The translations under genes were made by a program, and so were the position numbers. Below, one piece after another: positions 1 through 64,000 of a stretch of 64,000 nucleotides of DNA (position 1 is the stretch's first letter; each line of letters begins with the position of its first letter). The notes beneath the pieces were generated by a model. It searched no databases and was not told the origin of the DNA. It saw only the letters and a program-made list of their open reading frames with translations. The stretch covers positions 3,658,001 through 3,722,000 of the forward strand of contig NZ_JBEGIK010000001.1 of the NCBI RefSeq assembly GCF_040675855.1, read 5' to 3'. This DNA is from Microbacterium sp. LWH3-1.2. GTDB taxonomy: Bacteria > Actinomycetota > Actinomycetes > Actinomycetales > Microbacteriaceae.

Positions 1-40
1 CCTGAACCCCTGGCGACCCTCCGCCGCGCCCGCCGCAGCG

Positions 41-1030
41 GTGGAGGCGATCGATGGCCTGGGCACCGACGTGCCTGCGACGATCGAGTGGGCGGTTCGC
101 GTCGGACGGGACGCACCGTTGCCGGGGAGTGGCCGGACAGCACAGCTGTGGGAGCTCCTCGCCGAGACCGCGAGACTCGACGTCGGCGCCGCCCGGATCC
201 TCGAACCACAGCTCGACGCACTCGCGATCCTGTGCCAGGCGCGCCGCGACGGGGTGGACGTCGATACGGCGCTGGACGAGGTGGGTGCCAGTGGTGACGC
301 ATCGTGGGGCGTCTTCGCGGCAGAGGGGCCCGGCGCGCGACTCGAGGCCTCTGCGCATGGAGCCGACGGCTGGCTGCTGAACGGGACCAAGCCGTGGTGC
401 TCGCTCGCGGCGTCGTTGAGCCACGCACTCGTGACGGCCTGGGTGTCTCCCGATGCGCGCGGTCTGTTCGCTGTGCCCCTCCGTGTCGTGGGAGTGTCCG
501 CACGATCGGGCCCGTGGGTCGCGCGAGGGCTCAGCCAGGTGATCAGCGCGCCTGTCGACTTCGACGCCGTCCGCGCGGTGCCGGTCGGCGAGCCGGGGTG
601 GTACCTGTCACGCCCCGGGTTCGCGTGGGGCGGTATCGGCGTTGCGGCGGCGTGGTGGGGTGGAGCTGTTCCCGTGCACGAGGCGCTGGTCGCCTCAGCC
701 GGTCGTGACGGCGCGGACCAACTCGCCGAGTTCTCCGCCGGGAGCACGGATGCTGCGCTCTGGGCGGCGCGGGCAGTCCTGGCCGAGGCGGCCGAGGCGA
801 TCGACACCGGCTTGGGCGACGAGGAAACCGGCACGCTCGCCGCCCGGGCGAGGGCCGTCGTCGCAGGCGCCGTCGAGCAGGTCCTCAACCTCGCCGATCA
901 TGCGCTCGGTCCCGGCCCGCTGACCACCGATGAGGATCACGCGCGGCGTGTGGCGGATCTCCGGATCTACGCGCGACAGCACCACGGCGAACGGGACCTC
1001 GCCCGCCTCGGCCGGAGGCTCCTGCCGTGA
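41..1030 (+). CDS. acyl-CoA dehydrogenase-like protein (5' end may lie outside window)
   Basis: This is an acyl-CoA-dehydrogenase-fold flavoprotein of about 329 residues, shorter than the usual 380-400. The segment LLNGTKPWCSLA (about residues 114-125) is the typical middle-domain GTKxWCS signature, and the C-terminal half is the helical bundle. The GTG at 41 is the first start in view, but the frame is open back to base 2, so the true start may lie upstream of the window. The gene overlaps the next one by 4 nt (GTGA) and so belongs to a three-gene unit with a PIG-L/methyltransferase and a glycosyltransferase. That company argues against ordinary beta-oxidation. It more likely oxidises a pathway intermediate, but the substrate is unknown and I could not place a catalytic glutamate with confidence. 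Confidence 0.82.
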   Translation: MEAIDGLGTDVPATIEWAVRVGRDAPLPGSGRTAQLWELLAETARLDVGAARILEPQLDALAILCQARRDGVDVDTALDEVGASGDASWGVFAAEGPGARLEASAHGADGWLLNGTKPWCSLAASLSHALVTAWVSPDARGLFAVPLRVVGVSARSGPWVARGLSQVISAPVDFDAVRAVPVGEPGWYLSRPGFAWGGIGVAAAWWGGAVPVHEALVASAGRDGADQLAEFSAGSTDAALWAARAVLAEAAEAIDTGLGDEETGTLAARARAVVAGAVEQVLNLADHALGPGPLTTDEDHARRVADLRIYARQHHGERDLARLGRRLLP

Positions 1031-2379
1031 GCGTCGCCTTCGATCACCGCGACCCCGGTACCTCGGAGGCCGAGTGGACGGCGGCCCGGCTGCGGTCCAG
1101 AGCGACGCCTCTGCACGACCGCGCGTCGCGCCTCATCGTGCTCGCCGCGCACCCCGACGACGAGACGCTCGGCGCGGGCGGACTCATCGCGACCGCAGCG
1201 GCGACCGGAACGGACGTATCGGTGATCGTAGCCACGGACGGTGAGGCGTCTCATCCGCGCTCCTTGGCGGCCGCGGATCTCGGCGTACGACGGCGATTCG
1301 AAGTCGTCGCGGCGCTGCGCGAACTCGCCCCCGGTGCGCGGCTCAGGTTTCTCGGCCTTCCGGACGGAGGCCTTCGCGAGTCGACGGCGGCACTGCGCGA
1401 TGCGCTGCTGGGCGAACTCGGACCGCTGCCGCACGGCGTCCTGCTGGCGGTCCCGTGGTGGGGCGATGGCCATCGCGATCATCGGGTTGCGGGCGAGACC
1501 GCCCTCACGCTCCGCGGACCGGGGGTGCACGTGATCGCGTACCCGATCTGGCTGTGGCACTGGGGCGATCCCGAGGCCGTCGACGCTCTCGTCGAGCCCG
1601 CTCGATGGCGCACGCTGCCGCTCGCGAAGGGTGTCGCCGACGCCAAGTCCGCGGCGCTGGCGCGACACGTGTCGCAGGTCGCGCCGATGTCAGATGCGCC
1701 GGGCGACGAAGCGATCCTGCACGACGACATGCGGGCGCATTTCGCTCGCCCTTACGAGCTGTTCATCGACACGGAGCCCTCGCCGGCCGCCGCGTCCGCG
1801 GACCCGGCGACGTTCGACGGCTACTTCCGCACGCACGCAGATCCCTGGGGTTTCGAGACGAGCTGGTACGAGGAGCGGAAGCGCTCCGTCCTCTTGGCCG
1901 CGCTCCCCCGTCAGCGCTTCTCACGTGTGCTCGAACTCGGCTGCGCGACCGGCGTCTTGACGATCGAACTCGCCCGGCGTGCCGATGGGGTGCTCGGCGT
2001 CGACGCCTCGCCCACTGCGCTGGCCCGTGCCCAAGATCGAGCCGACGGAACCATCGGTCTGGCTTTCGAGCACCGGAACCTGCCCGCGCAGTGGCCGAGC
2101 GGTTGCTTCGACCTCGTTGTGCTGTCCGAACTCGGCTACTACTGGTCTGCGGACGACCTGGCCGCCGCACGGGCGCGGATCGCAGCATCCCTTACTCACG
2201 ATGGTGTCCTGGTCGCGTGTCATTGGCGGCACCCGATGTCGGATGCGCCGCTCACCGCAGACGAGGTCCACGCCGCCCTCGGCGACGACCCCTCGTGGAC
2301 GAAGACGCTGCACCATCTCGAACGCGACTTCGTACTCGAGGTGTTCGAGCGGTCCGCCGGCGGAGAGCGTCCTATATGA
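1027..2379 (+). CDS. bifunctional PIG-L family deacetylase / class I SAM methyltransferase
   Basis: This 450-residue fusion has two enzymes. The N-terminal half is a zinc-dependent LmbE/PIG-L N-deacetylase, with the metal motif AHPDDE at 41-46 and the second metal-binding motif HRDH at 149-152; this is the fold of MshB, which deacetylates GlcNAc conjugates. The C-terminal half (about 255-440) is a class I methyltransferase with the SAM-binding loop ELGCATG at 303-309, resembling NodS-type N-methyltransferases. The GTG start at 1027 overlaps the previous gene's stop (GTGA), and the stop overlaps the next gene's ATG. A deacetylase fused to a methyltransferase suggests that a freed amine is then methylated, but this is inference. 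Confidence 0.92.
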   Translation: MSVAFDHRDPGTSEAEWTAARLRSRATPLHDRASRLIVLAAHPDDETLGAGGLIATAAATGTDVSVIVATDGEASHPRSLAAADLGVRRRFEVVAALRELAPGARLRFLGLPDGGLRESTAALRDALLGELGPLPHGVLLAVPWWGDGHRDHRVAGETALTLRGPGVHVIAYPIWLWHWGDPEAVDALVEPARWRTLPLAKGVADAKSAALARHVSQVAPMSDAPGDEAILHDDMRAHFARPYELFIDTEPSPAAASADPATFDGYFRTHADPWGFETSWYEERKRSVLLAALPRQRFSRVLELGCATGVLTIELARRADGVLGVDASPTALARAQDRADGTIGLAFEHRNLPAQWPSGCFDLVVLSELGYYWSADDLAAARARIAASLTHDGVLVACHWRHPMSDAPLTADEVHAALGDDPSWTKTLHHLERDFVLEVFERSAGGERPI

Positions 2380-3149
2380 ATAGACGCACGCGGGCCGTCG
2401 CCGTGATCGTGCCGGCGCACGACGAGGAACAGCTGCTCGGCGCCTGCCTGGACTCGATCGCTCGGGCCGTGGACGCGGCGCGCTCGGTCGTACCACGCAT
2501 CGGAGTGTGGGTTGTGCTCGATGCCTGCACCGACGGCTCGGCGAGCGTCGCGGAGGCTGCGGGCGTCGAGGTCATCAGCGTCGACGCGCACAGCGTCGGC
2601 ACCGCCAGGGCGGCCGGGGTACGCGCGGCGCTCGAAGGGCTCGGCGACGCCCCGGCGCGCGCGATCTGGACCGCGCACACCGATGCCGACTCGGTCGTAC
2701 CGCCGAACTGGCTGATCCATCAGCTGGATCTCGCCCAGCAGGGAGCAGATGTCGTGGTCGGCACCGTGCGCCCGGATTTCCGCGACCTCGACGCGGAGCA
2801 GGTCGAGGCGTGGTGGGCGACCCACACGCCGGGTGTCGCGAACGGACACGTGCACGGGGCGAATCTCGGCATCCGCGCGAGCGCACTCCTCGATGCCGGA
2901 GGCTTCGCCGATGCCGCCGTGCACGAGGATGTCTGGCTCGTCGACGAGATCCGCTCCCGGGGCGGGCGCCTCCTCGCGACCGATGCCGCGTGGGTGCGGA
3001 CCAGCGGACGCCCGATCGGTCGCGCCCCGGGCGGCTACTCCCGCTACCTGCGGGAAGACCTCGTTCCGCTCGCGCGGCGACGCCACGACCCACCACCCCT
3101 GCAGCACGGCGTCCACCAGTGGGAGCACGACCCGTCCGAAGTCGCGTGA
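2376..3149 (+). CDS. glycosyltransferase family 2
   Basis: This is a GT-A fold glycosyltransferase of 257 residues. It begins with the family-2 nucleotide-sugar segment VIVPAHDEE (about 10-18). It then has DACTDGS and a DxD-type metal/diphosphate motif in HTDADSVVPPNWL, around residue 103. No membrane segment is evident. I chose the ATG at 2376 because it overlaps the preceding stop (ATGA) and is followed at once by the conserved domain; the frame is open further upstream but that part is out-of-register sequence. It closes the three-gene unit, and its job is presumably to add the sugar that the PIG-L half later deacetylates, or the reverse. Confidence 0.92.
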   Translation: MNRRTRAVAVIVPAHDEEQLLGACLDSIARAVDAARSVVPRIGVWVVLDACTDGSASVAEAAGVEVISVDAHSVGTARAAGVRAALEGLGDAPARAIWTAHTDADSVVPPNWLIHQLDLAQQGADVVVGTVRPDFRDLDAEQVEAWWATHTPGVANGHVHGANLGIRASALLDAGGFADAAVHEDVWLVDEIRSRGGRLLATDAAWVRTSGRPIGRAPGGYSRYLREDLVPLARRRHDPPPLQHGVHQWEHDPSEVA

Positions 3150-3183
3150 TGCAGAGGCTGTCCGCCGTGTCGGCGCCCCGTCG

Positions 3184-4380
3184 TCACTCGTGCTCCGGCA
3201 GAAGCGGCGTCGACCAGCCGGGGTCGCGGCCGAGCTGCGTCGCGCGGGAGACGGATGCTGCGCCGAAACGATCGCGCACGGCATCGAGCACCGTGTCCAG
3301 GCGCACGCCGTCGTCCCAATCGATCGGGAGCTCTGGCGGGACACTGTCGACGCGGCCGAGCTGCGACAGCGAGACGCCGATGAGGGTGATGCCGCGTTCT
3401 GCGATCTCGGGCTGCGCGACGGCCAGCAACCCGTGCGCGACCGCGAGGATCAGCGCAGTGCGATCGGTGGGTGAGCGGAACGAGCGGGAGCGCGTGGCCT
3501 TCGCGTAGTCGCCGTACCGGAGGCGCAGCACGACGGTTCGACAGACGCGGTCGCCGTCGCGCAGGCGACGCGCGAGCCGATCGACGATCTGCGTGAGGAT
3601 GACTTCAAGCTCCTCGGGCGTGCGTGGCCGGTTCCCGAGCGCACGCTGCGAGCCGATGGACCCGCGGCGCCGCGTGGTATCGACCGGGCGCGGATCGCGC
3701 AGCCGAGCCAGCGCATGCAGGTGCGCTCCGGCCGCCCTGCCGAGCAGTCTCTCGGCTGTCGCAGCCTCGAGCTCGGCCAGCTGCCCGACGGTGTGGATGC
3801 CGAGACCGTGGAGCTTCTCAGCAGTGACGGCGCCCACCCCCCACAGCCGTTCCACCGGCAGCGGGAGCAGGAACTCCTCTTCGCGTCCGGGCTCGACCAG
3901 CAGCAGCCCGTCGGGTTTGCTGACGGCGCTGGCGACTTTGGCGAGGAACTTGGTGCGGGCGATCCCGACCGAGATGGGCAGCCCGACCTCCGCACGAACC
4001 CGCTCCCGCAGTCTCACCGCGACCTGCTCAGGCGTACCCGCGATGCGTCGCAGGCCGCCGACCTCGAGGAATGCCTCATCGATGGAGAGCCCCTCGACGA
4101 GCGGCGTCGTATCGCGGAAGATCGCGAAGACGGCTTTGCTCGCCGCGGAGTAGGCCTCCATGCGGGGCGGCACGATCACGGCATCGGGGCACAGGTCGCG
4201 CGCCTGACGGCCTCCCATCGCGGTGCGCACTCCTCGAGCCTTCGCCTCGTAGCTCGCCGCCAGCACCACGCCGCCGCCGACGACGACGGGCCGGCCACGC
4301 AACGCGGGCGCGTCGCGCTGCTCGACCGACGCATAGAAGGCGTCGAGATCCGCATGGAGCACGGTCGCCTCGTCGCGCAT
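3184..4380 (-). CDS. dinB: DNA polymerase IV (Y-family translesion polymerase)
   Basis: This error-prone Y-family polymerase copies damaged templates. The catalytic carboxylates are visible as ADLDAFYASVEQ (Asp11) and SIDEAF (Asp101-Glu102). A helix-hairpin-helix segment and the little-finger domain with the common GVSLSQL motif follow; the length of 398 residues is normal. The frame is open upstream, but the ATG at 4380 is preceded by a strong ribosome site (GGGAGGTGGT) and starts exactly where family members start. A near-perfect actinobacterial LexA box lies 13-26 nt upstream, so SOS induction is likely. It is convergent with the preceding glycosyltransferase. Confidence 0.96.
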   Translation of the reverse strand: MRDEATVLHADLDAFYASVEQRDAPALRGRPVVVGGGVVLAASYEAKARGVRTAMGGRQARDLCPDAVIVPPRMEAYSAASKAVFAIFRDTTPLVEGLSIDEAFLEVGGLRRIAGTPEQVAVRLRERVRAEVGLPISVGIARTKFLAKVASAVSKPDGLLLVEPGREEEFLLPLPVERLWGVGAVTAEKLHGLGIHTVGQLAELEAATAERLLGRAAGAHLHALARLRDPRPVDTTRRRGSIGSQRALGNRPRTPEELEVILTQIVDRLARRLRDGDRVCRTVVLRLRYGDYAKATRSRSFRSPTDRTALILAVAHGLLAVAQPEIAERGITLIGVSLSQLGRVDSVPPELPIDWDDGVRLDTVLDAVRDRFGAASVSRATQLGRDPGWSTPLLPEHE

Positions 4381-4392
4381 ACCACCTCCCAT

Positions 4393-4406
4393 CGAACATC
4401 TGTTCT
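4393..4406. promoter_or_regulatory. LexA (SOS) box upstream of dinB
   Basis: CGAACATCTGTTCT matches the Gram-positive/actinobacterial LexA consensus CGAACRNRYGTTYG except at one inner position and the last base. It sits 13-26 nt upstream of the dinB ATG, where bound LexA would cover the promoter. Confidence 0.8.
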
Positions 4407-4580
4407 GACGATCGTCGCACCGACCGACGACATCGGCGACCCCCTCCGTTCCCATTACGCCTCTCGAGCCGGATTGGCTAGGGGGTCCCTGATCTTCGGA
4501 CCGTTTCTTAGCGTGGACATCGGAGCGACCACCCCGGTCGATCTCCGAATCCATCCCTCGCATGACGACAAGGAGCACTC

Positions 4581-4940
4581 ATGTCCTCGAGTTGGGACGC
4601 CTGGGACTACCGCCAGTCGGTCGATCGCGGGGCCGGTTCCCGCGACCTGGTGGGGTATCACGTGGAGGCCAAGGATGGCCGCATCGGAAAGATCGACGAG
4701 GCGAGCAACGACGCCGGCAGCAGCCGGCTCGTCGTGGACACCGGGCCGTGGATCTTCGGGCGGAAGGTGATTCTTCCGGCCGGGACGGTCGAACGTGTCG
4801 ACGACGAAGAAGAGAAGGTCTACGTCGATCTGACGAAGGACCAGATCAAGAACTCTCCGGAGTGGGACCAGTCCACGACGGGTCAGGACGACGCGTACCG
4901 CAGCCAGCTGGACACCTACTACGGCGACTTCTACCGCTGA
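4581..4940 (+). CDS. PRC-barrel domain protein
   Basis: This soluble protein of 119 residues has one PRC-barrel domain: DLVGYHVEAKDGRIGKIDEA is followed by a beta-rich stretch ending near ERVDDEEEKVYVDLTKD. The barrel is found in photosynthetic reaction-centre H subunits, RimM and many small bacterial proteins of unknown role. The acidic, tyrosine-rich C-terminus has no recognised domain. The ATG at 4581 has a good Shine-Dalgarno (AAGGAG) 7 nt upstream. Its neighbours are dinB and dps, which suggests a stress-related protein, but I infer no specific function. It ends just before a bidirectional terminator shared with dps. Confidence 0.85.
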   Translation: MSSSWDAWDYRQSVDRGAGSRDLVGYHVEAKDGRIGKIDEASNDAGSSRLVVDTGPWIFGRKVILPAGTVERVDDEEEKVYVDLTKDQIKNSPEWDQSTTGQDDAYRSQLDTYYGDFYR

Positions 4941-4983
4941 CCGGATCGGCGGCCGGATGGTCGTCATCCTCGCCGACTGATGG

Positions 4984-5017
4984 AAACGGGGTGCAGCCTT
5001 GCGGCTGCACCCCGTTT
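4984..5017. terminator. bidirectional terminator between the PRC-barrel gene and dps
   Basis: A perfect 15-bp inverted repeat (AAACGGGGTGCAGCC, loop TTGC, mirror arm) ends in GTTT on one strand and AAAC on the other. It lies between the convergent ends of the PRC-barrel gene and dps and can stop both transcripts. Confidence 0.9.
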
Positions 5018-5029
5018 CGCGTGGCCCGA

Positions 5030-5605
5030 CTATCCCCGGCTCGGGACCCGGTTCTCGGCGCTGACCATCCATGCGTATTGTTCGAGCTTCTCGATGATCT
5101 GGTGCAGCAGATCCGCACTGGTGGGATCCTCTTCGTCGACCGCGTCGTGCACGTCGCGACAGGTGCCGACCGTGTTCTCGAGCCGTTCCGTGATGAGGTC
5201 GATCACGTCGGTCGTGGCGATCTCGCCCTGCGGGAACTCGGGGAGGCTGGTGGTCTCGGCGACGGTGTCGCTGCGACCATCGGGAAGGGCATGCAACGCG
5301 CGCATGCGTTCGGCGACAGCATCGCTGAACTCCCGTGCCGACTCGATGATCTCGTCGAGCTGGCGGTGCGTGTCGCGGAAGTTCTTCCCCACGACGTTCC
5401 AGTGGGCCTGCTTGCCCTGCGAGGCGAGCTCGATGAGGTCGACGAGCACCTTCTGGAGGTTGTCGCTGAGCGTGGCGGACGCGGCGAAACCGCTCTCGGC
5501 GTTCTGCTCCTTGGTGAGCTGGGCGCCGCGAGCGGGCCGCCGCTTGTTACGCGTGGAGGATGGGGTCGAGTTCTTCGTCGTTGAGTTCTTCGTCGTGGTG
5601 GCCAT
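5030..5605 (-). CDS. dps: Dps-family DNA-binding ferritin
   Basis: This stationary-phase ferritin protects DNA by oxidising iron with peroxide and storing it. It has 191 residues. The inter-subunit ferroxidase ligands are visible as AHWN (His68), His80, Asp84 and the D-x3-E pair Asp95/Glu99. The first 27 residues form a Ser/Thr/Lys/Arg-rich basic tail, as in Dps proteins that bind DNA directly. The ATG at 5605 has only a weak ribosome site. The gene is convergent with the PRC-barrel gene and shares its terminator. Confidence 0.94.
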   Translation of the reverse strand: MATTTKNSTTKNSTPSSTRNKRRPARGAQLTKEQNAESGFAASATLSDNLQKVLVDLIELASQGKQAHWNVVGKNFRDTHRQLDEIIESAREFSDAVAERMRALHALPDGRSDTVAETTSLPEFPQGEIATTDVIDLITERLENTVGTCRDVHDAVDEEDPTSADLLHQIIEKLEQYAWMVSAENRVPSRG

Positions 5606-5940
5606 GATGCCGACCGTACGGACCGAACCGGTCGAACAAGCAGGGATTGTGCGTGCTCGACAGTCGTGCTACCGGCCTCAAGTTCCGCGCCGGCGCTCAC
5701 GTGGACGCTTCGGGCGCGACGCGCTCACCGATCGCGGTCGGAGCGCTCCTCGGCGCCTGGCGGAACATCTCGGTCCACCGGAAGCTGACTGGCTGGAGCC
5801 ACGGTAGACGGGGTGCGCGACACCTGCGCCGCCTCCTCCACAGCCCGCGCCCTCGGACGGTATCGGCGGGTTCTCCACAGGGCTGAAAACGAGGCTTGAT
5901 CTGGGGGTTCAATGTCGGAACCCCTCGTCAGAATGGAGCC
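5606..5940. other. intergenic region between dps and the 13E12/HNH gene
   Basis: No supported gene was found in these 335 bases. They contain the divergent promoters of dps and the HNH gene. A 7-bp inverted repeat, GGGGTTC-N7-GAACCCC (5904-5924), lies just upstream of the HNH start and is a possible operator or hairpin. Short open frames here lack ribosome sites and coding bias. Confidence 0.5.
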
Positions 5941-7488
5941 ATGACGAACCTCTCCGACGCCCTCACCGGGCTCGGTGATGCGCTCGCAGAGGTGGTCGCG
6001 GCGGCCTTCGCCGAAGGCTGTCTCGCCGCCGAGACCGATGCCGGCGTGCTGGCCGCGCTGGCGGCGGCGGGGCGGCTGCATCGGCTGGCTGAGGCGGCGA
6101 TGACCGCGGCGGTGGCTGAGATCGTCGACCGCGATGACGCGGTTCCGCGTCCGGATCAGATCACCACGCGGTACGGCTGCCGCAAGGTGGGCGAACTGGT
6201 GGAGCGGGCGACCCGGGTGTCGGGGCGCACCGCGGCCGAGATCGTGAAGGCGGCCCGAGCGACGGGGCGGCGCACGTCGCTGTCGACGGGGGAGGCGCTG
6301 CCGGCGGAGTACCCGCAACTGCGCCGGGTGTTGGCGGCCGGGCAGGTCGGCGTCGACGGGGTGGTCGCCGTGGTCGGCGCGTTCCGCAGCAGCGTGGGCC
6401 GGGCCGACCTGCTCGCCGCCGACGATGAACTCGCGGCCGCCGCGCGCGGTGAGGGAGCGGATGCTGCGCCTCCAGCGTCGGCGGACGAGCTGCGGGCGCT
6501 CGCACAAGTGTGGGCGGCGTACCTCGACCAGGACGGCGCGGAACCCGCCGAGGCGAAGGCGATGCGGCGGCGCGGTATCACGCTCGGTCGGCGCGGTGAG
6601 GACGGACTGGTGCCGATCGGCGGTCGGCTCCTTCCCGAGGTCGCGGAACAGCTGCAACTCGGATTTGACAGCGTCCTCAATCCCAAGGTCGACGGCGTAT
6701 CGATGCCGAAGGGGCCCTGCTTCACTGGTATCGATCGTGACGCCGACGCGGTTGGCGATGTTGGTCTCGACCGTTCCGAGGGCGAAGGTGCGGAGGGGTC
6801 CGAAGGTGGCGAGTTCGCGGGTGAGGAGCGGGTGCGTGACCAGGTCCGTCGCGAGTTCGCCGATGAGGAGCCGGTAGAGGCGGCAGCCGACCAGCGCAGC
6901 CTTCCACAGCAGCGGCACGACGCGCTCGCGATGATCCTCGGCGTCGCTGCCGCGTCCGGCGCGCTACCCACGCTGGGCGGCGCGGCACCGACGCTGGTTG
7001 TGCACGTACGCGAGGAAGACCTCGCGACCGGCCGCGGCTGCGCGTACCTGCCTGGCCAGGACGACCCGATCCCGCTCGCCGCTGCCCGGCACATCGCGTG
7101 CACCGGCGCCGTGCAGCGGGTGGTGCTCACCGAGAACGGCCGCATCGTGTCGATAGAGATCCTCGACCGCGTCTTCAACCACCACCAGCGCAAGGCGATA
7201 ACCCTCCGCGACGGCGAATGCATCATCCCCGGCTGTCACGTCCGACCGGAATGGTGTGAGATCCACCACGTCGAAGAGCACTCGAGGGGTGGACCTACTC
7301 ACACCGACAACGGCGTCTTGCTGTGCTGGTGGCATCACCGCACCCTCGACACCGGCGGCTGGCAGATCCGCATGGTCGATGGCAGCCCGTATGTCAAGGG
7401 CCCGTACTGGTGGGACGCGCAGGTGAAGTGGCGACCGGTCACGAAGTCGACGACGCGCAGACGCGACCACATCGCCGCCCGCATCTGA
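5941..7488 (+). CDS. DUF222 / HNH endonuclease protein (13E12 repeat family)
   Basis: This 515-residue protein has an N-terminal DUF222 helical domain (about 1-350, with an acidic low-complexity insert near 280-320). A C-terminal HNH nuclease domain follows, with zinc-type CIIPGC, the catalytic EIHHVEEHSRGG, an Asn in HTDNG and the closing CWWHH. The family is multicopy in actinobacteria and equals the mycobacterial REP13E12 family, in which phage phiRv1 inserts. Its cellular role is unknown; mobility has been suspected but not shown. The ATG at 5941 follows GGAGCC; an earlier in-frame ATG at 5896 is unlikely because it precedes the promoter-like sequence. All nuclease residues look intact. 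Confidence 0.9.
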   Translation: MTNLSDALTGLGDALAEVVAAAFAEGCLAAETDAGVLAALAAAGRLHRLAEAAMTAAVAEIVDRDDAVPRPDQITTRYGCRKVGELVERATRVSGRTAAEIVKAARATGRRTSLSTGEALPAEYPQLRRVLAAGQVGVDGVVAVVGAFRSSVGRADLLAADDELAAAARGEGADAAPPASADELRALAQVWAAYLDQDGAEPAEAKAMRRRGITLGRRGEDGLVPIGGRLLPEVAEQLQLGFDSVLNPKVDGVSMPKGPCFTGIDRDADAVGDVGLDRSEGEGAEGSEGGEFAGEERVRDQVRREFADEEPVEAAADQRSLPQQRHDALAMILGVAAASGALPTLGGAAPTLVVHVREEDLATGRGCAYLPGQDDPIPLAAARHIACTGAVQRVVLTENGRIVSIEILDRVFNHHQRKAITLRDGECIIPGCHVRPEWCEIHHVEEHSRGGPTHTDNGVLLCWWHHRTLDTGGWQIRMVDGSPYVKGPYWWDAQVKWRPVTKSTTRRRDHIAARI

Positions 7489-7544
7489 CCCGGACGCGCC
7501 CAGGAGAAGCGACCGGGGACGGATGCGCGAGGCGATCGCACTGC

Positions 7545-8216
7545 CTAGTGAGCGTGCGCGTCGCGATCGCCGTCGTCGTCCTCGAGCAGCATGCCGACCG
7601 ACGTCGCACAGGCATCACCCCGCCAGGCTTCCCTCCCCTCGCGCACGGCGAAGACCGCGATCACGAGCCCCGCCACGGCGTCGGCCCACCACCAGCCGAG
7701 CAGGCTGTTGAGCACCAGACCCGCGAGCACCGCAGCCGACAGGAAGGTGCAGATGAGAGTCTGCTTCGAATCGGCGACCGCCGTCGCCGACCCGAGCTCC
7801 CGCCCGGCGCGACGTTCGGCGAGCGACAGGAAGGGCATGATGACGACGCTCAGCGCGGTGATCGCGATTCCGGCCGGGCTGTGCTCGACCTCGACCTGCG
7901 CGACCAGCGTCAGCACCGACGTCGCCGTCACGTACGCGGCCAGCGCGAAGAACGCCCCCGCGATCACCCGCAGCGTCGGCCGCTCCCAACGCCCCGGGTC
8001 GCGTCGAGTGAACTGCCACGCGACCGCGGCCGCCGACAGGACCTCGATGGTCGAATCCAGTCCGAACGCGATGAGCGCGCCCGACGACGCGATCGCGCCG
8101 GCGGTGATCGCGACGATCGCCTCGACCAGGTTGTAGGCGATCGTCGCCGCGACGATCCAGCGGATGCGGCGCTCGAGGAGGTGCCGCCGCTCGTGGGCAA
8201 GGACGCCGGCGCTCAT
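7545..8216 (-). CDS. cation transporter of the CDF-like family, partner of the CmtR-like sensor
   Basis: This is a cation-efflux-type membrane protein of about 223 residues with five to six hydrophobic helices. Paired intramembrane motifs, GLDSTIEV in the second helix and ADSKQTLIC in the fifth, sit where cation diffusion facilitators place their metal ligands. The tail EDDDGDRDAHAH is rich in Asp and His, as expected for metal binding. I chose the ATG at 8216 over the GTG at 8222 because it overlaps the upstream regulator's stop (ATGA), a sign of translational coupling. Co-transcription with a Cys-rich CmtR-like repressor suggests export of a soft metal such as Cd, Pb or Zn; the exact ion cannot be read from sequence. 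Confidence 0.85.
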   Translation of the reverse strand: MSAGVLAHERRHLLERRIRWIVAATIAYNLVEAIVAITAGAIASSGALIAFGLDSTIEVLSAAAVAWQFTRRDPGRWERPTLRVIAGAFFALAAYVTATSVLTLVAQVEVEHSPAGIAITALSVVIMPFLSLAERRAGRELGSATAVADSKQTLICTFLSAAVLAGLVLNSLLGWWWADAVAGLVIAVFAVREGREAWRGDACATSVGMLLEDDDGDRDAHAH

Positions 8217-8551
8217 ACGCACCCGCAGGTCTCACCGGTGCAGCAGGCGGGATCGACCGACAGCACGACCTGCAGCAGCTCGTCGAGCGCGGGCGCGAGG
8301 TGAGGATCGGCGAGCCGGTACGACGAGCGTCGTCCCTCGGGAGTCGCCTCCACCAGACCGCAGCCGCGCAGGCATGCGAGCTGGTTCGACATCACCTGAC
8401 GCGACACCCCGACGGCGTCCGCGAGATCGGACGGGTAGGCGGGACCGCTGCGCAGCGCCAGGAGGACGGCGCTGCGCGTGGGATCCGCGAGCGCGAAGCC
8501 GAGCCGGGCGAGGGCGGCGGTGTGGGAGACAGTGGCGTTCGCCGAGGTCAT
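8213..8551 (-). CDS. ArsR/SmtB-family metal sensor, CmtR type
   Basis: This winged-helix repressor of 112 residues closely follows mycobacterial CmtR, the Cd/Pb sensor. It shares ALARLGxALADPTR at the N-terminus, then the signature LACLRGCGL with Cys60 and Cys64, equivalent to the two helix-4 ligands of CmtR. The C-terminal tail carries Cys103, Cys104, Cys109 and Cys111 and could supply the third ligand. The ATG at 8551 lies only 8 nt after a -10-like TACTAT (8564-8559, minus strand), so the transcript is probably leaderless. A palindrome overlapping this -10 is the likely auto-operator. It heads a two-gene operon with a cation transporter. Confidence 0.9.
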   Translation of the reverse strand: MTSANATVSHTAALARLGFALADPTRSAVLLALRSGPAYPSDLADAVGVSRQVMSNQLACLRGCGLVEATPEGRRSSYRLADPHLAPALDELLQVVLSVDPACCTGETCGCV

Positions 8552-8560
8552 CCCCGCAAT

Positions 8561-8580
8561 AGTACAGAGATTACTGTACT
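8561..8580. promoter_or_regulatory. operator/promoter of the CmtR-like operon
   Basis: AGTACAG-AGATTA-CTGTACT is a 20-bp palindrome with perfect 7-bp arms. It overlaps the -10 element TACTAT of the minus-strand operon, so a bound repressor would block polymerase. Confidence 0.75.
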
Positions 8581-8615
8581 GAATCGACGGGCGCTCTCGT
8601 CGCGCGAGTCCCGAC

Positions 8616-9140
8616 TCAGGCCCCGAGTCCGCGGCGCAGCGCCGCGAGTCCGTACTCGAATGCGCCGTCGACGTCGCCGCCGAGCCGGAAGGCTCCGGCG
8701 AGCTCCATGTGGATGAACCCGGTCGCCCACGCCGTCACGAGACGCGCCGCATCGAGGGCGTGCTCCTGGCCGGCGATCGCGGCGGCACTGTCCACGATGG
8801 TCATCCCCGCGCGGTCGAGCAGCTCCTGCGGGGCGGCGGCCGCGAACATCAGGCGGAACCCCTCCGGGCGCTCGTGCGCGAGCGCCCGGTACGCGCGGGC
8901 GAGATCTTCCAGAGAGCGATCGGATGCCTCGAGCCGCTCTGTCAGGTCACCCACGGTTGCGGCGGCCACGGCCCCGATGAGGGCGTCGCGATCACGCACG
9001 CGCTTGTAGAGCGACGGCGCGCGCACCCCCACACGCTGCGCGACGCTCTGCATCGTGAGGCCTGTCGGCCCGGACTCTTCGAGGATGTCGCGCCCTGCGG
9101 CGACGATCTCGGCGTACGACGTGCGTTCCGGTGTCGGCAT
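8616..9140 (-). CDS. TetR-family transcriptional regulator
   Basis: This TetR repressor of 174 residues has the helix-turn-helix LTMQSVAQRVGVRAPSLYKRVRDRDAL at about 28-54 and a ligand-binding domain with the FIHMELAGAFRLGGD segment of the TetR WHG-type C-terminal family. The ATG at 9140 follows a good ribosome site (GAGGAGACGCC). It is divergent from the metallo-hydrolase gene. Two similar palindromes in the shared promoter region make it the likely regulator of both genes. The effector is unknown. Confidence 0.92.
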   Translation of the reverse strand: MPTPERTSYAEIVAAGRDILEESGPTGLTMQSVAQRVGVRAPSLYKRVRDRDALIGAVAAATVGDLTERLEASDRSLEDLARAYRALAHERPEGFRLMFAAAAPQELLDRAGMTIVDSAAAIAGQEHALDAARLVTAWATGFIHMELAGAFRLGGDVDGAFEYGLAALRRGLGA

Positions 9141-9154
9141 GTGGCGTCTCCTCG

Positions 9155-9197
9155 ATGGCTATTGACAGTAGCCATCATAGCTACGTATCGTAGCCAT
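9155..9197. promoter_or_regulatory. paired TetR operators in a divergent promoter
   Basis: There are two 21-bp palindromes, ATGGCTA-N7-TAGCCAT (9155-9175, perfect) and ATAGCTACG-TAT-CGTAGCCAT (9177-9197, one mismatch), spaced 22 bp centre to centre. A forward promoter, TTGACA (9162-9167) with TATCGT (9186-9191) at 18-bp spacing, lies inside them. A dimer on each palindrome would shut both genes. Confidence 0.78.
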
Positions 9198-9239
9198 GCC
9201 AAGTTCGGAGACACCGACGGCTCTCGCGAAGGATCCCCC

Positions 9240-9953
9240 ATGAAGCTCGCACCGCACCTGCACCGCATCGGCAACGACATCGTCGCCGCCTACCTCGTCG
9301 TCACAGACGACGGCGTCACCGTCGTGGACGCGGGACTCCCGGGTCACTGGAAGGACCTCGTGCGCGAACTCGAGACGCTGGGCCTCACCCCCGCCGCCGT
9401 CAAGGGTGTCGTGCTCACCCACGGCGACAGCGACCACATCGGCTTCGCCGAGCACCTGCGCCGCGAGCACGGCGTGCCCGTCTACGTGCACGAGGCCGAT
9501 GCCGAGCGCGCCCGGACCGGAGAGAAGCCGAAGGTGTCGACCGGGCCGATGAAGCTCGCGCCGACGCTCGGGTTCTTCACCTACGCCCTGCGCAAGCGGG
9601 CGATGCCCATGACCTACGTCTCGGAGGTCGTGGAGGTGCACGACGGCGATGTGCTCGATCTGCCCGGCTCACCCGTGATCGTGGGCATGCCCGGCCACTC
9701 GCCCGGCAGCATCGCGGTGCACATCCCGGTCGCCGACGCCGTGTTCGTGGGCGACGCGCTCACGACGCGCCACGTGCTCACCGGCCGCGAGGGCATGCAG
9801 CCGGCACCCTTCACCGATGACCCCGCCGAAGCCCTGGACTCGCTCGAACGCCTCGCCGGCGTGAATGCCTCGTGGGTGCTCCCCGGTCACGGCGCGCCCT
9901 GGAAGGGCTCGCCCGCCGAGGTCGCGGCCGCTGTCCGGGCGGGTGCGGCCTGA
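9240..9953 (+). CDS. MBL-fold metallo-hydrolase
   Basis: This is a metallo-beta-lactamase-fold hydrolase of 237 residues. It carries the dinuclear zinc motif THGDSDHIG (about 60-68, the HxxxDH type), the later histidine in MPGHSPGS, the bridging Asp in VGDAL and a final His in PGHGAPW. The spacing matches generic glyoxalase-II/quorum-quenching-like members, and the substrate is not predictable. The ATG at 9240 opens directly into the domain. It is divergent from, and presumably repressed by, the neighbouring TetR protein. Confidence 0.92.
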   Translation: MKLAPHLHRIGNDIVAAYLVVTDDGVTVVDAGLPGHWKDLVRELETLGLTPAAVKGVVLTHGDSDHIGFAEHLRREHGVPVYVHEADAERARTGEKPKVSTGPMKLAPTLGFFTYALRKRAMPMTYVSEVVEVHDGDVLDLPGSPVIVGMPGHSPGSIAVHIPVADAVFVGDALTTRHVLTGREGMQPAPFTDDPAEALDSLERLAGVNASWVLPGHGAPWKGSPAEVAAAVRAGAA

Positions 9954-9981
9954 ACCCCACCTGCCCGGGCAACCGGTGGAC

Positions 9982-11376
9982 TCAGACCGGCCGCGCCGCC
10001 GCGAAGAGGTTGGCCGGGTCGTACGCGAGCTTCAGCTGACGCAACCGGGCCCACGCCGACCCGAACGCCACCGAGCGATCGGCACCGGGCGCGTCGACGA
10101 ACGTCAGCGCGAGCGCGTCGACGCGCCACTTCATCATGGCCGCGACCCCCGCACGCACCGCGGCCGTCGCGGCCGGTGCGGCGTCGGGCGTCATCACCAT
10201 CGCGATCGAGTGCACGAGGTACTCGCCGTCCAGCGACGCGATCGCACCGCCGCCCTCCGGGCGCCGGTTCACGGCCCCGCCGAGGTGACGCAGCTCCTGC
10301 ACGAAGATCCCGGGCGTCTGCGCCGCCTCGACGAAGGCGTCCACGGCGCGTGCCGGCAGCTCCCCCAGCACCGCGTGCCACGTCGCCGACGGCGACGGCT
10401 CGGGCGGGTCCATGTGCACGCCGACGAGCGCGGGCGCGGGAATCCGGGCGAACGTGTCGACCTCGGGCTCGAGCGCACGCAGCGGCTCGAGCAGAGCGGC
10501 TGCCGCGGCATCCGTGTCTTCGATCGCGCCATCGATCACGACCACCGAGCGGCCCGACAGGAACGGCGGCAGTTCGGGCATCGGCGGGATGTGGAGGATG
10601 CGCAGCGTCGTGGTGGCCGTCTCAGGGGCGGACCGCGTCCATCGCGCCCATGCGTGCGAGATCTCGGAGGCGCGCGACGCATCCCACAGCAGCATGCCGG
10701 CGAAGACCTCGGCGAGCGGGAGCAGGTCGATCTCGATCGCGACGACGACGCCGAACGAGCCCGACCCGCCTCGCAGCGCCCAGAAGAGCTCGGGGTTCTC
10801 GTCGGCCGTCGCGCGCACGAGCACGCCCTCGGCCGTCACGACCTCGACAGCGCGCACCGCGTTGACGGCCAGACCGTGCGCTCGGGCGTAGAACGAGAGC
10901 CCGCCGCTGAGCGAATACCCGACGACCGACACGTCGCCGGCGCTGCCGTGCAGGGCGGTGAGACCGTGCGGCGCCGCCGCTTCGAGCACGTCGTTCCAGA
11001 GCGAGCCGCCGAGCACGCGCGCCGTCCGCGCCTCGGCGTCGACCGTCACGCCCCGCAGTTCCCGCAGCGACACCAGCACGGTGTGCGCGAGGTCGGTGTC
11101 GCTGAGCGCGCCCGCACCGTGACCGGTCGACTGCGGCGCGATGCGCAGGCCCGAGAGCGTGGCGGCACGAACGACTTCGACCACGTCGTCCGCGGACTCC
11201 GGGATCACGACGGCGAACGGATGCTGCGCCACGGCGAGGTTCCACGGGGTCCTGGCGGCGTCGTATCCGGCGTCGCCACGCAGCAGCGCGCGGTCGCCCA
11301 GCGCCGAGCGCAGCTCGGCCGCCGCGGCGGCCGCGGCCGCGTGGGGCACGTCGATGGCGAGGTCGTTGAGGGACAT
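9982..11376 (-). CDS. FAD-binding oxidoreductase (PCMH/berberine-bridge type)
   Basis: This flavoprotein oxidase/dehydrogenase of 464 residues has the PCMH FAD-binding domain at about 45-215 (PFAVVIPESADDVVEVVRAA, then GHGAGALSD and GYSLSGGLSFYARAHGL). A C-terminal berberine-bridge segment ends in YDPANLF, the family's usual KYDPxNxF motif. The usual bicovalent Cys is not obvious, and GHGAGA replaces the GGGHS-type loop. I chose the ATG at 11376, after AAAGGCAG, rather than an upstream GTG; the extra 23 residues upstream are Arg/Ser-rich and atypical. The substrate is unknown. Confidence 0.9.
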   Translation of the reverse strand: MSLNDLAIDVPHAAAAAAAAELRSALGDRALLRGDAGYDAARTPWNLAVAQHPFAVVIPESADDVVEVVRAATLSGLRIAPQSTGHGAGALSDTDLAHTVLVSLRELRGVTVDAEARTARVLGGSLWNDVLEAAAPHGLTALHGSAGDVSVVGYSLSGGLSFYARAHGLAVNAVRAVEVVTAEGVLVRATADENPELFWALRGGSGSFGVVVAIEIDLLPLAEVFAGMLLWDASRASEISHAWARWTRSAPETATTTLRILHIPPMPELPPFLSGRSVVVIDGAIEDTDAAAAALLEPLRALEPEVDTFARIPAPALVGVHMDPPEPSPSATWHAVLGELPARAVDAFVEAAQTPGIFVQELRHLGGAVNRRPEGGGAIASLDGEYLVHSIAMVMTPDAAPAATAAVRAGVAAMMKWRVDALALTFVDAPGADRSVAFGSAWARLRQLKLAYDPANLFAAARPV

Positions 11377-11510
11377 GGGGCTGCCTTTCGGTGAACGAGT
11401 GCGACGGAACCTCACGACCGACTCCGTCCGCGCGGTCGCCCACACACGGCGGCCACCCCACGAAAGAGCGCGAAGTACCCCCGCAGATACACGGCGGCGC
11501 GAACCCGCCC

Positions 11511-12002
11511 TCAGCTCTCGAAGTCCTCCGGTTCGACGTCGTCGAGGAATCGCTTGAACTCGTCGAGCCGCTCTGCGGCATCCGTCTCGGTGAGCACGTC
11601 GGGAACACCCGCCTCGGCGAGGACCGCGTCGGCGACCCAGATCGGCGCGCCCACCCGCGACGCGAGCGCGACGGCATCGGACGGACGGGCATCGACGACG
11701 CGCTCGCCGAGCGCCGTGGACAGCGTGATCTCTGCGTAGAACGTGCCGTCCTCGATGCGCGTCACCTCCACCTTCGTCGCCGCCGCGTCCAGCGCGGTGA
11801 GGATAAGCCCCATGAGATCGTGCGCGAGCGGCCGCGGCACCTCGGCGTTCTCGACGGCGACCAGGATCGACGTGGCCTCGAGCTGGCCGATCCAGATCGG
11901 GAGCACGAGCCCGTCGCCGGGGATCTGATCGACGGGCTTCAGCAGCAGCACGTGCTGCCCCGACGCGTCAAGAGCCACACCGGCCACGCGGACCTGGACC
12001 AT
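11511..12002 (-). CDS. bifunctional nuclease family protein (DUF151)
   Basis: This small soluble protein of 163 residues has the DUF151 (BFN) domain, recognised by LVLPIWIGQLEATSIL, RPLAHDLM, the FYAEITL strand and the ARPSDAVALA motif; an acidic C-terminal tail follows (DDVEPEDFES). Plant BFN members have DNase and RNase activity, and bacterial members are uncharacterised housekeeping proteins, often near translation or MerR genes. The ATG at 12002 has a weak GAGGGGG ribosome site. Confidence 0.9.
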   Translation of the reverse strand: MVQVRVAGVALDASGQHVLLLKPVDQIPGDGLVLPIWIGQLEATSILVAVENAEVPRPLAHDLMGLILTALDAAATKVEVTRIEDGTFYAEITLSTALGERVVDARPSDAVALASRVGAPIWVADAVLAEAGVPDVLTETDAAERLDEFKRFLDDVEPEDFES

Positions 12003-12166
12003 TGCGCACCCCCTCGGCTCGCGGCATCCGTCGGCGCCGTCTTCTCTCGGGCCATCGTAGGCACCGCGCACGCACCCAGGACAGGGGGTTGCGCGCGCCT
12101 CGCGTTCGCCGCACGACTGTTTTCATTCACCGGAATGGATGCCCCGCGCGTACGGTTGCAGACGAC

Positions 12167-13198
12167 ATGCAGCGATTCGGAACCCTCTCGTTCGGACACT
12201 ACGGCCCGCTCGGCGGCGGGCGACAGCTCAGTGCGGGCGACTCGATGCTGCAGGCGATCGACCTCGCCCAGGGCATGGATGAACTGGGCGTCGATGGCGC
12301 GTACTTCCGCGTGCACCACTTCGCACGCCAGCAGTCCTCCCCCCTGCCGCTGCTCGCGGCGATCGCCGCGCGCACCGAGAACATCGAGGTCGGCACCGGC
12401 GTCATCGACATGCGCTACGAGAACCCTCTCCATCTCGCTGAGGAAGCAGCCTCCGTCGATCTGATCTCCGGCGGCAGGCTCGCCCTCGGTGTCTCGCGGG
12501 GCTCGCCCGAGACTGTGGTTCGCGGCTACGAGGCGTTCGGCTACACCGGCTCGGAGGACCCCCGCGGCGCCGATATCGCGCGCGAGCACTTCGACCTCTT
12601 CCTGCGGGCGGTCGACGGCGAAGGACTGGCGGAACGGGATGCTTCGTCTGCGTTCGGCACCGGAGCCAGAGGCTTGCAGCGCATCGAACCGCACTCGCCC
12701 GGGCTGCGTTCGCGCGTCTGGTGGGGCGCGGGCAACCGCGACTCCGCCGAGTGGGCGGGCCGCACGGGCGTGAACCTGATGTCGTCGACGCTGCTCACCG
12801 AGGCGGACGGCACACCCTTCGACCTGCTGCAGGCGGAGCAGATCGAATCGTTCCGCGCCGCATGGCGCGAGGCGGGGCACGCCGGCGAGCCCCGCGTATC
12901 GGTGAGTCGCTCCATCTTCCCGATCACGACCGCCGAGGAGCGGATGTACTTCGGCGGACGCCAGGACGGCGACCAGATCGGTGTGATCGACGGCATGCGC
13001 TCGACGTTCGGGAAGACCTACGCGGCGGAACCCGACGAGCTCGTCGAGCAGCTCCGAGAGGATGCGGCGATCGCCTCGGCAGATACCCTCATGCTCACCA
13101 TCCCGAGCCAGCTCGGCGTCGAGTTCAACCTGCGGGTGGTCGAGTCGTTCGCGAAGTACGTCGCGCCGCAGCTCGGCTGGCAGGCTGCGCGCTCCTGA
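12167..13198 (+). CDS. LLM-class flavin-dependent oxidoreductase
   Basis: This is a luciferase-like monooxygenase of 343 residues with a TIM-barrel core: ELGVDGAYFRVHHF, the strand IEVGTGVIDMRYENPLHLAEEAASVDLISGGRLALGVSRGSP, and a helical C-terminus. Such enzymes use FMNH2 or F420H2 on varied substrates, and none is predictable here. The ATG at 12167 opens straight into the domain. A TACGGT about 10 nt upstream could act as -10 for a leaderless or very short-leader transcript, since no ribosome site is visible. Confidence 0.9.
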   Translation: MQRFGTLSFGHYGPLGGGRQLSAGDSMLQAIDLAQGMDELGVDGAYFRVHHFARQQSSPLPLLAAIAARTENIEVGTGVIDMRYENPLHLAEEAASVDLISGGRLALGVSRGSPETVVRGYEAFGYTGSEDPRGADIAREHFDLFLRAVDGEGLAERDASSAFGTGARGLQRIEPHSPGLRSRVWWGAGNRDSAEWAGRTGVNLMSSTLLTEADGTPFDLLQAEQIESFRAAWREAGHAGEPRVSVSRSIFPITTAEERMYFGGRQDGDQIGVIDGMRSTFGKTYAAEPDELVEQLREDAAIASADTLMLTIPSQLGVEFNLRVVESFAKYVAPQLGWQAARS

Positions 13199-13202
13199 CT
13201 TC

Positions 13203-13231
13203 TTGACCGGCCGGTCAGTCAGGCGTACTGT
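13203..13231 (+). promoter_or_regulatory. promoter with palindromic operator of the SPW-TetR operon
   Basis: TTGACC (13203-13208) and TACTGT (13226-13231) are spaced exactly 17 bp. The perfect 14-bp palindrome TGACCGGCCGGTCA (13204-13217) overlaps the -35. The TetR protein encoded second in the operon is the natural candidate to bind it. Confidence 0.75.
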
Positions 13232-13283
13232 TCGAATCGACCCCCGATCGGGAGCCATCAGGTCTCGGAAGGAGGAGATCCGA

Positions 13284-13640
13284 ATGAAGAAGTGGACTCG
13301 CTGGGAGGACTGGGTCGCAGTCGGCGTGGGCCTCGTCGCCGCGGTGTGCGCGTTCGCCTTGCCGCAGATGGGCGCTTCGATGCCGTGGATGCTGATCGTC
13401 GGTGTCCTGCTCATCGCCGCGGGCGTCGCGAACCTCGCGATGCCGGGGATGGTGGCGATGGAGTACGTCCAGCTCGCACTGGGAGCGCTGCTGTTCGTCG
13501 CTCCGTGGCTTGGCGGCTATGCGGACATGCAGGCCGGCGTCGCCTGGGTCAGCTGGATCGGCGGAGCGGTCGCGGTGATCGTCGCTGCGCTCGCCGTGAG
13601 ACCCGCCATGCACATGCACGACCAGACCCTCCCGCACTGA
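13284..13640 (+). CDS. SPW-repeat integral membrane protein
   Basis: This membrane protein of 118 residues has four helices. It starts with the WEDW motif before the first helix and carries the SPW-family aromatic motifs (SMPWML, VAPWL, VSWIGG) at helix ends, so it belongs to the SPW repeat family of unknown role. The strong ribosome site GGAGGAG is 8 nt upstream of ATG 13284. The TetR regulator starts 64 nt downstream on the same strand, so the two probably form an operon controlled by the palindromic promoter. Confidence 0.85.
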   Translation: MKKWTRWEDWVAVGVGLVAAVCAFALPQMGASMPWMLIVGVLLIAAGVANLAMPGMVAMEYVQLALGALLFVAPWLGGYADMQAGVAWVSWIGGAVAVIVAALAVRPAMHMHDQTLPH

Positions 13641-13704
13641 GTGCGAACCGAGACGGGGGCGCCGGTCACCACCGACGCCCCCGCCGCTTTCCCCAGGACC
13701 CGAC

Positions 13705-14316
13705 ATGACCCGCGATCGCGAAAGCCGCAGGCTCATCCTCGACGCCGCCGAGCGCCTGTTCGCGGAGCGCGGCTTCGACGCCACTCCGACGACGGCGATC
13801 GCGGACGTCGCCGGCGTGCCGAAGGGTCTGCTCTTCTACTACTTCCCCACCAAGACCGATCTGCTGCGTGCGCTGGTCGGTGAGCGTCTGGACCTCGACC
13901 CCATCGACACGTCAGGGCTGATCGCGCGCGGCGACCCCGCACGCACGCTGCTGAACGTGACCGGCCGGCTGCGGGAGTTGCAGGCGGAGTCGGCGGTGCG
14001 CGGCGTCATCGTGTGGCGGGAGCACCGCACGCACCCGGAGGTCCGCGAGAAGCTGCAGACCTACCGCGCTCAGCTGCAGGCGATCGTCGAACGCGTGCTC
14101 GGCGCGAGCATCCTCCACCCGATCGCGGCGCGCCGGGTGCGCACGGCCGCCGCCGCATGGGTCGCGATCATCACCACGCCGAGCCTGCTCGAACTCGCCG
14201 GCGGCGACGAGACCGCTGCCGGGGGCGCCGACGTCGTGGTGGACCCCACCGAAACGCCGGACCTGCCTGCCCTCGCCGACCTGATATCGGCGGGCTTGCG
14301 CGAACCGGCCGCCTGA
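13705..14316 (+). CDS. TetR-family transcriptional regulator
   Basis: This TetR repressor of 203 residues has the helix-turn-helix TAIADVAGVPKGLLFYYFPTKTDLL at about 31-55, a classic YYFxxK recognition region, and a poorly conserved ligand domain. It lies 64 nt after the SPW gene on the same strand. The palindrome over the SPW promoter suggests that it regulates its own operon. The effector is unknown. Confidence 0.92.
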   Translation: MTRDRESRRLILDAAERLFAERGFDATPTTAIADVAGVPKGLLFYYFPTKTDLLRALVGERLDLDPIDTSGLIARGDPARTLLNVTGRLRELQAESAVRGVIVWREHRTHPEVREKLQTYRAQLQAIVERVLGASILHPIAARRVRTAAAAWVAIITTPSLLELAGGDETAAGGADVVVDPTETPDLPALADLISAGLREPAA

Positions 14317-14331
14317 CCGCTCGCTGCGGGC

Positions 14332-16023
14332 TCAGTCGAGCACTTCGATGCCCGTGATGCGCAGCTCTTCGACGTCCAGACGCGTCTGGATCTGGGTGAC
14401 GACCGCGTCGTCCACCGCGCCCTCTCGCCTCAGGCGATAGAGCACCTCGCGCTTGCGGTCGAGCACCGCGATGCGAAGTCGCGAGTACTCCGCGTCTCGC
14501 TCGCGGGGCGAGGGCAGCGGGGCAGGCACCTCCAGGAGCGCTGTGGCCGTTGCGGCCGCGGCGACCGCGTCCGTGCCCTCGATCCTCCTGTCGAGGTCGG
14601 CGATCTGACGGTCGACCTCGGCCTGCTCGCGGGCCTGCGCCCGCTCGTTGTTGCGCTCGAGGTACTCGTAGTAGTCACGCGTCAGGCGATCGCGGATCTC
14701 CTCGCTGATGCCGTGGTCGCGGGCGAGCTCCTTGACCGCGGTGAGCGCGGCGCCGGTGATGGCGCGTTCGGCGAGCTCCAGCTCGTGCTGCAGCGCGGAG
14801 TCATCGGGCAGGCGCGCCCATCGCACGACAGCGGGCAGGAGCGGCCCCTGCACGAGGAGGGTGAGCACGATGACGCCCGCGGTGACGAAGATGATCTCGT
14901 CACGGCCCGGCAGCACTTCCCCCGCGCTCGTGGTCAGCGGCACCGACAGTGCGATCGCGAGCGACACCGCACCGCGGAATCCCGCGACGGCGCTCACGAT
15001 CCGCGCGCGATAGGTCGTGCGGCGAAGGCGCTGCGAGGGCCGGCGATCGAGCAGGCGGATGATCATGACCGATGTCGTCTGGAAGACGAAGCGGGCGACG
15101 AGCAGCACCAGCCACACCGCCACGGTCATGACGGCGAGCCCGCCGATCTCGCGGCCGGGGATCTCGTGGGCGACCGCCTGCACCTCGAACCCGATCAGGA
15201 CGAAGAGCGAGCCGTTGAGGAGGAAGGATCCCAGCGGCCACGTCCACGCGGCCTGGCGGCGAGAGGCAGCCGTGCTGATGCGCGGATTGATGTACGCGAC
15301 GATGAGCCCGGCGACCACCACTGCGAGCACGCCGGATGCGTGGATCAGCTCTGCCACGAGGAACGCCGTGAACGGCACGAGCAGAAGCGCGATGTTGAGG
15401 TTCAGCGTGTTCGGCAGGCGCCTCATCACCAGATAGGCGGCACCCGCCACGACGACACCCGCGGCGGCTCCGCCGACGTAGGACAACAGCACCAGTCCGG
15501 TGATGTCGAGCGGCGTGTACTGTCCGCCGACCGCGACACCGACCGCCACACCGTAGATGACGAGCGCCGTGCCGTCGTTCGTCAGACTCTCGGCCTTGAG
15601 ATTCATGAAGTTGCGCCGCGGCAGCATCCGGCCGAGGGCGGCCACCGCCGTGGCATCGGTCGGCGCGACGGCCGCGCCGAGGATCAGCGCGGCATCCCAG
15701 GGCAGGCCGAGCGCGTAGGCGACACCGGCGACTGCGAAGGCGCTCGCGACGACGAGCCCCGTGCTCATGAGGAAGATGCCGCGGAAGTCCCGGCGGATCG
15801 AGCGCAGCGACGTGGTCATGCTCTCCCAGAACAGCAGCACCGGGAGGAAGAGGAGCAGCACCGTCTCGGGCGGCAGCACGATCTCACGCACCTCGGGGAT
15901 GAAGCCGAGCGCCAACCCCGCCACCAGGAGCAGCAGAGGCATCGCCACCCGGAATCTCGGAGCCAGGATCGCGCCGGTGAGGACGGTGATTCCGAGCAGG
16001 ACGGTGACCTCGAGTCCGTTCAT
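14332..16023 (-). CDS. Na+/H+ antiporter, CPA1 (NhaP-like) family
   Basis: This cation/proton antiporter of 563 residues has about 12 membrane helices. CPA1 landmarks are visible: LILGAAVAPTDATAVAALGR (the ND/TD pair region), SLTNDGTALVIY (the Asn-Asp ion site) and a later GFRGAVSLAIAL helix. A soluble C-terminal tail of about 140 residues, rich in Arg and Glu and probably helical or coiled, is typical and may regulate activity. The ATG at 16023 follows GAAGGGAG. An inverted repeat, GGGATTC-N4-GAATCCC (16071-16088), lies about 50 nt upstream. The tail ends 15 nt from the convergent TetR stop. Confidence 0.93.
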   Translation of the reverse strand: MNGLEVTVLLGITVLTGAILAPRFRVAMPLLLLVAGLALGFIPEVREIVLPPETVLLLFLPVLLFWESMTTSLRSIRRDFRGIFLMSTGLVVASAFAVAGVAYALGLPWDAALILGAAVAPTDATAVAALGRMLPRRNFMNLKAESLTNDGTALVIYGVAVGVAVGGQYTPLDITGLVLLSYVGGAAAGVVVAGAAYLVMRRLPNTLNLNIALLLVPFTAFLVAELIHASGVLAVVVAGLIVAYINPRISTAASRRQAAWTWPLGSFLLNGSLFVLIGFEVQAVAHEIPGREIGGLAVMTVAVWLVLLVARFVFQTTSVMIIRLLDRRPSQRLRRTTYRARIVSAVAGFRGAVSLAIALSVPLTTSAGEVLPGRDEIIFVTAGVIVLTLLVQGPLLPAVVRWARLPDDSALQHELELAERAITGAALTAVKELARDHGISEEIRDRLTRDYYEYLERNNERAQAREQAEVDRQIADLDRRIEGTDAVAAAATATALLEVPAPLPSPRERDAEYSRLRIAVLDRKREVLYRLRREGAVDDAVVTQIQTRLDVEELRITGIEVLD

Positions 16024-16479
16024 GTGGGCTCCCTTCAGCGCAATGATCGTGCAACCGCGGGCGACCTGTCGGGATTCCCGCGAATCCCATCGAACCGGAC
16101 GACCAGATGATGGCCTGCCGCGTCGCTTCTCGCGGCGCCCGGTGGGCACGCCTCGCGGGGACCTGAACTCCGGCCTGCCACGGCTGGCGCTGGACGGTCC
16201 GACGACGGCGCGCTGGCAGGAGCAGGCCGACGTGCGTGCCTTCGTCTTCGACCACGCGCAGGCGGAGGACGAGGCGCGCCGCATGACCGGCGACGACCGG
16301 TCTCGCTCCGGGCGACGACCGTCGGCAGGACCGTGCGCCGCGCGATCGCCTATATGGTGCAGCACGCACAGGAGGCTGGGCTGATCTCGGCGGAATGCGG
16401 TGCGGGACGGGAGAGACCTGTCTCCACGACGGCCCGCGCGGGTAGACTCCGGCCTGTCGAGGCGATGGAGGCGACACGG
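16024..16479. other. intergenic region between the antiporter and cupin genes
   Basis: This 456-base gap holds the inverted repeat at 16071-16088 and a -10-like TAGACT (16443-16448) before the cupin gene. Plus-strand bases around 16145-16300 read as a high-GC3 frame (LALDGPTTARWQEQADV...) with no start codon or recognised family. It may be a decayed gene, but I cannot support it. Confidence 0.4.
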
Positions 16480-16815
16480 ATGGACAGCACGGATCTGGCC
16501 GATCTGATCGACGACCTGACGGCGAAGGCGCGCGAGGCTTCGAGCGGGCGCGCCGCGCGCACCATCCGCGGCGGTCATGAGCACGCTCTGCGCGAGACGG
16601 TCATCGCGCTGCGCGCCGGACACGAGCTTGCTGAGCACGAGAGCCCCCACGAGGCCACGCTGCAGGTGCTCCGCGGGCGTGTGCGACTCATCGCCGGCGA
16701 CGACGCCTGGGACGGGGCATCCGGTGATCACCTCACGGTCCCGCCCGAGCGCCACAGCCTCGCGGCGCTCGAAGACGCCGTCGTGCTGCTGACGGTGTCG
16801 AACCGCGTGCCGTGA
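16480..16815 (+). CDS. cupin-domain protein
   Basis: This single small cupin has about 111 residues. Motif 1 is GHELAEHESPHEATLQVLRGRVRL (histidines and glutamate around 55-65), and motif 2 is GDHLTVPPERHSLAAL, ending in VVLLTVS. Such proteins bind a metal and act as small enzymes or regulators. I chose the ATG at 16480 for the GGAGGCG ribosome site; an in-frame ATG at 16465 is possible. The function is unknown, and no operon partner is visible. Confidence 0.8.
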   Translation: MDSTDLADLIDDLTAKAREASSGRAARTIRGGHEHALRETVIALRAGHELAEHESPHEATLQVLRGRVRLIAGDDAWDGASGDHLTVPPERHSLAALEDAVVLLTVSNRVP

Positions 16816-16855
16816 CTCCGTCGAGGTCGGTCAGCCCGCAGTGCGCGGGGACCGA

Positions 16856-17944
16856 TCAGGGCAGTCCCATGACCGAGACACCGAGCCACTCCGCGAGCTC
16901 GGAGATCTCGGCGCGGACGATCTCGGACTCTTCCGGCTCGAACGGCAGGAACTCGTGGAGCGCAGTGATCTTGAGCACCTCGCGGTCGCGGTCGACCTCG
17001 GCGTCCAGCATCCCGATGAACCGGTCGCCCATCAGGATCGGATGCGCGAAGAAGCCGTACCGGCGCAGCGCCTTCGGTTTGAACTGCTCGAGCACGTAGG
17101 TGAACTCGAAGAGCTCTTCGAGGCGCTTCCGGTCGAAGAGCAGGCTGTCGTACGGATTCAGCAAGGCGACCCGGCCTCCGGAGTCCTCCTCTTCGAGCGC
17201 GGCGAGCGCCTCGGGGTCGACCCGGTACTTCGTCGTGCTGCCCTCGACGACGGCGGCTTCGCCGGTGTCCCTCGCGACGCCGCTCCAATACCAGTGCGGC
17301 TTCGTGAGACCGGCGGACTGGAGGCGCCGTGCCGCCAGGAGCGCGGCCGCCTCGTCGTCGCCGTAGTCCGGCAAGTCGTGCGGGTACACGCGCTCAGCGA
17401 GATCCCACACCCGGTGGCGGCCTTCGCGGCCCCTCACCGCCACCTCTCCCTGGCGGAGCAGGAAGTCCAGCATGTGGGGCACCTGGTTCGTCCCCGACCA
17501 GCCGTCGGGTGCACGGCTCACCTGCGCGGTGTCGGGGATGTCGCTCGCGAGCAACGGCCCTTCGGCGCGCAGTCGCGAGAGCACATCCGCACGGAAGCCG
17601 GCGTTCGCCTCGAGCCACTGGCGGCTGCTCTCGCGCTGCGGCCACCGGCGCATCGCGGGCAGCATCAGCGGTAGCAGGCTCATGGGGCGGAACGTGCCGT
17701 CGAACTCGAAGAGCAGGCGGTCGTCCTCCACGACCTTGCGCAGCTGCCCTGGTTCGTACGACCAGCCGATCCGCGACCACAGCACGGTGTGCTCGCACGG
17801 CGCGATCGTCGCGGTCGGGTCGATCTTGATGTAGCCGAGCTGCTCGGCCACCTCGACCACGTCGCCGGGTCTCTCGGCATCGAGCAGCTGCGCGCGGACC
17901 ACGATGCGCCGCGCCTGATCGCGCGTGAGCCGGTGCGCCGTCAC
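16856..17944 (-). CDS. winged-helix DNA glycosylase-like protein (YcaQ/AlkZ, HTH_42 family)
   Basis: This 362-residue protein belongs to the DUF1006/HTH_42 family of crosslink-repair DNA glycosylases (E. coli YcaQ, Streptomyces AlkZ). Typical marks are the N-terminal ARRIVVRAQLL helix, the HTVLWSRIG segment (about 53-61), three winged-helix modules and a GDRFIGMLDAEVDRDREVLKI barrel near the end. The catalytic motif in the family is Q-hydrophobic-D or Q-hydrophobic-Q; here the aligned residues read Lys40-Ile41-Asp42, so the first Gln is replaced. The GTG at 17944 overlaps the upstream gene's stop (GTGA), and the frame beyond it is not coding. Confidence 0.85.
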   Translation of the reverse strand: MTAHRLTRDQARRIVVRAQLLDAERPGDVVEVAEQLGYIKIDPTATIAPCEHTVLWSRIGWSYEPGQLRKVVEDDRLLFEFDGTFRPMSLLPLMLPAMRRWPQRESSRQWLEANAGFRADVLSRLRAEGPLLASDIPDTAQVSRAPDGWSGTNQVPHMLDFLLRQGEVAVRGREGRHRVWDLAERVYPHDLPDYGDDEAAALLAARRLQSAGLTKPHWYWSGVARDTGEAAVVEGSTTKYRVDPEALAALEEEDSGGRVALLNPYDSLLFDRKRLEELFEFTYVLEQFKPKALRRYGFFAHPILMGDRFIGMLDAEVDRDREVLKITALHEFLPFEPEESEIVRAEISELAEWLGVSVMGLP

Positions 17945-18564
17945 GCCGATCCTGCGGACTCGGCGAAGCCTCCGGGGAGCACTCGATACCGCACGTGTGT
18001 GACGAGCGACGCCGACCGGCCCGAGATCTGCTCGAGCCGGACCGGGCCGATGCCGTCGAGCAGGCGCAGCCCGGTGCCGATGATGCTGGGCGAGATCTGC
18101 AGCATCAGCTCGTCGATCAGGCCCGCAGCCAGATAGGAGTTCGTGGTCGACACGCCCCCGGCCACATGGATGTCGCGCTCGCCGGCCGCCTCGCGCGCCC
18201 GATCGAGGGCCGCGTGGATGCCGTCGGTGACGAAGTGGAAGATGGTGCCGTCCTCCATCTCGACGGGCTCCCGAGGGTAGTGGGTGAGGACGAAGACCGG
18301 GGCGTGGTACGGCGGGTTGGGGCCCCACCACCCGCGCCAGTCGCGGTCCCACTCGCCGCGCACCGGACCGAACATGTGGCGTCCCATGATGAACGCACCG
18401 GCGTCGACGATCGCGTCGATCTCGGCACGGTTCTCATCGGGCGTCTCGAACATCCAGCGGTGCAGCGCGTTCTCGGGCACCTCGCCGAACGGGCGCTCCT
18501 CCGTCTGGTTGATTCCGGCACCGATCCCGTCGAGCGAGAGCGACATCGTGGCGACGACGGACAT
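17941..18564 (-). CDS. dihydrofolate reductase-family protein (RibD C-terminal domain)
   Basis: This NADPH-dependent reductase-fold protein of 207 residues is of the RibD_C/DHFR-like class. It begins MSVVATMSLSLDGI and has GAFIMGRHMFG, PVFVLTHYPREPV, and the nucleotide-binding IHVAGGVSTTNSYLAAGLIDEL. These small proteins are common in actinobacteria and rarely characterised; they are not expected to replace folate DHFR. The ATG at 18564 has an excellent TCGGAGGC ribosome site. It overlaps the downstream glycosylase gene by 4 nt, so the two are translationally coupled. Confidence 0.9.
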   Translation of the reverse strand: MSVVATMSLSLDGIGAGINQTEERPFGEVPENALHRWMFETPDENRAEIDAIVDAGAFIMGRHMFGPVRGEWDRDWRGWWGPNPPYHAPVFVLTHYPREPVEMEDGTIFHFVTDGIHAALDRAREAAGERDIHVAGGVSTTNSYLAAGLIDELMLQISPSIIGTGLRLLDGIGPVRLEQISGRSASLVTHVRYRVLPGGFAESAGSA

Positions 18565-18726
18565 GCGAGCCTCCGATAGGTGCGTGCGGTCACGTCCCAC
18601 GCTAGCCCGAGGCGCCGACGGCACGACAGCCCCCCTCGCGCGTGCGCGCGCGGCGCTCGCGGATAGCACCCTTGACGTCGAGGTCGCACTCCCGCACGCA
18701 GCGGCCACCCCGGTGCCAGCTCGCGC

Positions 18727-19122
18727 TCACCCCTGTCCTGCGAGGCGGGCCTGGATCACGTGAGCGGATGCTGCGGCCCCGTCCTCGTCCGCATACGCGG
18801 CGCGCACGCGCTCGGCCGCGGTGCGCATCCCGTCGTCTGTCAGCAGCCGGCGCACGGCGTCCGCCAGTGCGAGCGTGCCGGCCTGCTTCGGCGACAACGC
18901 GAGCGCGTTGCCCTGGCGGACGCATTGATCGACGTTCCAGACCTGTTCCGGCTGCAGTCCCATGCCCACGAACGGGATCCCGGCCGCGCACGCCGTCTGC
19001 ACGGTGCCCTGACCGCCGTGAAGGACGGCAGCGTCGACGAGTCCGCCCAGCAGGTGCGCCGGCAGCAGCCCGGTCGCGTGGACGTTCGGCGGCAGCACGT
19101 CGTCTTGCGCGCCGCGGCGGTC
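18727..19122 (-). pseudogene. C-terminal fragment of a UDP-glycosyltransferase (MGT/UGT, GT1)
   Basis: Only the C-terminal third of a GT1 macrolide-type glycosyltransferase remains, about 130 codons. It starts at DDVLPPNVHATGLLPAHLL and contains the acceptor/nucleotide-binding signature VDAAVLHGGQGTVQTACAAG and GLQPEQVWNVDQC. The N-terminal domain and upstream part of the C-domain (some 270 residues) are missing. The fragment begins in frame immediately after the TGA stop of the HxlR-type regulator gene. A GTG at 19098 could in theory start it, but without the N-domain it cannot be a working transferase. It looks like the scar of a deletion. Confidence 0.75.
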
Positions 19123-19482
19123 TCAGCGGTCGACGATCTCGCCGGCGTTGACGCCGATCCACGCCATGAGCGGCATCATGCGCTCCATCAGCTCGTCGCC
19201 GAGCGGCGTCAGGGAGTATTCCACGCGCGGCGGCACCTCAGGGTAGGCCGTGCGCGCCACGAAGCCGTCCTTCTCGAGCGTGCGCAGCGTCGACGCGAGC
19301 ATCTTCTCGCTGATACCCCCGACGGTGCGGCGCAACTCGCCCCACCGGATCGTGCCTTCGGAGAGCGCCATCAGCACCAGCACACCCCACTTGCTCATGA
19401 CGTGGTCGAGGACCACCCGCGTCGGGCAGGCCTCGTCGAAGACACCGGGAACCTCTGCCCGGATTTCCGCAAAACTCACCAT
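19123..19482 (-). CDS. HxlR (DUF24)-family redox regulator
   Basis: This winged-helix regulator of 119 residues has the HxlR core: CPTRVVLDHVMSKWGVLVLMALSEG, then GISEKMLASTLRTLEKDGFV and RVEYSLTPLG. The N-terminal Cys19, preceding PTR, sits where quinone- and aldehyde-sensing members (QorR, YodB, HypR) have their redox Cys. I prefer the ATG at 19482, although GTG codons at 19485 and 19479 flank it. It is divergent from an NmrA/QorB-type SDR, the arrangement of ytfG-ytfH and qor2-qorR, and direct repeats lie between them. Confidence 0.9.
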   Translation of the reverse strand: MVSFAEIRAEVPGVFDEACPTRVVLDHVMSKWGVLVLMALSEGTIRWGELRRTVGGISEKMLASTLRTLEKDGFVARTAYPEVPPRVEYSLTPLGDELMERMMPLMAWIGVNAGEIVDR

Positions 19483-19485
19483 CAC

Positions 19486-19514
19486 GTGGGTACCTTACCT
19501 CAAAGTGGGTACCT
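19486..19514. promoter_or_regulatory. direct-repeat operator between the HxlR-type regulator and the SDR
   Basis: The 10-bp word GTGGGTACCT occurs at 19486-19495 and again at 19505-19514, 19 bp apart (about two helical turns) and directly before the regulator's start. HxlR-family proteins commonly bind tandem sites, so this is the likely shared operator. Confidence 0.7.
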
Positions 19515-19596
19515 ACCGACTGGAATGTATTGCGGCGCACGGCACGTTGGCGTCCGATGAGCGCGCCCCGAGCGCGTCCCCACCGAAAGGACCACC

Positions 19597-20472
19597 ATGA
19601 CCATCCTCGTGACCGCCGCCGGCGGACAGCTCGGCCACCTCGTCATCGACGCCCTCCTCGAGCGCGGCGTCGCCCCCGGAGACATCGTCGCCGGCGCGCG
19701 CACGACCTCGAAGGTCGCGGATCTCGTGGAGCGCGGTATCCGTGTCGTCCCGCTCGACTACGACTCGCCCGAGGCCGTCGCCGCCGCGCTCGAGGGAGTC
19801 GATTCCGTGCTGCTCATCTCGGGCTCCGAGCCCGGCCGGCGGTACGAGGGCCACGTGAACGTGATCGACGCAGCGAAGGCGGCCGGTGTCGCGAAGCTCG
19901 TCTACACCAGCCTCGCGCACGCCGACTCCGTCGACTTCGTGCTCGCGCCCGACCACAAGGCGACCGAGGAGCACCTCGCCGCGAGCGGTGTTCCCGCGAT
20001 CGTGCTGCGCAACAACTGGTACATCGAGAACTACGCGCCCGACGTGCTGCGCGCCGCCCAGACCGGCGCCATCGCCGCATCGGTGGGCGATGCGACGGTC
20101 GCCGCCGCGAGTCGCGCCGACTACGCCGAGGCCGCCGCCGTCGTGCTCCTCGAGGACGGCCACCTGGGCCGCACCTACGAGCTCTCGGGCGACACCGCCG
20201 TGTCGTACGCCGACCTCGCCGCTGCCGCGGCCGAGGTGCTCGACCGCGACGTCGCCTTCGTGCCGGTCTCGCGCGAGCAGCTCGAGGCCGCGCTCACCGA
20301 CGCGGGGCTGGACACGGGCACCGTCGGCTTCGTCGCCGAGATGGAGGCCGGCATCGCTCGCGGCGTGCTCGCCGACGCCGACGCCGCGCTCGCACGCCTG
20401 CTCGGCCGGCCGACGACGCCCGTGGTCGACGGCCTGCGCGCGGCTGTGGAAGCTTCCCGCGTCAACGCCTGA
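19597..20472 (+). CDS. NAD(P)H-binding SDR, QorB/NmrA-like quinone oxidoreductase
   Basis: This atypical short-chain dehydrogenase of 291 residues has the N-terminal Rossmann motif TAAGGQLGHLV (6-16). It continues with GVDSVLLISGSEPGRR, KLVYTSLAHADS and LRNNWYIENY, matching the QOR2/YtfG group that reduces quinones with NADPH. The ATG at 19597 follows GAAAGGACCACC. Its divergent HxlR-type partner with a conserved sensing Cys suggests induction by quinones or other electrophiles. A perfect palindromic terminator follows the stop. Confidence 0.9.
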   Translation: MTILVTAAGGQLGHLVIDALLERGVAPGDIVAGARTTSKVADLVERGIRVVPLDYDSPEAVAAALEGVDSVLLISGSEPGRRYEGHVNVIDAAKAAGVAKLVYTSLAHADSVDFVLAPDHKATEEHLAASGVPAIVLRNNWYIENYAPDVLRAAQTGAIAASVGDATVAAASRADYAEAAAVVLLEDGHLGRTYELSGDTAVSYADLAAAAAEVLDRDVAFVPVSREQLEAALTDAGLDTGTVGFVAEMEAGIARGVLADADAALARLLGRPTTPVVDGLRAAVEASRVNA

Positions 20473-20489
20473 CCGCGCGGGCAGAAGAC

Positions 20490-20523
20490 GAGGACGGATG
20501 CTGCGGCCGCAGCATCCGTCCTC
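20490..20523. terminator. bidirectional palindromic terminator made of two ACGGATGCTGCGG words
   Basis: This is a perfect 34-bp palindrome with 17-bp arms (GAGGACGGATGCTGCGG and its mirror), placed between the convergent ends of the SDR and the PPOX-class gene. Each arm contains the recurrent word ACGGATGCTGCGG found throughout the window. Confidence 0.85.
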
Positions 20524-20540
20524 TCATCCGCCGGTGACGA

Positions 20541-20942
20541 TCACTGCCGGGTCGCGCGGTCGATCGCCATGACGAGGATCACACGGTCCTCCTTGTCGCG
20601 CGGCGGCGTGGAGCTCGGGTTGCCGTAGCGGTTCTGCAGCCGCACGTAGAACGCGCCCTCGGGGTCGGGGACGACGTCGACGAGCTTGCCCGCCACCTCC
20701 AGGTACTGGAAAGGCGAGTCGGGATCGAGGATCGACAGTGACATCGACGGGTTGTGCTGCAGGTTGCGGTACTTCTGCCGGTAGTTCGTGTGCGTGAACC
20801 GGACGTGCTCGCCGTCGAACTCGAACCACATCGGGTTGACCTGGACGGTGTCGTTCGGGCGGATGGTCCCGAGGTGCGCGTACACCGGGAGCTCGAGCAG
20901 ATGGCGGCGGTCAGCGGGGACGATGTCGTCGACGTGAGGCAT
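20541..20942 (-). CDS. PPOX-class flavin/F420-binding protein
   Basis: This split-barrel protein of 133 residues is of the pyridoxamine-phosphate-oxidase-like, F420-dependent class. It has AHLGTIRPNDTVQVNPMWFEFDGEHVRF, then TNYRQKYRNLQHNP and a strand-rich end with RYGNPSSTPPRDKEDRVIL. Members use F420 or flavin to reduce varied substrates. I chose the ATG at 20942 as it begins the conserved region; the extra upstream frame is low-complexity. It is convergent with the SDR. Confidence 0.85.
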   Translation of the reverse strand: MPHVDDIVPADRRHLLELPVYAHLGTIRPNDTVQVNPMWFEFDGEHVRFTHTNYRQKYRNLQHNPSMSLSILDPDSPFQYLEVAGKLVDVVPDPEGAFYVRLQNRYGNPSSTPPRDKEDRVILVMAIDRATRQ

Positions 20943-21015
20943 GGCACCAGTCTGCCGTGGCGTCGGCGGGCGCGGGCCGATCCCCGGAATCCGCGTCACG
21001 AACTACCCTCGGATC

Positions 21016-21591
21016 ATGGTGACGCAGCCCGCACCCGGGTGGTACGACGACGGCTCGGGCAAACAGCGCTGGTGGGACGGCACGCACTGGACCGACCAGT
21101 ACATCGATCTGCGCGAGCGCGACACCGAGTTGCGGACGGATGCCGGCCCCGCCGCATCCGGGCCGGCACAGGCGGGATGGTACGACGACCAGCGCGGTCG
21201 CACCCGCTGGTGGGACGGCCGGCGCTGGACCAGCCACGTGCGGTACAGCGGCGAGGAGCAGGGCTTCGCGGGCGTCGTGATCGACGGGCGGTGGATCCAC
21301 TTCGGCGACCTGAGCCAGCCGGTGAGCGAGGTGGCGGCATCAGCGGACTCGGGCGACGCGCTGCTGCGGCGCCCGGAGTTCACGAGGGCCGCCGTGGAGC
21401 GGCGGATGTTCGGACCCGCCGGTTCCATCACCCCGCGCAGCATCAACCGGGCGATCGACCGGGCCGCACCGCACCTCGTCATCGCGGGGTCGCAGGTGTG
21501 GGTGGCGCCGTTCTTGCCCGCGCACGACGCGGAGGCCCGCCGCTTCATCGCGTGGGTCAACAGCAGCGCGGACCACTACCGCTACCGCTGA
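21016..21591 (+). CDS. DUF2510-repeat protein
   Basis: This 191-residue protein carries two DUF2510 motifs, PGWYDDGSGKQRWWDGTHWT (about 8-27) and AGWYDDQRGRTRWWDGRRWT (about 56-75). These short Trp-rich modules are common at the N-terminus of actinobacterial membrane or secreted proteins. The remaining 110 residues show no membrane helix and no domain I know (GVVIDGRWIHFGDLSQ, PFLPAHDAEARRFIAWVN). ATG 21016 is 6 nt after a TACCCT -10-like box, so it may be leaderless. The function is unknown. Confidence 0.82.
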   Translation: MVTQPAPGWYDDGSGKQRWWDGTHWTDQYIDLRERDTELRTDAGPAASGPAQAGWYDDQRGRTRWWDGRRWTSHVRYSGEEQGFAGVVIDGRWIHFGDLSQPVSEVAASADSGDALLRRPEFTRAAVERRMFGPAGSITPRSINRAIDRAAPHLVIAGSQVWVAPFLPAHDAEARRFIAWVNSSADHYRYR

Positions 21592-21602
21592 CACCCATCC
21601 CG

Positions 21603-22340
21603 TCAGTCCGGCAACGCGAGCGGGAGCTCGCGCTCCTCGTCCCACGGCTCGCTCCAGCCGAGGCGGTCGAACAGCGCATCCAGCACCATGCCGGTGAACC
21701 CCCACACCAGGTGCTCGCCGGTCGCATGCCGCACGAGGAATCCGGGGCCGCGCCACTCCTGTGCGCCGCGACGGATCACGGTGATCCCGCGGTTCGCCGG
21801 GTTCAGCAGGTCGGCCACAGGCGCTCGGAACACATCGGCCGACTCCGCCTCGTCGACGACGCGGACGGGTGACGGATGCCGCCACCACGCGAGCACGGGA
21901 GTCACCACGTGCTGCGAGAACGCGAGCGGGATGCGGACGAGTTCGCCCAGCACCTCGACGCCGGCGGGATCGAGGCCGGTCTCTTCGCGGGCCTCGCGCA
22001 GTGCCGCCGCCACGGGACCGTCATCGCCTGGATCGATCCGGCCGCCGGGGAACGCGACCTGACCCGGATGCGCACGCAGCGTCGTCGCACGGGCGAGGAG
22101 CAGCACGTCGAGATCGCGTGACACCGCCGTGGACTGCGCGTCGTGGTCGCTGGGGAGCGTGTCGAGCACCCCGAAGAGCATGAGCACCGCGGCCGGACGC
22201 GGATCGGCGGGCGACGGCAGATCCAGCAGCGGGCCCGTCCCCGTCGCGGAGGTCTCGGCCATCGCGGCGAGTTGAGCGCGCGCACCGAGCACCTCCCCGC
22301 GACGCACATCGCCCGTCGGCGGAGTCGTGGGGTGCGGCAT
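21603..22340 (-). CDS. Nudix hydrolase, CoA pyrophosphatase-like
   Basis: This Nudix enzyme of 245 residues has a full Nudix box, GGRIDPGDDGP followed by AALREAREETGLDP, about residues 98-122, preceded by AHPGQVAFPGG. The latter is the UPF0035-type extension seen in CoA diphosphatases (NudL/NUDT7), which hydrolyse CoA to phosphopantetheine and 3',5'-ADP. The later GFTGMVLDALF helix is also typical. The ATG at 22340 is the only well-placed start. It is downstream of, and probably independent from, the aminopeptidase gene on the same strand. Confidence 0.9.
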   Translation of the reverse strand: MPHPTTPPTGDVRRGEVLGARAQLAAMAETSATGTGPLLDLPSPADPRPAAVLMLFGVLDTLPSDHDAQSTAVSRDLDVLLLARATTLRAHPGQVAFPGGRIDPGDDGPVAAALREAREETGLDPAGVEVLGELVRIPLAFSQHVVTPVLAWWRHPSPVRVVDEAESADVFRAPVADLLNPANRGITVIRRGAQEWRGPGFLVRHATGEHLVWGFTGMVLDALFDRLGWSEPWDEERELPLALPD

Positions 22341-22449
22341 CCGTTCAGGCTACGCCGCATCGGCGACATGCGGCCGCGGCGGCGCAGAACGTGGTCGACC
22401 GCCGCTCGCCCCGTGACGCGACCTCCATCCCGGGCAAACCCTGAACGGG

Positions 22450-23751
22450 TCAGCCGCGGAAGTAGGTCTCCGCGACGCGGGCGAGGTCCCACAGGTCGCT
22501 CACGCCGGCGAGCTCGCGCGCCGAGTGCATGGAGAGGATCGGGATGCCGACGTCCACGGTCCGGATGCCGAGACGGGTCGCCGTGATCGGGCCGATCGTC
22601 GAGCCGCACGGCACCGCGTTGTTCGAGACGAACTCCTGGCTCGTGACGCCGGCCACGGCGCACCAGCCGTTCCAGGCCGACGCGCCTGCGGCGTCCGTCG
22701 CATACCGCTGGTTGGCGTTGATCTTGAGGATCGGGCCCGAGCCGAGCACGGGCTGCACGACTGGGTCGTGCTTGTCGGCGTAGTTGGGGTGGACGGAATG
22801 GCCGACGTCGCTCGAGACGCACCAGGACGCGGCGAGCGCGCGCAGCTGCTGCTCGCGATCGGCGCCGAGCGACAGCCACAGCCGTTCGAGCACGTCGGAG
22901 AGGAAAGGCCCGGCCGCACCCGACCGGGTGCCCGAGCCGACCTCCTCGTGGTCGAAGACGGCGAGCATCGCGATGTGGTCGGCCTCGTGGCCCTCGGCCG
23001 CGCGCTCGAGCGCGACGACGCCCGCGTGCACCGACGCGAGGTCGTCGAGGCGTCCGGAGGCGAAGAACACATCGTCACGCCCGAAGATCGCGCCCCGCGC
23101 CGCGTCGGCGGTCACGATGTCGTAGCCGCGGATGCGGCCCGCGTCCACGCCCGCCTCGCGTGCGAGCTCGCCGAGGATGTCGGCGGACTCCGCCTCGCCG
23201 AGACCCCACACCGGCTGCGTCTGCGACTGCTTGTCGAGCGCGAGGTGGTCGTTGACCTCGCGGTCCAGATGGATCGCGAGCTGCGGGAGCCGCAGCAGCG
23301 GACCGGTCGCCGCGAGCACGCTCGTTCCGTCGTCGAGCACCAGCCTGCCCGCCAGGCGGAGCTCGCGGTCGAGCCACGAGTTCAGGAGCGGGCCGCCGTA
23401 GATCTCGACGCCGGCCTGCAGCCAGCCGAGCTTGCCGGTCGTCGGCTTGGGCTTGAGCTTGAACCCGGGCGAGTCGCTGTGCGCGCCGAAGATCCGCACG
23501 CCCGTCGACGCCGTCGCGCCGGGCGGCACGATCCATGCGATCGCCGCGCCGTCGCGCACCACCACATACTTCCCCCCGGCCGGCGCCGGCCATCCGGCCG
23601 CCTCGTCGAGACGGACGAATCCCGCGTTCTCGAGGCGGCTCGCAACCTCGGCGGCCGCGTGGAAGCTCGACGGCGACGCCGCCACGAACGCGTCGAGATC
23701 GTCGGCGTGCGCGAGGGCTGCGGGGCGGGCGGGAGCGGTGGGCGAGGGCAC
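22450..23751 (-). CDS. M18-family metalloaminopeptidase
   Basis: This di-zinc aspartyl-type aminopeptidase has 433 residues, the normal length for M18. Metal and catalytic motifs are all present: FGAHSDSPGFKLKPKP (His/Asp), the bridging Asp in FFASGRLDDLAS, the catalytic Glu pair in DHEEVGSGTRSGA, DVGHSVHPNY, and the final ligand in SMHSARELAG. It removes N-terminal residues from peptides in the cytosol. The start is a GTG at 23751 with GAGGC upstream. No signal peptide was found. Confidence 0.95.
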   Translation of the reverse strand: MPSPTAPARPAALAHADDLDAFVAASPSSFHAAAEVASRLENAGFVRLDEAAGWPAPAGGKYVVVRDGAAIAWIVPPGATASTGVRIFGAHSDSPGFKLKPKPTTGKLGWLQAGVEIYGGPLLNSWLDRELRLAGRLVLDDGTSVLAATGPLLRLPQLAIHLDREVNDHLALDKQSQTQPVWGLGEAESADILGELAREAGVDAGRIRGYDIVTADAARGAIFGRDDVFFASGRLDDLASVHAGVVALERAAEGHEADHIAMLAVFDHEEVGSGTRSGAAGPFLSDVLERLWLSLGADREQQLRALAASWCVSSDVGHSVHPNYADKHDPVVQPVLGSGPILKINANQRYATDAAGASAWNGWCAVAGVTSQEFVSNNAVPCGSTIGPITATRLGIRTVDVGIPILSMHSARELAGVSDLWDLARVAETYFRG

Positions 23752-23873
23752 GGTCGAGCCTCCTCTGGACGTGCGGCGAGTGCTTCGATCGTAGTTCGGA
23801 GGACCTTCCCAGGCGTCCTCATCCCACCGGATCCCACCCCGTGATCGGGCCTTTTCGAACTTTCCGCTTACAT

Positions 23874-23889
23874 GTAACGTTCAGGTAAC
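23874..23889 (+). promoter_or_regulatory. GTAAC-N6-GTAAC direct repeat upstream of the lytic transglycosylase
   Basis: Two GTAAC half-sites sit 11 bp apart, one helical turn, next to the palindrome TTACATGTAA (23868-23877). Such direct repeats are bound by OmpR-type response regulators; MtrA and GlnR use similar words. The site lies about 110 nt before the gene. Confidence 0.5.
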
Positions 23890-23999
23890 GCACCGGAATC
23901 GTCCAGAAACGCCCGGGAGACTCGGGGACTTGTGCCCGCCCGAACGGTCACGACGCGCCGCCCGATGGCGCATTTCGCTGATACGGAACCCGGTCTTAT

Positions 24000-24977
24000 A
24001 TGCGCTCCCCCACGTCGATTCCGCCCGCCCGCCGCACTCTCCGCCGCGCCGAACGCCGCCTCCGCCGCCGCCCGGTGCTGGTCGCGGCGACGCTCGCCGT
24101 CGGCGTGCTGGCCACCGCCGCGTTCAGCACGGCGACCCCCGCATCGCAGGCCGAGGCATCCGGTTCGCTGACGAACTTCGCGCTGGCGTCCTACTCCCCG
24201 GTCTCCGTCACCGCCGAGACCGCCGCGGCACCGAGCGCGTTCGAGACGACCGTCGCCGATGCCGACGCCGCGATGACCGCGGCGTCGACCGTGTCGTCCG
24301 ACATCGCCGCGTCGGGTCTCGACGTCGGCACACCCGACACGACGGTGGACACCACCGACCTCGAGGACGCCATCGCGCAGTTGAAGCGTGCGCAGTCGCT
24401 CCCGGCCCAGTACACGACGGACGTCACGGATGCCGTGACCGCTCTCACCGCCTCGGTCAACGAGCAGGCGCACGGCCTGCGCGGCAAGCTCGACGCCGCG
24501 ATCGCCCTCAAGGCGCAGCGCGAGGCGGAGGAGAAGGCCCGCAAGGAGGCCGAGGCCGCCGCGGCCGCCAAGGCCGCCGAAGAGGCCGCCGCGGCCAAGA
24601 AGTCGACGACGCCGCGTTCGTCCGGCGGGGGCGCACCCGTGTTCGCCACCGGCGGCGCCGTGGGGGGCACCAGCCCGGCCGACGCGCAGGCGACCGCACG
24701 CTCGATGATCGGAGGCTACGGGTGGGGCGACGACCAGTTCGGCTGCCTCGTGTCGCTGTGGAACAAGGAGTCGGGCTGGAACTACCAGGCCTACAACAAG
24801 TCCAGCGGTGCCTACGGCATCCCCCAGGCTCTCCCCGGCAGCAAGATGGGCAGCGCCGGCGCCGACTGGCAGACCAACCCCGCGACGCAGATCGCCTGGG
24901 GCCTCGGCTACATCTCGGGCCGCTACGGCAGCCCGTGCGGCGCGTGGAGCCACTCGCAGTCGACCGGCTGGTACTGA
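24000..24977 (+). CDS. secreted lytic transglycosylase-domain protein
   Basis: This exported cell-wall enzyme has 325 residues. The N-terminus has a twin-Arg-rich basic region followed by a hydrophobic core (VLVAATLAVGVLATAAFSTATPASQA, about 25-50), consistent with a signal peptide or anchor. The middle is an Ala/Glu/Lys-rich coiled coil (about 160-200), and the C-terminus is an SLT-type domain with the catalytic-type WNKESGWNYQAYNKSSGAYGIPQAL and two cysteines. It would cleave peptidoglycan glycan strands. ATG 24000 has no clear ribosome site. It is followed by a strong terminator. Confidence 0.88.
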   Translation: MRSPTSIPPARRTLRRAERRLRRRPVLVAATLAVGVLATAAFSTATPASQAEASGSLTNFALASYSPVSVTAETAAAPSAFETTVADADAAMTAASTVSSDIAASGLDVGTPDTTVDTTDLEDAIAQLKRAQSLPAQYTTDVTDAVTALTASVNEQAHGLRGKLDAAIALKAQREAEEKARKEAEAAAAAKAAEEAAAAKKSTTPRSSGGGAPVFATGGAVGGTSPADAQATARSMIGGYGWGDDQFGCLVSLWNKESGWNYQAYNKSSGAYGIPQALPGSKMGSAGADWQTNPATQIAWGLGYISGRYGSPCGAWSHSQSTGWY

Positions 24978-25027
24978 TCACCGCCGCGAATCTCATAGGC
25001 GATCCATAGCGCTCGCCTGACAGCCTC

Positions 25028-25064
25028 GAAGAGGGCACGTCCAGACTGTGGACGTGCCCTCTTC
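25028..25064. terminator. terminator between the transglycosylase and DUF2200 genes
   Basis: A perfect 16-bp stem (GAAGAGGGCACGTCCA, 5-nt loop, mirror arm) lies between convergent gene ends. The A/T-flanked arms suit bidirectional termination. Confidence 0.88.
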
Positions 25065-25099
25065 GTCGTCTGCTGACCCGCGCTGCCAGAGCGCGTGGC

Positions 25100-25444
25100 T
25101 CAGGCGGTGCGGAGGATCTTCTCCATCGACTTGCCACGAGCGAGCTCGTCGACGAGCTTGTCGAGGTAACGGATCCTCTGCATCAGCGGGTCCTCGATCT
25201 CCTCGACGCGCATGCCGCAGATGACTCCCGTGATGAGCGAGGCGTTCGGGTTGAGGTCGGCGTCCGCGAAGAAGTCCTCGAAGGTCGTGTGCTCGTCGAT
25301 GTGCTGCTTCAGCCGGGCATCGTCGAATCCCGTGAGCCATTCGATGACCTGGTCGAGCTCCTCGGCCGTGCGCCCCTTCTTCTCGACCTTCGTCACGTAC
25401 AGCGGGTAGACCGAGGCGAAGCTGATCGAGAAGATCCGGTGCAT
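25100..25444 (-). CDS. DUF2200 family protein
   Basis: This 114-residue soluble protein has the whole DUF2200 domain: [26 protein letters not shown], then [61 protein letters not shown]. The family is widespread and uncharacterised. The ATG at 25444 starts the domain at residue 1. No operon partner is apparent. Confidence 0.88.
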
Positions 25445-25463
25445 GCCGACAGGCTAGAACCGG

Positions 25464-25490
25464 ACGGATGCCTCGGCCCACGGCATCCGT
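25464..25490. repeat. inverted pair of ACGGATGCC words
   Basis: ACGGATGCC (25464-25472) and its mirror GGCATCCGT (25482-25490), with a 9-nt spacer, lie in the promoter-side gap of the DUF2200 gene. This is another intergenic inverted pair of the recurrent word. Confidence 0.6.
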
Positions 25491-25505
25491 GCGCCCGGCG
25501 CAGAA

Positions 25506-25542
25506 GATGGTCCCGGTGGGTTGCCCTCCCACCGGGACCATC
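25506..25542. terminator. hairpin terminator, probably for minus-strand transcripts
   Basis: There is a perfect 15-bp stem (GATGGTCCCGGTGGG, 7-nt loop, mirror arm). It is 188 nt past the stop of the quinone oxidoreductase gene. A short minus-strand open frame ending LIWRSNMQFSA (stop 25594-25592) lies just before it and may be the tail of a lost gene. Confidence 0.75.
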
Positions 25543-25729
25543 GCGCGTTCGCGGGAGACGGGACGGCGACCCGAACGCCGAAGCTCGACCGCTACGCGCT
25601 GAACTGCATGTTGCTCCGCCAGATTAAGCAGGGACACCCGGATCCGTCTCCCTGTTGACACGCGCCGCGCGGAACTGATATCGGCCGATCGCGTCGGGCC
25701 GCGTCGGCTTCGGCTCGGGTCCGACGGGG

Positions 25730-26689
25730 TCATTCCCCGCGCACCGCAACCACGACTTTGCCGAGCGCGCGGCCCTCGCCGTGCCACGCAAGCGCTTCGG
25801 GGACCTGGTCGAGCGGGAACACGCGGTCGATGTGCACCCTCACCTCCCCGGCCGCACACCGCTCCGCGACCGGCACGAACGCCGAGGGGCCCTGGCGCAC
25901 GAACAGCACGCCCAAGTGCCTGCCGGTGACGGCTCCGAGCAGCGCGCCGGCAGTCAGCATCCGTATCAGCGCCCGTCCCGTGCCACCGACCATCACGCAC
26001 CGGCCGCCCTTCGCGAGCGCACGCGCATAGGCGAACACGGAACGGCGCGCGACGAGATCTACGATGAGGTCGTACGGGCCGCCACGGGCGAAGTCCCCGC
26101 GTCGGTAGTCGATGACCGCCTCCGCGCCGAGCGTGCGGAGGAAGTCGAGCTTGCCGGCGTTGTCGACCGCCGTCACGTGCACGCCCTTCTGTGTCGCGAG
26201 CTGCATCGCGAGACTCCCCGAGCCTCCGCCGGCGCCGTTGAGCAGCATCCGTGAGCCCGGCTCCGCCAGCGCGACGGCGTGCGTCGCGATCGCGGCTGCC
26301 TGGGGAAGAGCGGATGCCTCGGCGAACGACAGCTGCGCCGGCTTCCGGGCGAGCGCCGACTCGGGCACGGCGACGAATTCGGCGAACCCGCCGTAGCGAG
26401 GCATGATGTCGCCGAACACCTCGTCGCCGATCGCGAACCGCGTCACGCCTTCGCCGACGGCCGCGATGCGGCCGGCGATGTCGGATCCGAGGATCCGGCG
26501 CCGCGGCCGGAACAGCCCGCCCAGGCGCGCGTAGGCGGGACTTCCGTGCAGCCCTTCCCAGTCCGAGAGGTTCACCGACGTCGCCACGACCTCGACGAGC
26601 GCCTCGCCGGCCCCGGGCACCGGCCGCGGGACGTCGCGCACCTGGAGCTGCTCGGGCGAGCCGTACCGCTCGTACACGACCGCGCGCAT
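25730..26689 (-). CDS. NADPH:quinone oxidoreductase-like MDR protein
   Basis: This medium-chain dehydrogenase/reductase of 319 residues is of the zinc-free quinone oxidoreductase type. Its N-terminus has MRAVVYERYGSPEQLQVRDVPRP, the catalytic-domain GSDIAGRIAAVGEGV, and the Rossmann motif LLNGAGGGSGSLAMQLA (about 148-164). No structural-zinc cysteines are present. The C-terminus, VFPLDQVPEALAWHGEGRALGKVVV, is diagnostic. ATG 26689 opens at the family's usual first residues, with GGGACGATG upstream. Confidence 0.92.
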   Translation of the reverse strand: MRAVVYERYGSPEQLQVRDVPRPVPGAGEALVEVVATSVNLSDWEGLHGSPAYARLGGLFRPRRRILGSDIAGRIAAVGEGVTRFAIGDEVFGDIMPRYGGFAEFVAVPESALARKPAQLSFAEASALPQAAAIATHAVALAEPGSRMLLNGAGGGSGSLAMQLATQKGVHVTAVDNAGKLDFLRTLGAEAVIDYRRGDFARGGPYDLIVDLVARRSVFAYARALAKGGRCVMVGGTGRALIRMLTAGALLGAVTGRHLGVLFVRQGPSAFVPVAERCAAGEVRVHIDRVFPLDQVPEALAWHGEGRALGKVVVAVRGE

Positions 26690-26757
26690 GCCTACATCGT
26701 CCCGGGGTCGTGACGACGAGCGCAACGTCCTCTCGGCGTGGCGGAGTGAGGTTCCGA

Positions 26758-28776
26758 TCAACCGCCCGCGCCTGGAGGCAGCAGCGGCTGCAAGGCCCGG
26801 CCGAGCACGACGGCCAGGTCGGCGCTGATCTCCGCGGTGAGGTGATGCGAGTCCCGGTACACGAGCGTGTTGCCGAGGATGGGCGGACACGCCTCGACGC
26901 CGCACAAGTACTCGTTGAGGTCGACGAGGGGGACGCCGCGCTCGGCGGTGGCCGTCGCCTCGCCCTCGCGGGCCGGCCCGGCCAGCGCGACCGTCCGGTG
27001 CTGGGCACACGCCCCGGTGTCGGAGAGGTGCGCCGACAGGCACGGTGCCGGGTCCTCCCGCATATCGGGGGTGTCGGCCATCATCGCGACGGGCGCGTCG
27101 ATCGCGTCGAGCGTACGACCGAACGCCGCCGCCCATGTCTTCGCGTCGTCCTCGACGCCCGGCGCGAGCTCCGGGTCGGTGAAGGTCGCCAGGAGCACCA
27201 GGGCAGGAGGCGAAGCGTTGATGCGGTCGATCACGGCATCGCGCCATTCGGGGCACTGCGGGAAGGGCGCACCCCGGCGCAGCGATTCGATGTCGGCCGC
27301 CGGGCAGGAGCTCTTCGTGTGGACCTCGACCGAGTACCCGGCCGACGTGGCGAAGCCCTCGAGCGCGGGGAACCACTGCGCGGCGTGCGAATCGCCCAGG
27401 AGCACGATGCGGGGCGCCGCGGGATCCCCGTAGACGCAGCCCTCTGCATCCGTGGCCCTGCTGCCCCGCATACAGCCGTCCTGGTAGAGCTCGGGAAGGC
27501 TGTCGCGGGCGTCCCGCAGCGCAGGCGCGAGGTTGTCGGGCACGAACTCGGTGCCGCGCGGGGCATCGACGATGACGGTGCTCGAGGCCGCGCGCTCCGC
27601 GTGCAGCGAACGCGTGTCGACCACCGCGTACGCCGCGCTCGCGAGGCCCAGGCACGCGAGCGAGCCGGCGAGCGCGCCGACCAGCGTGACATGCGCACGC
27701 CGCTTGGTGAGCAGCGGCGCGCGGCGCACCGGATCCTCGACGAACCGGTACAGCAGCCACGCCACCGGCACGCACGCGACCGCGATGCCGAGTGTCGTCC
27801 ACAGCGGCAGCTCCCCCGGAAGCGCGGTGCCGGGCAGCACGATCGCCGGCCAGTGGATGAGATACAACGAGTACGAGATCGTCCCGATGAACACCATGCC
27901 GCGGGTCGACAGCATCCGTGTCGGTCCGCGCCACGTCTCACCCGCCGCGATCACCGCCGCCGTGCCGAGCACGGGCAGCGCCGCCGCCGCACCCGGGAAG
28001 AGCGTCTCGGACGAGAAGAAGAGGACGGATGCGGCCACGGCAGCGATCCCCGCCCACCCGAGGGGCGCCGCCCATCGCTCCCCTGCGATCGCGGGCCGCC
28101 GCTGCAGCAGCACGGCGACGAGCCCGCCCGCGCCGAGCTCCCACGCGCGCGAGGGCAGCGAGAAGAACGCCCACGGCTGCGCGGCGAACGTAAGCCACAC
28201 GCAGAGTGCGAACGAGGCAGCGACCACCGCGATGAGCACGGCGACCAGCGCCCGTCGCGAGCGGACCAGAGCCCAGACCAGTGCGAGCAGCGCCGGCCAG
28301 AGCAGATAGAACTGCTCCTCGACCCCCAGCGACCAGTAGTGCTGGAACAGCGACGGATTCGACGACTCGGCCAGGTAGTCCGAGTTCGCGGAAGCGAAGA
28401 AGTAGTTCGGCACGTACAGCGCGGTGGCGACGGCCGCCGCCCAGAGGTCCTTCATGAGCAGCGGCGGATACCAGATGAGCGCCGCCGCGACCGAGATGAT
28501 CAGGACGACGAACGATGCCGGCAGGATGCGGCGGGCCCGTCGGGCGTAGAACTCTCCGAACCTCAGCCGGCCATGGCGCTCGAGCTGCCCCAGCAGGTGC
28601 GACGTGATGAGAAAGCCCGAGATGACGAAGAACACGTCGACGCCGATGTAGCCACCCGGGAGGAACGGCAGCCCCGCGTGGTAGAGCAGGACCGACGCGA
28701 CCGCGATCGCACGCAGTCCTTGCACATCGGCGCGAAAACCCGAGTGGTCGGGCTGGGCGCTTGCTCGGTCCACCAC
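26758..28776 (-). CDS. OafA/YrhL-type membrane acyltransferase with SGNH domain
   Basis: This two-domain surface acyltransferase has 672 residues. Residues about 12-360 are the acyltransferase-3 membrane domain with 10-11 helices and the family motifs RADVQGLRAIAV, LLYHAG and FFVISGFLIT. Residues about 420-665 are an extracytoplasmic SGNH esterase/transferase domain with IVLLGDSHAAQW (block I Ser) and the closing DSHHLT (Asp-His). It O-acylates a cell-surface glycan. The start is a GTG at 28776 (a second GTG follows). The flanking genes do not identify the acceptor. Confidence 0.93.
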   Translation of the reverse strand: MVDRASAQPDHSGFRADVQGLRAIAVASVLLYHAGLPFLPGGYIGVDVFFVISGFLITSHLLGQLERHGRLRFGEFYARRARRILPASFVVLIISVAAALIWYPPLLMKDLWAAAVATALYVPNYFFASANSDYLAESSNPSLFQHYWSLGVEEQFYLLWPALLALVWALVRSRRALVAVLIAVVAASFALCVWLTFAAQPWAFFSLPSRAWELGAGGLVAVLLQRRPAIAGERWAAPLGWAGIAAVAASVLFFSSETLFPGAAAALPVLGTAAVIAAGETWRGPTRMLSTRGMVFIGTISYSLYLIHWPAIVLPGTALPGELPLWTTLGIAVACVPVAWLLYRFVEDPVRRAPLLTKRRAHVTLVGALAGSLACLGLASAAYAVVDTRSLHAERAASSTVIVDAPRGTEFVPDNLAPALRDARDSLPELYQDGCMRGSRATDAEGCVYGDPAAPRIVLLGDSHAAQWFPALEGFATSAGYSVEVHTKSSCPAADIESLRRGAPFPQCPEWRDAVIDRINASPPALVLLATFTDPELAPGVEDDAKTWAAAFGRTLDAIDAPVAMMADTPDMREDPAPCLSAHLSDTGACAQHRTVALAGPAREGEATATAERGVPLVDLNEYLCGVEACPPILGNTLVYRDSHHLTAEISADLAVVLGRALQPLLPPGAGG

Positions 28777-29013
28777 TCGACAGACCCTAGGTCGGCGAGG
28801 TGAACGGTCGCCACCCCCTTGACGGACCGCGGCGGACGCTGCACGATACGGCTCACGCAGCTCGGAGCTGGCATCCTGACGAAACTGATCCTCGGCGGGA
28901 TCCCGCAGTGGGCGACGCTCGAGGTGCCCTCGGCGCTCTTCACGACGCTCTTCGAGCTCGTGCCGCGACCCCTCTGCCTTCGTCGACCTGGCGCGTTCGC
29001 GCCGAGGAGCGGG

Positions 29014-30675
29014 CTACGACACCCGACCGTCGCCCGGCCGCGACACTCGCAGCCATCGGTAGCCGTAGGCCGGCACCTCGAGCTCCAGGCCTCCCCGTCC
29101 ATCGAGCTCGATGCGGTGCGAGCCCAGCAGGTCGACCAGGCAGGTGCCTTCGGGCTCCCCATCCACGATGAATCGCGTCGTCGCGGGCACGTCGGCGAAG
29201 TTGTGGATCGCGATCATCCGACCGACATCGGCGCTGAGTGAGTGCGTGAGGATCGCCGGCACCGGCTGCTCGAGCACCTCGAAGGCTCCCCACCCGAGCT
29301 CCGGCGAGATCCGGTAGCGCGACATCAGGTCGCGGAAGAAGTGCAGCAGCGAATCGCGGTCCTTGATCTGGGCGGCGGCGTTGACGTGCTCGGGCGCGTA
29401 GCCGTCGCCCGGCGGCTGCGCGATCAGCCGCGACGGGGGCGCCGACGAGAAGCCGCCGTTCTTCTCGCCCGTCCATTGCATCGGCGTGCGCACGGCGCTC
29501 CGCCCCGGGATCTCGGCGTTCTCGCCCATCCCGATCTCCTCGCCGTAGAACAGCACCGGTGTGCCCGGGAGGGTGAACATCAAGCTGTACGCCATGCGGA
29601 TACGCCGCGGGTCGCCGAGCATCGGAGGCAGCCGGCGCGTGATGCCACGGCCGTAGACGCGCTGCTTCTCGTCCGGCGCGAAGGCTTCGAACACCTCCTC
29701 CCGTTCGTCGTCGGACAACTTGTCGAGCGTCAGCTCGTCGTGGTTGCGCAGGAAGTTCGCCCACTGCACGTCCTCGGGAAGGTCGGGCCGTGACGCCAGC
29801 GCCTCGACGAGCGGCGCAGGATCCTTGCGGGCGAGAGCCAGGTAGAACGCCTGCATCCCGATGAAGTCGAACTGCATCGACAGCTCGTTCACCTCCGCAC
29901 CCCCGAAGTACTGCACCTGCTGGTCGTACGGCAGGTTCACCTCGCCGAGCAGGATCGCCTCGCTCGAGCGGCGCTGCAGGAAGCGCCGGAAGTCCCGCAG
30001 GAGCTCGTGCGGATCGGGGATCTGGGTGCCCTTCGGCAGCTCGAGCAAGAAGGGGACCGCGTCGACACGGAAACCGGCCACACCCAGCTGCAGCCAGAAG
30101 CCGATCACCCTCGCCAGTTCGTCGCGCACGACGGGGTTCGCGATGTTGAGGTCGGGCTGGTGCTCGTAGAAGCTGTGCTGGTACCACTGCCCCGACGCCT
30201 CGTCCTGGGTCCAGACGCCCTTCGCCTCGCCCGGGAACACGGAGTTCTTCTGCCCCTTCGGCGGAGGATCGTCGCGCCACACGTAGTAGTCCCGGTAGGG
30301 CGAGTTCACGCTCCGCTTCGCCTTCAGGAACCACGGATGCCGGTCGGACGTGTGGTTCACGACGAGGTCCACGATCACCCGCATGCCGCGGTCGTTGGCG
30401 GTGCGGATCACCTCGACGAGCTCGCCGTGGTTGCCGAGCCGCGGATCGACCCCGTAGAAGTCCGTGATGTCGTACCCGTCGTCGCGGTCGGGGGTCGGGT
30501 AGAAGGGCATCAGCCACAGGCACGTCACGCCCAGCTGCGCGAGGTAGTCGATGCGCTGGGCGAGGCCCTGCATGTCGCCGGTCCCGTCGCCGTCAGCGTC
30601 CATGTACGTCTCGACGTCGAGGCAGTAGACGATGGCGCTCTTCCACCACAGGTCGCTCGTGTCGGTGATCTTCAT
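29014..30675 (-). CDS. GH13 alpha-amylase family protein, trehalose-synthase-like
   Basis: This 553-residue GH13 enzyme is of the trehalose synthase/maltose glucosylmutase-like subgroup. It opens with WWKSAIVYCLDVETYMDADGDGTGD and has VDLVVNHTS, the nucleophile in GFRVDAVPF, the acid/base in LLGEVNLP and the third carboxylate in FLRNHDELT, so all catalytic residues are present. The C-terminal beta domain runs to the end. TreS converts maltose and trehalose, but here no maltokinase or glgE neighbours are present, so amylase-like hydrolysis is also possible. The ATG at 30675 follows GAGGAGGGC. Confidence 0.9.
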   Translation of the reverse strand: MKITDTSDLWWKSAIVYCLDVETYMDADGDGTGDMQGLAQRIDYLAQLGVTCLWLMPFYPTPDRDDGYDITDFYGVDPRLGNHGELVEVIRTANDRGMRVIVDLVVNHTSDRHPWFLKAKRSVNSPYRDYYVWRDDPPPKGQKNSVFPGEAKGVWTQDEASGQWYQHSFYEHQPDLNIANPVVRDELARVIGFWLQLGVAGFRVDAVPFLLELPKGTQIPDPHELLRDFRRFLQRRSSEAILLGEVNLPYDQQVQYFGGAEVNELSMQFDFIGMQAFYLALARKDPAPLVEALASRPDLPEDVQWANFLRNHDELTLDKLSDDEREEVFEAFAPDEKQRVYGRGITRRLPPMLGDPRRIRMAYSLMFTLPGTPVLFYGEEIGMGENAEIPGRSAVRTPMQWTGEKNGGFSSAPPSRLIAQPPGDGYAPEHVNAAAQIKDRDSLLHFFRDLMSRYRISPELGWGAFEVLEQPVPAILTHSLSADVGRMIAIHNFADVPATTRFIVDGEPEGTCLVDLLGSHRIELDGRGGLELEVPAYGYRWLRVSRPGDGRVS

Positions 30676-30902
30676 CGTGCCCTCCTCGGATCGGGAACGG
30701 ATGCCGGCTGCCGGGCCGCACGGCGGCCACGCATGGTCATTCCGCGATTCTCACGAACGGCGAGGCGCCTCGCGAGGCCCTTGAGATCGGCCGCGTCGTC
30801 GGGTACGCGCGGCTAGAGTCGAAGGGCCGCGCGGGTCGCAGCATCCGTCCCCTTCCCATTTCCCACGGGCGCAACGGTGAGCGCACGTTCCGAGGAGCCG
30901 CC

Positions 30903-32405
30903 GTGTCCACCGTCGCCCCATCCGCCGATCGCTACCGCAGCGAGCCGACCGTGCGGCAGGCGCTTCGCCGGCCGCGTCTGCTCACCCGCGAGGTCATCGC
31001 CGGACTCGTCGTGGCGCTCGCCCTCATCCCCGAGGCGATCGCCTTCTCGGTCGTCGCGGGCGTCGATCCGCGGGTGGGGCTGTTCTCATCGTTCGTGCTC
31101 GCGGTCGTCATCGCGTTCACCGGTGGGCGCCCGGCGATGATCACCGCCGCAGCGGGCGCGGTCGCGCTCGTCATCGCGCCGGTCGCGCGCGAGTACGGCT
31201 CCGACTACCTCATCATCACGATCGCGCTGGCCGGCGTGATCCAGGTGCTGCTCGCGGTGCTCGGCGTCGCGAAGCTCATGAGGTTCATCCCGCGCAGTGT
31301 GATGGTCGGCTTCGTCAACGCCCTCGCGATCCTCATCTTCCTCTCGCAGATGCCGCAGCTCGTCGACGTCCCCTGGGCGGTGTACGTGCTCGTCGTGGTG
31401 GGGCTCGGCATCCTCTTCGTCTGGCCGCGGATCACTCGCGCAGTGCCGGCGCCGCTCATCGCGATCGTGGTGTTGACGGTGGTCGTCGTGGTGTTCGGGC
31501 TCGCGGCGGTGCCGAACGTCGCAGATCAGGGGGAGCTGCCCCGAAGCCTTCCGGAGCTCCTCCTCCCGAACGTGCCCCTCACGTGGGAGACGGTCCAGAT
31601 CGTCGCGCCCTACGCCTTCGCCGCCGCGCTCGTCGGCCTGCTCGAGTCGCTCATGACCGCGAAGCTCGTCGACGACGTCACCGACAGCCACTCGCGCAAG
31701 ACCCGCGAGGCATGGGGGCTCGGCGTGGCGAACGTCGCGTCCGCCTTCTTCGGCGGCACGGGCGGCTGCGCGATGATCGGGCAGACCATGATCAATGTCA
31801 AGACCTCGGGAGGTCGCACCCGCATCTCGACATTCCTCGCCGGCGTATGGGTGCTGGTCCTCGTGGTGGCCCTCGGCGACATCGTCGGCCTCATCCCGAT
31901 GGCGGCTCTCGTGGCCGTCATGATCGCGGTGTCGGTGATGACCTTCGACTGGCACAGCGTCCGTCCTTCGACACTGACGCGGATGCCGCTCAGCGAGACC
32001 CTCGTGATGCTCGTCACCGTCGTGGCCACAGTGTGGACCCACAACCTGGCCGTCGGAGTGGTCCTGGGCGTGCTGGCCGCGATGGTGCTGTTCGCGCGCC
32101 GCGTCGCGCACTTCACGACCGTCACCCGCGAGGTCGATGGCGAGACCGCCCGCTACCGCGTCGACGGCGAGCTCTTCTTCGCGTCGAGCAACGACCTGAC
32201 CACGCAGTTCGACTACTCCGCCGACCCGCCGCACGTCGTGATCGACCTCTCCCGCACGCACGTGTGGGACGCCTCGACGGTCGCCGCCCTCGACGCGATC
32301 GTCACGAAGTACGAGGCGCGCGGCACGACGGTCGCCCTCGAGGGCATGACGGATGCTGCGGCCCGCTTCCACGGCCGCCTCAGCGGGAAGCTCGGCTCGG
32401 CCTGA
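30903..32405 (+). CDS. SulP-family anion transporter with STAS domain
   Basis: This SLC26/SulP inorganic anion transporter has 500 residues. It has 10-12 membrane helices starting at LTREVIAGLVVALALIPEAIAFS (the SulP signature), and TGGRPAMITAAAGA and the FFGGTGGCAMIGQTMINVKTSGGRTR loop. The C-terminal STAS domain (about 410-500) includes VVIDLSRTHVWDASTVAALD. Substrates in the family are sulfate, bicarbonate or dicarboxylates and cannot be told apart here. The start is a GTG at 30903 after GAGGAGCC. It is divergent from the GH13 gene. Confidence 0.93.
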   Translation: MSTVAPSADRYRSEPTVRQALRRPRLLTREVIAGLVVALALIPEAIAFSVVAGVDPRVGLFSSFVLAVVIAFTGGRPAMITAAAGAVALVIAPVAREYGSDYLIITIALAGVIQVLLAVLGVAKLMRFIPRSVMVGFVNALAILIFLSQMPQLVDVPWAVYVLVVVGLGILFVWPRITRAVPAPLIAIVVLTVVVVVFGLAAVPNVADQGELPRSLPELLLPNVPLTWETVQIVAPYAFAAALVGLLESLMTAKLVDDVTDSHSRKTREAWGLGVANVASAFFGGTGGCAMIGQTMINVKTSGGRTRISTFLAGVWVLVLVVALGDIVGLIPMAALVAVMIAVSVMTFDWHSVRPSTLTRMPLSETLVMLVTVVATVWTHNLAVGVVLGVLAAMVLFARRVAHFTTVTREVDGETARYRVDGELFFASSNDLTTQFDYSADPPHVVIDLSRTHVWDASTVAALDAIVTKYEARGTTVALEGMTDAAARFHGRLSGKLGSA

Positions 32406-32640
32406 TCGCGCCCGAGGGGCAGCTCGGCATCCGGCGCAAGCCCCTGCCCCGCACGCGTGTCGGAGAAGAGCAGCAGTCGCGTCGCCGTCCTCTGATTCCG
32501 GCCGCCGCGCGAGGGCGAGGTGAGGAACCCAACCAGGCGTGCAACTCGGAGCCCGTTCCCAGGTTCGCGGGACCAAAAGCGCCGAGACATCCGTTCTCCT
32601 CTATGACGCCGCAGCCAGCTGCGTCGCAACTGGAGGAATC

Positions 32641-33108
32641 GTGAGCAACGAGTACCGCAAGACCCCCGAGGCGCTGAGCCGCCTCACCGACACCCAGTAC
32701 CGCGTCACGCAGGAGGACGGCACCGAGCCGGCCTTCCGCAACGCGTACTGGAACAACCACGAGCCCGGCATCTACGTCGACGTCGTCTCAGGCCAACCGC
32801 TCTTCTCATCGACCGACAAGTACGACAGCGGAACCGGATGGCCGAGCTTCACCCAGCCGATCGAGCCCGACGCCGTGTCGACCAAGAAGGACTGGAAGCT
32901 GCTCCTGCCGCGCACCGAGGTGCGCTCGTCGGGCGCCGACAGCCATCTGGGTCACGTCTTCCCCGACGGCCCACGCCGGGCCGGCGGCCTGAGATACTGC
33001 ATGAATTCGGCCGCACTGCGCTTCGTGCCCGCCTCGTCGCTCGAGGACGAGGGCTACGGCGCCTACCGCCACCTCTTCACCACCGAGAACCAGGAGCACT
33101 CATCATGA
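32641..33108 (+). CDS. msrB: peptide-methionine (R)-S-oxide reductase
   Basis: This reductase of 155 residues repairs methionine-R-sulfoxide. The catalytic Cys120 lies in [11 protein letters not shown], and DSGTGWPSF and [10 protein letters not shown] are intact. The two CxxC zinc pairs of many MsrBs are absent ([10 protein letters not shown] and RSSGADSH instead), and Cys120 is the only cysteine, so this is a zinc-free, one-Cys form that must be recycled by an external thiol. GTG 32641 follows GGAGGAATC. It overlaps msrA by 4 nt. Confidence 0.95.
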
Positions 33109-33659
33109 CCAGCGGTCCCTTCGACACCGGCGAGATCACCCGCACCCCCGGCACCGAGACGGCAGTCCTCGCCGGCGGCTGTTTCTGGGGCATGGAGGAC
33201 CTCATCCGCCGCCAGCCCGGGGTGCTCGACACCCGTGTCGGCTACACCGGCGGCGAGAACGCGCACGCGACCTACCGCAAGCACCCCGGTCACGCAGAGG
33301 CGGTGGAGATCGTCTTCGACCCCACGAAGACCTCGTACCGCGACATCCTGGCGTTCTTCTTCCAGATCCACGATCCGTCGACCCTGAACCGTCAGGGCAA
33401 CGACATCGGCTCCAGTTACCGCTCGGCGATCTTCCCGCTCTCGCCTGAGCAGGCCGAGGTCGCGCGCGACACCATCGCCGACGTCGACGCTTCGGGTCTC
33501 TGGCCAGGCGAGGCAGTCACCACGATCGAGCCCGCGGGCCCGTTCTGGGAGGCCGAGCCCGAGCACCAGGACTACCTGATCCGCATCCCGAACGGCTATA
33601 CGTGCCACTTCCCGCGGGCCGGCTGGGTGCTCCCCAAGCGGGCCGACGCGACGGCGTAG
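33105..33659 (+). CDS. msrA: peptide-methionine (S)-S-oxide reductase
   Basis: This reductase of 184 residues repairs methionine-S-sulfoxide. The catalytic motif GGCFWGMED has Cys26, followed by [22 protein letters not shown] and the recycling-region Cys near [10 protein letters not shown]. It overlaps msrB by ATGA, giving a coupled msrB-msrA operon that covers both sulfoxide stereoisomers. A perfect palindromic terminator follows the stop by 12 nt. Confidence 0.96.
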
Positions 33660-33671
33660 GAGCAGGCGAGA

Positions 33672-33707
33672 ACGGATGCCGCGACCCGGCCGGGTCGCGG
33701 CATCCGT
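33672..33707. terminator. bidirectional palindromic terminator containing ACGGATGCC words
   Basis: This is a perfect 36-bp palindrome: the 18-bp arm ACGGATGCCGCGACCCGG and its mirror. It sits between msrA and the convergent GyrI-like gene, and both arm tips are the recurrent ACGGATGC word. Confidence 0.88.
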
Positions 33708-33731
33708 CGTCCGGATCGTGAGGCGTGAGGA

Positions 33732-34352
33732 CTACCCCGCCGTTTCGACGGGCTGACGCAGGATCGTGCGGAGCTTCTCGGGGGCCGAGCGGCGGGGATC
33801 GGCGAGGTAGATCTCGTGGTGCAGGCCCCGCATGCGCAGACCGGCCTCGGGAATGAAGCGCTCGTGCATTTCGGCGAGCACCGGCGCCTCGTCGTCGTAC
33901 GACCCGACGTGCAGGGTCTGCACGCACCGGCCCTCGGCGAGCTCCGCGAGGCGCAGTCGATCGAGGGCGGGAGGGCCGCCTTTCGCCGCCGCCGCGTCCC
34001 GGGCGCGCTCGAAGTGTCTGGCATCGAGCCACTCCGGGACGAGGCTCATCATCGTCCAGCTCCACCGTGACTTGTCACGCTCCGACGTGAACGCCGACAT
34101 GTCGTCGGACCACCAGAGGCCCTCGAGCGGCATCACGACGTAGTCACGGCCGAGCTCGCCCTTGCTCAGGAACTTGAGCTTGTAGGCGACGCTGAACACG
34201 GCGGCCACGGCGTGCCCGTACGCCTGCGACGTGTTGGGGTCGCCGTGGCCATCGATCATGAGATACCGCATCGGCGGCACCTCGACGATCTCGAACGACC
34301 CCCGCGGTGCGGCGTACGCCCCGATCGATTTTTTCAGATCGAGCTTGTTCAC
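33732..34352 (-). CDS. GyrI-like small-molecule-binding domain protein
   Basis: This 206-residue soluble protein of the GyrI-like/SOUL-related fold reads LKKSIGAYAAPRGSFEIVEVPPMRYLMIDGHGDPN, then AYGHAVAAVFSVAYKLKF and the C-terminal HEIYLADPRRSAPEKLRTILRQPV typical of the standalone class. These bind or hydrolyse small cationic or acylated molecules; the role here is unknown. The GTG at 34352 overlaps the gnd stop (GTGA), so it is translated with gnd; sequence further upstream is gnd's other frame. Confidence 0.88.
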   Translation of the reverse strand: MNKLDLKKSIGAYAAPRGSFEIVEVPPMRYLMIDGHGDPNTSQAYGHAVAAVFSVAYKLKFLSKGELGRDYVVMPLEGLWWSDDMSAFTSERDKSRWSWTMMSLVPEWLDARHFERARDAAAAKGGPPALDRLRLAELAEGRCVQTLHVGSYDDEAPVLAEMHERFIPEAGLRMRGLHHEIYLADPRRSAPEKLRTILRQPVETAG

Positions 34353-35440
34353 GACGCGTCTGCGGCCGTCTCCGACAGGCCGCTGCTCGACGACTCGGAC
34401 TTGCGCGAGCCCGCTTCCAGCACGTCGCCCGCGGGCAGCTCCTGGTGTCCGCCGAACTGCAGACGCATCGCAGAGAGCACCTGGTTGGCGAAATGGTCCT
34501 CGTCGCGAGACGCGAAACGCTCGAAGAGCGACGCCGCGAGCACCGGTGCGGGAACACCCGTGTCCACGGCGGCCTTGACCGTCCAGCGACCTTCGCCGGA
34601 ATCCGACACGCGCCCGGCGAGACCGTCGAGCGTCGGGTTGCCCTGGAGCGCCGCCGCGGTCAGATCGAGCAGCCACGACGAGATCACCGAGCCGCGGCGC
34701 CACAGCTCCGCCACCTTCGGGGTGTCGATCGTGAACTGGTAGAACTCCGGTTCCTCGAGCGGGGCGACCTCGGCCGAGTGCTCGGCCTCCTGAACCCCGG
34801 CGTCCGCGTGCTCGAGAATGTTGAGGCCCTCGGCGAGCGCCGCCATCACGCCGTACTCGATGCCGTTGTGCACCATCTTCACGAAGTGGCCCGCACCGGA
34901 CGGTCCGCAGTGCAGATAGCCGAGCTCCTCGGGGGCGAAGTCCCCCACGCGGCCCGGCGTGCGCTCGACCTCGCCGCTGCCCGGCGCGATGGTGCGCAGG
35001 ATCGGCTCGAGGCGTGCGAACGCGTCGTCAGGTCCGCCCACCATGAGGCAGTATCCGCGCTCGAGGCCGAACACGCCGCCGCTCGTTCCGACGTCGACGT
35101 AGAGGATGCCGGTCTCCCGCAATGCGGCCGCGCGTCGCACGTCGTCGCGGTAGTTCGAGTTCCCGCCGTCGATGATGATGTCGCCCTCATCGAGCAGCCC
35201 GGCGAGTTCGTCGACGACTTTGCCTGTCAGTCCGGCTGGGATCATGAGCCAGACCGCACGCGGCGCCTCGAGCTTGCTGACGAGATCGGCGAGGCTGTCG
35301 GATCCGACGGCGCCCTCATCCGCGATGGCGGACACGGCGTCGGTGCTGACGTCGTACGCGACGCACTCGTGCCCGTCCCGCATCAGGCGCCGGACGATGT
35401 TGCCACCCATCCGGCCGAGGCCCACCATTCCCAGTTGCAT
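34349..35440 (-). CDS. gnd: 6-phosphogluconate dehydrogenase (decarboxylating, NAD-type short form)
   Basis: This enzyme of 363 residues oxidises 6-phosphogluconate to ribulose-5-phosphate and CO2. It has the Rossmann motif GMVGLGRMGGNIVRRL, IIDGGNSNYRDD, the substrate loop VDVGTSGGVFGLERG, and the catalytic region SGAGHFVKMVHNGIEYG. The length and missing C-terminal tail fit the short, often NAD-dependent class rather than the 470-residue NADP form. The ATG at 35440 follows GAGGAGCGGCG. It is coupled to the GyrI-like gene. Confidence 0.93.
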   Translation of the reverse strand: MQLGMVGLGRMGGNIVRRLMRDGHECVAYDVSTDAVSAIADEGAVGSDSLADLVSKLEAPRAVWLMIPAGLTGKVVDELAGLLDEGDIIIDGGNSNYRDDVRRAAALRETGILYVDVGTSGGVFGLERGYCLMVGGPDDAFARLEPILRTIAPGSGEVERTPGRVGDFAPEELGYLHCGPSGAGHFVKMVHNGIEYGVMAALAEGLNILEHADAGVQEAEHSAEVAPLEEPEFYQFTIDTPKVAELWRRGSVISSWLLDLTAAALQGNPTLDGLAGRVSDSGEGRWTVKAAVDTGVPAPVLAASLFERFASRDEDHFANQVLSAMRLQFGGHQELPAGDVLEAGSRKSESSSSGLSETAADAS

Positions 35441-35497
35441 CGCCGCTCCTCTGCTCGCCTGTGGAGGGCGCCTGGGCGGGCGCCCGTGATCGAAAGT

Positions 35498-36193
35498 CTA
35501 GGGAGCCGTCGGGTCCGCATTGATGATCGTGCTGAACGCGAGGACGATGATGAGCGCGTTGAGGAAGAAGCTCGTCGTGGTGTGCCACACCACGGTCCAC
35601 CTCATCCGTGTCGTCACGACCTGAACGTCCGACACCGAGAACGCGGTCGCGTTGGTGAACGAGAAGTACACGAAGTCGGCCAGTCGCGGGTCATCCGTGC
35701 CGGGAAAGATCAACGGCGGGATGATCGCGAGCCGATGGCGGCGATCGTAGATGCGGGCGAACCCCCAGTGGTAGAGCGCCCACGACAGCAGCATCGCCAC
35801 CACTCCGACGGGTTCCACCCATCCCGCCCAGGCCGGGTCGTTGCGGAGCACGAGGATCTCCGTGGCGGCGATGATCCCGACGATGCTCGCAAGGAAGGTC
35901 GCGGTCACGCTGATCACGGCGACGACCGGATGAACGTCGTACTTCTCGATCCACCGCGGGGCCGCGATCCGGGATCGCTTCACGCTCGTTCCGACGGCGA
36001 TCACGGATGCCAGCCAGTAGAGCCCGCCGAGCGCGCACCACGCGGCGAGCGCGTAGAGCGTTCCTTCCTCGCTGTCGACCAGGACGATGAGGAGGCCGAG
36101 CCAGATCAACGCAAGCTGCACCAGCAGATCAGCGACCCGCACGATCACCGCCCAGACCACACGCACCCCCGAGGACAGGTTCCTGCGTGCCAC
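35498..36193 (-). CDS. DUF1345 membrane protein
   Basis: This integral membrane protein of about 231 residues has five to six helices. It ends with the DUF1345 signature DPRLADFVYFSFTNATAFSVSDVQVVTTRMRWTVVWHTTTSFFLNALIIVLAF. The function is unknown. The start is uncertain: GTG codons at 36193 and 36166 are both possible and neither has a strong ribosome site. It is separated from gnd by 57 nt on the same strand. Confidence 0.82.
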   Translation of the reverse strand: MARRNLSSGVRVVWAVIVRVADLLVQLALIWLGLLIVLVDSEEGTLYALAAWCALGGLYWLASVIAVGTSVKRSRIAAPRWIEKYDVHPVVAVISVTATFLASIVGIIAATEILVLRNDPAWAGWVEPVGVVAMLLSWALYHWGFARIYDRRHRLAIIPPLIFPGTDDPRLADFVYFSFTNATAFSVSDVQVVTTRMRWTVVWHTTTSFFLNALIIVLAFSTIINADPTAP

Positions 36194-36312
36194 CGTAGCG
36201 GGTCGGGTGCCAGGCGTCGGCGCAGGTCGACACCGCCCTCGGAGACCTGGACCTGCCCTGAAGCGCGAGGGCGCGGCATCCGCCATGCGAAGTCTCAGCT
36301 GTGGACGCGAGC

Positions 36313-38013
36313 TCAGCCGCGCGGCCCGCGCCGGCCCGAGAACCCCGCGAGAAGGGCGTAGAGCAGCGGCACGAGCGAGCCGATCATGAGCACGCTGCCG
36401 ACCGTGAGGTCTTCGGCCCGCAGCACCGACCCGCTGATGAGCAGTGCGGCGAACAGCACCGCCGCCACGACGCGCCGGATGAGGCGCTCGAGGCGGCGCA
36501 GCCAGCGGTCGAGCTTCGGCACGTCCGCGACGAGGCGACCGTCCTCGATGCGGGTCACCATGTCGTCGAGGCGCCGAGGCAGCCGGGCCATCACACCCGC
36601 GACCGACGCGGCCTCCTGCGCGACGGCCTTCGCGGCGTTGCCCCTTTCGTCGCGCAGCAGGCGGGCGGCGTACGGCTCGACGGCGTCCCACACGTTGAAA
36701 GCGGGGTCGAGCGAGCTGCACATGCCGCTGGTGAGCGAGACCGCGCGGATGATCAGCAGGAAGTTCTCGGGCAACTGGAACGGCAGCGACCGCATCACGT
36801 CGCCGAACTCCTTGGCGAACTGTCGGAACTCGCGAGGGTCGACCTGCTGCAGCTCCGCGAACCCCATGCCGCCGAAGCGCGCGAACAGCGCCGTCATCGC
36901 GCGTTCGAGCTCGACGGTGTCGGCCGACGGCAGCAGCACGCCGACGGCACGGATGCTGTCGATCATCTGTCCGCTGTTGCGCGAGGCGACCGCGATCATG
37001 AGCCTCTGCAGATCGTGACGCAGCTTGTCTGGGACCTCGCCCATCATCCCGAAGTCGATGAAGGTGAGGGTCCACGGGCGGCTGGTGTCGCCGGGGGCGC
37101 GGGTGACCGGCGTCACGAAGATGTTCCCCGGGTGCGGATCGGCGTGGAAGAACCCTCGGAGGAACAGCTGGTCGAACATCACGTTCGCGAACTCGACGGC
37201 GACCTGGGCGGCATCGATGCCCGCGGCGCGCAGACCGTCGAGGTCGTTGATCTTTATCGCGCTCACGTCGGCGAGTGTCAGCACCCGACGGGTCGTGCGC
37301 TCCCAGGCGATCTCCGGCACAGTGACGCGAGGGTCGCCCGCGCAGTCCGCGGCGAACCGCTCCGCATTCTGCGCCTCGTGCAGGTAGTCGATCTCCTGGC
37401 GACTGGTGTGGGCGAACTCCTCCACCAGCGCCGGCAGGTCGACGTGGTCGCGTACGACCCGCACGCTGCTGAGCCAGCCGGCCACGCGGCGCAGCGCTGC
37501 CAGGTCGACGTCGACGATCTCCTCGATGCCCGGTCGCTGCACCTTGACGACGACGTCGGAGAACCCGGTCTCGGCGGCGTCGGCGGGTGTCAGCCGCGCA
37601 CGATGCGCCTGTCCGAGGGACGCCGCGGCAACGGGCGTCTCGTCGACCCACTCGAACGCGCGGCCGAGGGGTACGCCCAGCTCGGACTCGGCGAGGTCGC
37701 GGATGGCCGGGAAGGCGACCGGCGGGACCTCGTCCTGCAGACCCTCCAGTTCCTTGGTGATCTCCGGCGGCAGCACGTCGAGCCGCGACGACAGGAACTG
37801 GCCGACCTTGATCATGAGCCCGCCGTACTGGACGGCGAGCACATGGAACTTGCGCGCGATGTTCTGCAGACGCCGGGTTCGGCCGCGGGCGGCGAGCGCG
37901 CCGAAGCCGAACCGGGGCAGGACGAGCTCGAACCACCATGCCTGGACGATGTAACGGCCGGCGAAGCGCAGGATCCGGCGATAGCGGGCGCGCGCGTTCC
38001 CGACGTCGGCCAT
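36313..38013 (-). CDS. UbiB/AarF-family (ADCK) atypical kinase
   Basis: This ABC1/ADCK protein of 566 residues has the KxGQ motif MIKVGQFLSSRLDVLPPEI (about 67-85), the Ala-rich nucleotide loop VAAASLGQAH, the invariant Lys in VVVKVQRPG, FFHADPHPGN (catalytic loop) and FIDFGMMG. Two hydrophobic helices close the C-terminus. The family supports isoprenoid quinone or lipid metabolism, probably as ATPases; an actinobacterium would use menaquinone. ATG 38013 has GAGGAGC upstream. The PadR regulator gene lies 125 nt upstream on the same strand. Confidence 0.93.
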   Translation of the reverse strand: MADVGNARARYRRILRFAGRYIVQAWWFELVLPRFGFGALAARGRTRRLQNIARKFHVLAVQYGGLMIKVGQFLSSRLDVLPPEITKELEGLQDEVPPVAFPAIRDLAESELGVPLGRAFEWVDETPVAAASLGQAHRARLTPADAAETGFSDVVVKVQRPGIEEIVDVDLAALRRVAGWLSSVRVVRDHVDLPALVEEFAHTSRQEIDYLHEAQNAERFAADCAGDPRVTVPEIAWERTTRRVLTLADVSAIKINDLDGLRAAGIDAAQVAVEFANVMFDQLFLRGFFHADPHPGNIFVTPVTRAPGDTSRPWTLTFIDFGMMGEVPDKLRHDLQRLMIAVASRNSGQMIDSIRAVGVLLPSADTVELERAMTALFARFGGMGFAELQQVDPREFRQFAKEFGDVMRSLPFQLPENFLLIIRAVSLTSGMCSSLDPAFNVWDAVEPYAARLLRDERGNAAKAVAQEAASVAGVMARLPRRLDDMVTRIEDGRLVADVPKLDRWLRRLERLIRRVVAAVLFAALLISGSVLRAEDLTVGSVLMIGSLVPLLYALLAGFSGRRGPRG

Positions 38014-38138
38014 CGAAGCTCCTCGGCGGTGGTGGTCAGTGGATTGCGGGGTGCCCGCGGTCCCGGTCGCCCGGGATCGTGCGCGCCCACCCTGACGCCG
38101 TGGGTCCGGACCGACGCCCTCTGCCGGTGGGCAGGCCG

Positions 38139-38699
38139 TCAGTCCTGAGCCAGGATCGAGTAGAGCTTACGCCGCGCGTCGTCGAGCACTTCGACGGCTT
38201 TCGCCACCTGCTCGGGCGTTCCGCTGCGACCGACGGTCGCGGCCGCCTGGGCGAGCTTCGCGCCGGCCTTCGGCAGCGCCGTGGCACGGCCGGAATCGCG
38301 CGACCCGGCAGATTCCCACGGTGCCGACTGACCTTCGGCGGCCGCCGCCGCTTCCCGGCCCGCCTCGGTGAGCGAGTACGTCTTCTTGCCGTTCGACTCC
38401 TCGGCGGCGACGAGCCCCTCGTCAGCGAGCAGCTGCAGCGTCGGGTACACCGAGCCGGGGCTCGGCTTCCAGGCGCCGTCGCTGCGCTCCTCGATCTCCT
38501 GGATGATCTGGTAGCCGTGCATGGGCTTCTCGGCCAGGATCGCGAGGACCGCGGCCCGCACATCCCCCTTGGCGACGCGCGGCGAGAAGCTGCGCTCGAA
38601 GGTGTCCTTCAACTGCTCCATCGCGTCCCAGAAGCTGCTCGGAAGTCCCGAGCCCTGCCCTCCCGGACGCGAACCGAATCCCTGGAATGAACCGCTCAT
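38139..38699 (-). CDS. PadR-family transcriptional regulator
   Basis: This regulator of 186 residues has a glycine-rich N-terminus (1-45), then the PadR winged helix KGDVRAAVLAILAEKPMHGYQIIQEIEERSDGAWKPSPGSVYPTLQLLADEGLV, and a C-terminal helical dimerisation part. The ATG at 38699 follows GGGAGGTCGCC. A 14-bp palindrome in the promoter is the likely auto-operator. It may also control the UbiB gene downstream. Confidence 0.92.
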   Translation of the reverse strand: MSGSFQGFGSRPGGQGSGLPSSFWDAMEQLKDTFERSFSPRVAKGDVRAAVLAILAEKPMHGYQIIQEIEERSDGAWKPSPGSVYPTLQLLADEGLVAAEESNGKKTYSLTEAGREAAAAAEGQSAPWESAGSRDSGRATALPKAGAKLAQAAATVGRSGTPEQVAKAVEVLDDARRKLYSILAQD

Positions 38700-38743
38700 G
38701 GCGACCTCCCGAACGAGTGTGTGCCGATACCCTGACGATACCT

Positions 38744-38757
38744 ACCGATATATCGGT
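38744..38757. promoter_or_regulatory. palindromic operator upstream of padR
   Basis: ACCGATATATCGGT is a perfect 14-bp palindrome about 45-58 nt upstream of the padR ATG. Next to it are two GGTATCG direct repeats on the minus strand that may include the -10. AT-rich palindromes of this type are usual for PadR proteins. Confidence 0.65.
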
Positions 38758-38824
38758 GAACAAGGGCTGGGGCCTGAGCGTTCGCTGAGCAGTCCGCGGG
38801 ACGGCGGCCGAAGCATCCGTCCCC

Positions 38825-38992
38825 TCACCAGCCGAGCGAGCCCGGCACGCCCTTGAACGGACCGACGATGTCGGGAGTGATCCACCCGCCGTAGAAGCGT
38901 CCGGGCTGGGGCAGGACGTCGACGCCATCCAGCGTGCAGCGGGTTCGCCGTGCCGTCGCACGCAGGCGTGCACGGGAACGGCGAGGTTCGGA
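38825..38992 (-). pseudogene. C-terminal gene remnant, family not recognised
   Basis: This minus-strand frame of 55 codons has no start codon. It begins directly after the TGA of the FAD disulfide reductase and ends LPQPGRFYGGWITPDIV and GPFKGVPGSLGW before TGA at 38827-38825. The last 35 codons have high GC3 and read like a conserved protein tail, while the first 17 are Arg-rich and probably noise. I do not recognise the family. Confidence 0.45.
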
Positions 38993-40411
38993 TCAGCGGC
39001 CGTACTCCTCGAGCCACCGCAGCCACACCTCGCTGATCGTCGGATACGACGGCACCGCGTGCCACAGCCGCTCGATCGGAACCTCGCCGACGATCGCGAT
39101 CGTGGCGGCGTGGAGCATCTCGCCCACGTCCTGCCCGACGAACGTCGCGCCGACGAGCACACGGCGCTCCTCGTCCACGATCGCCCGCGCCTGACCCTGA
39201 TAGTCGTCGGCGACCTCGCTCGCGCCAGCGATCCAGTACAGGTCGTAGTCGATGACACGGACGCGAAGTCCCGCCTCGCGGGCCGACTTCTCGCTGTGCC
39301 CGACCGCCGCGATCTCGGGATCGGTGAAGATCACCTGCGGCACCGCCGAGTGATCGGCTGTCGCGACGTGCCTGCCCCACGGGGCGTCGTCGACCTCGGC
39401 CGCCGTCGCCCGCGCCGCGATCACATCGCCCGCGGCACGGCCCTGGTACTTGCCCTGGTGCGTGAGCAGCGCGCGGTGGTTGACGTCGCCGACGGCGTAC
39501 AGCCACTCCACCCCGCGCACGCGCAGCGTGTCGTCGACGTCGAGCCACGAACCCGGCTCGAGTCCGACCGTTTCCAGGCCGAGGTCCTCGGTCCGCGGCA
39601 CCCGTCCCGTCGCCACCAGCACCTGGGCGGCCCGCACGTGAGACCCGTCCGACAGCGACAGCACCACCTCGCCGTCGTCGTCGCGCGAGACCCGCTCGAC
39701 CTCTACGCCGGTGCGGACAGTGGCCCCGGCACCTGTCAAGGCCTTCTCGACGGTCTCGCCCGCGAAGGGCTCGACGCCCCGCAGCAGGCCGGAACGGGCG
39801 ATGAGGGTGACGGTGGAGCCGAACGTCGTGTACAGCGTCGCCATCTCGCTGCCGACGGTGCCACCGCCGAGCACGGCGAGGGAGGCGGGCACGTCACGCA
39901 CGCCCGTGGCCTCGCGACTGGTCCACGGCTCGACCTCGCGCAGGCCGGGGATGTCGGGAAGGAGCGCTGCCGAGCCGGTCGACACCACGACCGCGTGGCG
40001 GGCCACGAGCACCTTCTCGGTGCCGTCGGCATCGGTCACGGTGACCTGGCGCTCGCCCGTCAGGCGTCCGTGGCCGCGAACCAGATCGATGCCCGCGCCC
40101 TGCAGCCACTCGACCTGCGACGTGTCATCCCAGTTGTGCACGAGCTCGTCGCGGCGCACCAGGGTCCTGGCCACGTCGACGGCCCCGGTCACCGTCTCTG
40201 CGGCGCCCTTCACCCGGCGAGCGGCCTCCACGGCCGCGCCCGCGCGCAGCATCGCCTTCGAGGGGATGCATGCCCAGTACGAGCATTCGCCTCCGACGAG
40301 CTCGCTCTCGACCACGACGACCGACAGGCCCCCCTGGGTGGCCCTGTCTGCGACGTTCTCCCCCACTGGGCCGCCGCCGATGACGATGAGGTCGTACTCC
40401 CGCGCAGTCAT
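38993..40411 (-). CDS. FAD-dependent disulfide reductase (dihydrolipoamide/mercuric reductase family)
   Basis: This class I pyridine-nucleotide disulfide oxidoreductase has 472 residues. It has the FAD motif IGGGPVGENV (11-20), the redox pair Cys43-x4-Cys48 in GGECSYWACIPSK, the NAD(P) motif VLGGGTVGSEMATL, ATGRVP, the second FAD motif LYAVGDV, and the C-terminal active-site helix HAVPSYPTISEVW. Substrate-specific features of Lpd, glutathione or mycothione reductase are not clear; SYWA replaces the usual LNVG between the cysteines. The ATG at 40411 is best placed. Confidence 0.92.
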   Translation of the reverse strand: MTAREYDLIVIGGGPVGENVADRATQGGLSVVVVESELVGGECSYWACIPSKAMLRAGAAVEAARRVKGAAETVTGAVDVARTLVRRDELVHNWDDTSQVEWLQGAGIDLVRGHGRLTGERQVTVTDADGTEKVLVARHAVVVSTGSAALLPDIPGLREVEPWTSREATGVRDVPASLAVLGGGTVGSEMATLYTTFGSTVTLIARSGLLRGVEPFAGETVEKALTGAGATVRTGVEVERVSRDDDGEVVLSLSDGSHVRAAQVLVATGRVPRTEDLGLETVGLEPGSWLDVDDTLRVRGVEWLYAVGDVNHRALLTHQGKYQGRAAGDVIAARATAAEVDDAPWGRHVATADHSAVPQVIFTDPEIAAVGHSEKSAREAGLRVRVIDYDLYWIAGASEVADDYQGQARAIVDEERRVLVGATFVGQDVGEMLHAATIAIVGEVPIERLWHAVPSYPTISEVWLRWLEEYGR

Positions 40412-40563
40412 GCGCCCTAACGTAGCGGGCGGCGATGACACGACGAAGCGGTTGCCCGCCGCGCGCGCAGACGGAAGGATGGCGCAGGTTACGGCACCTG
40501 TCCAGCTCCGGCCGCCATGTCGGCGGCCTGTGGTTATCTGGGAACCCCGGCCGAAAGGGCAGC

Positions 40564-41388
40564 ATGGCGATCGAATTCCGTGGGGTCTCGAAGCGTTATC
40601 CCGACGGCACGGCCGCTGTCGAGGACTTCAGCGCCGTCATGCCCGCGCACAAGACGACGGTGCTCGTCGGCTCGTCGGGAAGCGGCAAGACGACACTGCT
40701 GCGCATGATCAACCGGCTCGTCGACCCGACCAGCGGGATCATCACCATCGACGACGAGCCGATCTCGCAACGCGACCCGGTGACGCTGCGCCGGGGTATC
40801 GGGTATGTGCTGCAGAACGCCGGACTGCTCCCACACTTCTCCGTCGTCGACAACATCGCGACCGTCCCCGTGCTGAGCGGCGTCCCCAAGGCCAAGGCGC
40901 GCGACCGCGCACTCGAACTCATGGAGGTCGTAGGCCTCGAACGCGGACTCGCGAAGCGCTACCCGAGTCAGCTCTCCGGCGGCCAGCAGCAGCGCGTCGG
41001 CGTCGCCCGCGCCCTCGCCGTGGACCCCAACATCCTGCTGATGGACGAGCCGTTCGGCGCGGTCGACCCCATCGTGCGCCGCGAACTGCAGACCGAGACG
41101 CTGCGGCTGCAGAAGGAACTCGACAAGACGATCGTCTTCGTCACCCATGACATCGACGAGGCGTTCCTCCTGGGCGACCAGGTGGTGATCCTCGAGAAGG
41201 GCGCCCGCATCGCCCAGATCGGCAGCCCGAGCGAGATCATCGAGAATCCCGCGAACGACTTCGTGGCCGACTTCATCGGGGTCGAGCGGGGCACGCGCGC
41301 GCTGCGCGCCAGGCACACCGATCGCGGCACGGTCCTCGTGGACGCCGCCGGTCGCACCCAGGGCGTGCTCGTGGAGGACGAACGGTGA
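40564..41388 (+). CDS. opuCA: osmoprotectant (glycine betaine/carnitine/choline) ABC transporter ATPase
   Basis: This ATPase of 274 residues drives an OpuC-type importer. It has Walker A VGSSGSGKTTLL (35-46), Q-loop LQNAGLLPHFSV, signature LSGGQQQRV and Walker B ILLMDEPFGAVDP, plus the QNAGL/FGAVDPIVR features of the quaternary-amine subfamily. The C-terminal tail is short, without tandem CBS domains, so ionic-strength gating by CBS is not expected. The ATG at 40564 follows GAAAGGGCAGC. It is the first gene of a four-gene operon and overlaps the next by GTGA. Confidence 0.92.
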   Translation: MAIEFRGVSKRYPDGTAAVEDFSAVMPAHKTTVLVGSSGSGKTTLLRMINRLVDPTSGIITIDDEPISQRDPVTLRRGIGYVLQNAGLLPHFSVVDNIATVPVLSGVPKAKARDRALELMEVVGLERGLAKRYPSQLSGGQQQRVGVARALAVDPNILLMDEPFGAVDPIVRRELQTETLRLQKELDKTIVFVTHDIDEAFLLGDQVVILEKGARIAQIGSPSEIIENPANDFVADFIGVERGTRALRARHTDRGTVLVDAAGRTQGVLVEDER

Positions 41389-42059
41389 ACTGGGTCTGGG
41401 ACAACCTCGATCTGATCTGGGCGCTGACGCTGGATCATCTGCGGCAGAGCGCGATCGCCATCGTCGCAGGCTTCGTGCTGTCGGTGCCGTTGGGTTGGCT
41501 CGCGTTCCGGTACACACCGCTGCGCGGAACCGTGCTCACCGTCATCGGGCTGCTGTACACGATCCCCTCGTTCGCGATGTTCCCGCTCATCACCACGGCG
41601 CTCGGCGTGCCGCTGCTCTCCGAGGCGAACCTCGTCATCGCGTTGACGATCTACGCGGTCGCCATCATGACCAGGTCGGTGACCGACGGCCTCGCGTCGG
41701 TCGATGTGACGACCCGCTCCGCCGCGGTCGCGGTCGGATTCGGCCCGTGGCGGCGATTCTGGACCGTGGACTTCCCGCTCTCGGGCCCGGTGGTCCTGGC
41801 CGGGCTGCGGGTGACGGCGATGTCGACGATCTCGCTCGCCACCGTGGGCGCCCTGATCGGCGTGCAGAACCTGGGCTACCTCTTCACGAACGGCTCGCAG
41901 CGCCGGATCATCGCCGAGGTGTTCGCCGGCGTGGTCGCCGTCGTGGTCATCGCGGTCATCGTCGACGCCCTTCTCATCCTCGCGGGGCGCGTCCTCATGC
42001 CTTGGACGCGGCGCACAGCGACGCCCCGGCCGGCGCGGCTTCGGGCGGTGACGGCATGA
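41385..42059 (+). CDS. opuCB: osmoprotectant ABC transporter permease 1
   Basis: This inner-membrane permease of 224 residues has five to six helices and the EAA-type loop DGLASVDVTTRSAAVAVGFGPWRRFWTVDFPLSGPVVLAGLR that docks on the ATPase. The GTG at 41385 overlaps the ATPase stop, and the stop overlaps the second permease's ATG. It forms the channel as a heterodimer with the next protein. Confidence 0.9.
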   Translation: MNWVWDNLDLIWALTLDHLRQSAIAIVAGFVLSVPLGWLAFRYTPLRGTVLTVIGLLYTIPSFAMFPLITTALGVPLLSEANLVIALTIYAVAIMTRSVTDGLASVDVTTRSAAVAVGFGPWRRFWTVDFPLSGPVVLAGLRVTAMSTISLATVGALIGVQNLGYLFTNGSQRRIIAEVFAGVVAVVVIAVIVDALLILAGRVLMPWTRRTATPRPARLRAVTA

Positions 42060-42781
42060 ACCTCCTCGCCGAGGCCTTCGCCTGGATCTTCTCGCCTGCA
42101 CGACTGACGGGCTATCTCCCGTTGCCGGCGGCGATCCTGCAGCACCTCGCCTTCACCTTCGGCTCTGTCGCGATCGCGTCGGTGATCGCGATCCCTGCGG
42201 GGTGGCTGATCGGCCACACCGGCCGCGGTCGTGAGGTCGCGGTGTTCCTGTCGGGCGCGGCGCGCGCGCTTCCGGCGCTGGGTCTCGTCGTGCTGCTCGT
42301 GATGCTGTTCGGTGTCAACCTCAAGACCGAGGCCGCGGTGACGGTGTTCGTGGTGCTGGCGATCCCGTCGATCCTCGCCGGTGCGTACGCCGGGGTCGAG
42401 TCGATCGATCGGGCGGTCATCGACGCCGGACGAGCGATGGGAATGACCGAGTGGCAGATTCTGTTCCGAATCGAGATGCCTCTCGGCCTGTCGCTTCTCA
42501 TCGGCGGACTCCGCTCCGCCACGCTGCAGGTGGTCGCCACCGTGACCATCGCCGCCTACGTCGGGCTGGGCGGCCTCGGCTTCTACATGATCCAGGGGCT
42601 CAATCTCCGCGATTTCGCCGAGATCCTCGGCGCCTCGATCATCGTGGTCGCGCTGGCCCTCGTGCTCGACGGTCTCTTCGCCCTGCTCGGCCGCTTCGCC
42701 GTGCCTCGCACGGATGGGCGCCCCTCCCGTTCCCGTACTGCCGTGCCTGCAATCGCCCGCGCTCCGCAGTTCTCCCGCTGA
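42056..42781 (+). CDS. opuCD: osmoprotectant ABC transporter permease 2
   Basis: This second permease of 241 residues has about six helices, ALGLVVLLVMLFG, and the docking loop GVESIDRAVIDAGRAMGMTEWQILFRIEMPLGLSLLIGGLRSA. A polar tail of about 30 residues follows the last helix. ATG 42056 overlaps the first permease (ATGA). It is the partner of the preceding permease. Confidence 0.9.
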   Translation: MNLLAEAFAWIFSPARLTGYLPLPAAILQHLAFTFGSVAIASVIAIPAGWLIGHTGRGREVAVFLSGAARALPALGLVVLLVMLFGVNLKTEAAVTVFVVLAIPSILAGAYAGVESIDRAVIDAGRAMGMTEWQILFRIEMPLGLSLLIGGLRSATLQVVATVTIAAYVGLGGLGFYMIQGLNLRDFAEILGASIIVVALALVLDGLFALLGRFAVPRTDGRPSRSRTAVPAIARAPQFSR

Positions 42782-42811
42782 TCCCTCACCCATCCCACCG
42801 GAGGTCCGAGA

Positions 42812-43717
42812 ATGTCCACAGCACGAACCCGCATCGCCGTCGCCCTCGCGGGCACTGCAGTCGCAGCCTTCGCCCTCGCCGGGTGCGCCTCGAGCGACCC
42901 GCTCAGCGGCGACAGCGGCGACACCGCCGCCCCGTCGACCATCGTCATCGGCTCGCAGTCGTATTACTCAAACGAGATCATCGCCGAAATCTACGCGCAG
43001 GCGCTCGAGGGCGCCGGCTTCGACGTCGAGCGCAAGTTCAACATCGGCCAGCGCGACGCCTACATCCCGTCGCTCGAGGACGGCACCGTCGATCTCTTCC
43101 CGGAGTACACGGGGAACCTGCTGCAGTTCTTCGATCCGAGCGCCACCGCCACCACCCCGGACGATGTCTACGCCGCACTGCAGGAGGCGGTGCCCGAGGG
43201 CTTGACCGTCCTCGATCAATCCGCGGCGACCGACCAGGACTCGTACAACGTCACGGCCGACTTCGCCGCGGAGCACGATCTCACCTCGATCGCCGACCTC
43301 GCGAGCATCGACGGACTCATCCTGGGCGGCGCGCCCGAACTCGAAGAGCGCCCCTACGGCCCCAAGGGCCTCAAAGACGTCTACGGCGTGACGGTCACCT
43401 TCAACGCGACCGCCGATACCACCGTCGATGAGCTCGTCGCCGGAAACATCCAACTGGCGGACGTCTACAGTGCCGACCCACTCATCAAGACCAAGAACCT
43501 GGTCACGCTCGAAGACCCCGAGGGCCTCTTCCTGGCGTCGAACGTCGTCCCCCTCGTGAACGCCGACATCGCCGACGAGATCGCCGACGTGATCAACGCG
43601 GTGAGCGCCGCGCTGACTCCGGAGGGCCTCATCGCCCTCAACGTCGAATCGACGGTCGACCAGCGCTCCTCGGAGGACATCGCGAAGGAGTGGCTCGCGG
43701 ACAACGGCCTGAGCTGA
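42812..43717 (+). CDS. opuCC: osmoprotectant ABC transporter substrate-binding lipoprotein
   Basis: This exported binding protein of 301 residues has a basic start, a hydrophobic core and lipobox LAGC (Cys25), so it is a lipoprotein anchored outside the membrane. IVIGSQSYYSNEIIAEIYAQALEGAG, YIPSLEDGTVDLFPEYTGNLLQFF and a later ADVYSADPLI match OpuCC/OsmF-type quaternary-amine binders. It has a good GGAGG ribosome site. It is the last gene of the operon and would deliver betaine, carnitine or choline. Confidence 0.93.
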   Translation: MSTARTRIAVALAGTAVAAFALAGCASSDPLSGDSGDTAAPSTIVIGSQSYYSNEIIAEIYAQALEGAGFDVERKFNIGQRDAYIPSLEDGTVDLFPEYTGNLLQFFDPSATATTPDDVYAALQEAVPEGLTVLDQSAATDQDSYNVTADFAAEHDLTSIADLASIDGLILGGAPELEERPYGPKGLKDVYGVTVTFNATADTTVDELVAGNIQLADVYSADPLIKTKNLVTLEDPEGLFLASNVVPLVNADIADEIADVINAVSAALTPEGLIALNVESTVDQRSSEDIAKEWLADNGLS

Positions 43718-43789
43718 ACCCTCGAAGCCCCTCCACAGCGCCTCCCTCGCCGCCCGTCACAGGTCACGGAGGAGGCGCTGTGTCGAGCG

Positions 43790-44122
43790 CGCCCGATCTC
43801 GGCGCGCCCCGGTACGCCGTCCCCGCCGGACGCGACCCTCTCTCCTGCCGGCGAGACCGGGTCGTTCACCGTGAACGGCATCACCCGATCGTCGAGCGAC
43901 CGCGGTGCGACGTCGGCGACGGGCACGGTGACCGGCCGCTTCGCGGAGGACCAGCGGTACGTCATCATCACCGCGCCGGCCCGCGCTGCCGACGGGGTGA
44001 TCGTGGCGGCCGCCACCAGTTCCGTCGAGACCGTCCCCGCCGATGGCACACCCGTGCCATTCGAGGTGTGGTTCAGCGAGCTCCCGGCCGACGCGACTTT
44101 GCAGGCGTTCGCGCACCGTTGA
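43790..44122 (+). pseudogene. fragment of a small secreted-type protein, start missing or frameshifted
   Basis: A high-GC3 frame encodes PAGETGSFTVNGITR and later YVIITAPARAADGVIVAAATSS, ending LPADATLQAFAHR before TGA 44120-44122. No start with a ribosome site exists in this frame except an unconvincing GTG at 43871. A GTG at 43780, preceded by GGAGGAGGC, starts VSSAPDLGAPRYAVPAG in another frame. One frameshift near 43840 would join them into a protein of about 114 residues. I do not recognise the family. Confidence 0.4.
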
Positions 44123-44172
44123 CAGCGCAGTGACGGATGCTGCGGCCATCGTCGCGACGTACGCTGGGCGTC

Positions 44173-44472
44173 ATGACGATCGGCGACGCGATGGTGTGGG
44201 GATTCGCCTGTGTGGTCGTCGGACTGCCGGTGTACTTCCTGTGGTTCGCGTTCGACACGCACCGTCGCCGCAAGCGAGGTGAGACGCCGTCGCACTCGTC
44301 GGGCGGTCTGCTGGGTGTCGAGGAGTTCTTCTACCCGACCGCGGAGAACGCCCGCGCGGTGTGGGAGGCCGAGCAGATCACACCGGCGCCCGCACCGCTT
44401 CCGGGCGACCGCCCCGGTCTGATCGAGGGGAATCGGATCGTCATAGACACGGGGCTCCGAAGGACGCCCTGA
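44173..44472 (+). CDS. small single-pass membrane protein of unknown function
   Basis: This 99-residue protein has one N-terminal helix ([24 protein letters not shown]), a basic stop-transfer THRRRKRG and a Pro-rich cytosolic tail with [23 protein letters not shown]. The family is not recognised. ATG 44173 is 7 nt after TACGCT, a likely -10, and has no ribosome site, so the gene is probably leaderless. An ACGGATGCTGCGG word lies just upstream (44133-44145). Confidence 0.7.
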
Positions 44473-44485
44473 GACCGAGACGACT

Positions 44486-44887
44486 TCAGCGTCGGCGCAC
44501 GCGCCTCACGACCGCGACGATGACGCGCCACCCCACCAGTGCGACCAGGAGCGTCAGCGACGCCACGACGATGAACGGAATCGCGGTGCCCTGACCGGCT
44601 GCCCAGCGCAGCAGCATCCCACCGCCGACGGTGATCGCCCAGACTCCGACCCCCGTGCGTACCGGCGCGACGGGCGCGCGCCACCCGCGGGTCACGAGCC
44701 AGCCGATGCCGAGGGCCGCCAGGAAAGGCCAGGCGGTCTGCCACAGGCCGATCCAGACGTCGGAGTCGTGGCTCGCGCGACCGATCGCGGCGAACGCGAC
44801 CACCAGCACGACGTCTGCCGCGAGCGCGATCAGCACCTCGGCGCGACCGGGGGAACGAGCGCCGGCGGCATGCTCGGAGCGGCTCAC
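44486..44887 (-). CDS. DUF3054 membrane protein
   Basis: This membrane protein of 133 residues has four helices and the DUF3054 marks ADVVLVVAFAAIGRASHD, WQTAWPFLAALGIGWLVTRGW, GVGVWAITVGGGMLLRW and FIVVASLTLLVALVGWR. The function is unknown. The GTG at 44887 overlaps the trhO stop (GTGA), so it is co-translated with that gene. Confidence 0.85.
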   Translation of the reverse strand: MSRSEHAAGARSPGRAEVLIALAADVVLVVAFAAIGRASHDSDVWIGLWQTAWPFLAALGIGWLVTRGWRAPVAPVRTGVGVWAITVGGGMLLRWAAGQGTAIPFIVVASLTLLVALVGWRVIVAVVRRVRRR

Positions 44888-45627
44888 GCGAGTGCTCCCG
44901 ACCGCGGCGCCAGGCCGGGGGTCAGCGCTTCCCGCTCGTCGAACACGAAGCAGTCGCCGTTCCAGTGGGCTCCGCCGACGTGCTCGAAGTAGCCGAGGAC
45001 GCCGCCGTCCAGCTGGTATGCGTCGACGCCGACCTCGCGCAAGTAGATCGCGGCCTTCTCGCACCGGATACCGCCGGTGCAGTAGCTCACGACGGTCTTG
45101 CCCGCGAGGTCGGGCGCTGCGGCGGCCGCGGCATCCGGGAACTGCGTGAACCGTTCGATCCGCCAGTCCAGCGCGCCGTCGAAGGCGCCGCAGTCGACTT
45201 CGAACGCATTGCGGGTGTCGAGCAGCACGACCTCGCGGCCGTCGTCGTCATGGCCGCTGTCCAGCCAGCGACGGAGCGTCGCAGGGGCGACCGCGGGCGC
45301 GCGGTTGCCCTCGGGACGGATGGTGGGGTGGTCCATGCGGATGATCTCGCGCTTGACCTTGACGAGCATCCTGCCGAAAGGCTGCGCTTGCGACCAGCTC
45401 TCCTTGGTCTTCAGCGCGGCGAATCGCTCATCGCCCCTCAACTCGTGGACGAAGCCGCGCACCGCTTCGGCGTCTCCCGCGAGGAAGAGGTTGATGCCCT
45501 CGTCGGCGAGCAGGATCGTGCCCTTCAGCCCCGCAGCGACCGCGCGCTCGCGCAGCAGCGGCCGCAGCTCGCCGGTGTCGTCGATACGCGTGAACAGGTA
45601 CGCCGAGATGTTGAGAACGGATGCCAC
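44884..45627 (-). CDS. trhO: tRNA uridine(34) hydroxylase, rhodanese type
   Basis: This enzyme of 247 residues (the YceA/TrhO family) hydroxylates U34 of tRNA on the way to 5-methoxyuridine-type bases. The N-terminal domain has LKGTILLADEGINLFLAG. The rhodanese domain follows with EVVLLDTRNAFEVDCGAF and the catalytic loop VVSYCTGGIRCEKAA, including the second conserved Cys. The GTG at 45627 is the family-typical start. It forms a two-gene unit with the DUF3054 gene. Confidence 0.93.
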   Translation of the reverse strand: MASVLNISAYLFTRIDDTGELRPLLRERAVAAGLKGTILLADEGINLFLAGDAEAVRGFVHELRGDERFAALKTKESWSQAQPFGRMLVKVKREIIRMDHPTIRPEGNRAPAVAPATLRRWLDSGHDDDGREVVLLDTRNAFEVDCGAFDGALDWRIERFTQFPDAAAAAAPDLAGKTVVSYCTGGIRCEKAAIYLREVGVDAYQLDGGVLGYFEHVGGAHWNGDCFVFDEREALTPGLAPRSGALA

Positions 45628-45905
45628 CCCTCCAGCCTACGGAGCCCGCCACGGCGCCGCGTACGAGGGCCCACGCGACATGGTGCTCGGGTGCGACCCG
45701 TCGACGACACGCAGGCGCGCGGGGTCTCAGTGTCGCGCTCATGCCCACCCCGGGCCGCCCGTGCGCGATTCGTTCCCGGTCGCTGACGCGTAGACCCGCA
45801 CTGCCCTCCCGGTCAAGGGCCTCGCGGCATCGGGCCAGGCGGCGCAGGCTGGGATCACCTGCGGGGGCGCGCGCAGCGCCCCCTCGATCCTCCCCTGGAG
45901 ACGTC

Positions 45906-46127
45906 ATGACCGACCCCACCGTCCCCGAACCGCTCCCGGGCCGGACCCCGCCGGGTGCGATGCCGCCGGCACCCGGCTCCCCCGGGCCCGGCAGTCCCGA
46001 CCCCGGTCCGGGACCCAGCATCCCGACGCCGCCGGACGAGCCGACCGCCCCGTGGCCTGAAGAACCGCTCGCGCCGCACCCGGAGGAACCGCCCTTCCCG
46101 CGCCCGCCGGAGACGCCGACCCCGTAA
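45906..46127 (+). CDS. small proline-rich protein
   Basis: This 73-residue protein is roughly one-third proline, with repeated P-E-E-P units (PTAPWPEEPLAPHPEEPPF). It is acidic, without a signal peptide, cysteines or a known domain. A GGAGACGTC ribosome site 6-14 nt before ATG 45906 and a clear stop support translation. It is probably unstructured. It may be a spurious GC-rich frame, but the ribosome site and repetitive composition favour a gene. Confidence 0.5.
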   Translation: MTDPTVPEPLPGRTPPGAMPPAPGSPGPGSPDPGPGPSIPTPPDEPTAPWPEEPLAPHPEEPPFPRPPETPTP

Positions 46128-46245
46128 CGGTGAGCCCGAGTCAGATCGCGGCCGAGCACCGGGCGCGTTCGTAGCCGAACAGGCCCGGCGCCACCGTCGA
46201 CGCCCCGTACGCTCCAGCGGAGCGCGTGCGTGCGTCAGGGGTTCC

Positions 46246-47661
46246 TCACACGAGCGCCGGAATCGGGGGAAGACGCGGGACCGCGGCCTCGACCGCACGT
46301 CCAGCCTCGAACAGCACCTCTTCGCCGAAGGCGGGACCGATGAGCTGGACGCCGGTGGGCGTGCCGTCACCGCCGAGGCCGGTGGGCAGCGCCAGCGCGG
46401 GGAGTCCGAGGAAGTTGACGACCACCGTCAGCCAGAGGTCGCGCCACGCACGGTCCGCCGCCTCCTTCCCGCCGAGGTCGTAGTCCGGTTCCCGCATGCG
46501 CGAGATCGACACCGGTCCGAGGATCACGGGCACGTCGACCAGCAGCCGCCGCCACTCCGCCGCGATCACCGCCCGCCGCGCCCACGCCTCGGCATATTCG
46601 CGCGCCGACGCGTAAGGGCGCGCCGCCGCGGTGCTGTCGCGCAGGAAGGCGGTGGCCGAGCGCCCGAGCGGTTGGCCGAGGGCGGCCGGATCGAGCGAGA
46701 TGAGCATGTCGGTGCACGACAACCGCCGCCACAGCACGGCCGCCTCCTCGAGCAGCGGAGCCGCGACATCGACGACCTCCCAGCCGGCACGCATGAGGGA
46801 TGCTGCGGCCCGGTCGATTCCGCCCGCAACCTCCGGATCCACGGCCAGGCCCGCAAAGTCGCGCACGACGCCGACTCGCCGCGGCAGCTCGTCGGGGCGC
46901 ACGGCGGGCGCGGCGACGGACACCGGGTCGTCGGCATCCCATCCCTGGATGACCCGGAGGGCGAGCGCGACGTCGTCGACGTATCGCGCCATCGGGCCGT
47001 TCACCGAGAACTGCTGCAGCGTGAGTGCCACCGGCTGCCCCTGCACCGCCGCGCGCGGCACGCGCCCCTGCGACGGGCGCAGGCCGACGACGCCCGTCGC
47101 GTACGCGGGGAGGCGGAGCGAGCCGCCGAAGTCGTTGCCGAGGCCCAGGGCGCTCATCCCGGTCGTCACCGCGACCGCGTCGCCACCGCTGGATCCGCCG
47201 ACGCTGCGGCCCGGGTTCCACGGGTTGCGTGTGCGGCCGAACAGGTCGTTGTCGGTGTCCCACCGCATGCCGAAGTCGGGCATGTTGCCGCGTGCGACGG
47301 GCACGGCGCCGGCATCTCGCAGACGACGGACGATCGTGGCGTCCCGGGCGGGCTGGGCGTCGGCCAGTCCCCGCCAGCCGTTGGTGCTAGCCGACCAGGC
47401 GAGGTCGATGTTCTCCTTCACGGAGATCGGCACGCCCGAGAGCGATCCCGGATCGCGCCCCGCCGCGAGCGCGGCATCCACCTCCGCGGCGGCCGTCCGC
47501 GCACGGTCGGAGAACACGACCGTGAGGGCGTTGACGCCGGGGTCCACCCGCGCGATGCGGGCGAGGTGCTCCTCCACGACTTCCTGCGCCGTCACCTCCC
47601 GCGCCCGCACCGCGGCGGCGATCGCGGCGACGGAATCGGGGGGAAGCAGCGGCTGGCTCAT
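46246..47661 (-). CDS. amidase (amidase-signature family)
   Basis: This hydrolase of 471 residues has the Ser-cisSer-Lys amidase core: catalytic Lys in GVPISVKENIDLAW, the glycine/serine-rich GRSVGGSSGGDAVAV, and the nucleophile region GLGNDFGGSLRLPAY. The last replaces the more common GSDTGGSIR, but the serine is kept. The C-terminus, LPALALPTGLGGDGTPTGVQLIGPAFGEEVLFEAG, is standard. ATG 47661 follows GGGAGCGAC. The substrate amide is unknown. Confidence 0.92.
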   Translation of the reverse strand: MSQPLLPPDSVAAIAAAVRAREVTAQEVVEEHLARIARVDPGVNALTVVFSDRARTAAAEVDAALAAGRDPGSLSGVPISVKENIDLAWSASTNGWRGLADAQPARDATIVRRLRDAGAVPVARGNMPDFGMRWDTDNDLFGRTRNPWNPGRSVGGSSGGDAVAVTTGMSALGLGNDFGGSLRLPAYATGVVGLRPSQGRVPRAAVQGQPVALTLQQFSVNGPMARYVDDVALALRVIQGWDADDPVSVAAPAVRPDELPRRVGVVRDFAGLAVDPEVAGGIDRAAASLMRAGWEVVDVAAPLLEEAAVLWRRLSCTDMLISLDPAALGQPLGRSATAFLRDSTAAARPYASAREYAEAWARRAVIAAEWRRLLVDVPVILGPVSISRMREPDYDLGGKEAADRAWRDLWLTVVVNFLGLPALALPTGLGGDGTPTGVQLIGPAFGEEVLFEAGRAVEAAVPRLPPIPALV

Positions 47662-47988
47662 GTCGCTCCCATCCCACCACGGGAGGACCCGCACACCGGT
47701 GAGCGGCGCGTGCGGCTAGCACTCAGGAGACCCACAGGCAATACCTCTTGTGCAGGCGACCCACGGGCGTACCTTGATCTCAGACCCCGCGAACGCCGTC
47801 CCGAAAGCTCCACCCCCCTGACGGGCGACGCTCGTGGATGGTGAGCGCGGAGATCGCTCCCCCAGTGGCGTTTCTCCCTGGCGCCCCGACGCTGTCCGCC
47901 CGTCCCCACCGGCGGACAGCGCCATGTCGGGCGAGAATCGTGCGAATCGCACGATGCCGCGCCACCGGGCGCCACTAGAGTCATGCCC
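47662..47988. other. intergenic region with two hairpins
   Basis: No gene was found in this 327-base gap. It holds a hairpin with 10-bp perfect arms (GCTGTCCGCC, 47891-47900; mirror 47911-47920) and the inverted repeat ATCGTGCG-AAT-CGCACGAT (47937-47955). The second lies 20-40 nt before a -10-like TAGAGT (47976-47981) and is a possible operator for the next gene. Confidence 0.5.
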
Positions 47989-48360
47989 ATGGCATCAGGA
48001 AAGCAGCAGCAGAAGCCCGAACCCGAGCTCCACGGGGGTGTCCTCTCTGGCGGCGGAAGCGCCACCCTGTGGGGCTGGCTCATCGGACTCGTGGTCTTCG
48101 TGTTCGTGGCGGTCCCGATCTCGATCGCGGTCCGCTTCGCGACCCACCCGGCGACGCAGTCGCTCTTCGGCGGGCGCCTGGAGGACGCGACCAGCGGCGC
48201 CTACTCCGCGTTCTGGTGGATCGTGGCGCTGTTCCTCTTCGCCATCCCCGTGCTGGTCGGCTGGGGCGTCGCCAAGCTCTCCGGCCGTACGCTCGCGATC
48301 ATCGTCGGCATCGTCGCGGTGTTCTTCATCGCGATCCTCGTCTTCGGCCAGCTGTTCTGA
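47989..48360 (+). CDS. small multi-pass membrane protein of unknown function
   Basis: This 123-residue protein has a Gln/Lys/Glu-rich start (ASGKQQQKPEPEL) and three membrane helices (WGWLIGLVVFVFVAVPISIAV, FWWIVALFLFAIPVLVGWGVA, LAIIVGIVAVFFIAILVFG). No family was recognised. TAGAGT at 47976-47981 places the transcript start about at ATG 47989, so it is probably leaderless; the ATG at 47983 would then be untranscribed. It is followed by the four-cysteine regulator. Confidence 0.75.
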   Translation: MASGKQQQKPEPELHGGVLSGGGSATLWGWLIGLVVFVFVAVPISIAVRFATHPATQSLFGGRLEDATSGAYSAFWWIVALFLFAIPVLVGWGVAKLSGRTLAIIVGIVAVFFIAILVFGQLF

Positions 48361-48419
48361 TCCGACACGGGCGAGCCCGCGCGCACCGGGTCGTCGTGGC
48401 ACCCCGCGATAATGGGACC

Positions 48420-49028
48420 ATGACGACCGGGTACAGCGCGATCTCGAGCTACTCCCGCGTCGAGATCATGCACCTCCTGCAGGAGCGCCCGCAGCGGGCG
48501 ATCTCCGAGCTCGTCGAGGCGACCGGCCTGCACGCCAACACCGTACGCGAGCACGTCCAGCGCCTCATCGACGCCGGCTACGTGATCGCCGAGACCGAGC
48601 ACCGCACGACCCGCGGCCGCCCGCGCGTGCTCTACTCCGCGGCCACCGGCTCGGACGAGGCCTCGAGCCCTGTCGCCGTCCGCCGGGCGGAGGAGGCGGC
48701 TCGTCGCGGAGATCTTCTGCGTCGCGTGTACGGATCCGACACGGACGCCGACCTCGGCGCCGACGCCCTGCACCAGCTCGACGCACTCGTGGAGGACCTC
48801 GGCGACGCCGGCTTCGATCCTTTCGTCGACGCGCGCGACCTCACGGTCGACCTGACCCCCTGCCCGCACGTGCCCGCTGCCGAGCACCGCGGCGTGCTGT
48901 GCAGCGTCCATGTCGGTCTCATGGACAGCGTGCTCGCACAGGCCGGCGGCCCGCTGCGCGTCGAGGGCATCGCCGCGTCGTGCGACCCGACGCAGTGCAT
49001 CGTGCAGCTCGGCGCCACACGCGGCTGA
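48420..49028 (+). CDS. winged-helix regulator with a C-terminal four-cysteine cluster
   Basis: This regulator of 202 residues has an ArsR/DeoR-like winged helix (RVEIMHLLQERPQRAISELVEATGLHANTVREHVQRLIDAGYV, about 13-55) and a C-terminal domain with Cys148, Cys161, Cys188 and Cys193. SufR-type regulators bind an Fe-S cluster through C-terminal cysteines of broadly similar layout, so redox or oxygen sensing is plausible but inferred. GATAAT at 48408-48413 lies 6 nt before ATG 48420, so it is leaderless. Neighbours fdhD, moaA and cydAB fit an anaerobic/respiratory regulator. Confidence 0.85.
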   Translation: MTTGYSAISSYSRVEIMHLLQERPQRAISELVEATGLHANTVREHVQRLIDAGYVIAETEHRTTRGRPRVLYSAATGSDEASSPVAVRRAEEAARRGDLLRRVYGSDTDADLGADALHQLDALVEDLGDAGFDPFVDARDLTVDLTPCPHVPAAEHRGVLCSVHVGLMDSVLAQAGGPLRVEGIAASCDPTQCIVQLGATRG

Positions 49029-49041
49029 GTCCCGGCGACGG

Positions 49042-49968
49042 TCAGTGCACCGGCGCGGCCACCCGCACCCGATCCGGGCGGGAGTAGACGTTCATCGACG
49101 AGCCGCGCACGAACCCGACGAGGGTGAGCCCGGACGCCGCGGCCAGCTCGACGGCCAGCGACGACGGCGCAGAGACCGCGGACAGGATCGGGATGCCGGC
49201 CATCACCGCTTTCTGGACGAGCTCGAAGCTCGCACGCCCCGAGACCTGCAGCACGGTTCCGCCGAGCGGCAGCAGGTCTTCGAGCACGGCCCAGCCGATC
49301 ACCTTGTCGACCGCGTTGTGCCGGCCGACGTCCTCGCGCAGCACGAGGAGTTCGCCGGACGCGGCGTCGAACAGCGCCGCGGCGTGGAGGCCGCCGGTCT
49401 TGTCGAACACCGTCTGCCCCGCCCGCAGCTCGTCGGGAAGACGCGTGAGAAGTGCGGCGTCCACGGCGGCGGCATCCGTGCCGACGTCGTAGCGGGACCG
49501 CTTCTCGATCGCCTCGATCGACGCCGTACCGCAGACGCCGCACGAGCTCGTGGTGTAGAAGTTGCGGGCGATGTCGGTCACGAGCGGCGCGAGCTCGGGA
49601 GCGAGCGCGATGTCGAGCACGTTGTAGGTGTTCTCCGTCGACGCCGCCGGCGCCACGACCGCCGGCATGGGGCCGACGCCGATCGTCAGCAGCGGCGTCG
49701 GCGGTACCGAGCCCGTGCCCGGTCCGCCGCAGTGGATCGCGGAGCGGAGATCGGCCGCCGCGGACATCACACCTTCCGACACCAGGAAGCCCGCCGCGAG
49801 CTCGATGTCGTTCCCGGGGGTGCGCATCGTCACGGTCAGCGGCTCCCCCGCGACCCGCATCTCGAGCGGTTCCTCGACCACGAGGGTGTCGGCGCGGCGA
49901 CGGACGACGGCATCACCGTCGTTCAGCACGATGCGGGTGACGGGGGTGCGGGTGGTGATGCGGCCCAT
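49042..49968 (-). CDS. fdhD: formate dehydrogenase accessory sulfurtransferase
   Basis: FdhD, of 308 residues, transfers sulfur to the molybdenum/tungsten cofactor of formate dehydrogenase. The conserved Cys pair is in [17 protein letters not shown] (about 140-156). [37 protein letters not shown] and [13 protein letters not shown] are also typical. ATG 49968 is 1 nt from the end of moaA on the same strand, so the pair is an operon. No formate dehydrogenase structural gene is in the window. Confidence 0.95.
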
Positions 49969-49969
49969 C

Positions 49970-51067
49970 TCAGCCGCCGATCGCGTTCATGCCGCGCGCC
50001 GGCTGCAGGAACGACGGGTCGTTGATCGCATGCCCCGGGAGCTTCCCGCGCACACAGGACCGCAGCATCCCATCGACCTGCCCATCGTCCCCGCCGCCGC
50101 GCAGGATCGGCAGCAGGTCGTACTCGGTGCTCGAGAACAGGCAGTTGCGCAACTGCCCGTCCGCGGTGAGCCGCAGCCGGTCGCAGTCGCCGCAGAACGG
50201 CGCCGTCACCGACGCGATCACCCCCACCGAATGCGGCCCACCATCGAGGGTCCACCGCGCCGCGGGCGCCCCACCCCGACCAGGCACCGGCGTCAACGTC
50301 CACCGTGCCGACAGCGCGGTGAGGATCTCGTCCTGCGTCACCATCCGCGACCGGTCCCAGGTGTGCCCGGCATCCAACGGCATCTGCTCGATGAACCTCA
50401 TCTGCGCCCCCTGCCCGATCGCGAACTCCACCAGGTCGACGAGCTCGTCGTCGTTCACCTCACGCATCGCCACCGCGTTGAGCTTCAACGGCCGCAGCCC
50501 CGATGCGGCGGCCGCAGCGATCCCGTCCCGCACATCGTCCAGCCGGTCCCGGCGGGTCAGCGCCTGGAACCGGTCGCGGCGCAGCGTGTCGATCGAGATG
50601 TTCAGCCGGTGAAGCCCGGCATCGACCAGGCCGGGCAGCAGGTCGGGCAGCCGGATCCCGTTCGTCGTCATCGCGATCTCCACCGGCCGGCCGTCGGGCC
50701 CGGTGATCGCCGCGAGCCGGCGCACCACCTCGACGATGTCGGTCCGCAGCAGCGGCTCCCCACCGGTGAGCCGGAACGTCGTGATCCCGTCCGCCGCGGC
50801 CACCATCGCGATGCGCGCGATCTCGTCCAGCGTGAGGATGCTCGTCTTCGCGAGCCACTCGTTGCCCTGCTCCGGCATGCAGTACGTGCACCGCAGCGAG
50901 CACCGGTCCGTCAGCGAGATCCGCAGGTCGCGGTGCACCCGGCCATGCGTGTCCACCAACGGCGCACCCCCCACACGGGCCGCCGCAGACGCCGCGAGCA
51001 CGCCGACATCAGCGGATGCCGCGGGAACAGGCACCCGCCGACCGATCGTCATCGGGATCGCACTCAC
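49970..51067 (-). CDS. moaA: GTP 3',8-cyclase, molybdenum cofactor biosynthesis
   Basis: This radical-SAM enzyme of 365 residues starts molybdenum cofactor synthesis from GTP. The N-terminal cluster is Cys56-x3-Cys60-x2-Cys63 in [13 protein letters not shown], the C-terminal cluster is [21 protein letters not shown], and the protein ends in the essential Gly-Gly. [11 protein letters not shown] and MTTNG are also present. The start is GTG 51067 or ATG 51052; the first 35 residues are an Ala-rich extension either way. It is followed by fdhD. Confidence 0.95.
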
Positions 51068-51235
51068 GCGCCCGGCTCCGATCGCTGTGCCCGGCTCGCC
51101 ATGTTTCCGAGGGTAGTCGCGCCGCGGACGGCGGGCGCCGTTGCCGCGTCATTATTCACGGCGGGAGGGCTCGCCTCAGCACCGGATTCCTGGGAATCTG
51201 GGTGCACCGGGCGCCCGATGGGGCTATGTCGCCCG

Positions 51236-51250
51236 TGTGGTCTGACCACA
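51236..51250. promoter_or_regulatory. FadR/GntR-type operator before cydA
   Basis: TGTGGTC-T-GACCACA is a perfect 15-bp palindrome with the TGGT-N3-ACCA core bound by FadR-type GntR regulators. It lies just upstream of a -10-like TACGGT (51254-51259) for cydA. A second arm, TCAGACC at 51262-51268, pairs with GGTCTGA at 51239-51245. No gntR gene is in the window. Confidence 0.6.
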
Positions 51251-51296
51251 TGCTACGGTGATCAGACCCAGTCCGGAACGATCGGAGAATCGCATC

Positions 51297-52742
51297 GTGG
51301 ATCTGCTGGACCCTCTGCTGCTGGCGCGCTGGCAGTTCGGCCTCACGACGCTGTACCACTTCCTCTTCGTCCCCCTCACGCTCGGGATGGCGCTGACGGT
51401 CGCGATCTTCCAGACCGCGTGGTTCCGCACCGGCAACGCGAAATGGCTCCATCTCACCCGGTTCTTCGGCAAGATCTTCCTGATCAACTTCGCGATGGGC
51501 GTCGTGACGGGCATCGTGCAGGAGTTCCAGTTCGGCATGAACTGGTCGTCCTATTCGCGGTTCGTGGGAGACGTGTTCGGGGCGCCGCTCGCCTTCGAGG
51601 GCCTCATGGCCTTCTTCTTCGAGGCGACGTTCATCGGCCTCTGGATCTTCGGCTGGGACAAGCTGCCCAAGGCGCTGCACCTCGCGAGCATCTGGATCGC
51701 GACGATCGGCGCGTGGTTCTCGGCGTACTTCATCCTCGCCGCGAACGCGTTCATGCAGAACCCCGTCGGCTTCAAGATGGCTGAGGATGGCTCGCGCGCC
51801 GAGATGACCGACTTCTTCGCGGTGCTGACGAACCCCGTCGCCCTCGCGGCGCTCCCCCACACCCTGTTCGCGGCGTTCATGATGACCGCGGGGGTGATCG
51901 TCTCGATCTCCGCCTGGCACCTGCTGCGCAAGCAGAACGTCGAGATGATGCGCTCGTCGCTGACGTTCGGCCTGTGGGGACTGATCGCCGCTTTCGCAGG
52001 TGTCGCGATCTCGGGCGACCAGCTCAGCCTCGTCATGGTCGCGACGCAGCCGATGAAGATGGCGGCTGCCGAGGCGATGTTCGACAGCGCCTGCGGAGCG
52101 GACGCCTCGTTCTCGATCTTCACGCTCGGCACGCCCGACGGAACGAGCGAGCTGTTCTCGATCCGCGTGCCCTACCTGCTGGCGCTGCTGTCGACGCACT
52201 CGTTCGACGGCTGCGTCGAGGGCATCAACGACCTCAACAACCTCTACACGACCGAGCTGTTCCCGCAGTTCGCGGACCAGGTCGACGGAAACTTCGCCCC
52301 GATCCTGTGGGTCACCTACTGGGCGTTCCGCTGGATGATCGGTCTCGGCGGCGTCGCCGCGCTCGTCGCGGTCGTCGGCCTCTGGCTCACACGCAAGAAG
52401 GCCAAGCGCGAGGTTCCCGCCTGGGCATGGCGTCTCGCGATCTGGGCGTGGCCCGCATCCCTGCTCGCCATCCTCGTGGGCTGGGTCTTCACCGAGATGG
52501 GCCGCCAGCCGTGGATCGTGTTCAGCCTCATGCTGACCGAGGACGGCGTCTCGCCCTCAGTGCCGGGATGGACGGTGCTCATCTCGCTGACCGCGTTCAC
52601 GCTGATCTACGCGGCGCTTGCGGTGGTCGAGTTCGGCCTCATCCTCAAGACGGCCAAGAAGGGTCCCGAACCCCTTCCCGAGCCCGGGGCGCCCGACGCA
52701 CGCACCCAGGCGGTCGAAGACACCCCGACGACGGTCTACTAA
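51297..52742 (+). CDS. cydA: cytochrome bd ubiquinol/menaquinol oxidase subunit I
   Basis: This subunit of 481 residues holds hemes b558, b595 and d and the quinol site. The N-terminal heme ligand is His21 in LTTLYHFLFVPLT. ALPHTLFAAFMM holds the next ligand, and VFTEMGRQPW marks the conserved region around the b558 Met. The loop between helices 6 and 7 is short, the truncated Q-loop form usual in Gram-positives. GTG 51297 follows CGGAGAA. It heads cydAB, with cydB 18 nt away. Confidence 0.96.
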   Translation: MDLLDPLLLARWQFGLTTLYHFLFVPLTLGMALTVAIFQTAWFRTGNAKWLHLTRFFGKIFLINFAMGVVTGIVQEFQFGMNWSSYSRFVGDVFGAPLAFEGLMAFFFEATFIGLWIFGWDKLPKALHLASIWIATIGAWFSAYFILAANAFMQNPVGFKMAEDGSRAEMTDFFAVLTNPVALAALPHTLFAAFMMTAGVIVSISAWHLLRKQNVEMMRSSLTFGLWGLIAAFAGVAISGDQLSLVMVATQPMKMAAAEAMFDSACGADASFSIFTLGTPDGTSELFSIRVPYLLALLSTHSFDGCVEGINDLNNLYTTELFPQFADQVDGNFAPILWVTYWAFRWMIGLGGVAALVAVVGLWLTRKKAKREVPAWAWRLAIWAWPASLLAILVGWVFTEMGRQPWIVFSLMLTEDGVSPSVPGWTVLISLTAFTLIYAALAVVEFGLILKTAKKGPEPLPEPGAPDARTQAVEDTPTTVY

Positions 52743-52760
52743 GGGCTGCAGGAGCACATC

Positions 52761-53795
52761 ATGGATCTCGCCTACCTCTGGTTCTGGATCGTCGGATTCC
52801 TCTTCGTCGGCTACTTCGTGCTCGACGGGTTCGACTTCGGCGTCGGCATGTCGTTGCCGTTCCTCGGCAAGAACGACATCAGCCGCCGCCAGGTCATCAA
52901 CACCATCGGCCCCGTGTGGGACCTCAACGAGACCTGGGTGATCGTCGCCGGCGCGTGCCTGTTCGCGGCGTTCCCGGAGTGGTACGCGACGCTCTTCAGC
53001 GGCTTCTACCTCGCGCTGCTGCTGATCCTGCTCGCACTGATCCTGCGCGGTGTCTCGTTCGAGTACCGCCACCAGCGCGACTCGCTGCGGTGGAAGAAGG
53101 GGTTCGACACGATGATCGTCGTCGGCTCCGCCGTGCCGGCCCTCCTGTGGGGCGTCGCCGTCGCGAACATCGTGCAGGGGGTTCCGCTGGACGCGGACCA
53201 CGAGTTCACCGGTTCGCTGCTGACCCTGCTCAACCCGTACGGCCTGCTCGGCGGTCTGACGACGCTGCTGCTGTTCTTCACCCACGGCGTGTACTTCGTG
53301 GCGCTGAAGACGGACGGCCAGGTCGCCGCTGACGCACGTCGACTCGCCGGTCGCGCCGGACTCCTCACGATCGTGATCGCTGCGGCGTTCCTCGTGTGGA
53401 CGGTAGGCATGGCGTTCTCCGAGGGCCGCGAGTTCGCGATGGTCACGGCGGTCCTGTCGGCCGTGGCGGCCGTGCTCCTCATCGCCTCGTGGCTCTCGAA
53501 CGCCCGCGGCCGCGAGGGCTGGGCCTTCGGCTTCGGCGCCTTCACGATCGTGACGGCGGTGCTCGCGGTGTGGTTCGCGTTGTTCCCCTACGTCATGCCG
53601 TCGACCGGCGACCCCGCCGGATCGCTCACCATCGAGAACGCGTCGAGCACCGACTACACGCTGACGATCATGTCGTGGGCTGCCCTGATCTTCCTGCCGC
53701 TCGTGCTCGCCTACCAGGGCTGGACGTACTGGATCTTCCGCAAGCGCGTCACCCGCTCCCGCATCGAGCAGGCCGCGACGACGGCCGCGCACTGA
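52761..53795 (+). CDS. cydB: cytochrome bd oxidase subunit II
   Basis: This membrane partner of CydA has 344 residues and eight to nine helices. It begins LAYLWFWIVGFLFVGYFVLDGFDFGVGM and has GPVWDLNETWVI and the RGVSFEYRHQRDS loop, all family signatures. ATG 52761 follows GCAGGAGCAC. A palindromic terminator sits 10 nt after the stop, so cydAB is transcribed apart from cydDC, which starts about 400 nt on. Confidence 0.96.
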   Translation: MDLAYLWFWIVGFLFVGYFVLDGFDFGVGMSLPFLGKNDISRRQVINTIGPVWDLNETWVIVAGACLFAAFPEWYATLFSGFYLALLLILLALILRGVSFEYRHQRDSLRWKKGFDTMIVVGSAVPALLWGVAVANIVQGVPLDADHEFTGSLLTLLNPYGLLGGLTTLLLFFTHGVYFVALKTDGQVAADARRLAGRAGLLTIVIAAAFLVWTVGMAFSEGREFAMVTAVLSAVAAVLLIASWLSNARGREGWAFGFGAFTIVTAVLAVWFALFPYVMPSTGDPAGSLTIENASSTDYTLTIMSWAALIFLPLVLAYQGWTYWIFRKRVTRSRIEQAATTAAH

Positions 53796-53805
53796 GTGAG
53801 ATGTG

Positions 53806-53834
53806 GACGGATGCTGCGGGCCGCAGCATCCGTC
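53806..53834. terminator. terminator of cydAB made of inverted ACGGATGCTGCGG words
   Basis: 14-bp perfect arms, GACGGATGCTGCGG (53806-53819) and the mirror (53821-53834), are separated by one base. It is shared with the convergent truncated esterase. Both arms carry the recurrent word. Confidence 0.85.
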
Positions 53835-53837
53835 TCA

Positions 53838-54176
53838 TCACTTCGCCGACAGCCCCAGAACCGGATACATCACGGTGAACCCCTCCTGCAGTCCGCCGGT
53901 CAGCGCGTCACCGACGTGACCGGCGCCGGGCACCTCGTAGTACGTGACCGTCATGCCGACGGCCTGCGCCTCGGCCGACACGTCCTTGGCGGCCTGGATG
54001 TAGGTCGGATCCTCCGAGCCCGCGGTGAACACGGCGGTCATGCCGTCGTACGTACCCGAAGGAGCGGCCTGCATGATGTTGATCGGCTTGGCGGCCTCGA
54101 ACCCCGCGCTGTCGCCTCCGTAGATCGTGGTGGTGACGCTGCCGGGGTCTTCCGCCGCGTGGACAGCGACAGACCG
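53838..54176 (-). pseudogene. 5'-truncated esterase fragment (alpha/beta hydrolase C-terminus)
   Basis: Only the last ~110 residues remain. VTTTIYGGDSAGFEAAKPINIMQAA and MTAVFTAGSEDPTYIQAAKDVSAEAQ are followed by VTYYEVPGAGHVGDALTGG, which carries the catalytic-type His, and the frame ends LGLSAK at 53838. The nucleophile serine domain, signal sequence and start are missing. The junction falls near 54170, just before the cydD promoter region. It lies between cydAB and cydDC, so an insertion or deletion there left this scar. Confidence 0.7.
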
Positions 54177-54200
54177 AGGGATGGGTAGGGTCGAGGTGGA

Positions 54201-55898
54201 ATGAGTGAGACGGATGCCCCGCCTCGCGTGAACGGCAAACCCGTCGACCCACGGCTGCTGCGGTACGCGAGCGCCTCTCGCGGTTTCTTCGTCGCGATCG
54301 CCGCCATCGCGGCGGCGCAGACCGCGGTGATCGTCGCGTTCGCGTGGCTGCTGACGCGGGCGATCACCGGAGCGATCGACGGGATGCCGTGGGCCGACCT
54401 CGCGCCCACTCTCGGCGCGCTCGCGCTCGTGGTCGCGCTGCGTGCGGTGCTGCTGTGGACGCGCGAAGCCGTCGCCGCCCGCGCGGCCGCGCGCGTGCAG
54501 GGTCAGCTGCGCGCGACGCTCGTCGAGGCCATCGGCGTGCTCGGGCCCGAATGGCTCGGCGCCCGCAACTCGGCCGCGCTCGCCGTGACCGCGGGACGCG
54601 GGCTCGACGCCCTCGAGGCGTACTTCGGCCGCTACCTGCCGCAGCTCGTGCAGACCGTGGTGGCGACGCCGCTGATCCTCGCGGTGATGTGGTGGCAGGA
54701 CTGGATCTCGGGGCTCACCGTGCTGCTCACGCTCCCCCTCATCCCGATCTTCATGGTGCTCATCGGCCTCGCGACCCAGTCGGTGCAGCAGCGGCAGTGG
54801 CGCACGCTGCAGCGCTTGGCGTCGCGATTCGCCGACACTGTGCAGGGACTGTCGACCCTCAAGGTGTTCGGCCGGCAGCACCGGGCCGCGGCATCCATCG
54901 AACGGGTCACCGGCGAGTACCGCCGCGAGACGATGCGCGTCCTGCGAGTGTCGTTCCTTTCGGGGTTCGCGCTCGAGTTCCTCGCCTCGATCGCCGTCGC
55001 GATCGTGGCGGTCTCGATCGGGTTCCGGCTGATCGACGGGACGCTGACACTGGCCGTCGGGCTCTTCGTGCTGCTGCTGGCACCAGAGGCATACCTGCCG
55101 CTGCGCCAGGTCGGCGTCCAGTTCCACGCCGCGGCCGAGGGGGTCGCGGCGACCGACGACGTGTTCGACGTGCTCGACGCCGCGCGGACCAGCCCGCGGG
55201 CGGAGGAACCGGTCGTCGAGCGAGCGAGGAGCGAGCAAGGCGGAACGCCTGCACCCGGCGCACACGCCGTGCTCGTCCTCGATCGCGTCCGCGTGCGCCG
55301 CGGAGAACGGATGCTGCCAGCCGTCGATCTGACGGCGGGCCCGGGCACGGTCACCCTCGTCGAGGGGCCGAGCGGGGCCGGCAAATCCAGCCTCATCGCC
55401 GCTCTGCGGGGAGCAGCCGCCTTCGGCGGGGAGGCATCGTGGGACGGCGCCGACCTGCGCGCCCTCGCACCGTCGGAGTGGCTCGCGTGGGCGGGCCAGC
55501 GCCCCGGGCTCCTCACCGGCAGCATCGCCGACAACGTCGCCCTCGGCGATCCGACACCCGATCCGGCGACGGTGCGGCGCGCGCTCGAGCTCGCCTGCGC
55601 CGATGGGCTCGACCCTGCGCAGGAGCTCGGCGTGCAGGGCGCCGGCCTCTCCGGCGGCCAGGCTCAGCGCGTCGCGGTCGCCCGCGCGTTCTACCGGCAC
55701 CTGTGCGGGGACGCCGCGGTGATCGCGCTCGACGAACCCAGCTCGGCGCTCGACCCCCGGACAGAGGGCCGGCTATGGCGCAACATCCGTCTCCTCGCCG
55801 ACGAGGGCGCGACGGTGCTGCTGATCTCGCACCGTACGTCGGCGCGCGCCATCGCCGACCAGGTCGTGCGCCTCGAGCCGAGCGAGGTGCTCGCATGA
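54201..55898 (+). CDS. cydD: ABC transporter CydD subunit, cytochrome bd assembly
   Basis: This is half of the heterodimeric CydDC exporter of heme/cysteine/glutathione-type thiols needed to assemble cytochrome bd. It has 565 residues: six helices (about 27-310) and then an ATPase domain with Walker [13 protein letters not shown], signature LSGGQAQRV and Walker B AVIALDEPSSALDP. ATG 54201 follows GAGGTGG. It overlaps cydC by ATGA. The Q-loop and H-loop (ISHRTS) are present. Confidence 0.94.
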   Translation: MSETDAPPRVNGKPVDPRLLRYASASRGFFVAIAAIAAAQTAVIVAFAWLLTRAITGAIDGMPWADLAPTLGALALVVALRAVLLWTREAVAARAAARVQGQLRATLVEAIGVLGPEWLGARNSAALAVTAGRGLDALEAYFGRYLPQLVQTVVATPLILAVMWWQDWISGLTVLLTLPLIPIFMVLIGLATQSVQQRQWRTLQRLASRFADTVQGLSTLKVFGRQHRAAASIERVTGEYRRETMRVLRVSFLSGFALEFLASIAVAIVAVSIGFRLIDGTLTLAVGLFVLLLAPEAYLPLRQVGVQFHAAAEGVAATDDVFDVLDAARTSPRAEEPVVERARSEQGGTPAPGAHAVLVLDRVRVRRGERMLPAVDLTAGPGTVTLVEGPSGAGKSSLIAALRGAAAFGGEASWDGADLRALAPSEWLAWAGQRPGLLTGSIADNVALGDPTPDPATVRRALELACADGLDPAQELGVQGAGLSGGQAQRVAVARAFYRHLCGDAAVIALDEPSSALDPRTEGRLWRNIRLLADEGATVLLISHRTSARAIADQVVRLEPSEVLA

Positions 55899-57643
55899 CC
55901 GCCCCGAGCCAGCCCGAACACCCCCGCTCACCTGTCGCAAACGGCCGCCCGGAGCAGCACGTCCTGACAGGCGAGCAACCCTCCACGTTGGGAGCGGTGC
56001 TGCGCGGCGCGATGCCGCCGGCGCGGCGGTTCTGGTGGGCGCTCGCGGCCGGGTTCGCCTCGGAAGCCTCGGCTGTCGCGCTGCTCGCCGTCAGCGCGTG
56101 GCTCATCGTGCGCGCGAGCGAGCAGCCGCCGGTGCTGTACCTGTCGGCCGCGGTCGTCGGCGTGCGATTCTTCGCCATCTCGCGCGCTTCGTTCCGCTAC
56201 CTCGAGCGGCTCACCGGCCACGACGCCGCCTTGCGGCAGCTCGCATCGACGCGCGCCGACCTCGTGCGCCGGCTCGTCCCCCTGGCCCCCGACGGCCTGG
56301 CGCGCACGCGCCGGGGCTCAGTGCTGGGGGCGCTCGTCGACGACGTCGACGAACTGCAGAATCTTCCGCTGCGTGTCGTGCAGCCGCTGGTCTCGTCGGC
56401 ACTGGTCGCCCTCGGCGCGGTCGTGCTGCTCGCGGTCGTGTGGTGGCCGGCTGCCCTGACCCTGCTCGCGTGCCTCATCGTCGCGGCGGCGATCGCCACG
56501 CTGTGGGGATGGATGTCGGGCGCCCGGGCAGAACGGGCCATCGCCCCGCTGCGCGCCCGCCTCGCCGACGCGGTGCTCGACCACATCGGCAGCCTCGACG
56601 TGCTGACCGCGTTCGGCGCGGAGGCGCAGAGCCGGGAGCGCATCGCCGGCGCCGACGCCGACCTGCGGCGCGCCGTCGTCCGCCGGTCCGGAGCGCAGGC
56701 CGGCACCGCCGCCCTCGTGTCGCTCCTCGCCGGCGCCGCGTCGATCGCCGCCGTGCTGGTCTCCGCGCCGGGCGCGGCATCCGGCTCGCTCAGCGGTCCG
56801 TCCCTCGCGGTCGCCGTGCTTGTGCCGATGGCGGTGTTCGAGGTGTTCGCGTCGGTGCCGATGGCCGCGTCGGCGTGGCGCCTGGTGCGGGCGTCGGCGG
56901 AGCGCATCGCGGATTCGCTGCCCGCCACCGCGCCCGCTGAACTCGCCCCCGAGACCGTCGAGGCCACGGGTGACGCTCCCGCTCTCGGCGGCGGCATCCG
57001 GTTGCAGGGGGCGAGCGTACGGTGGCCGGGCGCCGCCGAGCCCGCGCTGCGCGACATCGACCTCGCGATCCGGCCGGGCGAACGGGTGCTCGTCATGGGC
57101 TCGAGCGGCGCGGGCAAGAGCACCCTCGCGCACGCGCTCGTGCGGTTCCTCGAGACCGAGGGAGGCTACGACGTCGGCCCCCGCTCGGTGCACGACCTCT
57201 CCCCCGACGACGTGCGGCTCACGGTGGGCTTGTGCGAGCAGCATCCGATGCTCTTCGACGAGGACATCCGCCAGAACCTGCTCTTCGCGCGCGACACCGC
57301 GACGGATGCCGAGCTCGAGGCCGCCCTCGACCGCGTCGGCCTCGGCGCGTGGCTGGGCGAGCGCGGCGGACTCGGCGCGCGCGTCGGCGAGCGCGGCGCC
57401 CTGGTGTCGGGCGGACAGGCGCAGCGGATCGCGCTCGCGCGGGCGCTGCTGCGGGGCTTCCCGGTGCTCGTGCTCGACGAGCCCACCGCGGGCGTCGACC
57501 CCGAGGCATCCGATCGCCTCCTCGCCGACCTGCTGGGCGCCGTCCGCGACGACCAGGCCGTGGTGCTCATCTCGCACGTCGCCGTGCCCGACAGGCTCGT
57601 CGACCGCATCGTGCGCATCGAAGACGGCCGCCTGGCCCGATGA
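55895..57643 (+). CDS. cydC: ABC transporter CydC subunit, cytochrome bd assembly
   Basis: This second half of CydDC has 582 residues. A Pro-rich soluble start (1-30) precedes six helices, with the CydC-typical RASFRYLERLTGHDAALRQL. The ATPase domain has Walker [15 protein letters not shown], signature VSGGQAQRIALARALLRG and Walker B VLVLDEPTAGVDP. ATG 55895 overlaps the cydD stop. The open frame continues far upstream only as cydD's shifted frame. Confidence 0.94.
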   Translation: MTAPSQPEHPRSPVANGRPEQHVLTGEQPSTLGAVLRGAMPPARRFWWALAAGFASEASAVALLAVSAWLIVRASEQPPVLYLSAAVVGVRFFAISRASFRYLERLTGHDAALRQLASTRADLVRRLVPLAPDGLARTRRGSVLGALVDDVDELQNLPLRVVQPLVSSALVALGAVVLLAVVWWPAALTLLACLIVAAAIATLWGWMSGARAERAIAPLRARLADAVLDHIGSLDVLTAFGAEAQSRERIAGADADLRRAVVRRSGAQAGTAALVSLLAGAASIAAVLVSAPGAASGSLSGPSLAVAVLVPMAVFEVFASVPMAASAWRLVRASAERIADSLPATAPAELAPETVEATGDAPALGGGIRLQGASVRWPGAAEPALRDIDLAIRPGERVLVMGSSGAGKSTLAHALVRFLETEGGYDVGPRSVHDLSPDDVRLTVGLCEQHPMLFDEDIRQNLLFARDTATDAELEAALDRVGLGAWLGERGGLGARVGERGALVSGGQAQRIALARALLRGFPVLVLDEPTAGVDPEASDRLLADLLGAVRDDQAVVLISHVAVPDRLVDRIVRIEDGRLAR

Positions 57644-57680
57644 TCACCGCCCGCGCAACCACCCGCCGGGTTCGGTGCTC

Positions 57681-57707
57681 GAGCGGCTGGTCTCGGGCGA
57701 GCCGCTC
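57681..57707. terminator. possible terminator between cydC and the SDR
   Basis: The inverted repeat GAGCGGCT-N11-AGCCGCTC lies between convergent gene ends. The stem is short (8 bp) with no T-run, so this is weak. Confidence 0.4.
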
Positions 57708-57729
57708 CTCGGTGACCGACCCGCCGTAC

Positions 57730-59283
57730 TCACGCCGGCGCGGGCTCCGCCACGACGGCCTCGGCGGCCGCGGTGATGCGGCGCGCCATCCCCGCGAAGA
57801 TGAATCCGTGGAACGGCACCACCGCGACCCAGTACAGGCGCCCCGCGAGCCCTCGTGGGAAGAACACGGCGCGCTGATCGTAGCGTGAGCCGCCGCCATC
57901 GCCGTCGGGCGAGGCCTGCAGCTCGAGCCACGCGAGACCCGGCACCTTCATCTCGGCCCGGAGGCGCAGCATCCGTCCCGGTTCGAGAGCTTCGACGCGC
58001 CAGAAGTCGAGGGCGTCGCCGACGGCGAGCCGTTCTTTGCTGCGCCGCCCGCGGGCCAGCCCGATGCCGCCGACGAGGCGGTCCATCCAGCCGCGCACAG
58101 CCCACAGCAGAGGCGACGAGTACCAGCCGTTCTCACCGCCGATCCCCACGATCACACCCCACAGCGCCGATGGCGAGGCGGGGGTGTGGGTCGTGCGCAC
58201 GTCGGTGAAGACGACACGACCTGCCCAGTCGGGATCGTTGGGCAGCGGGTCGCTCGGCGCGCCGAGCACCTCGGCATCCTGCCAGCTCGTCTCGATCGCG
58301 TCTGCCTCGACGCGACCGAGCGCCATTCGTACCGCCGTCCGGTAGGGCGTCAAGCCTCCGTCGGGCGGCGGGATCAGGTCGTCGATCGCGAGGTCCTTGA
58401 CGATGCACTCGTTCTGCAGCGACTCGACGAGCGGGCGGGCGATGGAGCGGGGAATCGGCGTGACGAGGTTCACCCAGTGAGAGGCGAGCCGCGGCGTGAG
58501 CACCGGCAGCGCCGCGATGGGTCGCTGCCTCAGGCCTGCTTCGACGGCGTAGCCATTCATCATCTGCCCGTACCGCAGCACATCGGGTCCGCCGATGTCG
58601 ACAGCCCGGTTCACGTCGGCGGGCAGCCGCGCGGCACCCAGCAGGTAGTGCAGCACGTCGCGCACGGCGATCGGCTGGATGCGGTTGCGCACCCACTTCG
58701 GCGCCGGCATGTAAGGCAGCACCTCGGTGAGGTGACGCACCATCTCGAACGACGCGGACCCGGATCCGATCACGACGCCCGCCTGCAGCACGATGGTGGG
58801 CACCCCGCTCGCGAGGAACGTCTCGCCGACCTCGACGCGCGAGCGCAGATGCGGCGACAGCGCCACCCCCTCGGGGTGCAGGCCCCCGAGGTACACGATC
58901 CGACCGACGGATGCCTCCACCGCCGCCCGCGCGACCGTCTGGGCCGCGCGACGGTCGGCGTCGGCGAACGACGTGCCGCCCGACATCGAGTGGACGAGGT
59001 AGTAGACGACGTCGACATCACGCGCCGCTTCGCCGACGGATGCGGCATCCGTGGCGTCGCCGCGGACGATCTCGACGCTGTCGCTCCAGGGGAACGCGAC
59101 CGCCCGGGCCGCGTCGCGTGCCAGGACGCGCACTTCGTACCCGGCGTTCAGGAGCCGGGGAACCAGGCGACCGCCGATGTAGCCCGTTGCCCCGAGGACC
59201 AGTGCCCGGCGCGCGGAGCCGTCGTCGCGCGGCCGGGCGATGAGCGCCGGCTCACGGCCGGTCGGCGCAGAGACATCGTCCAC
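57730..59283 (-). CDS. SDR-family epimerase-like protein with DUF2867 C-terminal domain
   Basis: This 517-residue two-part protein has an N-terminal Rossmann domain of the atypical SDR type (LVLGATGYIGGRLVPRLL at about 28-45, then VVYYLVHSMSGG and GRIVYLGGLHP). The C-terminal half is the DUF2867 ligand-binding domain, with RTTHTPASPSALWGVIVGIGGENGWY and the closing WVAVVPFHGFIFAGMARRI. The family is common in actinobacteria and uncharacterised; lipid or quinone substrates have been suggested by its fold only. The start is GTG 59283. An ACGGATGC inverted pair lies inside the gene at 59036-59052. Confidence 0.88.
   Translation of the reverse strand: MDDVSAPTGREPALIARPRDDGSARRALVLGATGYIGGRLVPRLLNAGYEVRVLARDAARAVAFPWSDSVEIVRGDATDAASVGEAARDVDVVYYLVHSMSGGTSFADADRRAAQTVARAAVEASVGRIVYLGGLHPEGVALSPHLRSRVEVGETFLASGVPTIVLQAGVVIGSGSASFEMVRHLTEVLPYMPAPKWVRNRIQPIAVRDVLHYLLGAARLPADVNRAVDIGGPDVLRYGQMMNGYAVEAGLRQRPIAALPVLTPRLASHWVNLVTPIPRSIARPLVESLQNECIVKDLAIDDLIPPPDGGLTPYRTAVRMALGRVEADAIETSWQDAEVLGAPSDPLPNDPDWAGRVVFTDVRTTHTPASPSALWGVIVGIGGENGWYSSPLLWAVRGWMDRLVGGIGLARGRRSKERLAVGDALDFWRVEALEPGRMLRLRAEMKVPGLAWLELQASPDGDGGGSRYDQRAVFFPRGLAGRLYWVAVVPFHGFIFAGMARRITAAAEAVVAEPAPA
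59036..59052. repeat. inverted ACGGATGC pair inside a coding sequence
   Basis: ACGGATGC-G-GCATCCGT is a 17-bp palindrome within the SDR gene. It shows that two copies of the recurrent word can be tolerated back-to-back in coding DNA. Confidence 0.7.
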
Positions 59284-59349
59284 GCCCGCAGACTACGGGA
59301 GACCTCCGGCCGCCCCAACGGCTTGACGCCGCGTGCCCGAAGGCGTACG

Positions 59350-59958
59350 TCACAGGCGCGTGGCGAAGACCTGCGTGCCCTCCGGCGACGGCAGCGGCTC
59401 GAACCCGACGCGCGGGTAGAACGCGATCGCTCCCGTGTTGTCGGACGACGCGACGAGGTGCAGGCCCGGCACGCCCGCCTCGCGCAGCGCGTTCTCGAAG
59501 GTCTCGATGAGACGGCGGCCGAGCCCTTGACCCTGGGTCTCGGGCAGCAGGTCGATGTGCAGATGCGCGGGGTATTCGTCGCCGAACGGCTGGGCACCCC
59601 CTCGGCGCGCGTAGGCGTAGCGCACGATGCCGTCCTGGCGCGAGACGCTCACCGGCAGCGGGTCGCCCTGCGGCTCGGGCCAGCGCTCGGAGAACCGCGG
59701 CCACCACCCGGTGGCGAACCAGTCCTCGAACGCGGCGGAATCCGGCGCGCCGACGACGTAGCCCACGACGCGTTCGTCGTCGGCCTCGACGACGAACGCG
59801 AACTCGGGGTGGTGCGCCGCATACGGGAGCACGAAGATCTCGGCCCAGAGGTCGTCGTCGTCGAGCAACCCGGTGGCGTCGGCGCCGGCATCCGCGGTCT
59901 TGAGGCAGATCTCGGCGAGGGCGGGCTCGTCACCCGGCCGGAAGGGGCGGATTCGCAT
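59350..59958 (-). CDS. GNAT-family N-acetyltransferase
   Basis: This acetyltransferase of 202 residues reads IRPFRPGDEPALAEICLKTADAG, AFVVEADDERVVGYVVG, then the acetyl-CoA loop LHIDLLPETQGQGLGRRLIETFENAL (Q-x-x-G-x-G/A form) and LVASSDNTGAIAFYPRVGFEP. The mid-region matches the O-GlcNAcase-associated GNAT group. The acceptor is unknown. I chose ATG 59958; GTG 59961 is adjacent. Confidence 0.9.
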   Translation of the reverse strand: MRIRPFRPGDEPALAEICLKTADAGADATGLLDDDDLWAEIFVLPYAAHHPEFAFVVEADDERVVGYVVGAPDSAAFEDWFATGWWPRFSERWPEPQGDPLPVSVSRQDGIVRYAYARRGGAQPFGDEYPAHLHIDLLPETQGQGLGRRLIETFENALREAGVPGLHLVASSDNTGAIAFYPRVGFEPLPSPEGTQVFATRL

Positions 59959-59983
59959 CACCGGCCGAGTCTACGGCCGTGTC

Positions 59984-60068
59984 CGTCAAGGCTCGCTCGC
60001 TCACCGAGCGAAACCGACACACCTGTCATCGAGCGGGGCGCGCTCTGGCGCGCGGGGTCGAAACGCGC
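59984..60068. repeat. intergenic GTTTCG...GAGCG palindromic repeat (REP-like)
   Basis: About 85 bases between the GNAT gene and modC contain a GCTCGCTCGCTCACCGAGCG hairpin unit, AAACCGACA and GAGCGGGGCGCGCTCTGGCG, bounded by GTTTCG-type ends on the minus strand. It resembles the GTTTCGxxCGCTCGCT-rich intergenic repeats seen in many Microbacteriaceae genomes. It could also act as a terminator. Only one copy was noticed in the window. Confidence 0.5.
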
Positions 60069-60084
60069 CTCACCCGGCGCAGGC

Positions 60085-61173
60085 TCACGGCACGTCGACG
60101 AAGCGCACGTCGGCCGGGTCCACGCGCAGCGTGATCGGGTCCCCGGGCCCGAGGCCCGCCGCGCGATCGGCGGCCACGTCCACGGCGACGTCGGGGTCGG
60201 CGGTGCGCACGCGCACGCCCGCGGGGGTCTGCTCGAGCCGCACGATGCGCGCGATCCACTCCCCCGCACCGCGGGGCGGCCCCTCGGCGACCCGGACGTC
60301 GCTCGGGCGGAACACGGCCGCGGAAGACGGATGCCGCGTCCCCGCCGGGCGGGGCAGCACGAGGTTCCCGGCACGCCAGGCGGCAGCATCCGTCCTCCCT
60401 TCCACCCGGTTGAGACCCGCAACCGCCGCGGCGAAGCGGGTCGCCGGAGAGGCGAGCACTTCACGGACAGGGCCGGACTGCGTGACGCGGCCGCCCTCGA
60501 GCACCACCAAGCGGCTCGCGAGGGCGACGGCGTCGACCGCGTCGTGGGTCGCGACGACCGCGGTCGTGCCGGTGGCCGCGAGCTGCTGATGCAGGAGCGC
60601 GCGCACGTCGCCGGCGGTCTCGGTGTCGAGGGACGTGAGCGGCTCGTCGAGGAGGAGGGCGGCGGGCGCCGTCGCGAGGGCACGCGCGAGCGCCACGCGC
60701 TGCTGCTGGCCGCCCGACAGCTGTGCGGGACGACGCCCGCCGAGACCTTCGAGGCCGACGCGCCGAAGCCAGTCACCGGCGCCGTCCGCGGCGGCGGCCT
60801 TCGTCGCCCCGTGGACGCGGAGCCCGAACGCGACGTTGTCGATCGCGCTGAGATGTGGGAACAGCCGCGGGTCCTGCCCGAGCAGCACCACGCCGCGCGA
60901 CGCGGGCGGCGTGCGGCGCGCCGGAGACGCGTCGATCGCGCGACCCCCGAGGTGCACATGTCCTTCGTCGAACCCGGTGAGCCCCGCGAGCACCCCGAGC
61001 AGCGTCGACTTGCCGGCCCCGCTCGGCCCCATCAGAGCGACGACGGCTCCCGACGCCGCCTGGAGTGCGACGTCGAGAGCGAACCCGCCGCGACGCACCA
61101 CCACCCGGGCGTCCAATCCGGCCGCCGCGTGGGACGCGGCGTTCGTCCCGGCGTGCGGCGCGACCGCGCTCAC
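60085..61173 (-). CDS. modC: molybdate ABC transporter ATPase
   Basis: This ATPase of 362 residues has Walker [17 protein letters not shown]-loop [14 protein letters not shown], signature [15 protein letters not shown] and Walker [15 protein letters not shown]. The C-terminal ~110 residues contain a TOBE/mop-type domain ([20 protein letters not shown] and on to [10 protein letters not shown]) that binds oxyanion, as usual for ModC. GTG 61173 overlaps the modB stop (GTGA). It is the last gene of the mod operon. Confidence 0.94.
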
Positions 61174-61997
61174 CGCGGAGCCTCTGCCCGCCAGGCGCGC
61201 ACGAGGAGCAGCACCCCGACGGCGGTCACGAGGAGCAGCAGCGACAGTGCCACCGCCGTTCCCTGCGACACACCGGCGCCGTTGAACGCGGTGTAGATCG
61301 CGAGCGGCATGGTCTGCGTCACGCCCGGAGCGTTGCCCGCGAACAGCGCGGTCGCCCCGAACTCCCCGATCGCCCGGGCGAAGCACAGCACGATGCCGGC
61401 GACCAGTCCCGGGGCGGCGAGCGGGAGCGTCACGCGGGCGAGGATCGTCCAGCGCCCCGCACCCAAGCCCGCCGCCGCCTGCTCATACCCCCATCCGGTC
61501 GACCGCAGCGCTCCCTCGAGCGCGAGCACGAGGAACGGCAGCGCGACGAAGGTCTGCGCCATCACGACTGCGGTCGTCGTGAACGGGATGCGGATGCCCC
61601 ACTCCGCGAGAATGCCGCCGAGCCAGCTGGTGCGGCCGAAGAGGAACAGCATGGCGACGCCGCCGACCATGGGCGGCAGCACCAGCGGCACCGTCACGAG
61701 GGCCCGGAGAACGGCGGCCGTGCGGACGGTGCTCCGCGCGATGAGAAGCGCCAGCGGCACCCCGAGCACGACGCACACGACGGTCGCCACCGCGCCGGTC
61801 GCGAGCGAGAGCCCGAGGGCCGACAGCGCCACGGACGACGTGACATCGCTCCACAGCGTCGCCCATTCGACCCGCAGCACGAGGGCGCCGAGCGGCAGCA
61901 CCAGCAGGGCGAGCCCGATCACCGCCGGCACGGCGAGCACGCGCGGCACGAACCCCGCGCGCTCCTCGCGCGCGGGTGCGTGTGCCGCAGCGAGCAT
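61170..61997 (-). CDS. modB: molybdate ABC transporter permease
   Basis: This permease of 275 residues has six helices and the ModB marks [51 protein letters not shown] (the ATPase-docking EAA loop) and [21 protein letters not shown] 61997 overlaps the TAA stop of modA by one base. It sits between modA and modC. Confidence 0.94.
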
Positions 61998-62800
61998 TAT
62001 GGCGCCCCGAAGCCGAGGTCGGTGAGCACGTGCCGGCCTTCGCCGCCGAGCACGAACGCGACGAACGCGCCGGCGACGCCGGGGCTCGCGGCGGCGGAGA
62101 GCGCCACGATCGGGTAGCGGTTGACGACGTCCTCGGCACCCCCTATCTCGATCGCGTCGACGGCGTCCGTGGTCTTCGCATCCGTCACGTACACGAGTCC
62201 CGCGTCCGCCTCGCCGGCCGCCACCTTCGTGAGCACCGCGGTGACGTTCTGCTCGTAGCTGTCGACGCTCGCCGTCACGCCGGCGTTCGACAGCAGCGTC
62301 GCCGACGCCGCGCCGCACGGCACCTCGGCGGCGCACAGCACGACGGTCAGGTCGGCGGTGGCGAGGTCGTCGAGACTCTCGACGTCCCCCGGGTTGCCGG
62401 CGGGCACCACCAGCACGAGCGTGTTGCCGGCGAACACCTGAGGGTCGGCGGCGAGCCCTTCGTCCACGACCTTCTGCATGTTCTTCTCGTCGGCCGATGC
62501 GAACACGTCGACCGGGGCGCCCTCGATGATCTGCGTCGCGAGGGTCGACGAGCCGTCGTAGGTGATCGGCTGCACATCGACGGACGGATGCCGCGCCTCG
62601 AACTCCGTCGCCAGCTCATCGAAGGCCGCCTTCAGCGACGCCGCCGCGTAGACCGTGAGGTCGCCGGTGAGCTCGGGCTCTGCCGGCGTCGATGCCGACG
62701 TCGCGAGCGGATCCTGGTCGGTGCCGGTCGCGCAGCCGGTGAGCAGCAGCGCCAGGGCGGCCAGCACGACGGAGGCGCGCAGGAGCGCGGAGCGCGCCAT
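61997..62800 (-). CDS. modA: molybdate-binding lipoprotein
   Basis: This exported binding protein of 267 residues has a signal peptide with lipobox LLTGC (Cys23). LTVYAAASLKAAFDELATEFEARHP, YDGSSTLATQIIEGAPVDVFASADEKNM and VLVVPAGNPGDV are ModA signatures; the SSTLATQI and ASADEKN segments line the oxyanion site. ATG 62800 follows the regulator stop by one base, so the two are transcribed together. Confidence 0.95.
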   Translation of the reverse strand: MARSALLRASVVLAALALLLTGCATGTDQDPLATSASTPAEPELTGDLTVYAAASLKAAFDELATEFEARHPSVDVQPITYDGSSTLATQIIEGAPVDVFASADEKNMQKVVDEGLAADPQVFAGNTLVLVVPAGNPGDVESLDDLATADLTVVLCAAEVPCGAASATLLSNAGVTASVDSYEQNVTAVLTKVAAGEADAGLVYVTDAKTTDAVDAIEIGGAEDVVNRYPIVALSAAASPGVAGAFVAFVLGGEGRHVLTDLGFGAP

Positions 62801-62801
62801 G

Positions 62802-63194
62802 TCAGCTCTTCGGTGTGTCGACGATGACGTTCGTGGCCTTCACCACGGCGACCGCGAGGGACCCGGGCTGGAGACCCAGCTCGCGCACCGCCTCGCTCGA
62901 CATGAGTGAGACCACGCGATGCGGGCCGGACTGGATGTCGACCTGCGCCATCACTCCGTCGGCCTGCACGCGGGTGACCAGCCCGACGAAGCGGTTGCGA
63001 GCGCTCGAGAGCGCGTCGGCGGGATCATTCGGCGATGCCGCCAGTTCGACGGCGTGCGCCGCGAGCGCGTCGCCGGGGATCTCGATCGGCGACGCCCCGG
63101 TCGTGGGCAGCGTCCCGGCGTCGACCCACCGCCTGACGGTGTCGTCGCTCACGCCGAGCAGGCGCGCGGCTTCCGCGATCTTGTAGCTGGCCAT
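62802..63194 (-). CDS. HTH-TOBE molybdate-responsive regulator (Mop-type)
   Basis: This 130-residue protein has a MerR-like helix-turn-helix (YKIAEAARLLGVSDDTVRRWVDAGTLP, 4-30) joined to a single TOBE/Mop domain (RNRFVGLVTRVQADGVMAQVDIQSGPHRVVSLMSSEAVRELGLQPGSLAVAVVKATNVIV). TOBE domains bind molybdate, so this is the likely mod-operon sensor and replaces the unrelated ModE. ATG 63194 is about 8 nt after a GATAGC -10-like box, so it is probably leaderless. Two similar palindromes lie upstream. Confidence 0.9.
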   Translation of the reverse strand: MASYKIAEAARLLGVSDDTVRRWVDAGTLPTTGASPIEIPGDALAAHAVELAASPNDPADALSSARNRFVGLVTRVQADGVMAQVDIQSGPHRVVSLMSSEAVRELGLQPGSLAVAVVKATNVIVDTPKS

Positions 63195-63209
63195 AGGCTC
63201 ACGCTATCA

Positions 63210-63252
63210 CCGCATCTGCGGCGTCACTCAAGCGATTTCACCGCAATTGCGG
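63210..63252. promoter_or_regulatory. twin palindromic operators of the mod operon
   Basis: CCGCATCTGCGG (63210-63221) and CCGCAATTGCGG (63241-63252) are two copies of CCGCANNTGCGG, each preceded by TCA on the plus strand and 31 bp apart (about three helical turns). On the minus strand TTGAGT lies between them, 17 bp before GATAGC, and the near palindrome fills the spacer of that promoter. Confidence 0.75.
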
Positions 63253-63339
63253 GTTGCGGCAGGGAATCACTCCGCCTGCATCGTCGGCTGGCGCCGTGCG
63301 CTCGTCGTTGCGGGTCGGCTCGGCGCGGTGATCGCTCAT
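63238..63339 (-). CDS. possible 33-residue leader peptide upstream of the mod operon
   Basis: MSDHRAEPTRNDERTAPADD, ending in NPQLR, is preceded by a strong GGGGAGCAGCAC ribosome site. Its last codons and stop fall inside the distal mod operator (63241-63252). It is hydrophilic, with one Cys and no known family. If transcribed it would precede the HTH-TOBE gene by 43 nt. It may be chance. Confidence 0.3.
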   Translation of the reverse strand: MSDHRAEPTRNDERTAPADDAGGVIPCRNPQLR

Positions 63340-63387
63340 GTGCTGCTCCCCGCGTTTCGGGAACGATAGGCCTCCCGAAGACGGCGA

Positions 63388-63421
63388 GGCATGGGCCTTG
63401 ACGTGGCATGGGCCTTGACAA
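63388..63421. repeat. tandem 17-bp repeat
   Basis: GGCATGGGCCTTGACGT is followed at once by GGCATGGGCCTTGACAA, 15 of 17 identical. Each copy ends in a TTGAC, which could be an alternative -35 or a repeated regulator site. Confidence 0.7.
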
Positions 63422-63515
63422 CGTGGCGACGGGAACGGCGGCTCCCCGCCGATGCATCGATCGGAGCTGCCGAACGAGCGGCCCGGGCTCCGACCCGCGC
63501 GGCTAGCCTGAAAGC

Positions 63516-64000
63516 ATGGCATTTCCCCCGCTCGTCGAGCCGGTCGCGGAGCTGACCGACGCCGAACGCACGCGCACCGCCCGTCACCGGGTGCTCGCTG
63601 GCTTCGGTGAGATCGCCCAGCGCCGGCTCGCCGCTGCCCACGTCGCCGTCGTCGGGGCGGGCGGCATCGGTTCTCCCGTCGTGCTGGCGCTCGCCGCCGC
63701 GGGCGTCGGCACCATCACGGTGGTCGACGACGACCTGGTCGAGGCATCCAATCTCCAGCGGCAGGTCATGCACCGTGTGAGCGACGTGGGCGCGGCGAAG
63801 GTCGACTCGGCCGTGCGCATCGCCACCGACCTCTCTCCCACGACCGTGGTGCGGCCGGTGCAGGCACTGCTCACACTCGACAACGCAGTGGAGCTCCTCT
63901 CCGGCGCACACGTCGTGGTCGACGGCACCGACACGTTCGAGACCCGCGAGGCCGTCGCGTCCGCATGCGAGCGGCTCGGCGTGCCATTGGTGTGGGGCGT
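63516..64000 (+). CDS. moeB: MoeB/ThiF-type adenylyltransferase (3' end outside window)
   Basis: This E1-like enzyme activates a sulfur-carrier C-terminus (MoaD or ThiS) by adenylation. The 161 visible residues give a HRVLAGFGEIAQRRL start, the nucleotide motif VAVVGAGGIGSPVVLALAAAGVG, VVDDDLVEASNLQRQVMH with the R-finger region, and VDGTDTFETR. TAGCCT six nt before ATG 63516 suggests a leaderless mRNA. The mod operon opposite favours a molybdopterin role, but thiamine use is possible; the zinc cysteines lie beyond the edge. Confidence 0.88.
   Translation, partial: MAFPPLVEPVAELTDAERTRTARHRVLAGFGEIAQRRLAAAHVAVVGAGGIGSPVVLALAAAGVGTITVVDDDLVEASNLQRQVMHRVSDVGAAKVDSAVRIATDLSPTTVVRPVQALLTLDNAVELLSGAHVVVDGTDTFETREAVASACERLGVPLVWG

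What the first reader, a model, noticed from the sequence alone, without database searches (positions are those of the whole stretch)
746..62593. Genome-wide ACGGATGC word behaving like an uptake-type sequence
By eye I count about 40 exact ACGGATGC/GCATCCGT words, often extended to ACGGATGCTGCGG or ACGGATGCCG. Examples start at 746, 3251, 11217, 24427, 25464, 30837, 32349, 33672, 44133, 53807, 54210, 55307, 57302, 58907, 59036, 60327 and 62582. Simple base composition at 70% GC predicts roughly two. Inside genes the word often reads ACG GAT GCT/GCC (Thr-Asp-Ala), using GAT and GCT in a genome that prefers GAC and GCC, so DNA is being selected, not protein. Three convergent-gene terminators (20490, 33672, 53806) are inverted pairs of it. 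This combination (abundant in genes, inverted pairs as terminators) is the hallmark of Neisseria and Pasteurellaceae DNA uptake sequences, which I do not know to be described in actinobacteria. A Chi-like, segregation or methylation signal are alternatives.
Basis: partly seen in the sequence, partly recalled or inferred. Interest (0 to 1): 0.78.

Follow-up and report, generated by a model that had tools for sequence, protein, structure and literature searches.

The report
Dialect-switching DNA word in Microbacteriaceae
An actinobacterium and its relatives carry a short DNA word at more than a thousand places, and related species carry different versions of it, as expected for a tag that lets cells recognise and take up DNA of their own kind, though uptake itself has not been tested.

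Summary
ACGGATGC occurs 45 times in the window (shuffle expectation 4.35) and 1749 times in the genome (reversed word 45), equally on both strands. It is enriched in its genus (by inference Microbacterium) and many other Microbacteriaceae, only weakly outside the family. The new result is that the word has dialects. In 15 of 247 congeners it is rare and CGGATCCG occurs 1171-3091 times instead; in 2 of 247 CGGAACCA occurs 2517 and 2917 times; two sampled genomes use CGGATGGC. Eight of nine sampled congeners are enriched in exactly one of the four words, the ninth in none. These four share CGGA. CGGATCCG sits in two separate clades. The words exceed synonymous-codon shuffles 2.7- to 22.5-fold, show no replichore polarity, and three methyltransferase families do not follow dialect. 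ComEC was found in all 52 genomes searched. Best explanation: a DNA uptake sequence system, of which I found no description in Actinobacteria. Uptake was not tested and no receptor was found; a HIP1-like, methylation-linked word is the main rival.

The parts
746..753 (+). ACGGATGC, in gene 41-1030
3251..3258 (+). ACGGATGC, in gene 3184-4380
7519..7526 (+). ACGGATGC, intergenic (convergent genes)
10508..10515 (-). ACGGATGC, in gene 9982-11376
11217..11224 (+). ACGGATGC, in gene 9982-11376
11578..11585 (-). ACGGATGC, in gene 11511-12002
12024..12031 (-). ACGGATGC, intergenic
20494..20519 (.). inverted pair of the word (20494 +, 20512 -) between convergent genes; fold -32.0 kcal/mol over 20488-20530
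21136..21143 (+). ACGGATGC, in gene 20941-21591
21872..21879 (+). ACGGATGC, in gene 21603-22262
22337..22344 (-). ACGGATGC, intergenic
24426..24433 (+). ACGGATGC, in gene 24000-24977
25464..25490 (.). inverted pair (25464 +, 25483 -) between two - genes; fold -19.7 over 25458-25496
25957..25964 (-). ACGGATGC, in gene 25730-26689
26245..26252 (-). ACGGATGC, in gene 25730-26689
27446..27453 (-). ACGGATGC, in gene 26758-28725
27912..27919 (-). ACGGATGC, in gene 26758-28725
28025..28032 (+). ACGGATGC, in gene 26758-28725
30333..30340 (+). ACGGATGC, in gene 29014-30675
30697..30704 (+). ACGGATGC, intergenic
30841..30848 (-). ACGGATGC, intergenic
32349..32356 (+). ACGGATGC, in gene 30903-32405
33672..33707 (.). 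inverted pair (33672 +, 33700 -) between convergent genes; fold -38.5 over 33666-33714
36003..36010 (+). ACGGATGC, in gene 35498-36166
36949..36956 (+). ACGGATGC, in gene 36313-38013
38813..38820 (-). ACGGATGC, intergenic
44133..44140 (+). ACGGATGC, intergenic
45617..45624 (+). ACGGATGC, in gene 44884-45627
49472..49479 (-). ACGGATGC, in gene 49042-49968
53807..53833 (.). inverted pair (53807 +, 53826 -) between two + genes (not convergent); fold -31.0 over 53800-53840
54210..54217 (+). ACGGATGC, in gene 54201-55898
55307..55314 (+). ACGGATGC, in gene 54201-55898
57302..57309 (+). ACGGATGC, in gene 55997-57643
57969..57976 (-). ACGGATGC, in gene 57730-59283
58907..58914 (+). ACGGATGC, in gene 57730-59283
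59036..59052 (.). inverted pair of the word (59036 +, 59045 -) inside gene 57730-59283
60327..60334 (+). ACGGATGC, in gene 60085-61173
60386..60393 (-). ACGGATGC, in gene 60085-61173
62178..62185 (-). ACGGATGC, in gene 61997-62800
62584..62591 (+). ACGGATGC, in gene 61997-62800

Best explanation
ACGGATGC (extended ACGGATGCYGCG) is the local dialect of a DNA uptake sequence system of the family Microbacteriaceae. Free DNA carrying the word is preferred during natural transformation, by a still unidentified receptor on or near a Tad/Flp-type pilus, and enters through ComEA/ComEC. Recombination of the imported strands favours alleles that carry the word, so copies accumulate at permissive positions in core genes and between genes. 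When receptor specificity changes in a lineage, the genome is rewritten to a new word that keeps the core CGGA, giving dialects. Shown here: excess, strand balance, independence of protein and codon usage, mutually exclusive dialects, one dialect in two separate clades, comEC and Tad/Flp genes in the genomes examined for them. Inferred: preferential uptake, the pilus as reader, drive by transformation, change of receptor.
For: 1749 copies genome-wide against 45 of the reversed word, 879 forward and 870 reverse. Enriched widely in the family sample of 349 genomes from 85 genera (up to 1194/1212 against 29/27 in G348), while none of 230 genomes of 19 other families of the order exceeds 244 copies. 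Dialects: B CGGATCCG, 1171-3091 sites in 15 of 247 congeners, each with at most 233 copies of A; C CGGAACCA in 2 of 247, 1460/1457 and 1268/1249; D CGGATGGC in two sampled genomes (55/11.2 and 41/9.9); eight of nine sampled congeners enriched in one word each. B lies in two separate clades of the LplA tree. At one variable spot of topA, five of six A genomes carry GCATCCGT, three of five B genomes CGGATCCG and the one C genome aligned TGGTTCCG, 7 bases apart. Counts are 2.7 to 22.5 times synonymous-codon shuffles in 15 scored tests. Density is 2.5 times higher between genes, with inverted pairs. No replichore switch. ComEC in 42 of 42 and 16 of 16 genomes, 52 different ones; comEA-comEC operon in this genome; T2SSF in 30 of 30 genomes and a Flp gene in 20 of 21 loci read; [quoted passage not shown] ACGGATGC is at background in 35-40 kb of three of three Microbacterium phages.
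Against: No experiment shows uptake or transformation preference. No receptor is identified: Flp of one B clade is A-like, and ComEA, TadE-like and Rv3654c-like proteins have no residue shared by both B clades and absent from A. ComEC and T2SSF genes are also present in genomes without an evident word (G291, G314, G305), so machinery alone does not predict the word. One B genome (G228, 2313 words) has a single T2SSF match, and in another (G043) transposase-like genes lie where relatives have Flp. Two dialects are palindromic, which suits HIP-type words. Dialect B shows no intergenic excess. Some excess exists outside the family (for example 227 against 30 in G747, 65 against 7 in G732). Phage Hortus1 has 6 CGGATCCG in 40 kb against 1.5 expected. 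Word density is also low in the genes of highest GC3, not only in the lowest.
Confidence: 0.62

Rival explanations
1. A HIP-like iterated word (as HIP1 GCGATCGC in cyanobacteria), created and kept by DNA methylation and linked repair: each dialect would be the target of its own methyltransferase and have no role in DNA uptake.
For: Elhai 2015 (PMC4390886; abstract and passages read) reports HIP1 replaced in some lineages by alternate palindromes, each with a matching methyltransferase; dialect B and the g15 word GATCCGGATC are palindromes. An N6/N4 methyltransferase family (PF01555) is found in 28 of 29 congeners.
Against: Dialects A, C, D and the words of g35 and g5 are not palindromes. Methyltransferase families do not follow dialect: PF02086 in 3 of 29, PF00145 in 11 of 29 (3 A, 6 B, 1 C, 1 D). 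In the PF01555 enzyme aligned from 20 genomes no amino acid is unique to B and the central region is nearly the same in A, B, C and D; relatives at 66-71% identity occur in Arthrobacter, Kocuria, Rothia and Sinomonas, while other families of the order show at most a weak excess of ACGGATGC. Type I, IIG and III enzymes were not searched, and the targets of these enzymes are unknown.
Confidence: 0.17
2. A Chi-like word that regulates recombination or repair of broken DNA (AdnAB/RecBCD type), with specificity drifting between lineages.
For: Chi words are abundant, in core genes, and differ between bacteria (recalled). Low-GC stretches have 2 words in 60 kb against 209 in 404 kb.
Against: No strand or replichore preference: 100 forward and 111 reverse in 464 kb, 879/870 genome-wide. 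Palindromic dialects cannot be directional. Chi does not predict inverted pairs at 19 bases.
Confidence: 0.1
3. A chromosome segregation or nucleoid-organisation signal (KOPS/FRS-, SMC- or NAP-type).
For: Genome-wide spread and presence in much of the family.
Against: No polarity towards a terminus. Replacement of the whole set by another word in related clades and counts at or below control in some genera do not suit an essential housekeeping site.
Confidence: 0.05
4. Ordinary sequence features: terminators, codon usage or a protein repeat.
For: Four intergenic inverted pairs in the window fold into stable hairpins.
Against: 159 of 211 sampled copies are inside genes; only 13 of 191 neighbour distances are within 60 bases. 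All six frames are used and synonymous shuffling predicts 20.0 where 159 are seen.
Confidence: 0.02

Closest known systems
DNA uptake sequences (DUS) of Neisseriaceae and their dialects (Frye 2013, PMC3630211; passages read)
   Same: Short word with about a thousand or more copies; several dialects in one family that share a short core (CTG there, CGGA here); dialects largely follow phylogeny. Both strands, genic and inverted intergenic copies are recalled for Neisseria and shown here for dialect A.
   Different: Monoderm actinobacteria with Tad/Flp genes instead of a type IVa pilus with ComP; some dialects palindromic; function and receptor not shown.
Uptake signal sequences (USS) of Pasteurellaceae (recalled; PMC12616744 seen only in search listings with the start of its abstract)
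   Same: Abundance, strand balance and inverted pairs as candidate terminators (USS features recalled).
   Different: Different sequence, phylum and envelope; only a weak flanking signal was seen here.
HIP1 and alternate HIPs of cyanobacteria (Elhai 2015, PMC4390886; passages read)
   Same: Iterated short words replaced by alternates in some lineages; dialect B is a palindromic 8-mer containing GATC.
   Different: Most dialects here are not palindromes and the three methyltransferase families tested do not follow dialect.
Flp/Tad-dependent transformation of Micrococcus luteus (Angelov 2015, PMC4322843; abstract and passages read)
   Same: Same kind of genes: comEA, comEC, tadA, T2SSF, Flp (DUF4244) and TadE-like.
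   Different: The term 'uptake signal' does not occur in PMC4322843 nor 'uptake sequence' or 'uptake signal' in PMC8467076; no such word is described in the passages read.

Membership tests
DNA uptake sequence (DUS/USS) | Short word in strong excess over a compositional model, genome-wide | tested here: met
   45 against 4.35; 1749 against 45 for the reversed word; 211 against 31.6 by order-2 Markov in 464 kb
DNA uptake sequence (DUS/USS) | Selected as DNA, not as protein or codon usage | tested here: met
   159 against 20.0 in 30 synonymous shuffles; the reversed word gives 5 against 5.2
DNA uptake sequence (DUS/USS) | Both orientations equally, no replichore polarity | tested here: met
   879/870; 100/111 over 21 stretches
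DNA uptake sequence (DUS/USS) | Intergenic excess and inverted pairs near gene ends | tested here: met
   Dialect A: 0.96 against 0.38 per kb; 11 of 13 close neighbours in +- orientation. Not met for palindromic dialect B (1 of 72 and 5 of 76 intergenic)
DNA uptake sequence (DUS/USS) | Depleted in foreign DNA | tested here: inconclusive
   2 in 60 kb of three low-GC stretches, foreign only by inference, against 209 in 404 kb; ACGGATGC at background in 3 of 3 Microbacterium phages, whose hosts' dialects I do not know, and one of them has excess CGGATCCG
DNA uptake sequence (DUS/USS) | Competence machinery present | tested here: met
   ComEC 42 of 42 and 16 of 16 genomes, some matches partial; T2SSF 30 of 30; Flp gene in 20 of 21 loci read; comEA-comEC operon in G000. 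dprA not searched
DNA uptake sequence (DUS/USS) | Preferential uptake or transformation of DNA with the word | not testable with these tools
   needs an experiment
DNA uptake sequence (DUS/USS) | A sequence-specific receptor | tested here: inconclusive
   no surface protein tested follows dialect; Flp does not. TadA has two residues and TadB one that are found in all B and in no A, C or D genome compared
HIP (highly iterated palindrome) | Word is a palindrome | tested here: not met
   ACGGATGC, CGGAACCA and CGGATGGC are not palindromes; CGGATCCG is
HIP (highly iterated palindrome) | A methyltransferase specific to each variant accompanies it | tested here: inconclusive
   PF02086 3 of 29, PF00145 11 of 29, PF01555 28 of 29 with no B-unique amino acid; target specificities unknown; type I, IIG and III enzymes not searched
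Chi / KOPS | Orientation bias along the replichore | tested here: not met

The most novel reading that the evidence does not exclude
A whole family of monoderm Actinobacteria uses DNA uptake sequences, with at least four dialects in one genus (one of them a perfect palindrome that sits in two separate clades), read by a component of a Tad/Flp competence pilus. This would be a self-recognition system for transformation that evolved independently of those in Proteobacteria and splits a genus into mating groups.
Probability: 0.55. Interest if true: 0.92.

Novelty: new variant of a known kind. Interest (0 to 1): 0.83.

Why it matters
Uptake sequences are known to me only from two families of Gram-negative bacteria (recalled). 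A family-wide set of dialects in high-GC Gram-positives would mean that sequence-based self-recognition in transformation evolved again, with a different pilus. It would predict that Microbacteriaceae are commonly transformable in nature, suggest putting the right word on DNA when engineering these genera, and provide a natural experiment, since A, B, C and D genomes of one genus differ in their word and the receptor can be looked for by comparison.

Tried and rejected
Chi/KOPS polarity: tested by strand counts in 21 stretches, none found. Terminator or codon explanations: rejected. Methyltransferases: PF02086, PF01555 and PF00145 in 29 genomes; the PF01555 enzyme was aligned from 20 genomes; none follows dialect.

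Receptor search: ComEA, ComEC, TadA, TadB, Flp, TadE-like, Rv3654c-like and the methyltransferase, with LplA and Acs as controls, screened for residues fixed in B1 and B2 but different from A. Counts: TadA 5, ComEC 4, TadB 2, methyltransferase 2, the others 0; controls LplA 5, Acs 2. So totals do not exceed the LplA control. Two of the TadA residues (columns 149 and 232) and one of TadB (column 110) are in all B and in no A, C or D genome compared, which holds for no control residue listed; they are few, mostly conservative, and these proteins are not expected at the surface, so I do not call them receptors. Not counted there: genomes without a tblastn hit (for example B2 n=2 for ComEC), and G212, G240 and G201, whose B clade I did not determine. 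An earlier regular-expression extraction found ComEA in only 3 of 29 loci because the pattern was too strict.

Tree: 18 of 20 genomes for LplA; the two C genomes dropped out because the motif used to extract LplA was not found. The tree counts changes of the label, so B may be two gains or a gain with losses. The methyltransferase tree (20 genomes) also needs two changes for B, but its starred branches force only one. Gene calls are from my own codon-score caller, not a standard program; it calls too few genes in lower-GC genomes (none in G297). The topA comparison searched each genome only for its own dialect's word, so sharing within a dialect is partly built in; G043 and G117 are not in that alignment and the two D genomes have no D word at that spot.

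Low-order Markov scans list rare AT-rich words with meaningless z; these were ignored. In 80-kb samples of G291, G314, G305 and G089 no word stands out comparably (best z 7-10).

Full report
OBSERVATION. ACGGATGC occurs 45 times in the 64-kb window; 100 dinucleotide shuffles give 4.35 on average and 13 at most. The whole genome (G000, 3.94 Mb in 2 contigs; the window is C1:3658001-3722000) has 879 forward and 870 reverse copies, while the word read backwards has 27 and 18. In a 464-kb sample (window plus 20 stretches of 20 kb) there are 211, against 28.3 by an order-3 model. Single-base variants are near or below expectation except GCGGATGC (118/65), CCGGATGC (62/45) and ACGGATTC (19/7). Flanks carry weak extra information: G before, Y-G-C-G after, and C at bases 14 and 15.

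SELECTION ON DNA. Of 211 sampled copies 159 are in genes, 48 between genes and 4 at edges; density is 0.384 per kb in genes and 0.962 between them. All six reading frames are used. Shuffling synonymous codons over the gene set keeps proteins and codon usage and gives 20.0 (sd 5.0, 30 shuffles) where 159 are seen; the reversed word gives 5 against 5.2. Eleven of 13 neighbours closer than 60 bases have the inverted +- orientation, five of them exactly 19 bases apart; overall spacing is otherwise irregular (mean 1805, median 1234, cv 1.10). In the window four intergenic inverted pairs fold stably, none is followed by a T run in the 12 bases shown, and the pair at 53807 is not between convergent genes.

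NO POLARITY, FEWER IN ODD DNA. Across 21 stretches the strands have 100 and 111 copies with no switch along the chromosome. The three stretches of lowest GC (0.65-0.67) hold 2 copies in 60 kb; the rest hold 209 in 404 kb (the split was made after seeing the counts). By gene GC3 quartile the density is 0.21, 0.67, 0.45 and 0.21 per kb, so it is low in the most GC3-rich genes as well, which I cannot explain.

RELATIVES. The 247 genomes of the genus sample (G000 included) have from 34 copies (G103) to 1933 (G129); the reversed control is usually 10-30 per strand. In the family sample (349 genomes, 85 genera) counts reach 1194/1212 (G348), while several genera are at or below control (for example g11, g14, g60, g52). 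Of 248 genomes of the order sample, 230 belong to 19 other families: none exceeds 244 copies and by eye most are within a few times control, but some show a real excess, for example 227 against 30 (G747), 129 against 19 (G744) and 65 against 7 (G732). That g1 is Microbacterium and the family Microbacteriaceae is inferred from the closest named relatives of a methyltransferase alignment headed by the G000 protein (Microbacterium sp. Root180, 86% identity).

DIALECTS. In 80-kb samples other words stand out: CGGATCCG in G228 (72/12.6) and G217 (76/10.1); CGGAACCA in G117 (64/5.9) and G154 (72/4.9); CGGATGGCC in G032 (35/2.5) and G245 (22/2.3); and in other genera, one genome each, CGGATCCT (g5, 41/5.2), CGGATCCCT (g35, 15/1.7), GCGGATCGC (g52, 12/0.6) and GATCCGGATC (g15). 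The samples of g26, g54 and g58 use ACGGATGC. g36 (GGAGGCGCG, 49/5.6) and g17 (GTGGGCGTG, 20/1.5) have words without the CGGA core and may be something else. G089, G291, G314 and G305 show none. Genome-wide counts confirm the main dialects: CGGATCCG has 1171-3091 sites in 15 of 247 genomes and 42-566 in the other 232, and each of the 15 has at most 233 copies of ACGGATGC; CGGAACCA has 2917 and 2517 copies in G117 and G154 and at most 201 in the other 245. D was not counted genome-wide. Against an order-2 model each of eight sampled congeners is clearly enriched in one of the four words only, and G089 in none. The excess over synonymous shuffles is 2.7 to 22.5-fold in the 15 tests that could be scored, G000 (8.0) and the doubtful g36 word (2.8) included; G297 could not be scored.

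EVOLUTION. In a tree of a neighbouring gene (LplA-like, 18 genomes, midpoint root) the A genomes form one well supported group, three B genomes (G114, G110, G064) stand next to them and six other B genomes group with D; starred branches force at least two changes for B, which may be two gains or a gain and losses. In topA, five of six A genomes carry GCATCCGT at a variable spot where three of five aligned B genomes carry CGGATCCG and the one aligned C genome TGGTTCCG, 7 bases away; the two D genomes have no D word there. Of 16 sites shared by two or more genomes in topA, acs and pbp, this is the only one that mixes dialects.

NAMED EXAMPLES. In stretches of about 20 kb around the methyltransferase gene, M. 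gubbeenense (L226) and M. azadirachtae (L232) have 20 CGGATCCG each and 1 and 0 ACGGATGC; M. ulmi, M. arabinogalactanolyticum and M. oleivorans have 7-8 ACGGATGC, Leifsonia flava 17, Gryllotalpicola ginsengisoli 14, Cryobacterium sp. PH29-G1 10; M. gallinarum has 1, and the Curtobacterium, Frigoribacterium, Rathayibacter and Plantibacter loci have 0-2 (80 loci in all).

MACHINERY. ComEC (PF03772) is found in 42 of 42 genomes chosen from high- and low-count ones and 16 of 16 in a second set, 6 of them in both, so 52 different genomes; the matches in G103, G245 and G342 are partial. G000 has leuS-like, comEA, comEC and a DNA polymerase delta-like gene in a row (names other than comEC are by my reading of the sequence). 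T2SSF (PF00482) has matches in 30 of 30 genomes. In G000 one such locus, next to topA, encodes T2SSE (TadA), T2SSF, DUF4244 (Flp) and a TadE-like protein just under the Pfam cut-off; of 21 corresponding g1 loci read, a Flp gene was found in 20, not in G043. The Flp sequence resembles the M. luteus Flp quoted in PMC6370729 (passages read). A second, paired T2SSF locus and a double-domain PilC-like one are patchy. In M. luteus two tad clusters contribute to the competence pilus (PMC4322843); homologues of comEA/comEC and tad/flp are reported in the Microbacteriaceae Rhodoluna lacicola and Aurantimicrobium photophilum (PMC8591293, passages read). Presence does not discriminate: genomes without a word have these genes too.

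RECEPTOR. Seven competence or pilus proteins, the methyltransferase and two controls were screened for residues fixed in both B clades and different from A. Totals do not exceed the LplA control. Flp of clade B2 agrees with A at all 7 positions where B1 differs. TadA has two residues and TadB one found in all B and in no A, C or D genome compared; no control residue listed does this. The receptor remains unknown.

METHYLATION RIVAL. Elhai 2015 (PMC4390886) links HIP1 and alternate palindromes to matching methyltransferases. Here PF02086 is in 3 of 29 genomes, PF00145 in 11 of 29 across dialects, PF01555 in 28 of 29. The PF01555 enzyme has no amino acid unique to B and a nearly constant central region, and close relatives exist in Micrococcaceae. 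This weakens but does not exclude the rival.

PHAGES. In 35-40 kb of three Microbacterium phages ACGGATGC occurs 1, 2 and 3 times against 1.8, 1.5 and 1.7 expected. Hortus1 has 6 CGGATCCG against 1.5, unexplained. The dialects of their host strains were not determined.

LITERATURE. Ten full-text searches of the open-licence PubMed Central library listed no paper that by title or abstract start describes an uptake sequence or a dialect word in Actinobacteria; some lists were capped (20 of 500, 15 of 31, 10 of 13, 15 of 871). Passages of six papers were read. Subscription papers and preprints are not held.

VERDICT. A set of mutually exclusive dialects with a common core, spread over much of a family, placed in and between genes without polarity and independent of protein, is best explained as a DNA uptake sequence system. 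Most computable tests agree; the receptor screen, the intergenic pattern of dialect B and the presence of the machinery in word-free genomes do not add support. Membership needs the uptake experiment.

Noticed in passing
L163-L182; G000 C1:362610-363347: An apparently orphan N6/N4 DNA methyltransferase beside an LplA-like gene (seen beside it in 18 of 20 loci) is found in Microbacterium genomes of all four dialects, with relatives in other Micrococcales; its target and role are unknown.
   Followed up: partly
L063-L066 (genus g36): GGAGGCGCG is strongly over-represented (49 against 5.6 in 80 kb) but lacks the CGGA core; excess of GGAGGCGC over synonymous shuffles is only 2.8-fold.
   Followed up: partly
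L095-L098 (genus g17): GTGGGCGTG/TGGGCGTGG is over-represented (20 against 1.5 and 15 against 0.9 in 80 kb); nature unknown.
   Followed up: no
L146 (G043), about 6370-7535: Transposase-like genes lie beside the T2SSF gene where relatives have Flp and TadE-like genes, and no Flp was found; this B-dialect genome keeps 1695 words, so its pilus locus may have been interrupted recently.
   Followed up: no
L162 (phage Hortus1): Six CGGATCCG in 40 kb against 1.5 expected, while its ACGGATGC count is at background.
   Followed up: no
L211 (JASDDH010000003.1): Record titled Planococcus sp. APC 4015 has 71% GC and a Microbacterium-like methyltransferase (75% identity); probably mislabelled or contaminated. 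L252, titled a Microthrixaceae MAG, looks similar (74%).
   Followed up: no
G000 sample: Word density is low in genes of the highest GC3 quartile as well as the lowest.
   Followed up: no
L202-L205 and L135-L151: TadA columns 149 and 232 and TadB column 110 carry residues found in all B-dialect genomes and in none of the A, C or D genomes compared.
   Followed up: no
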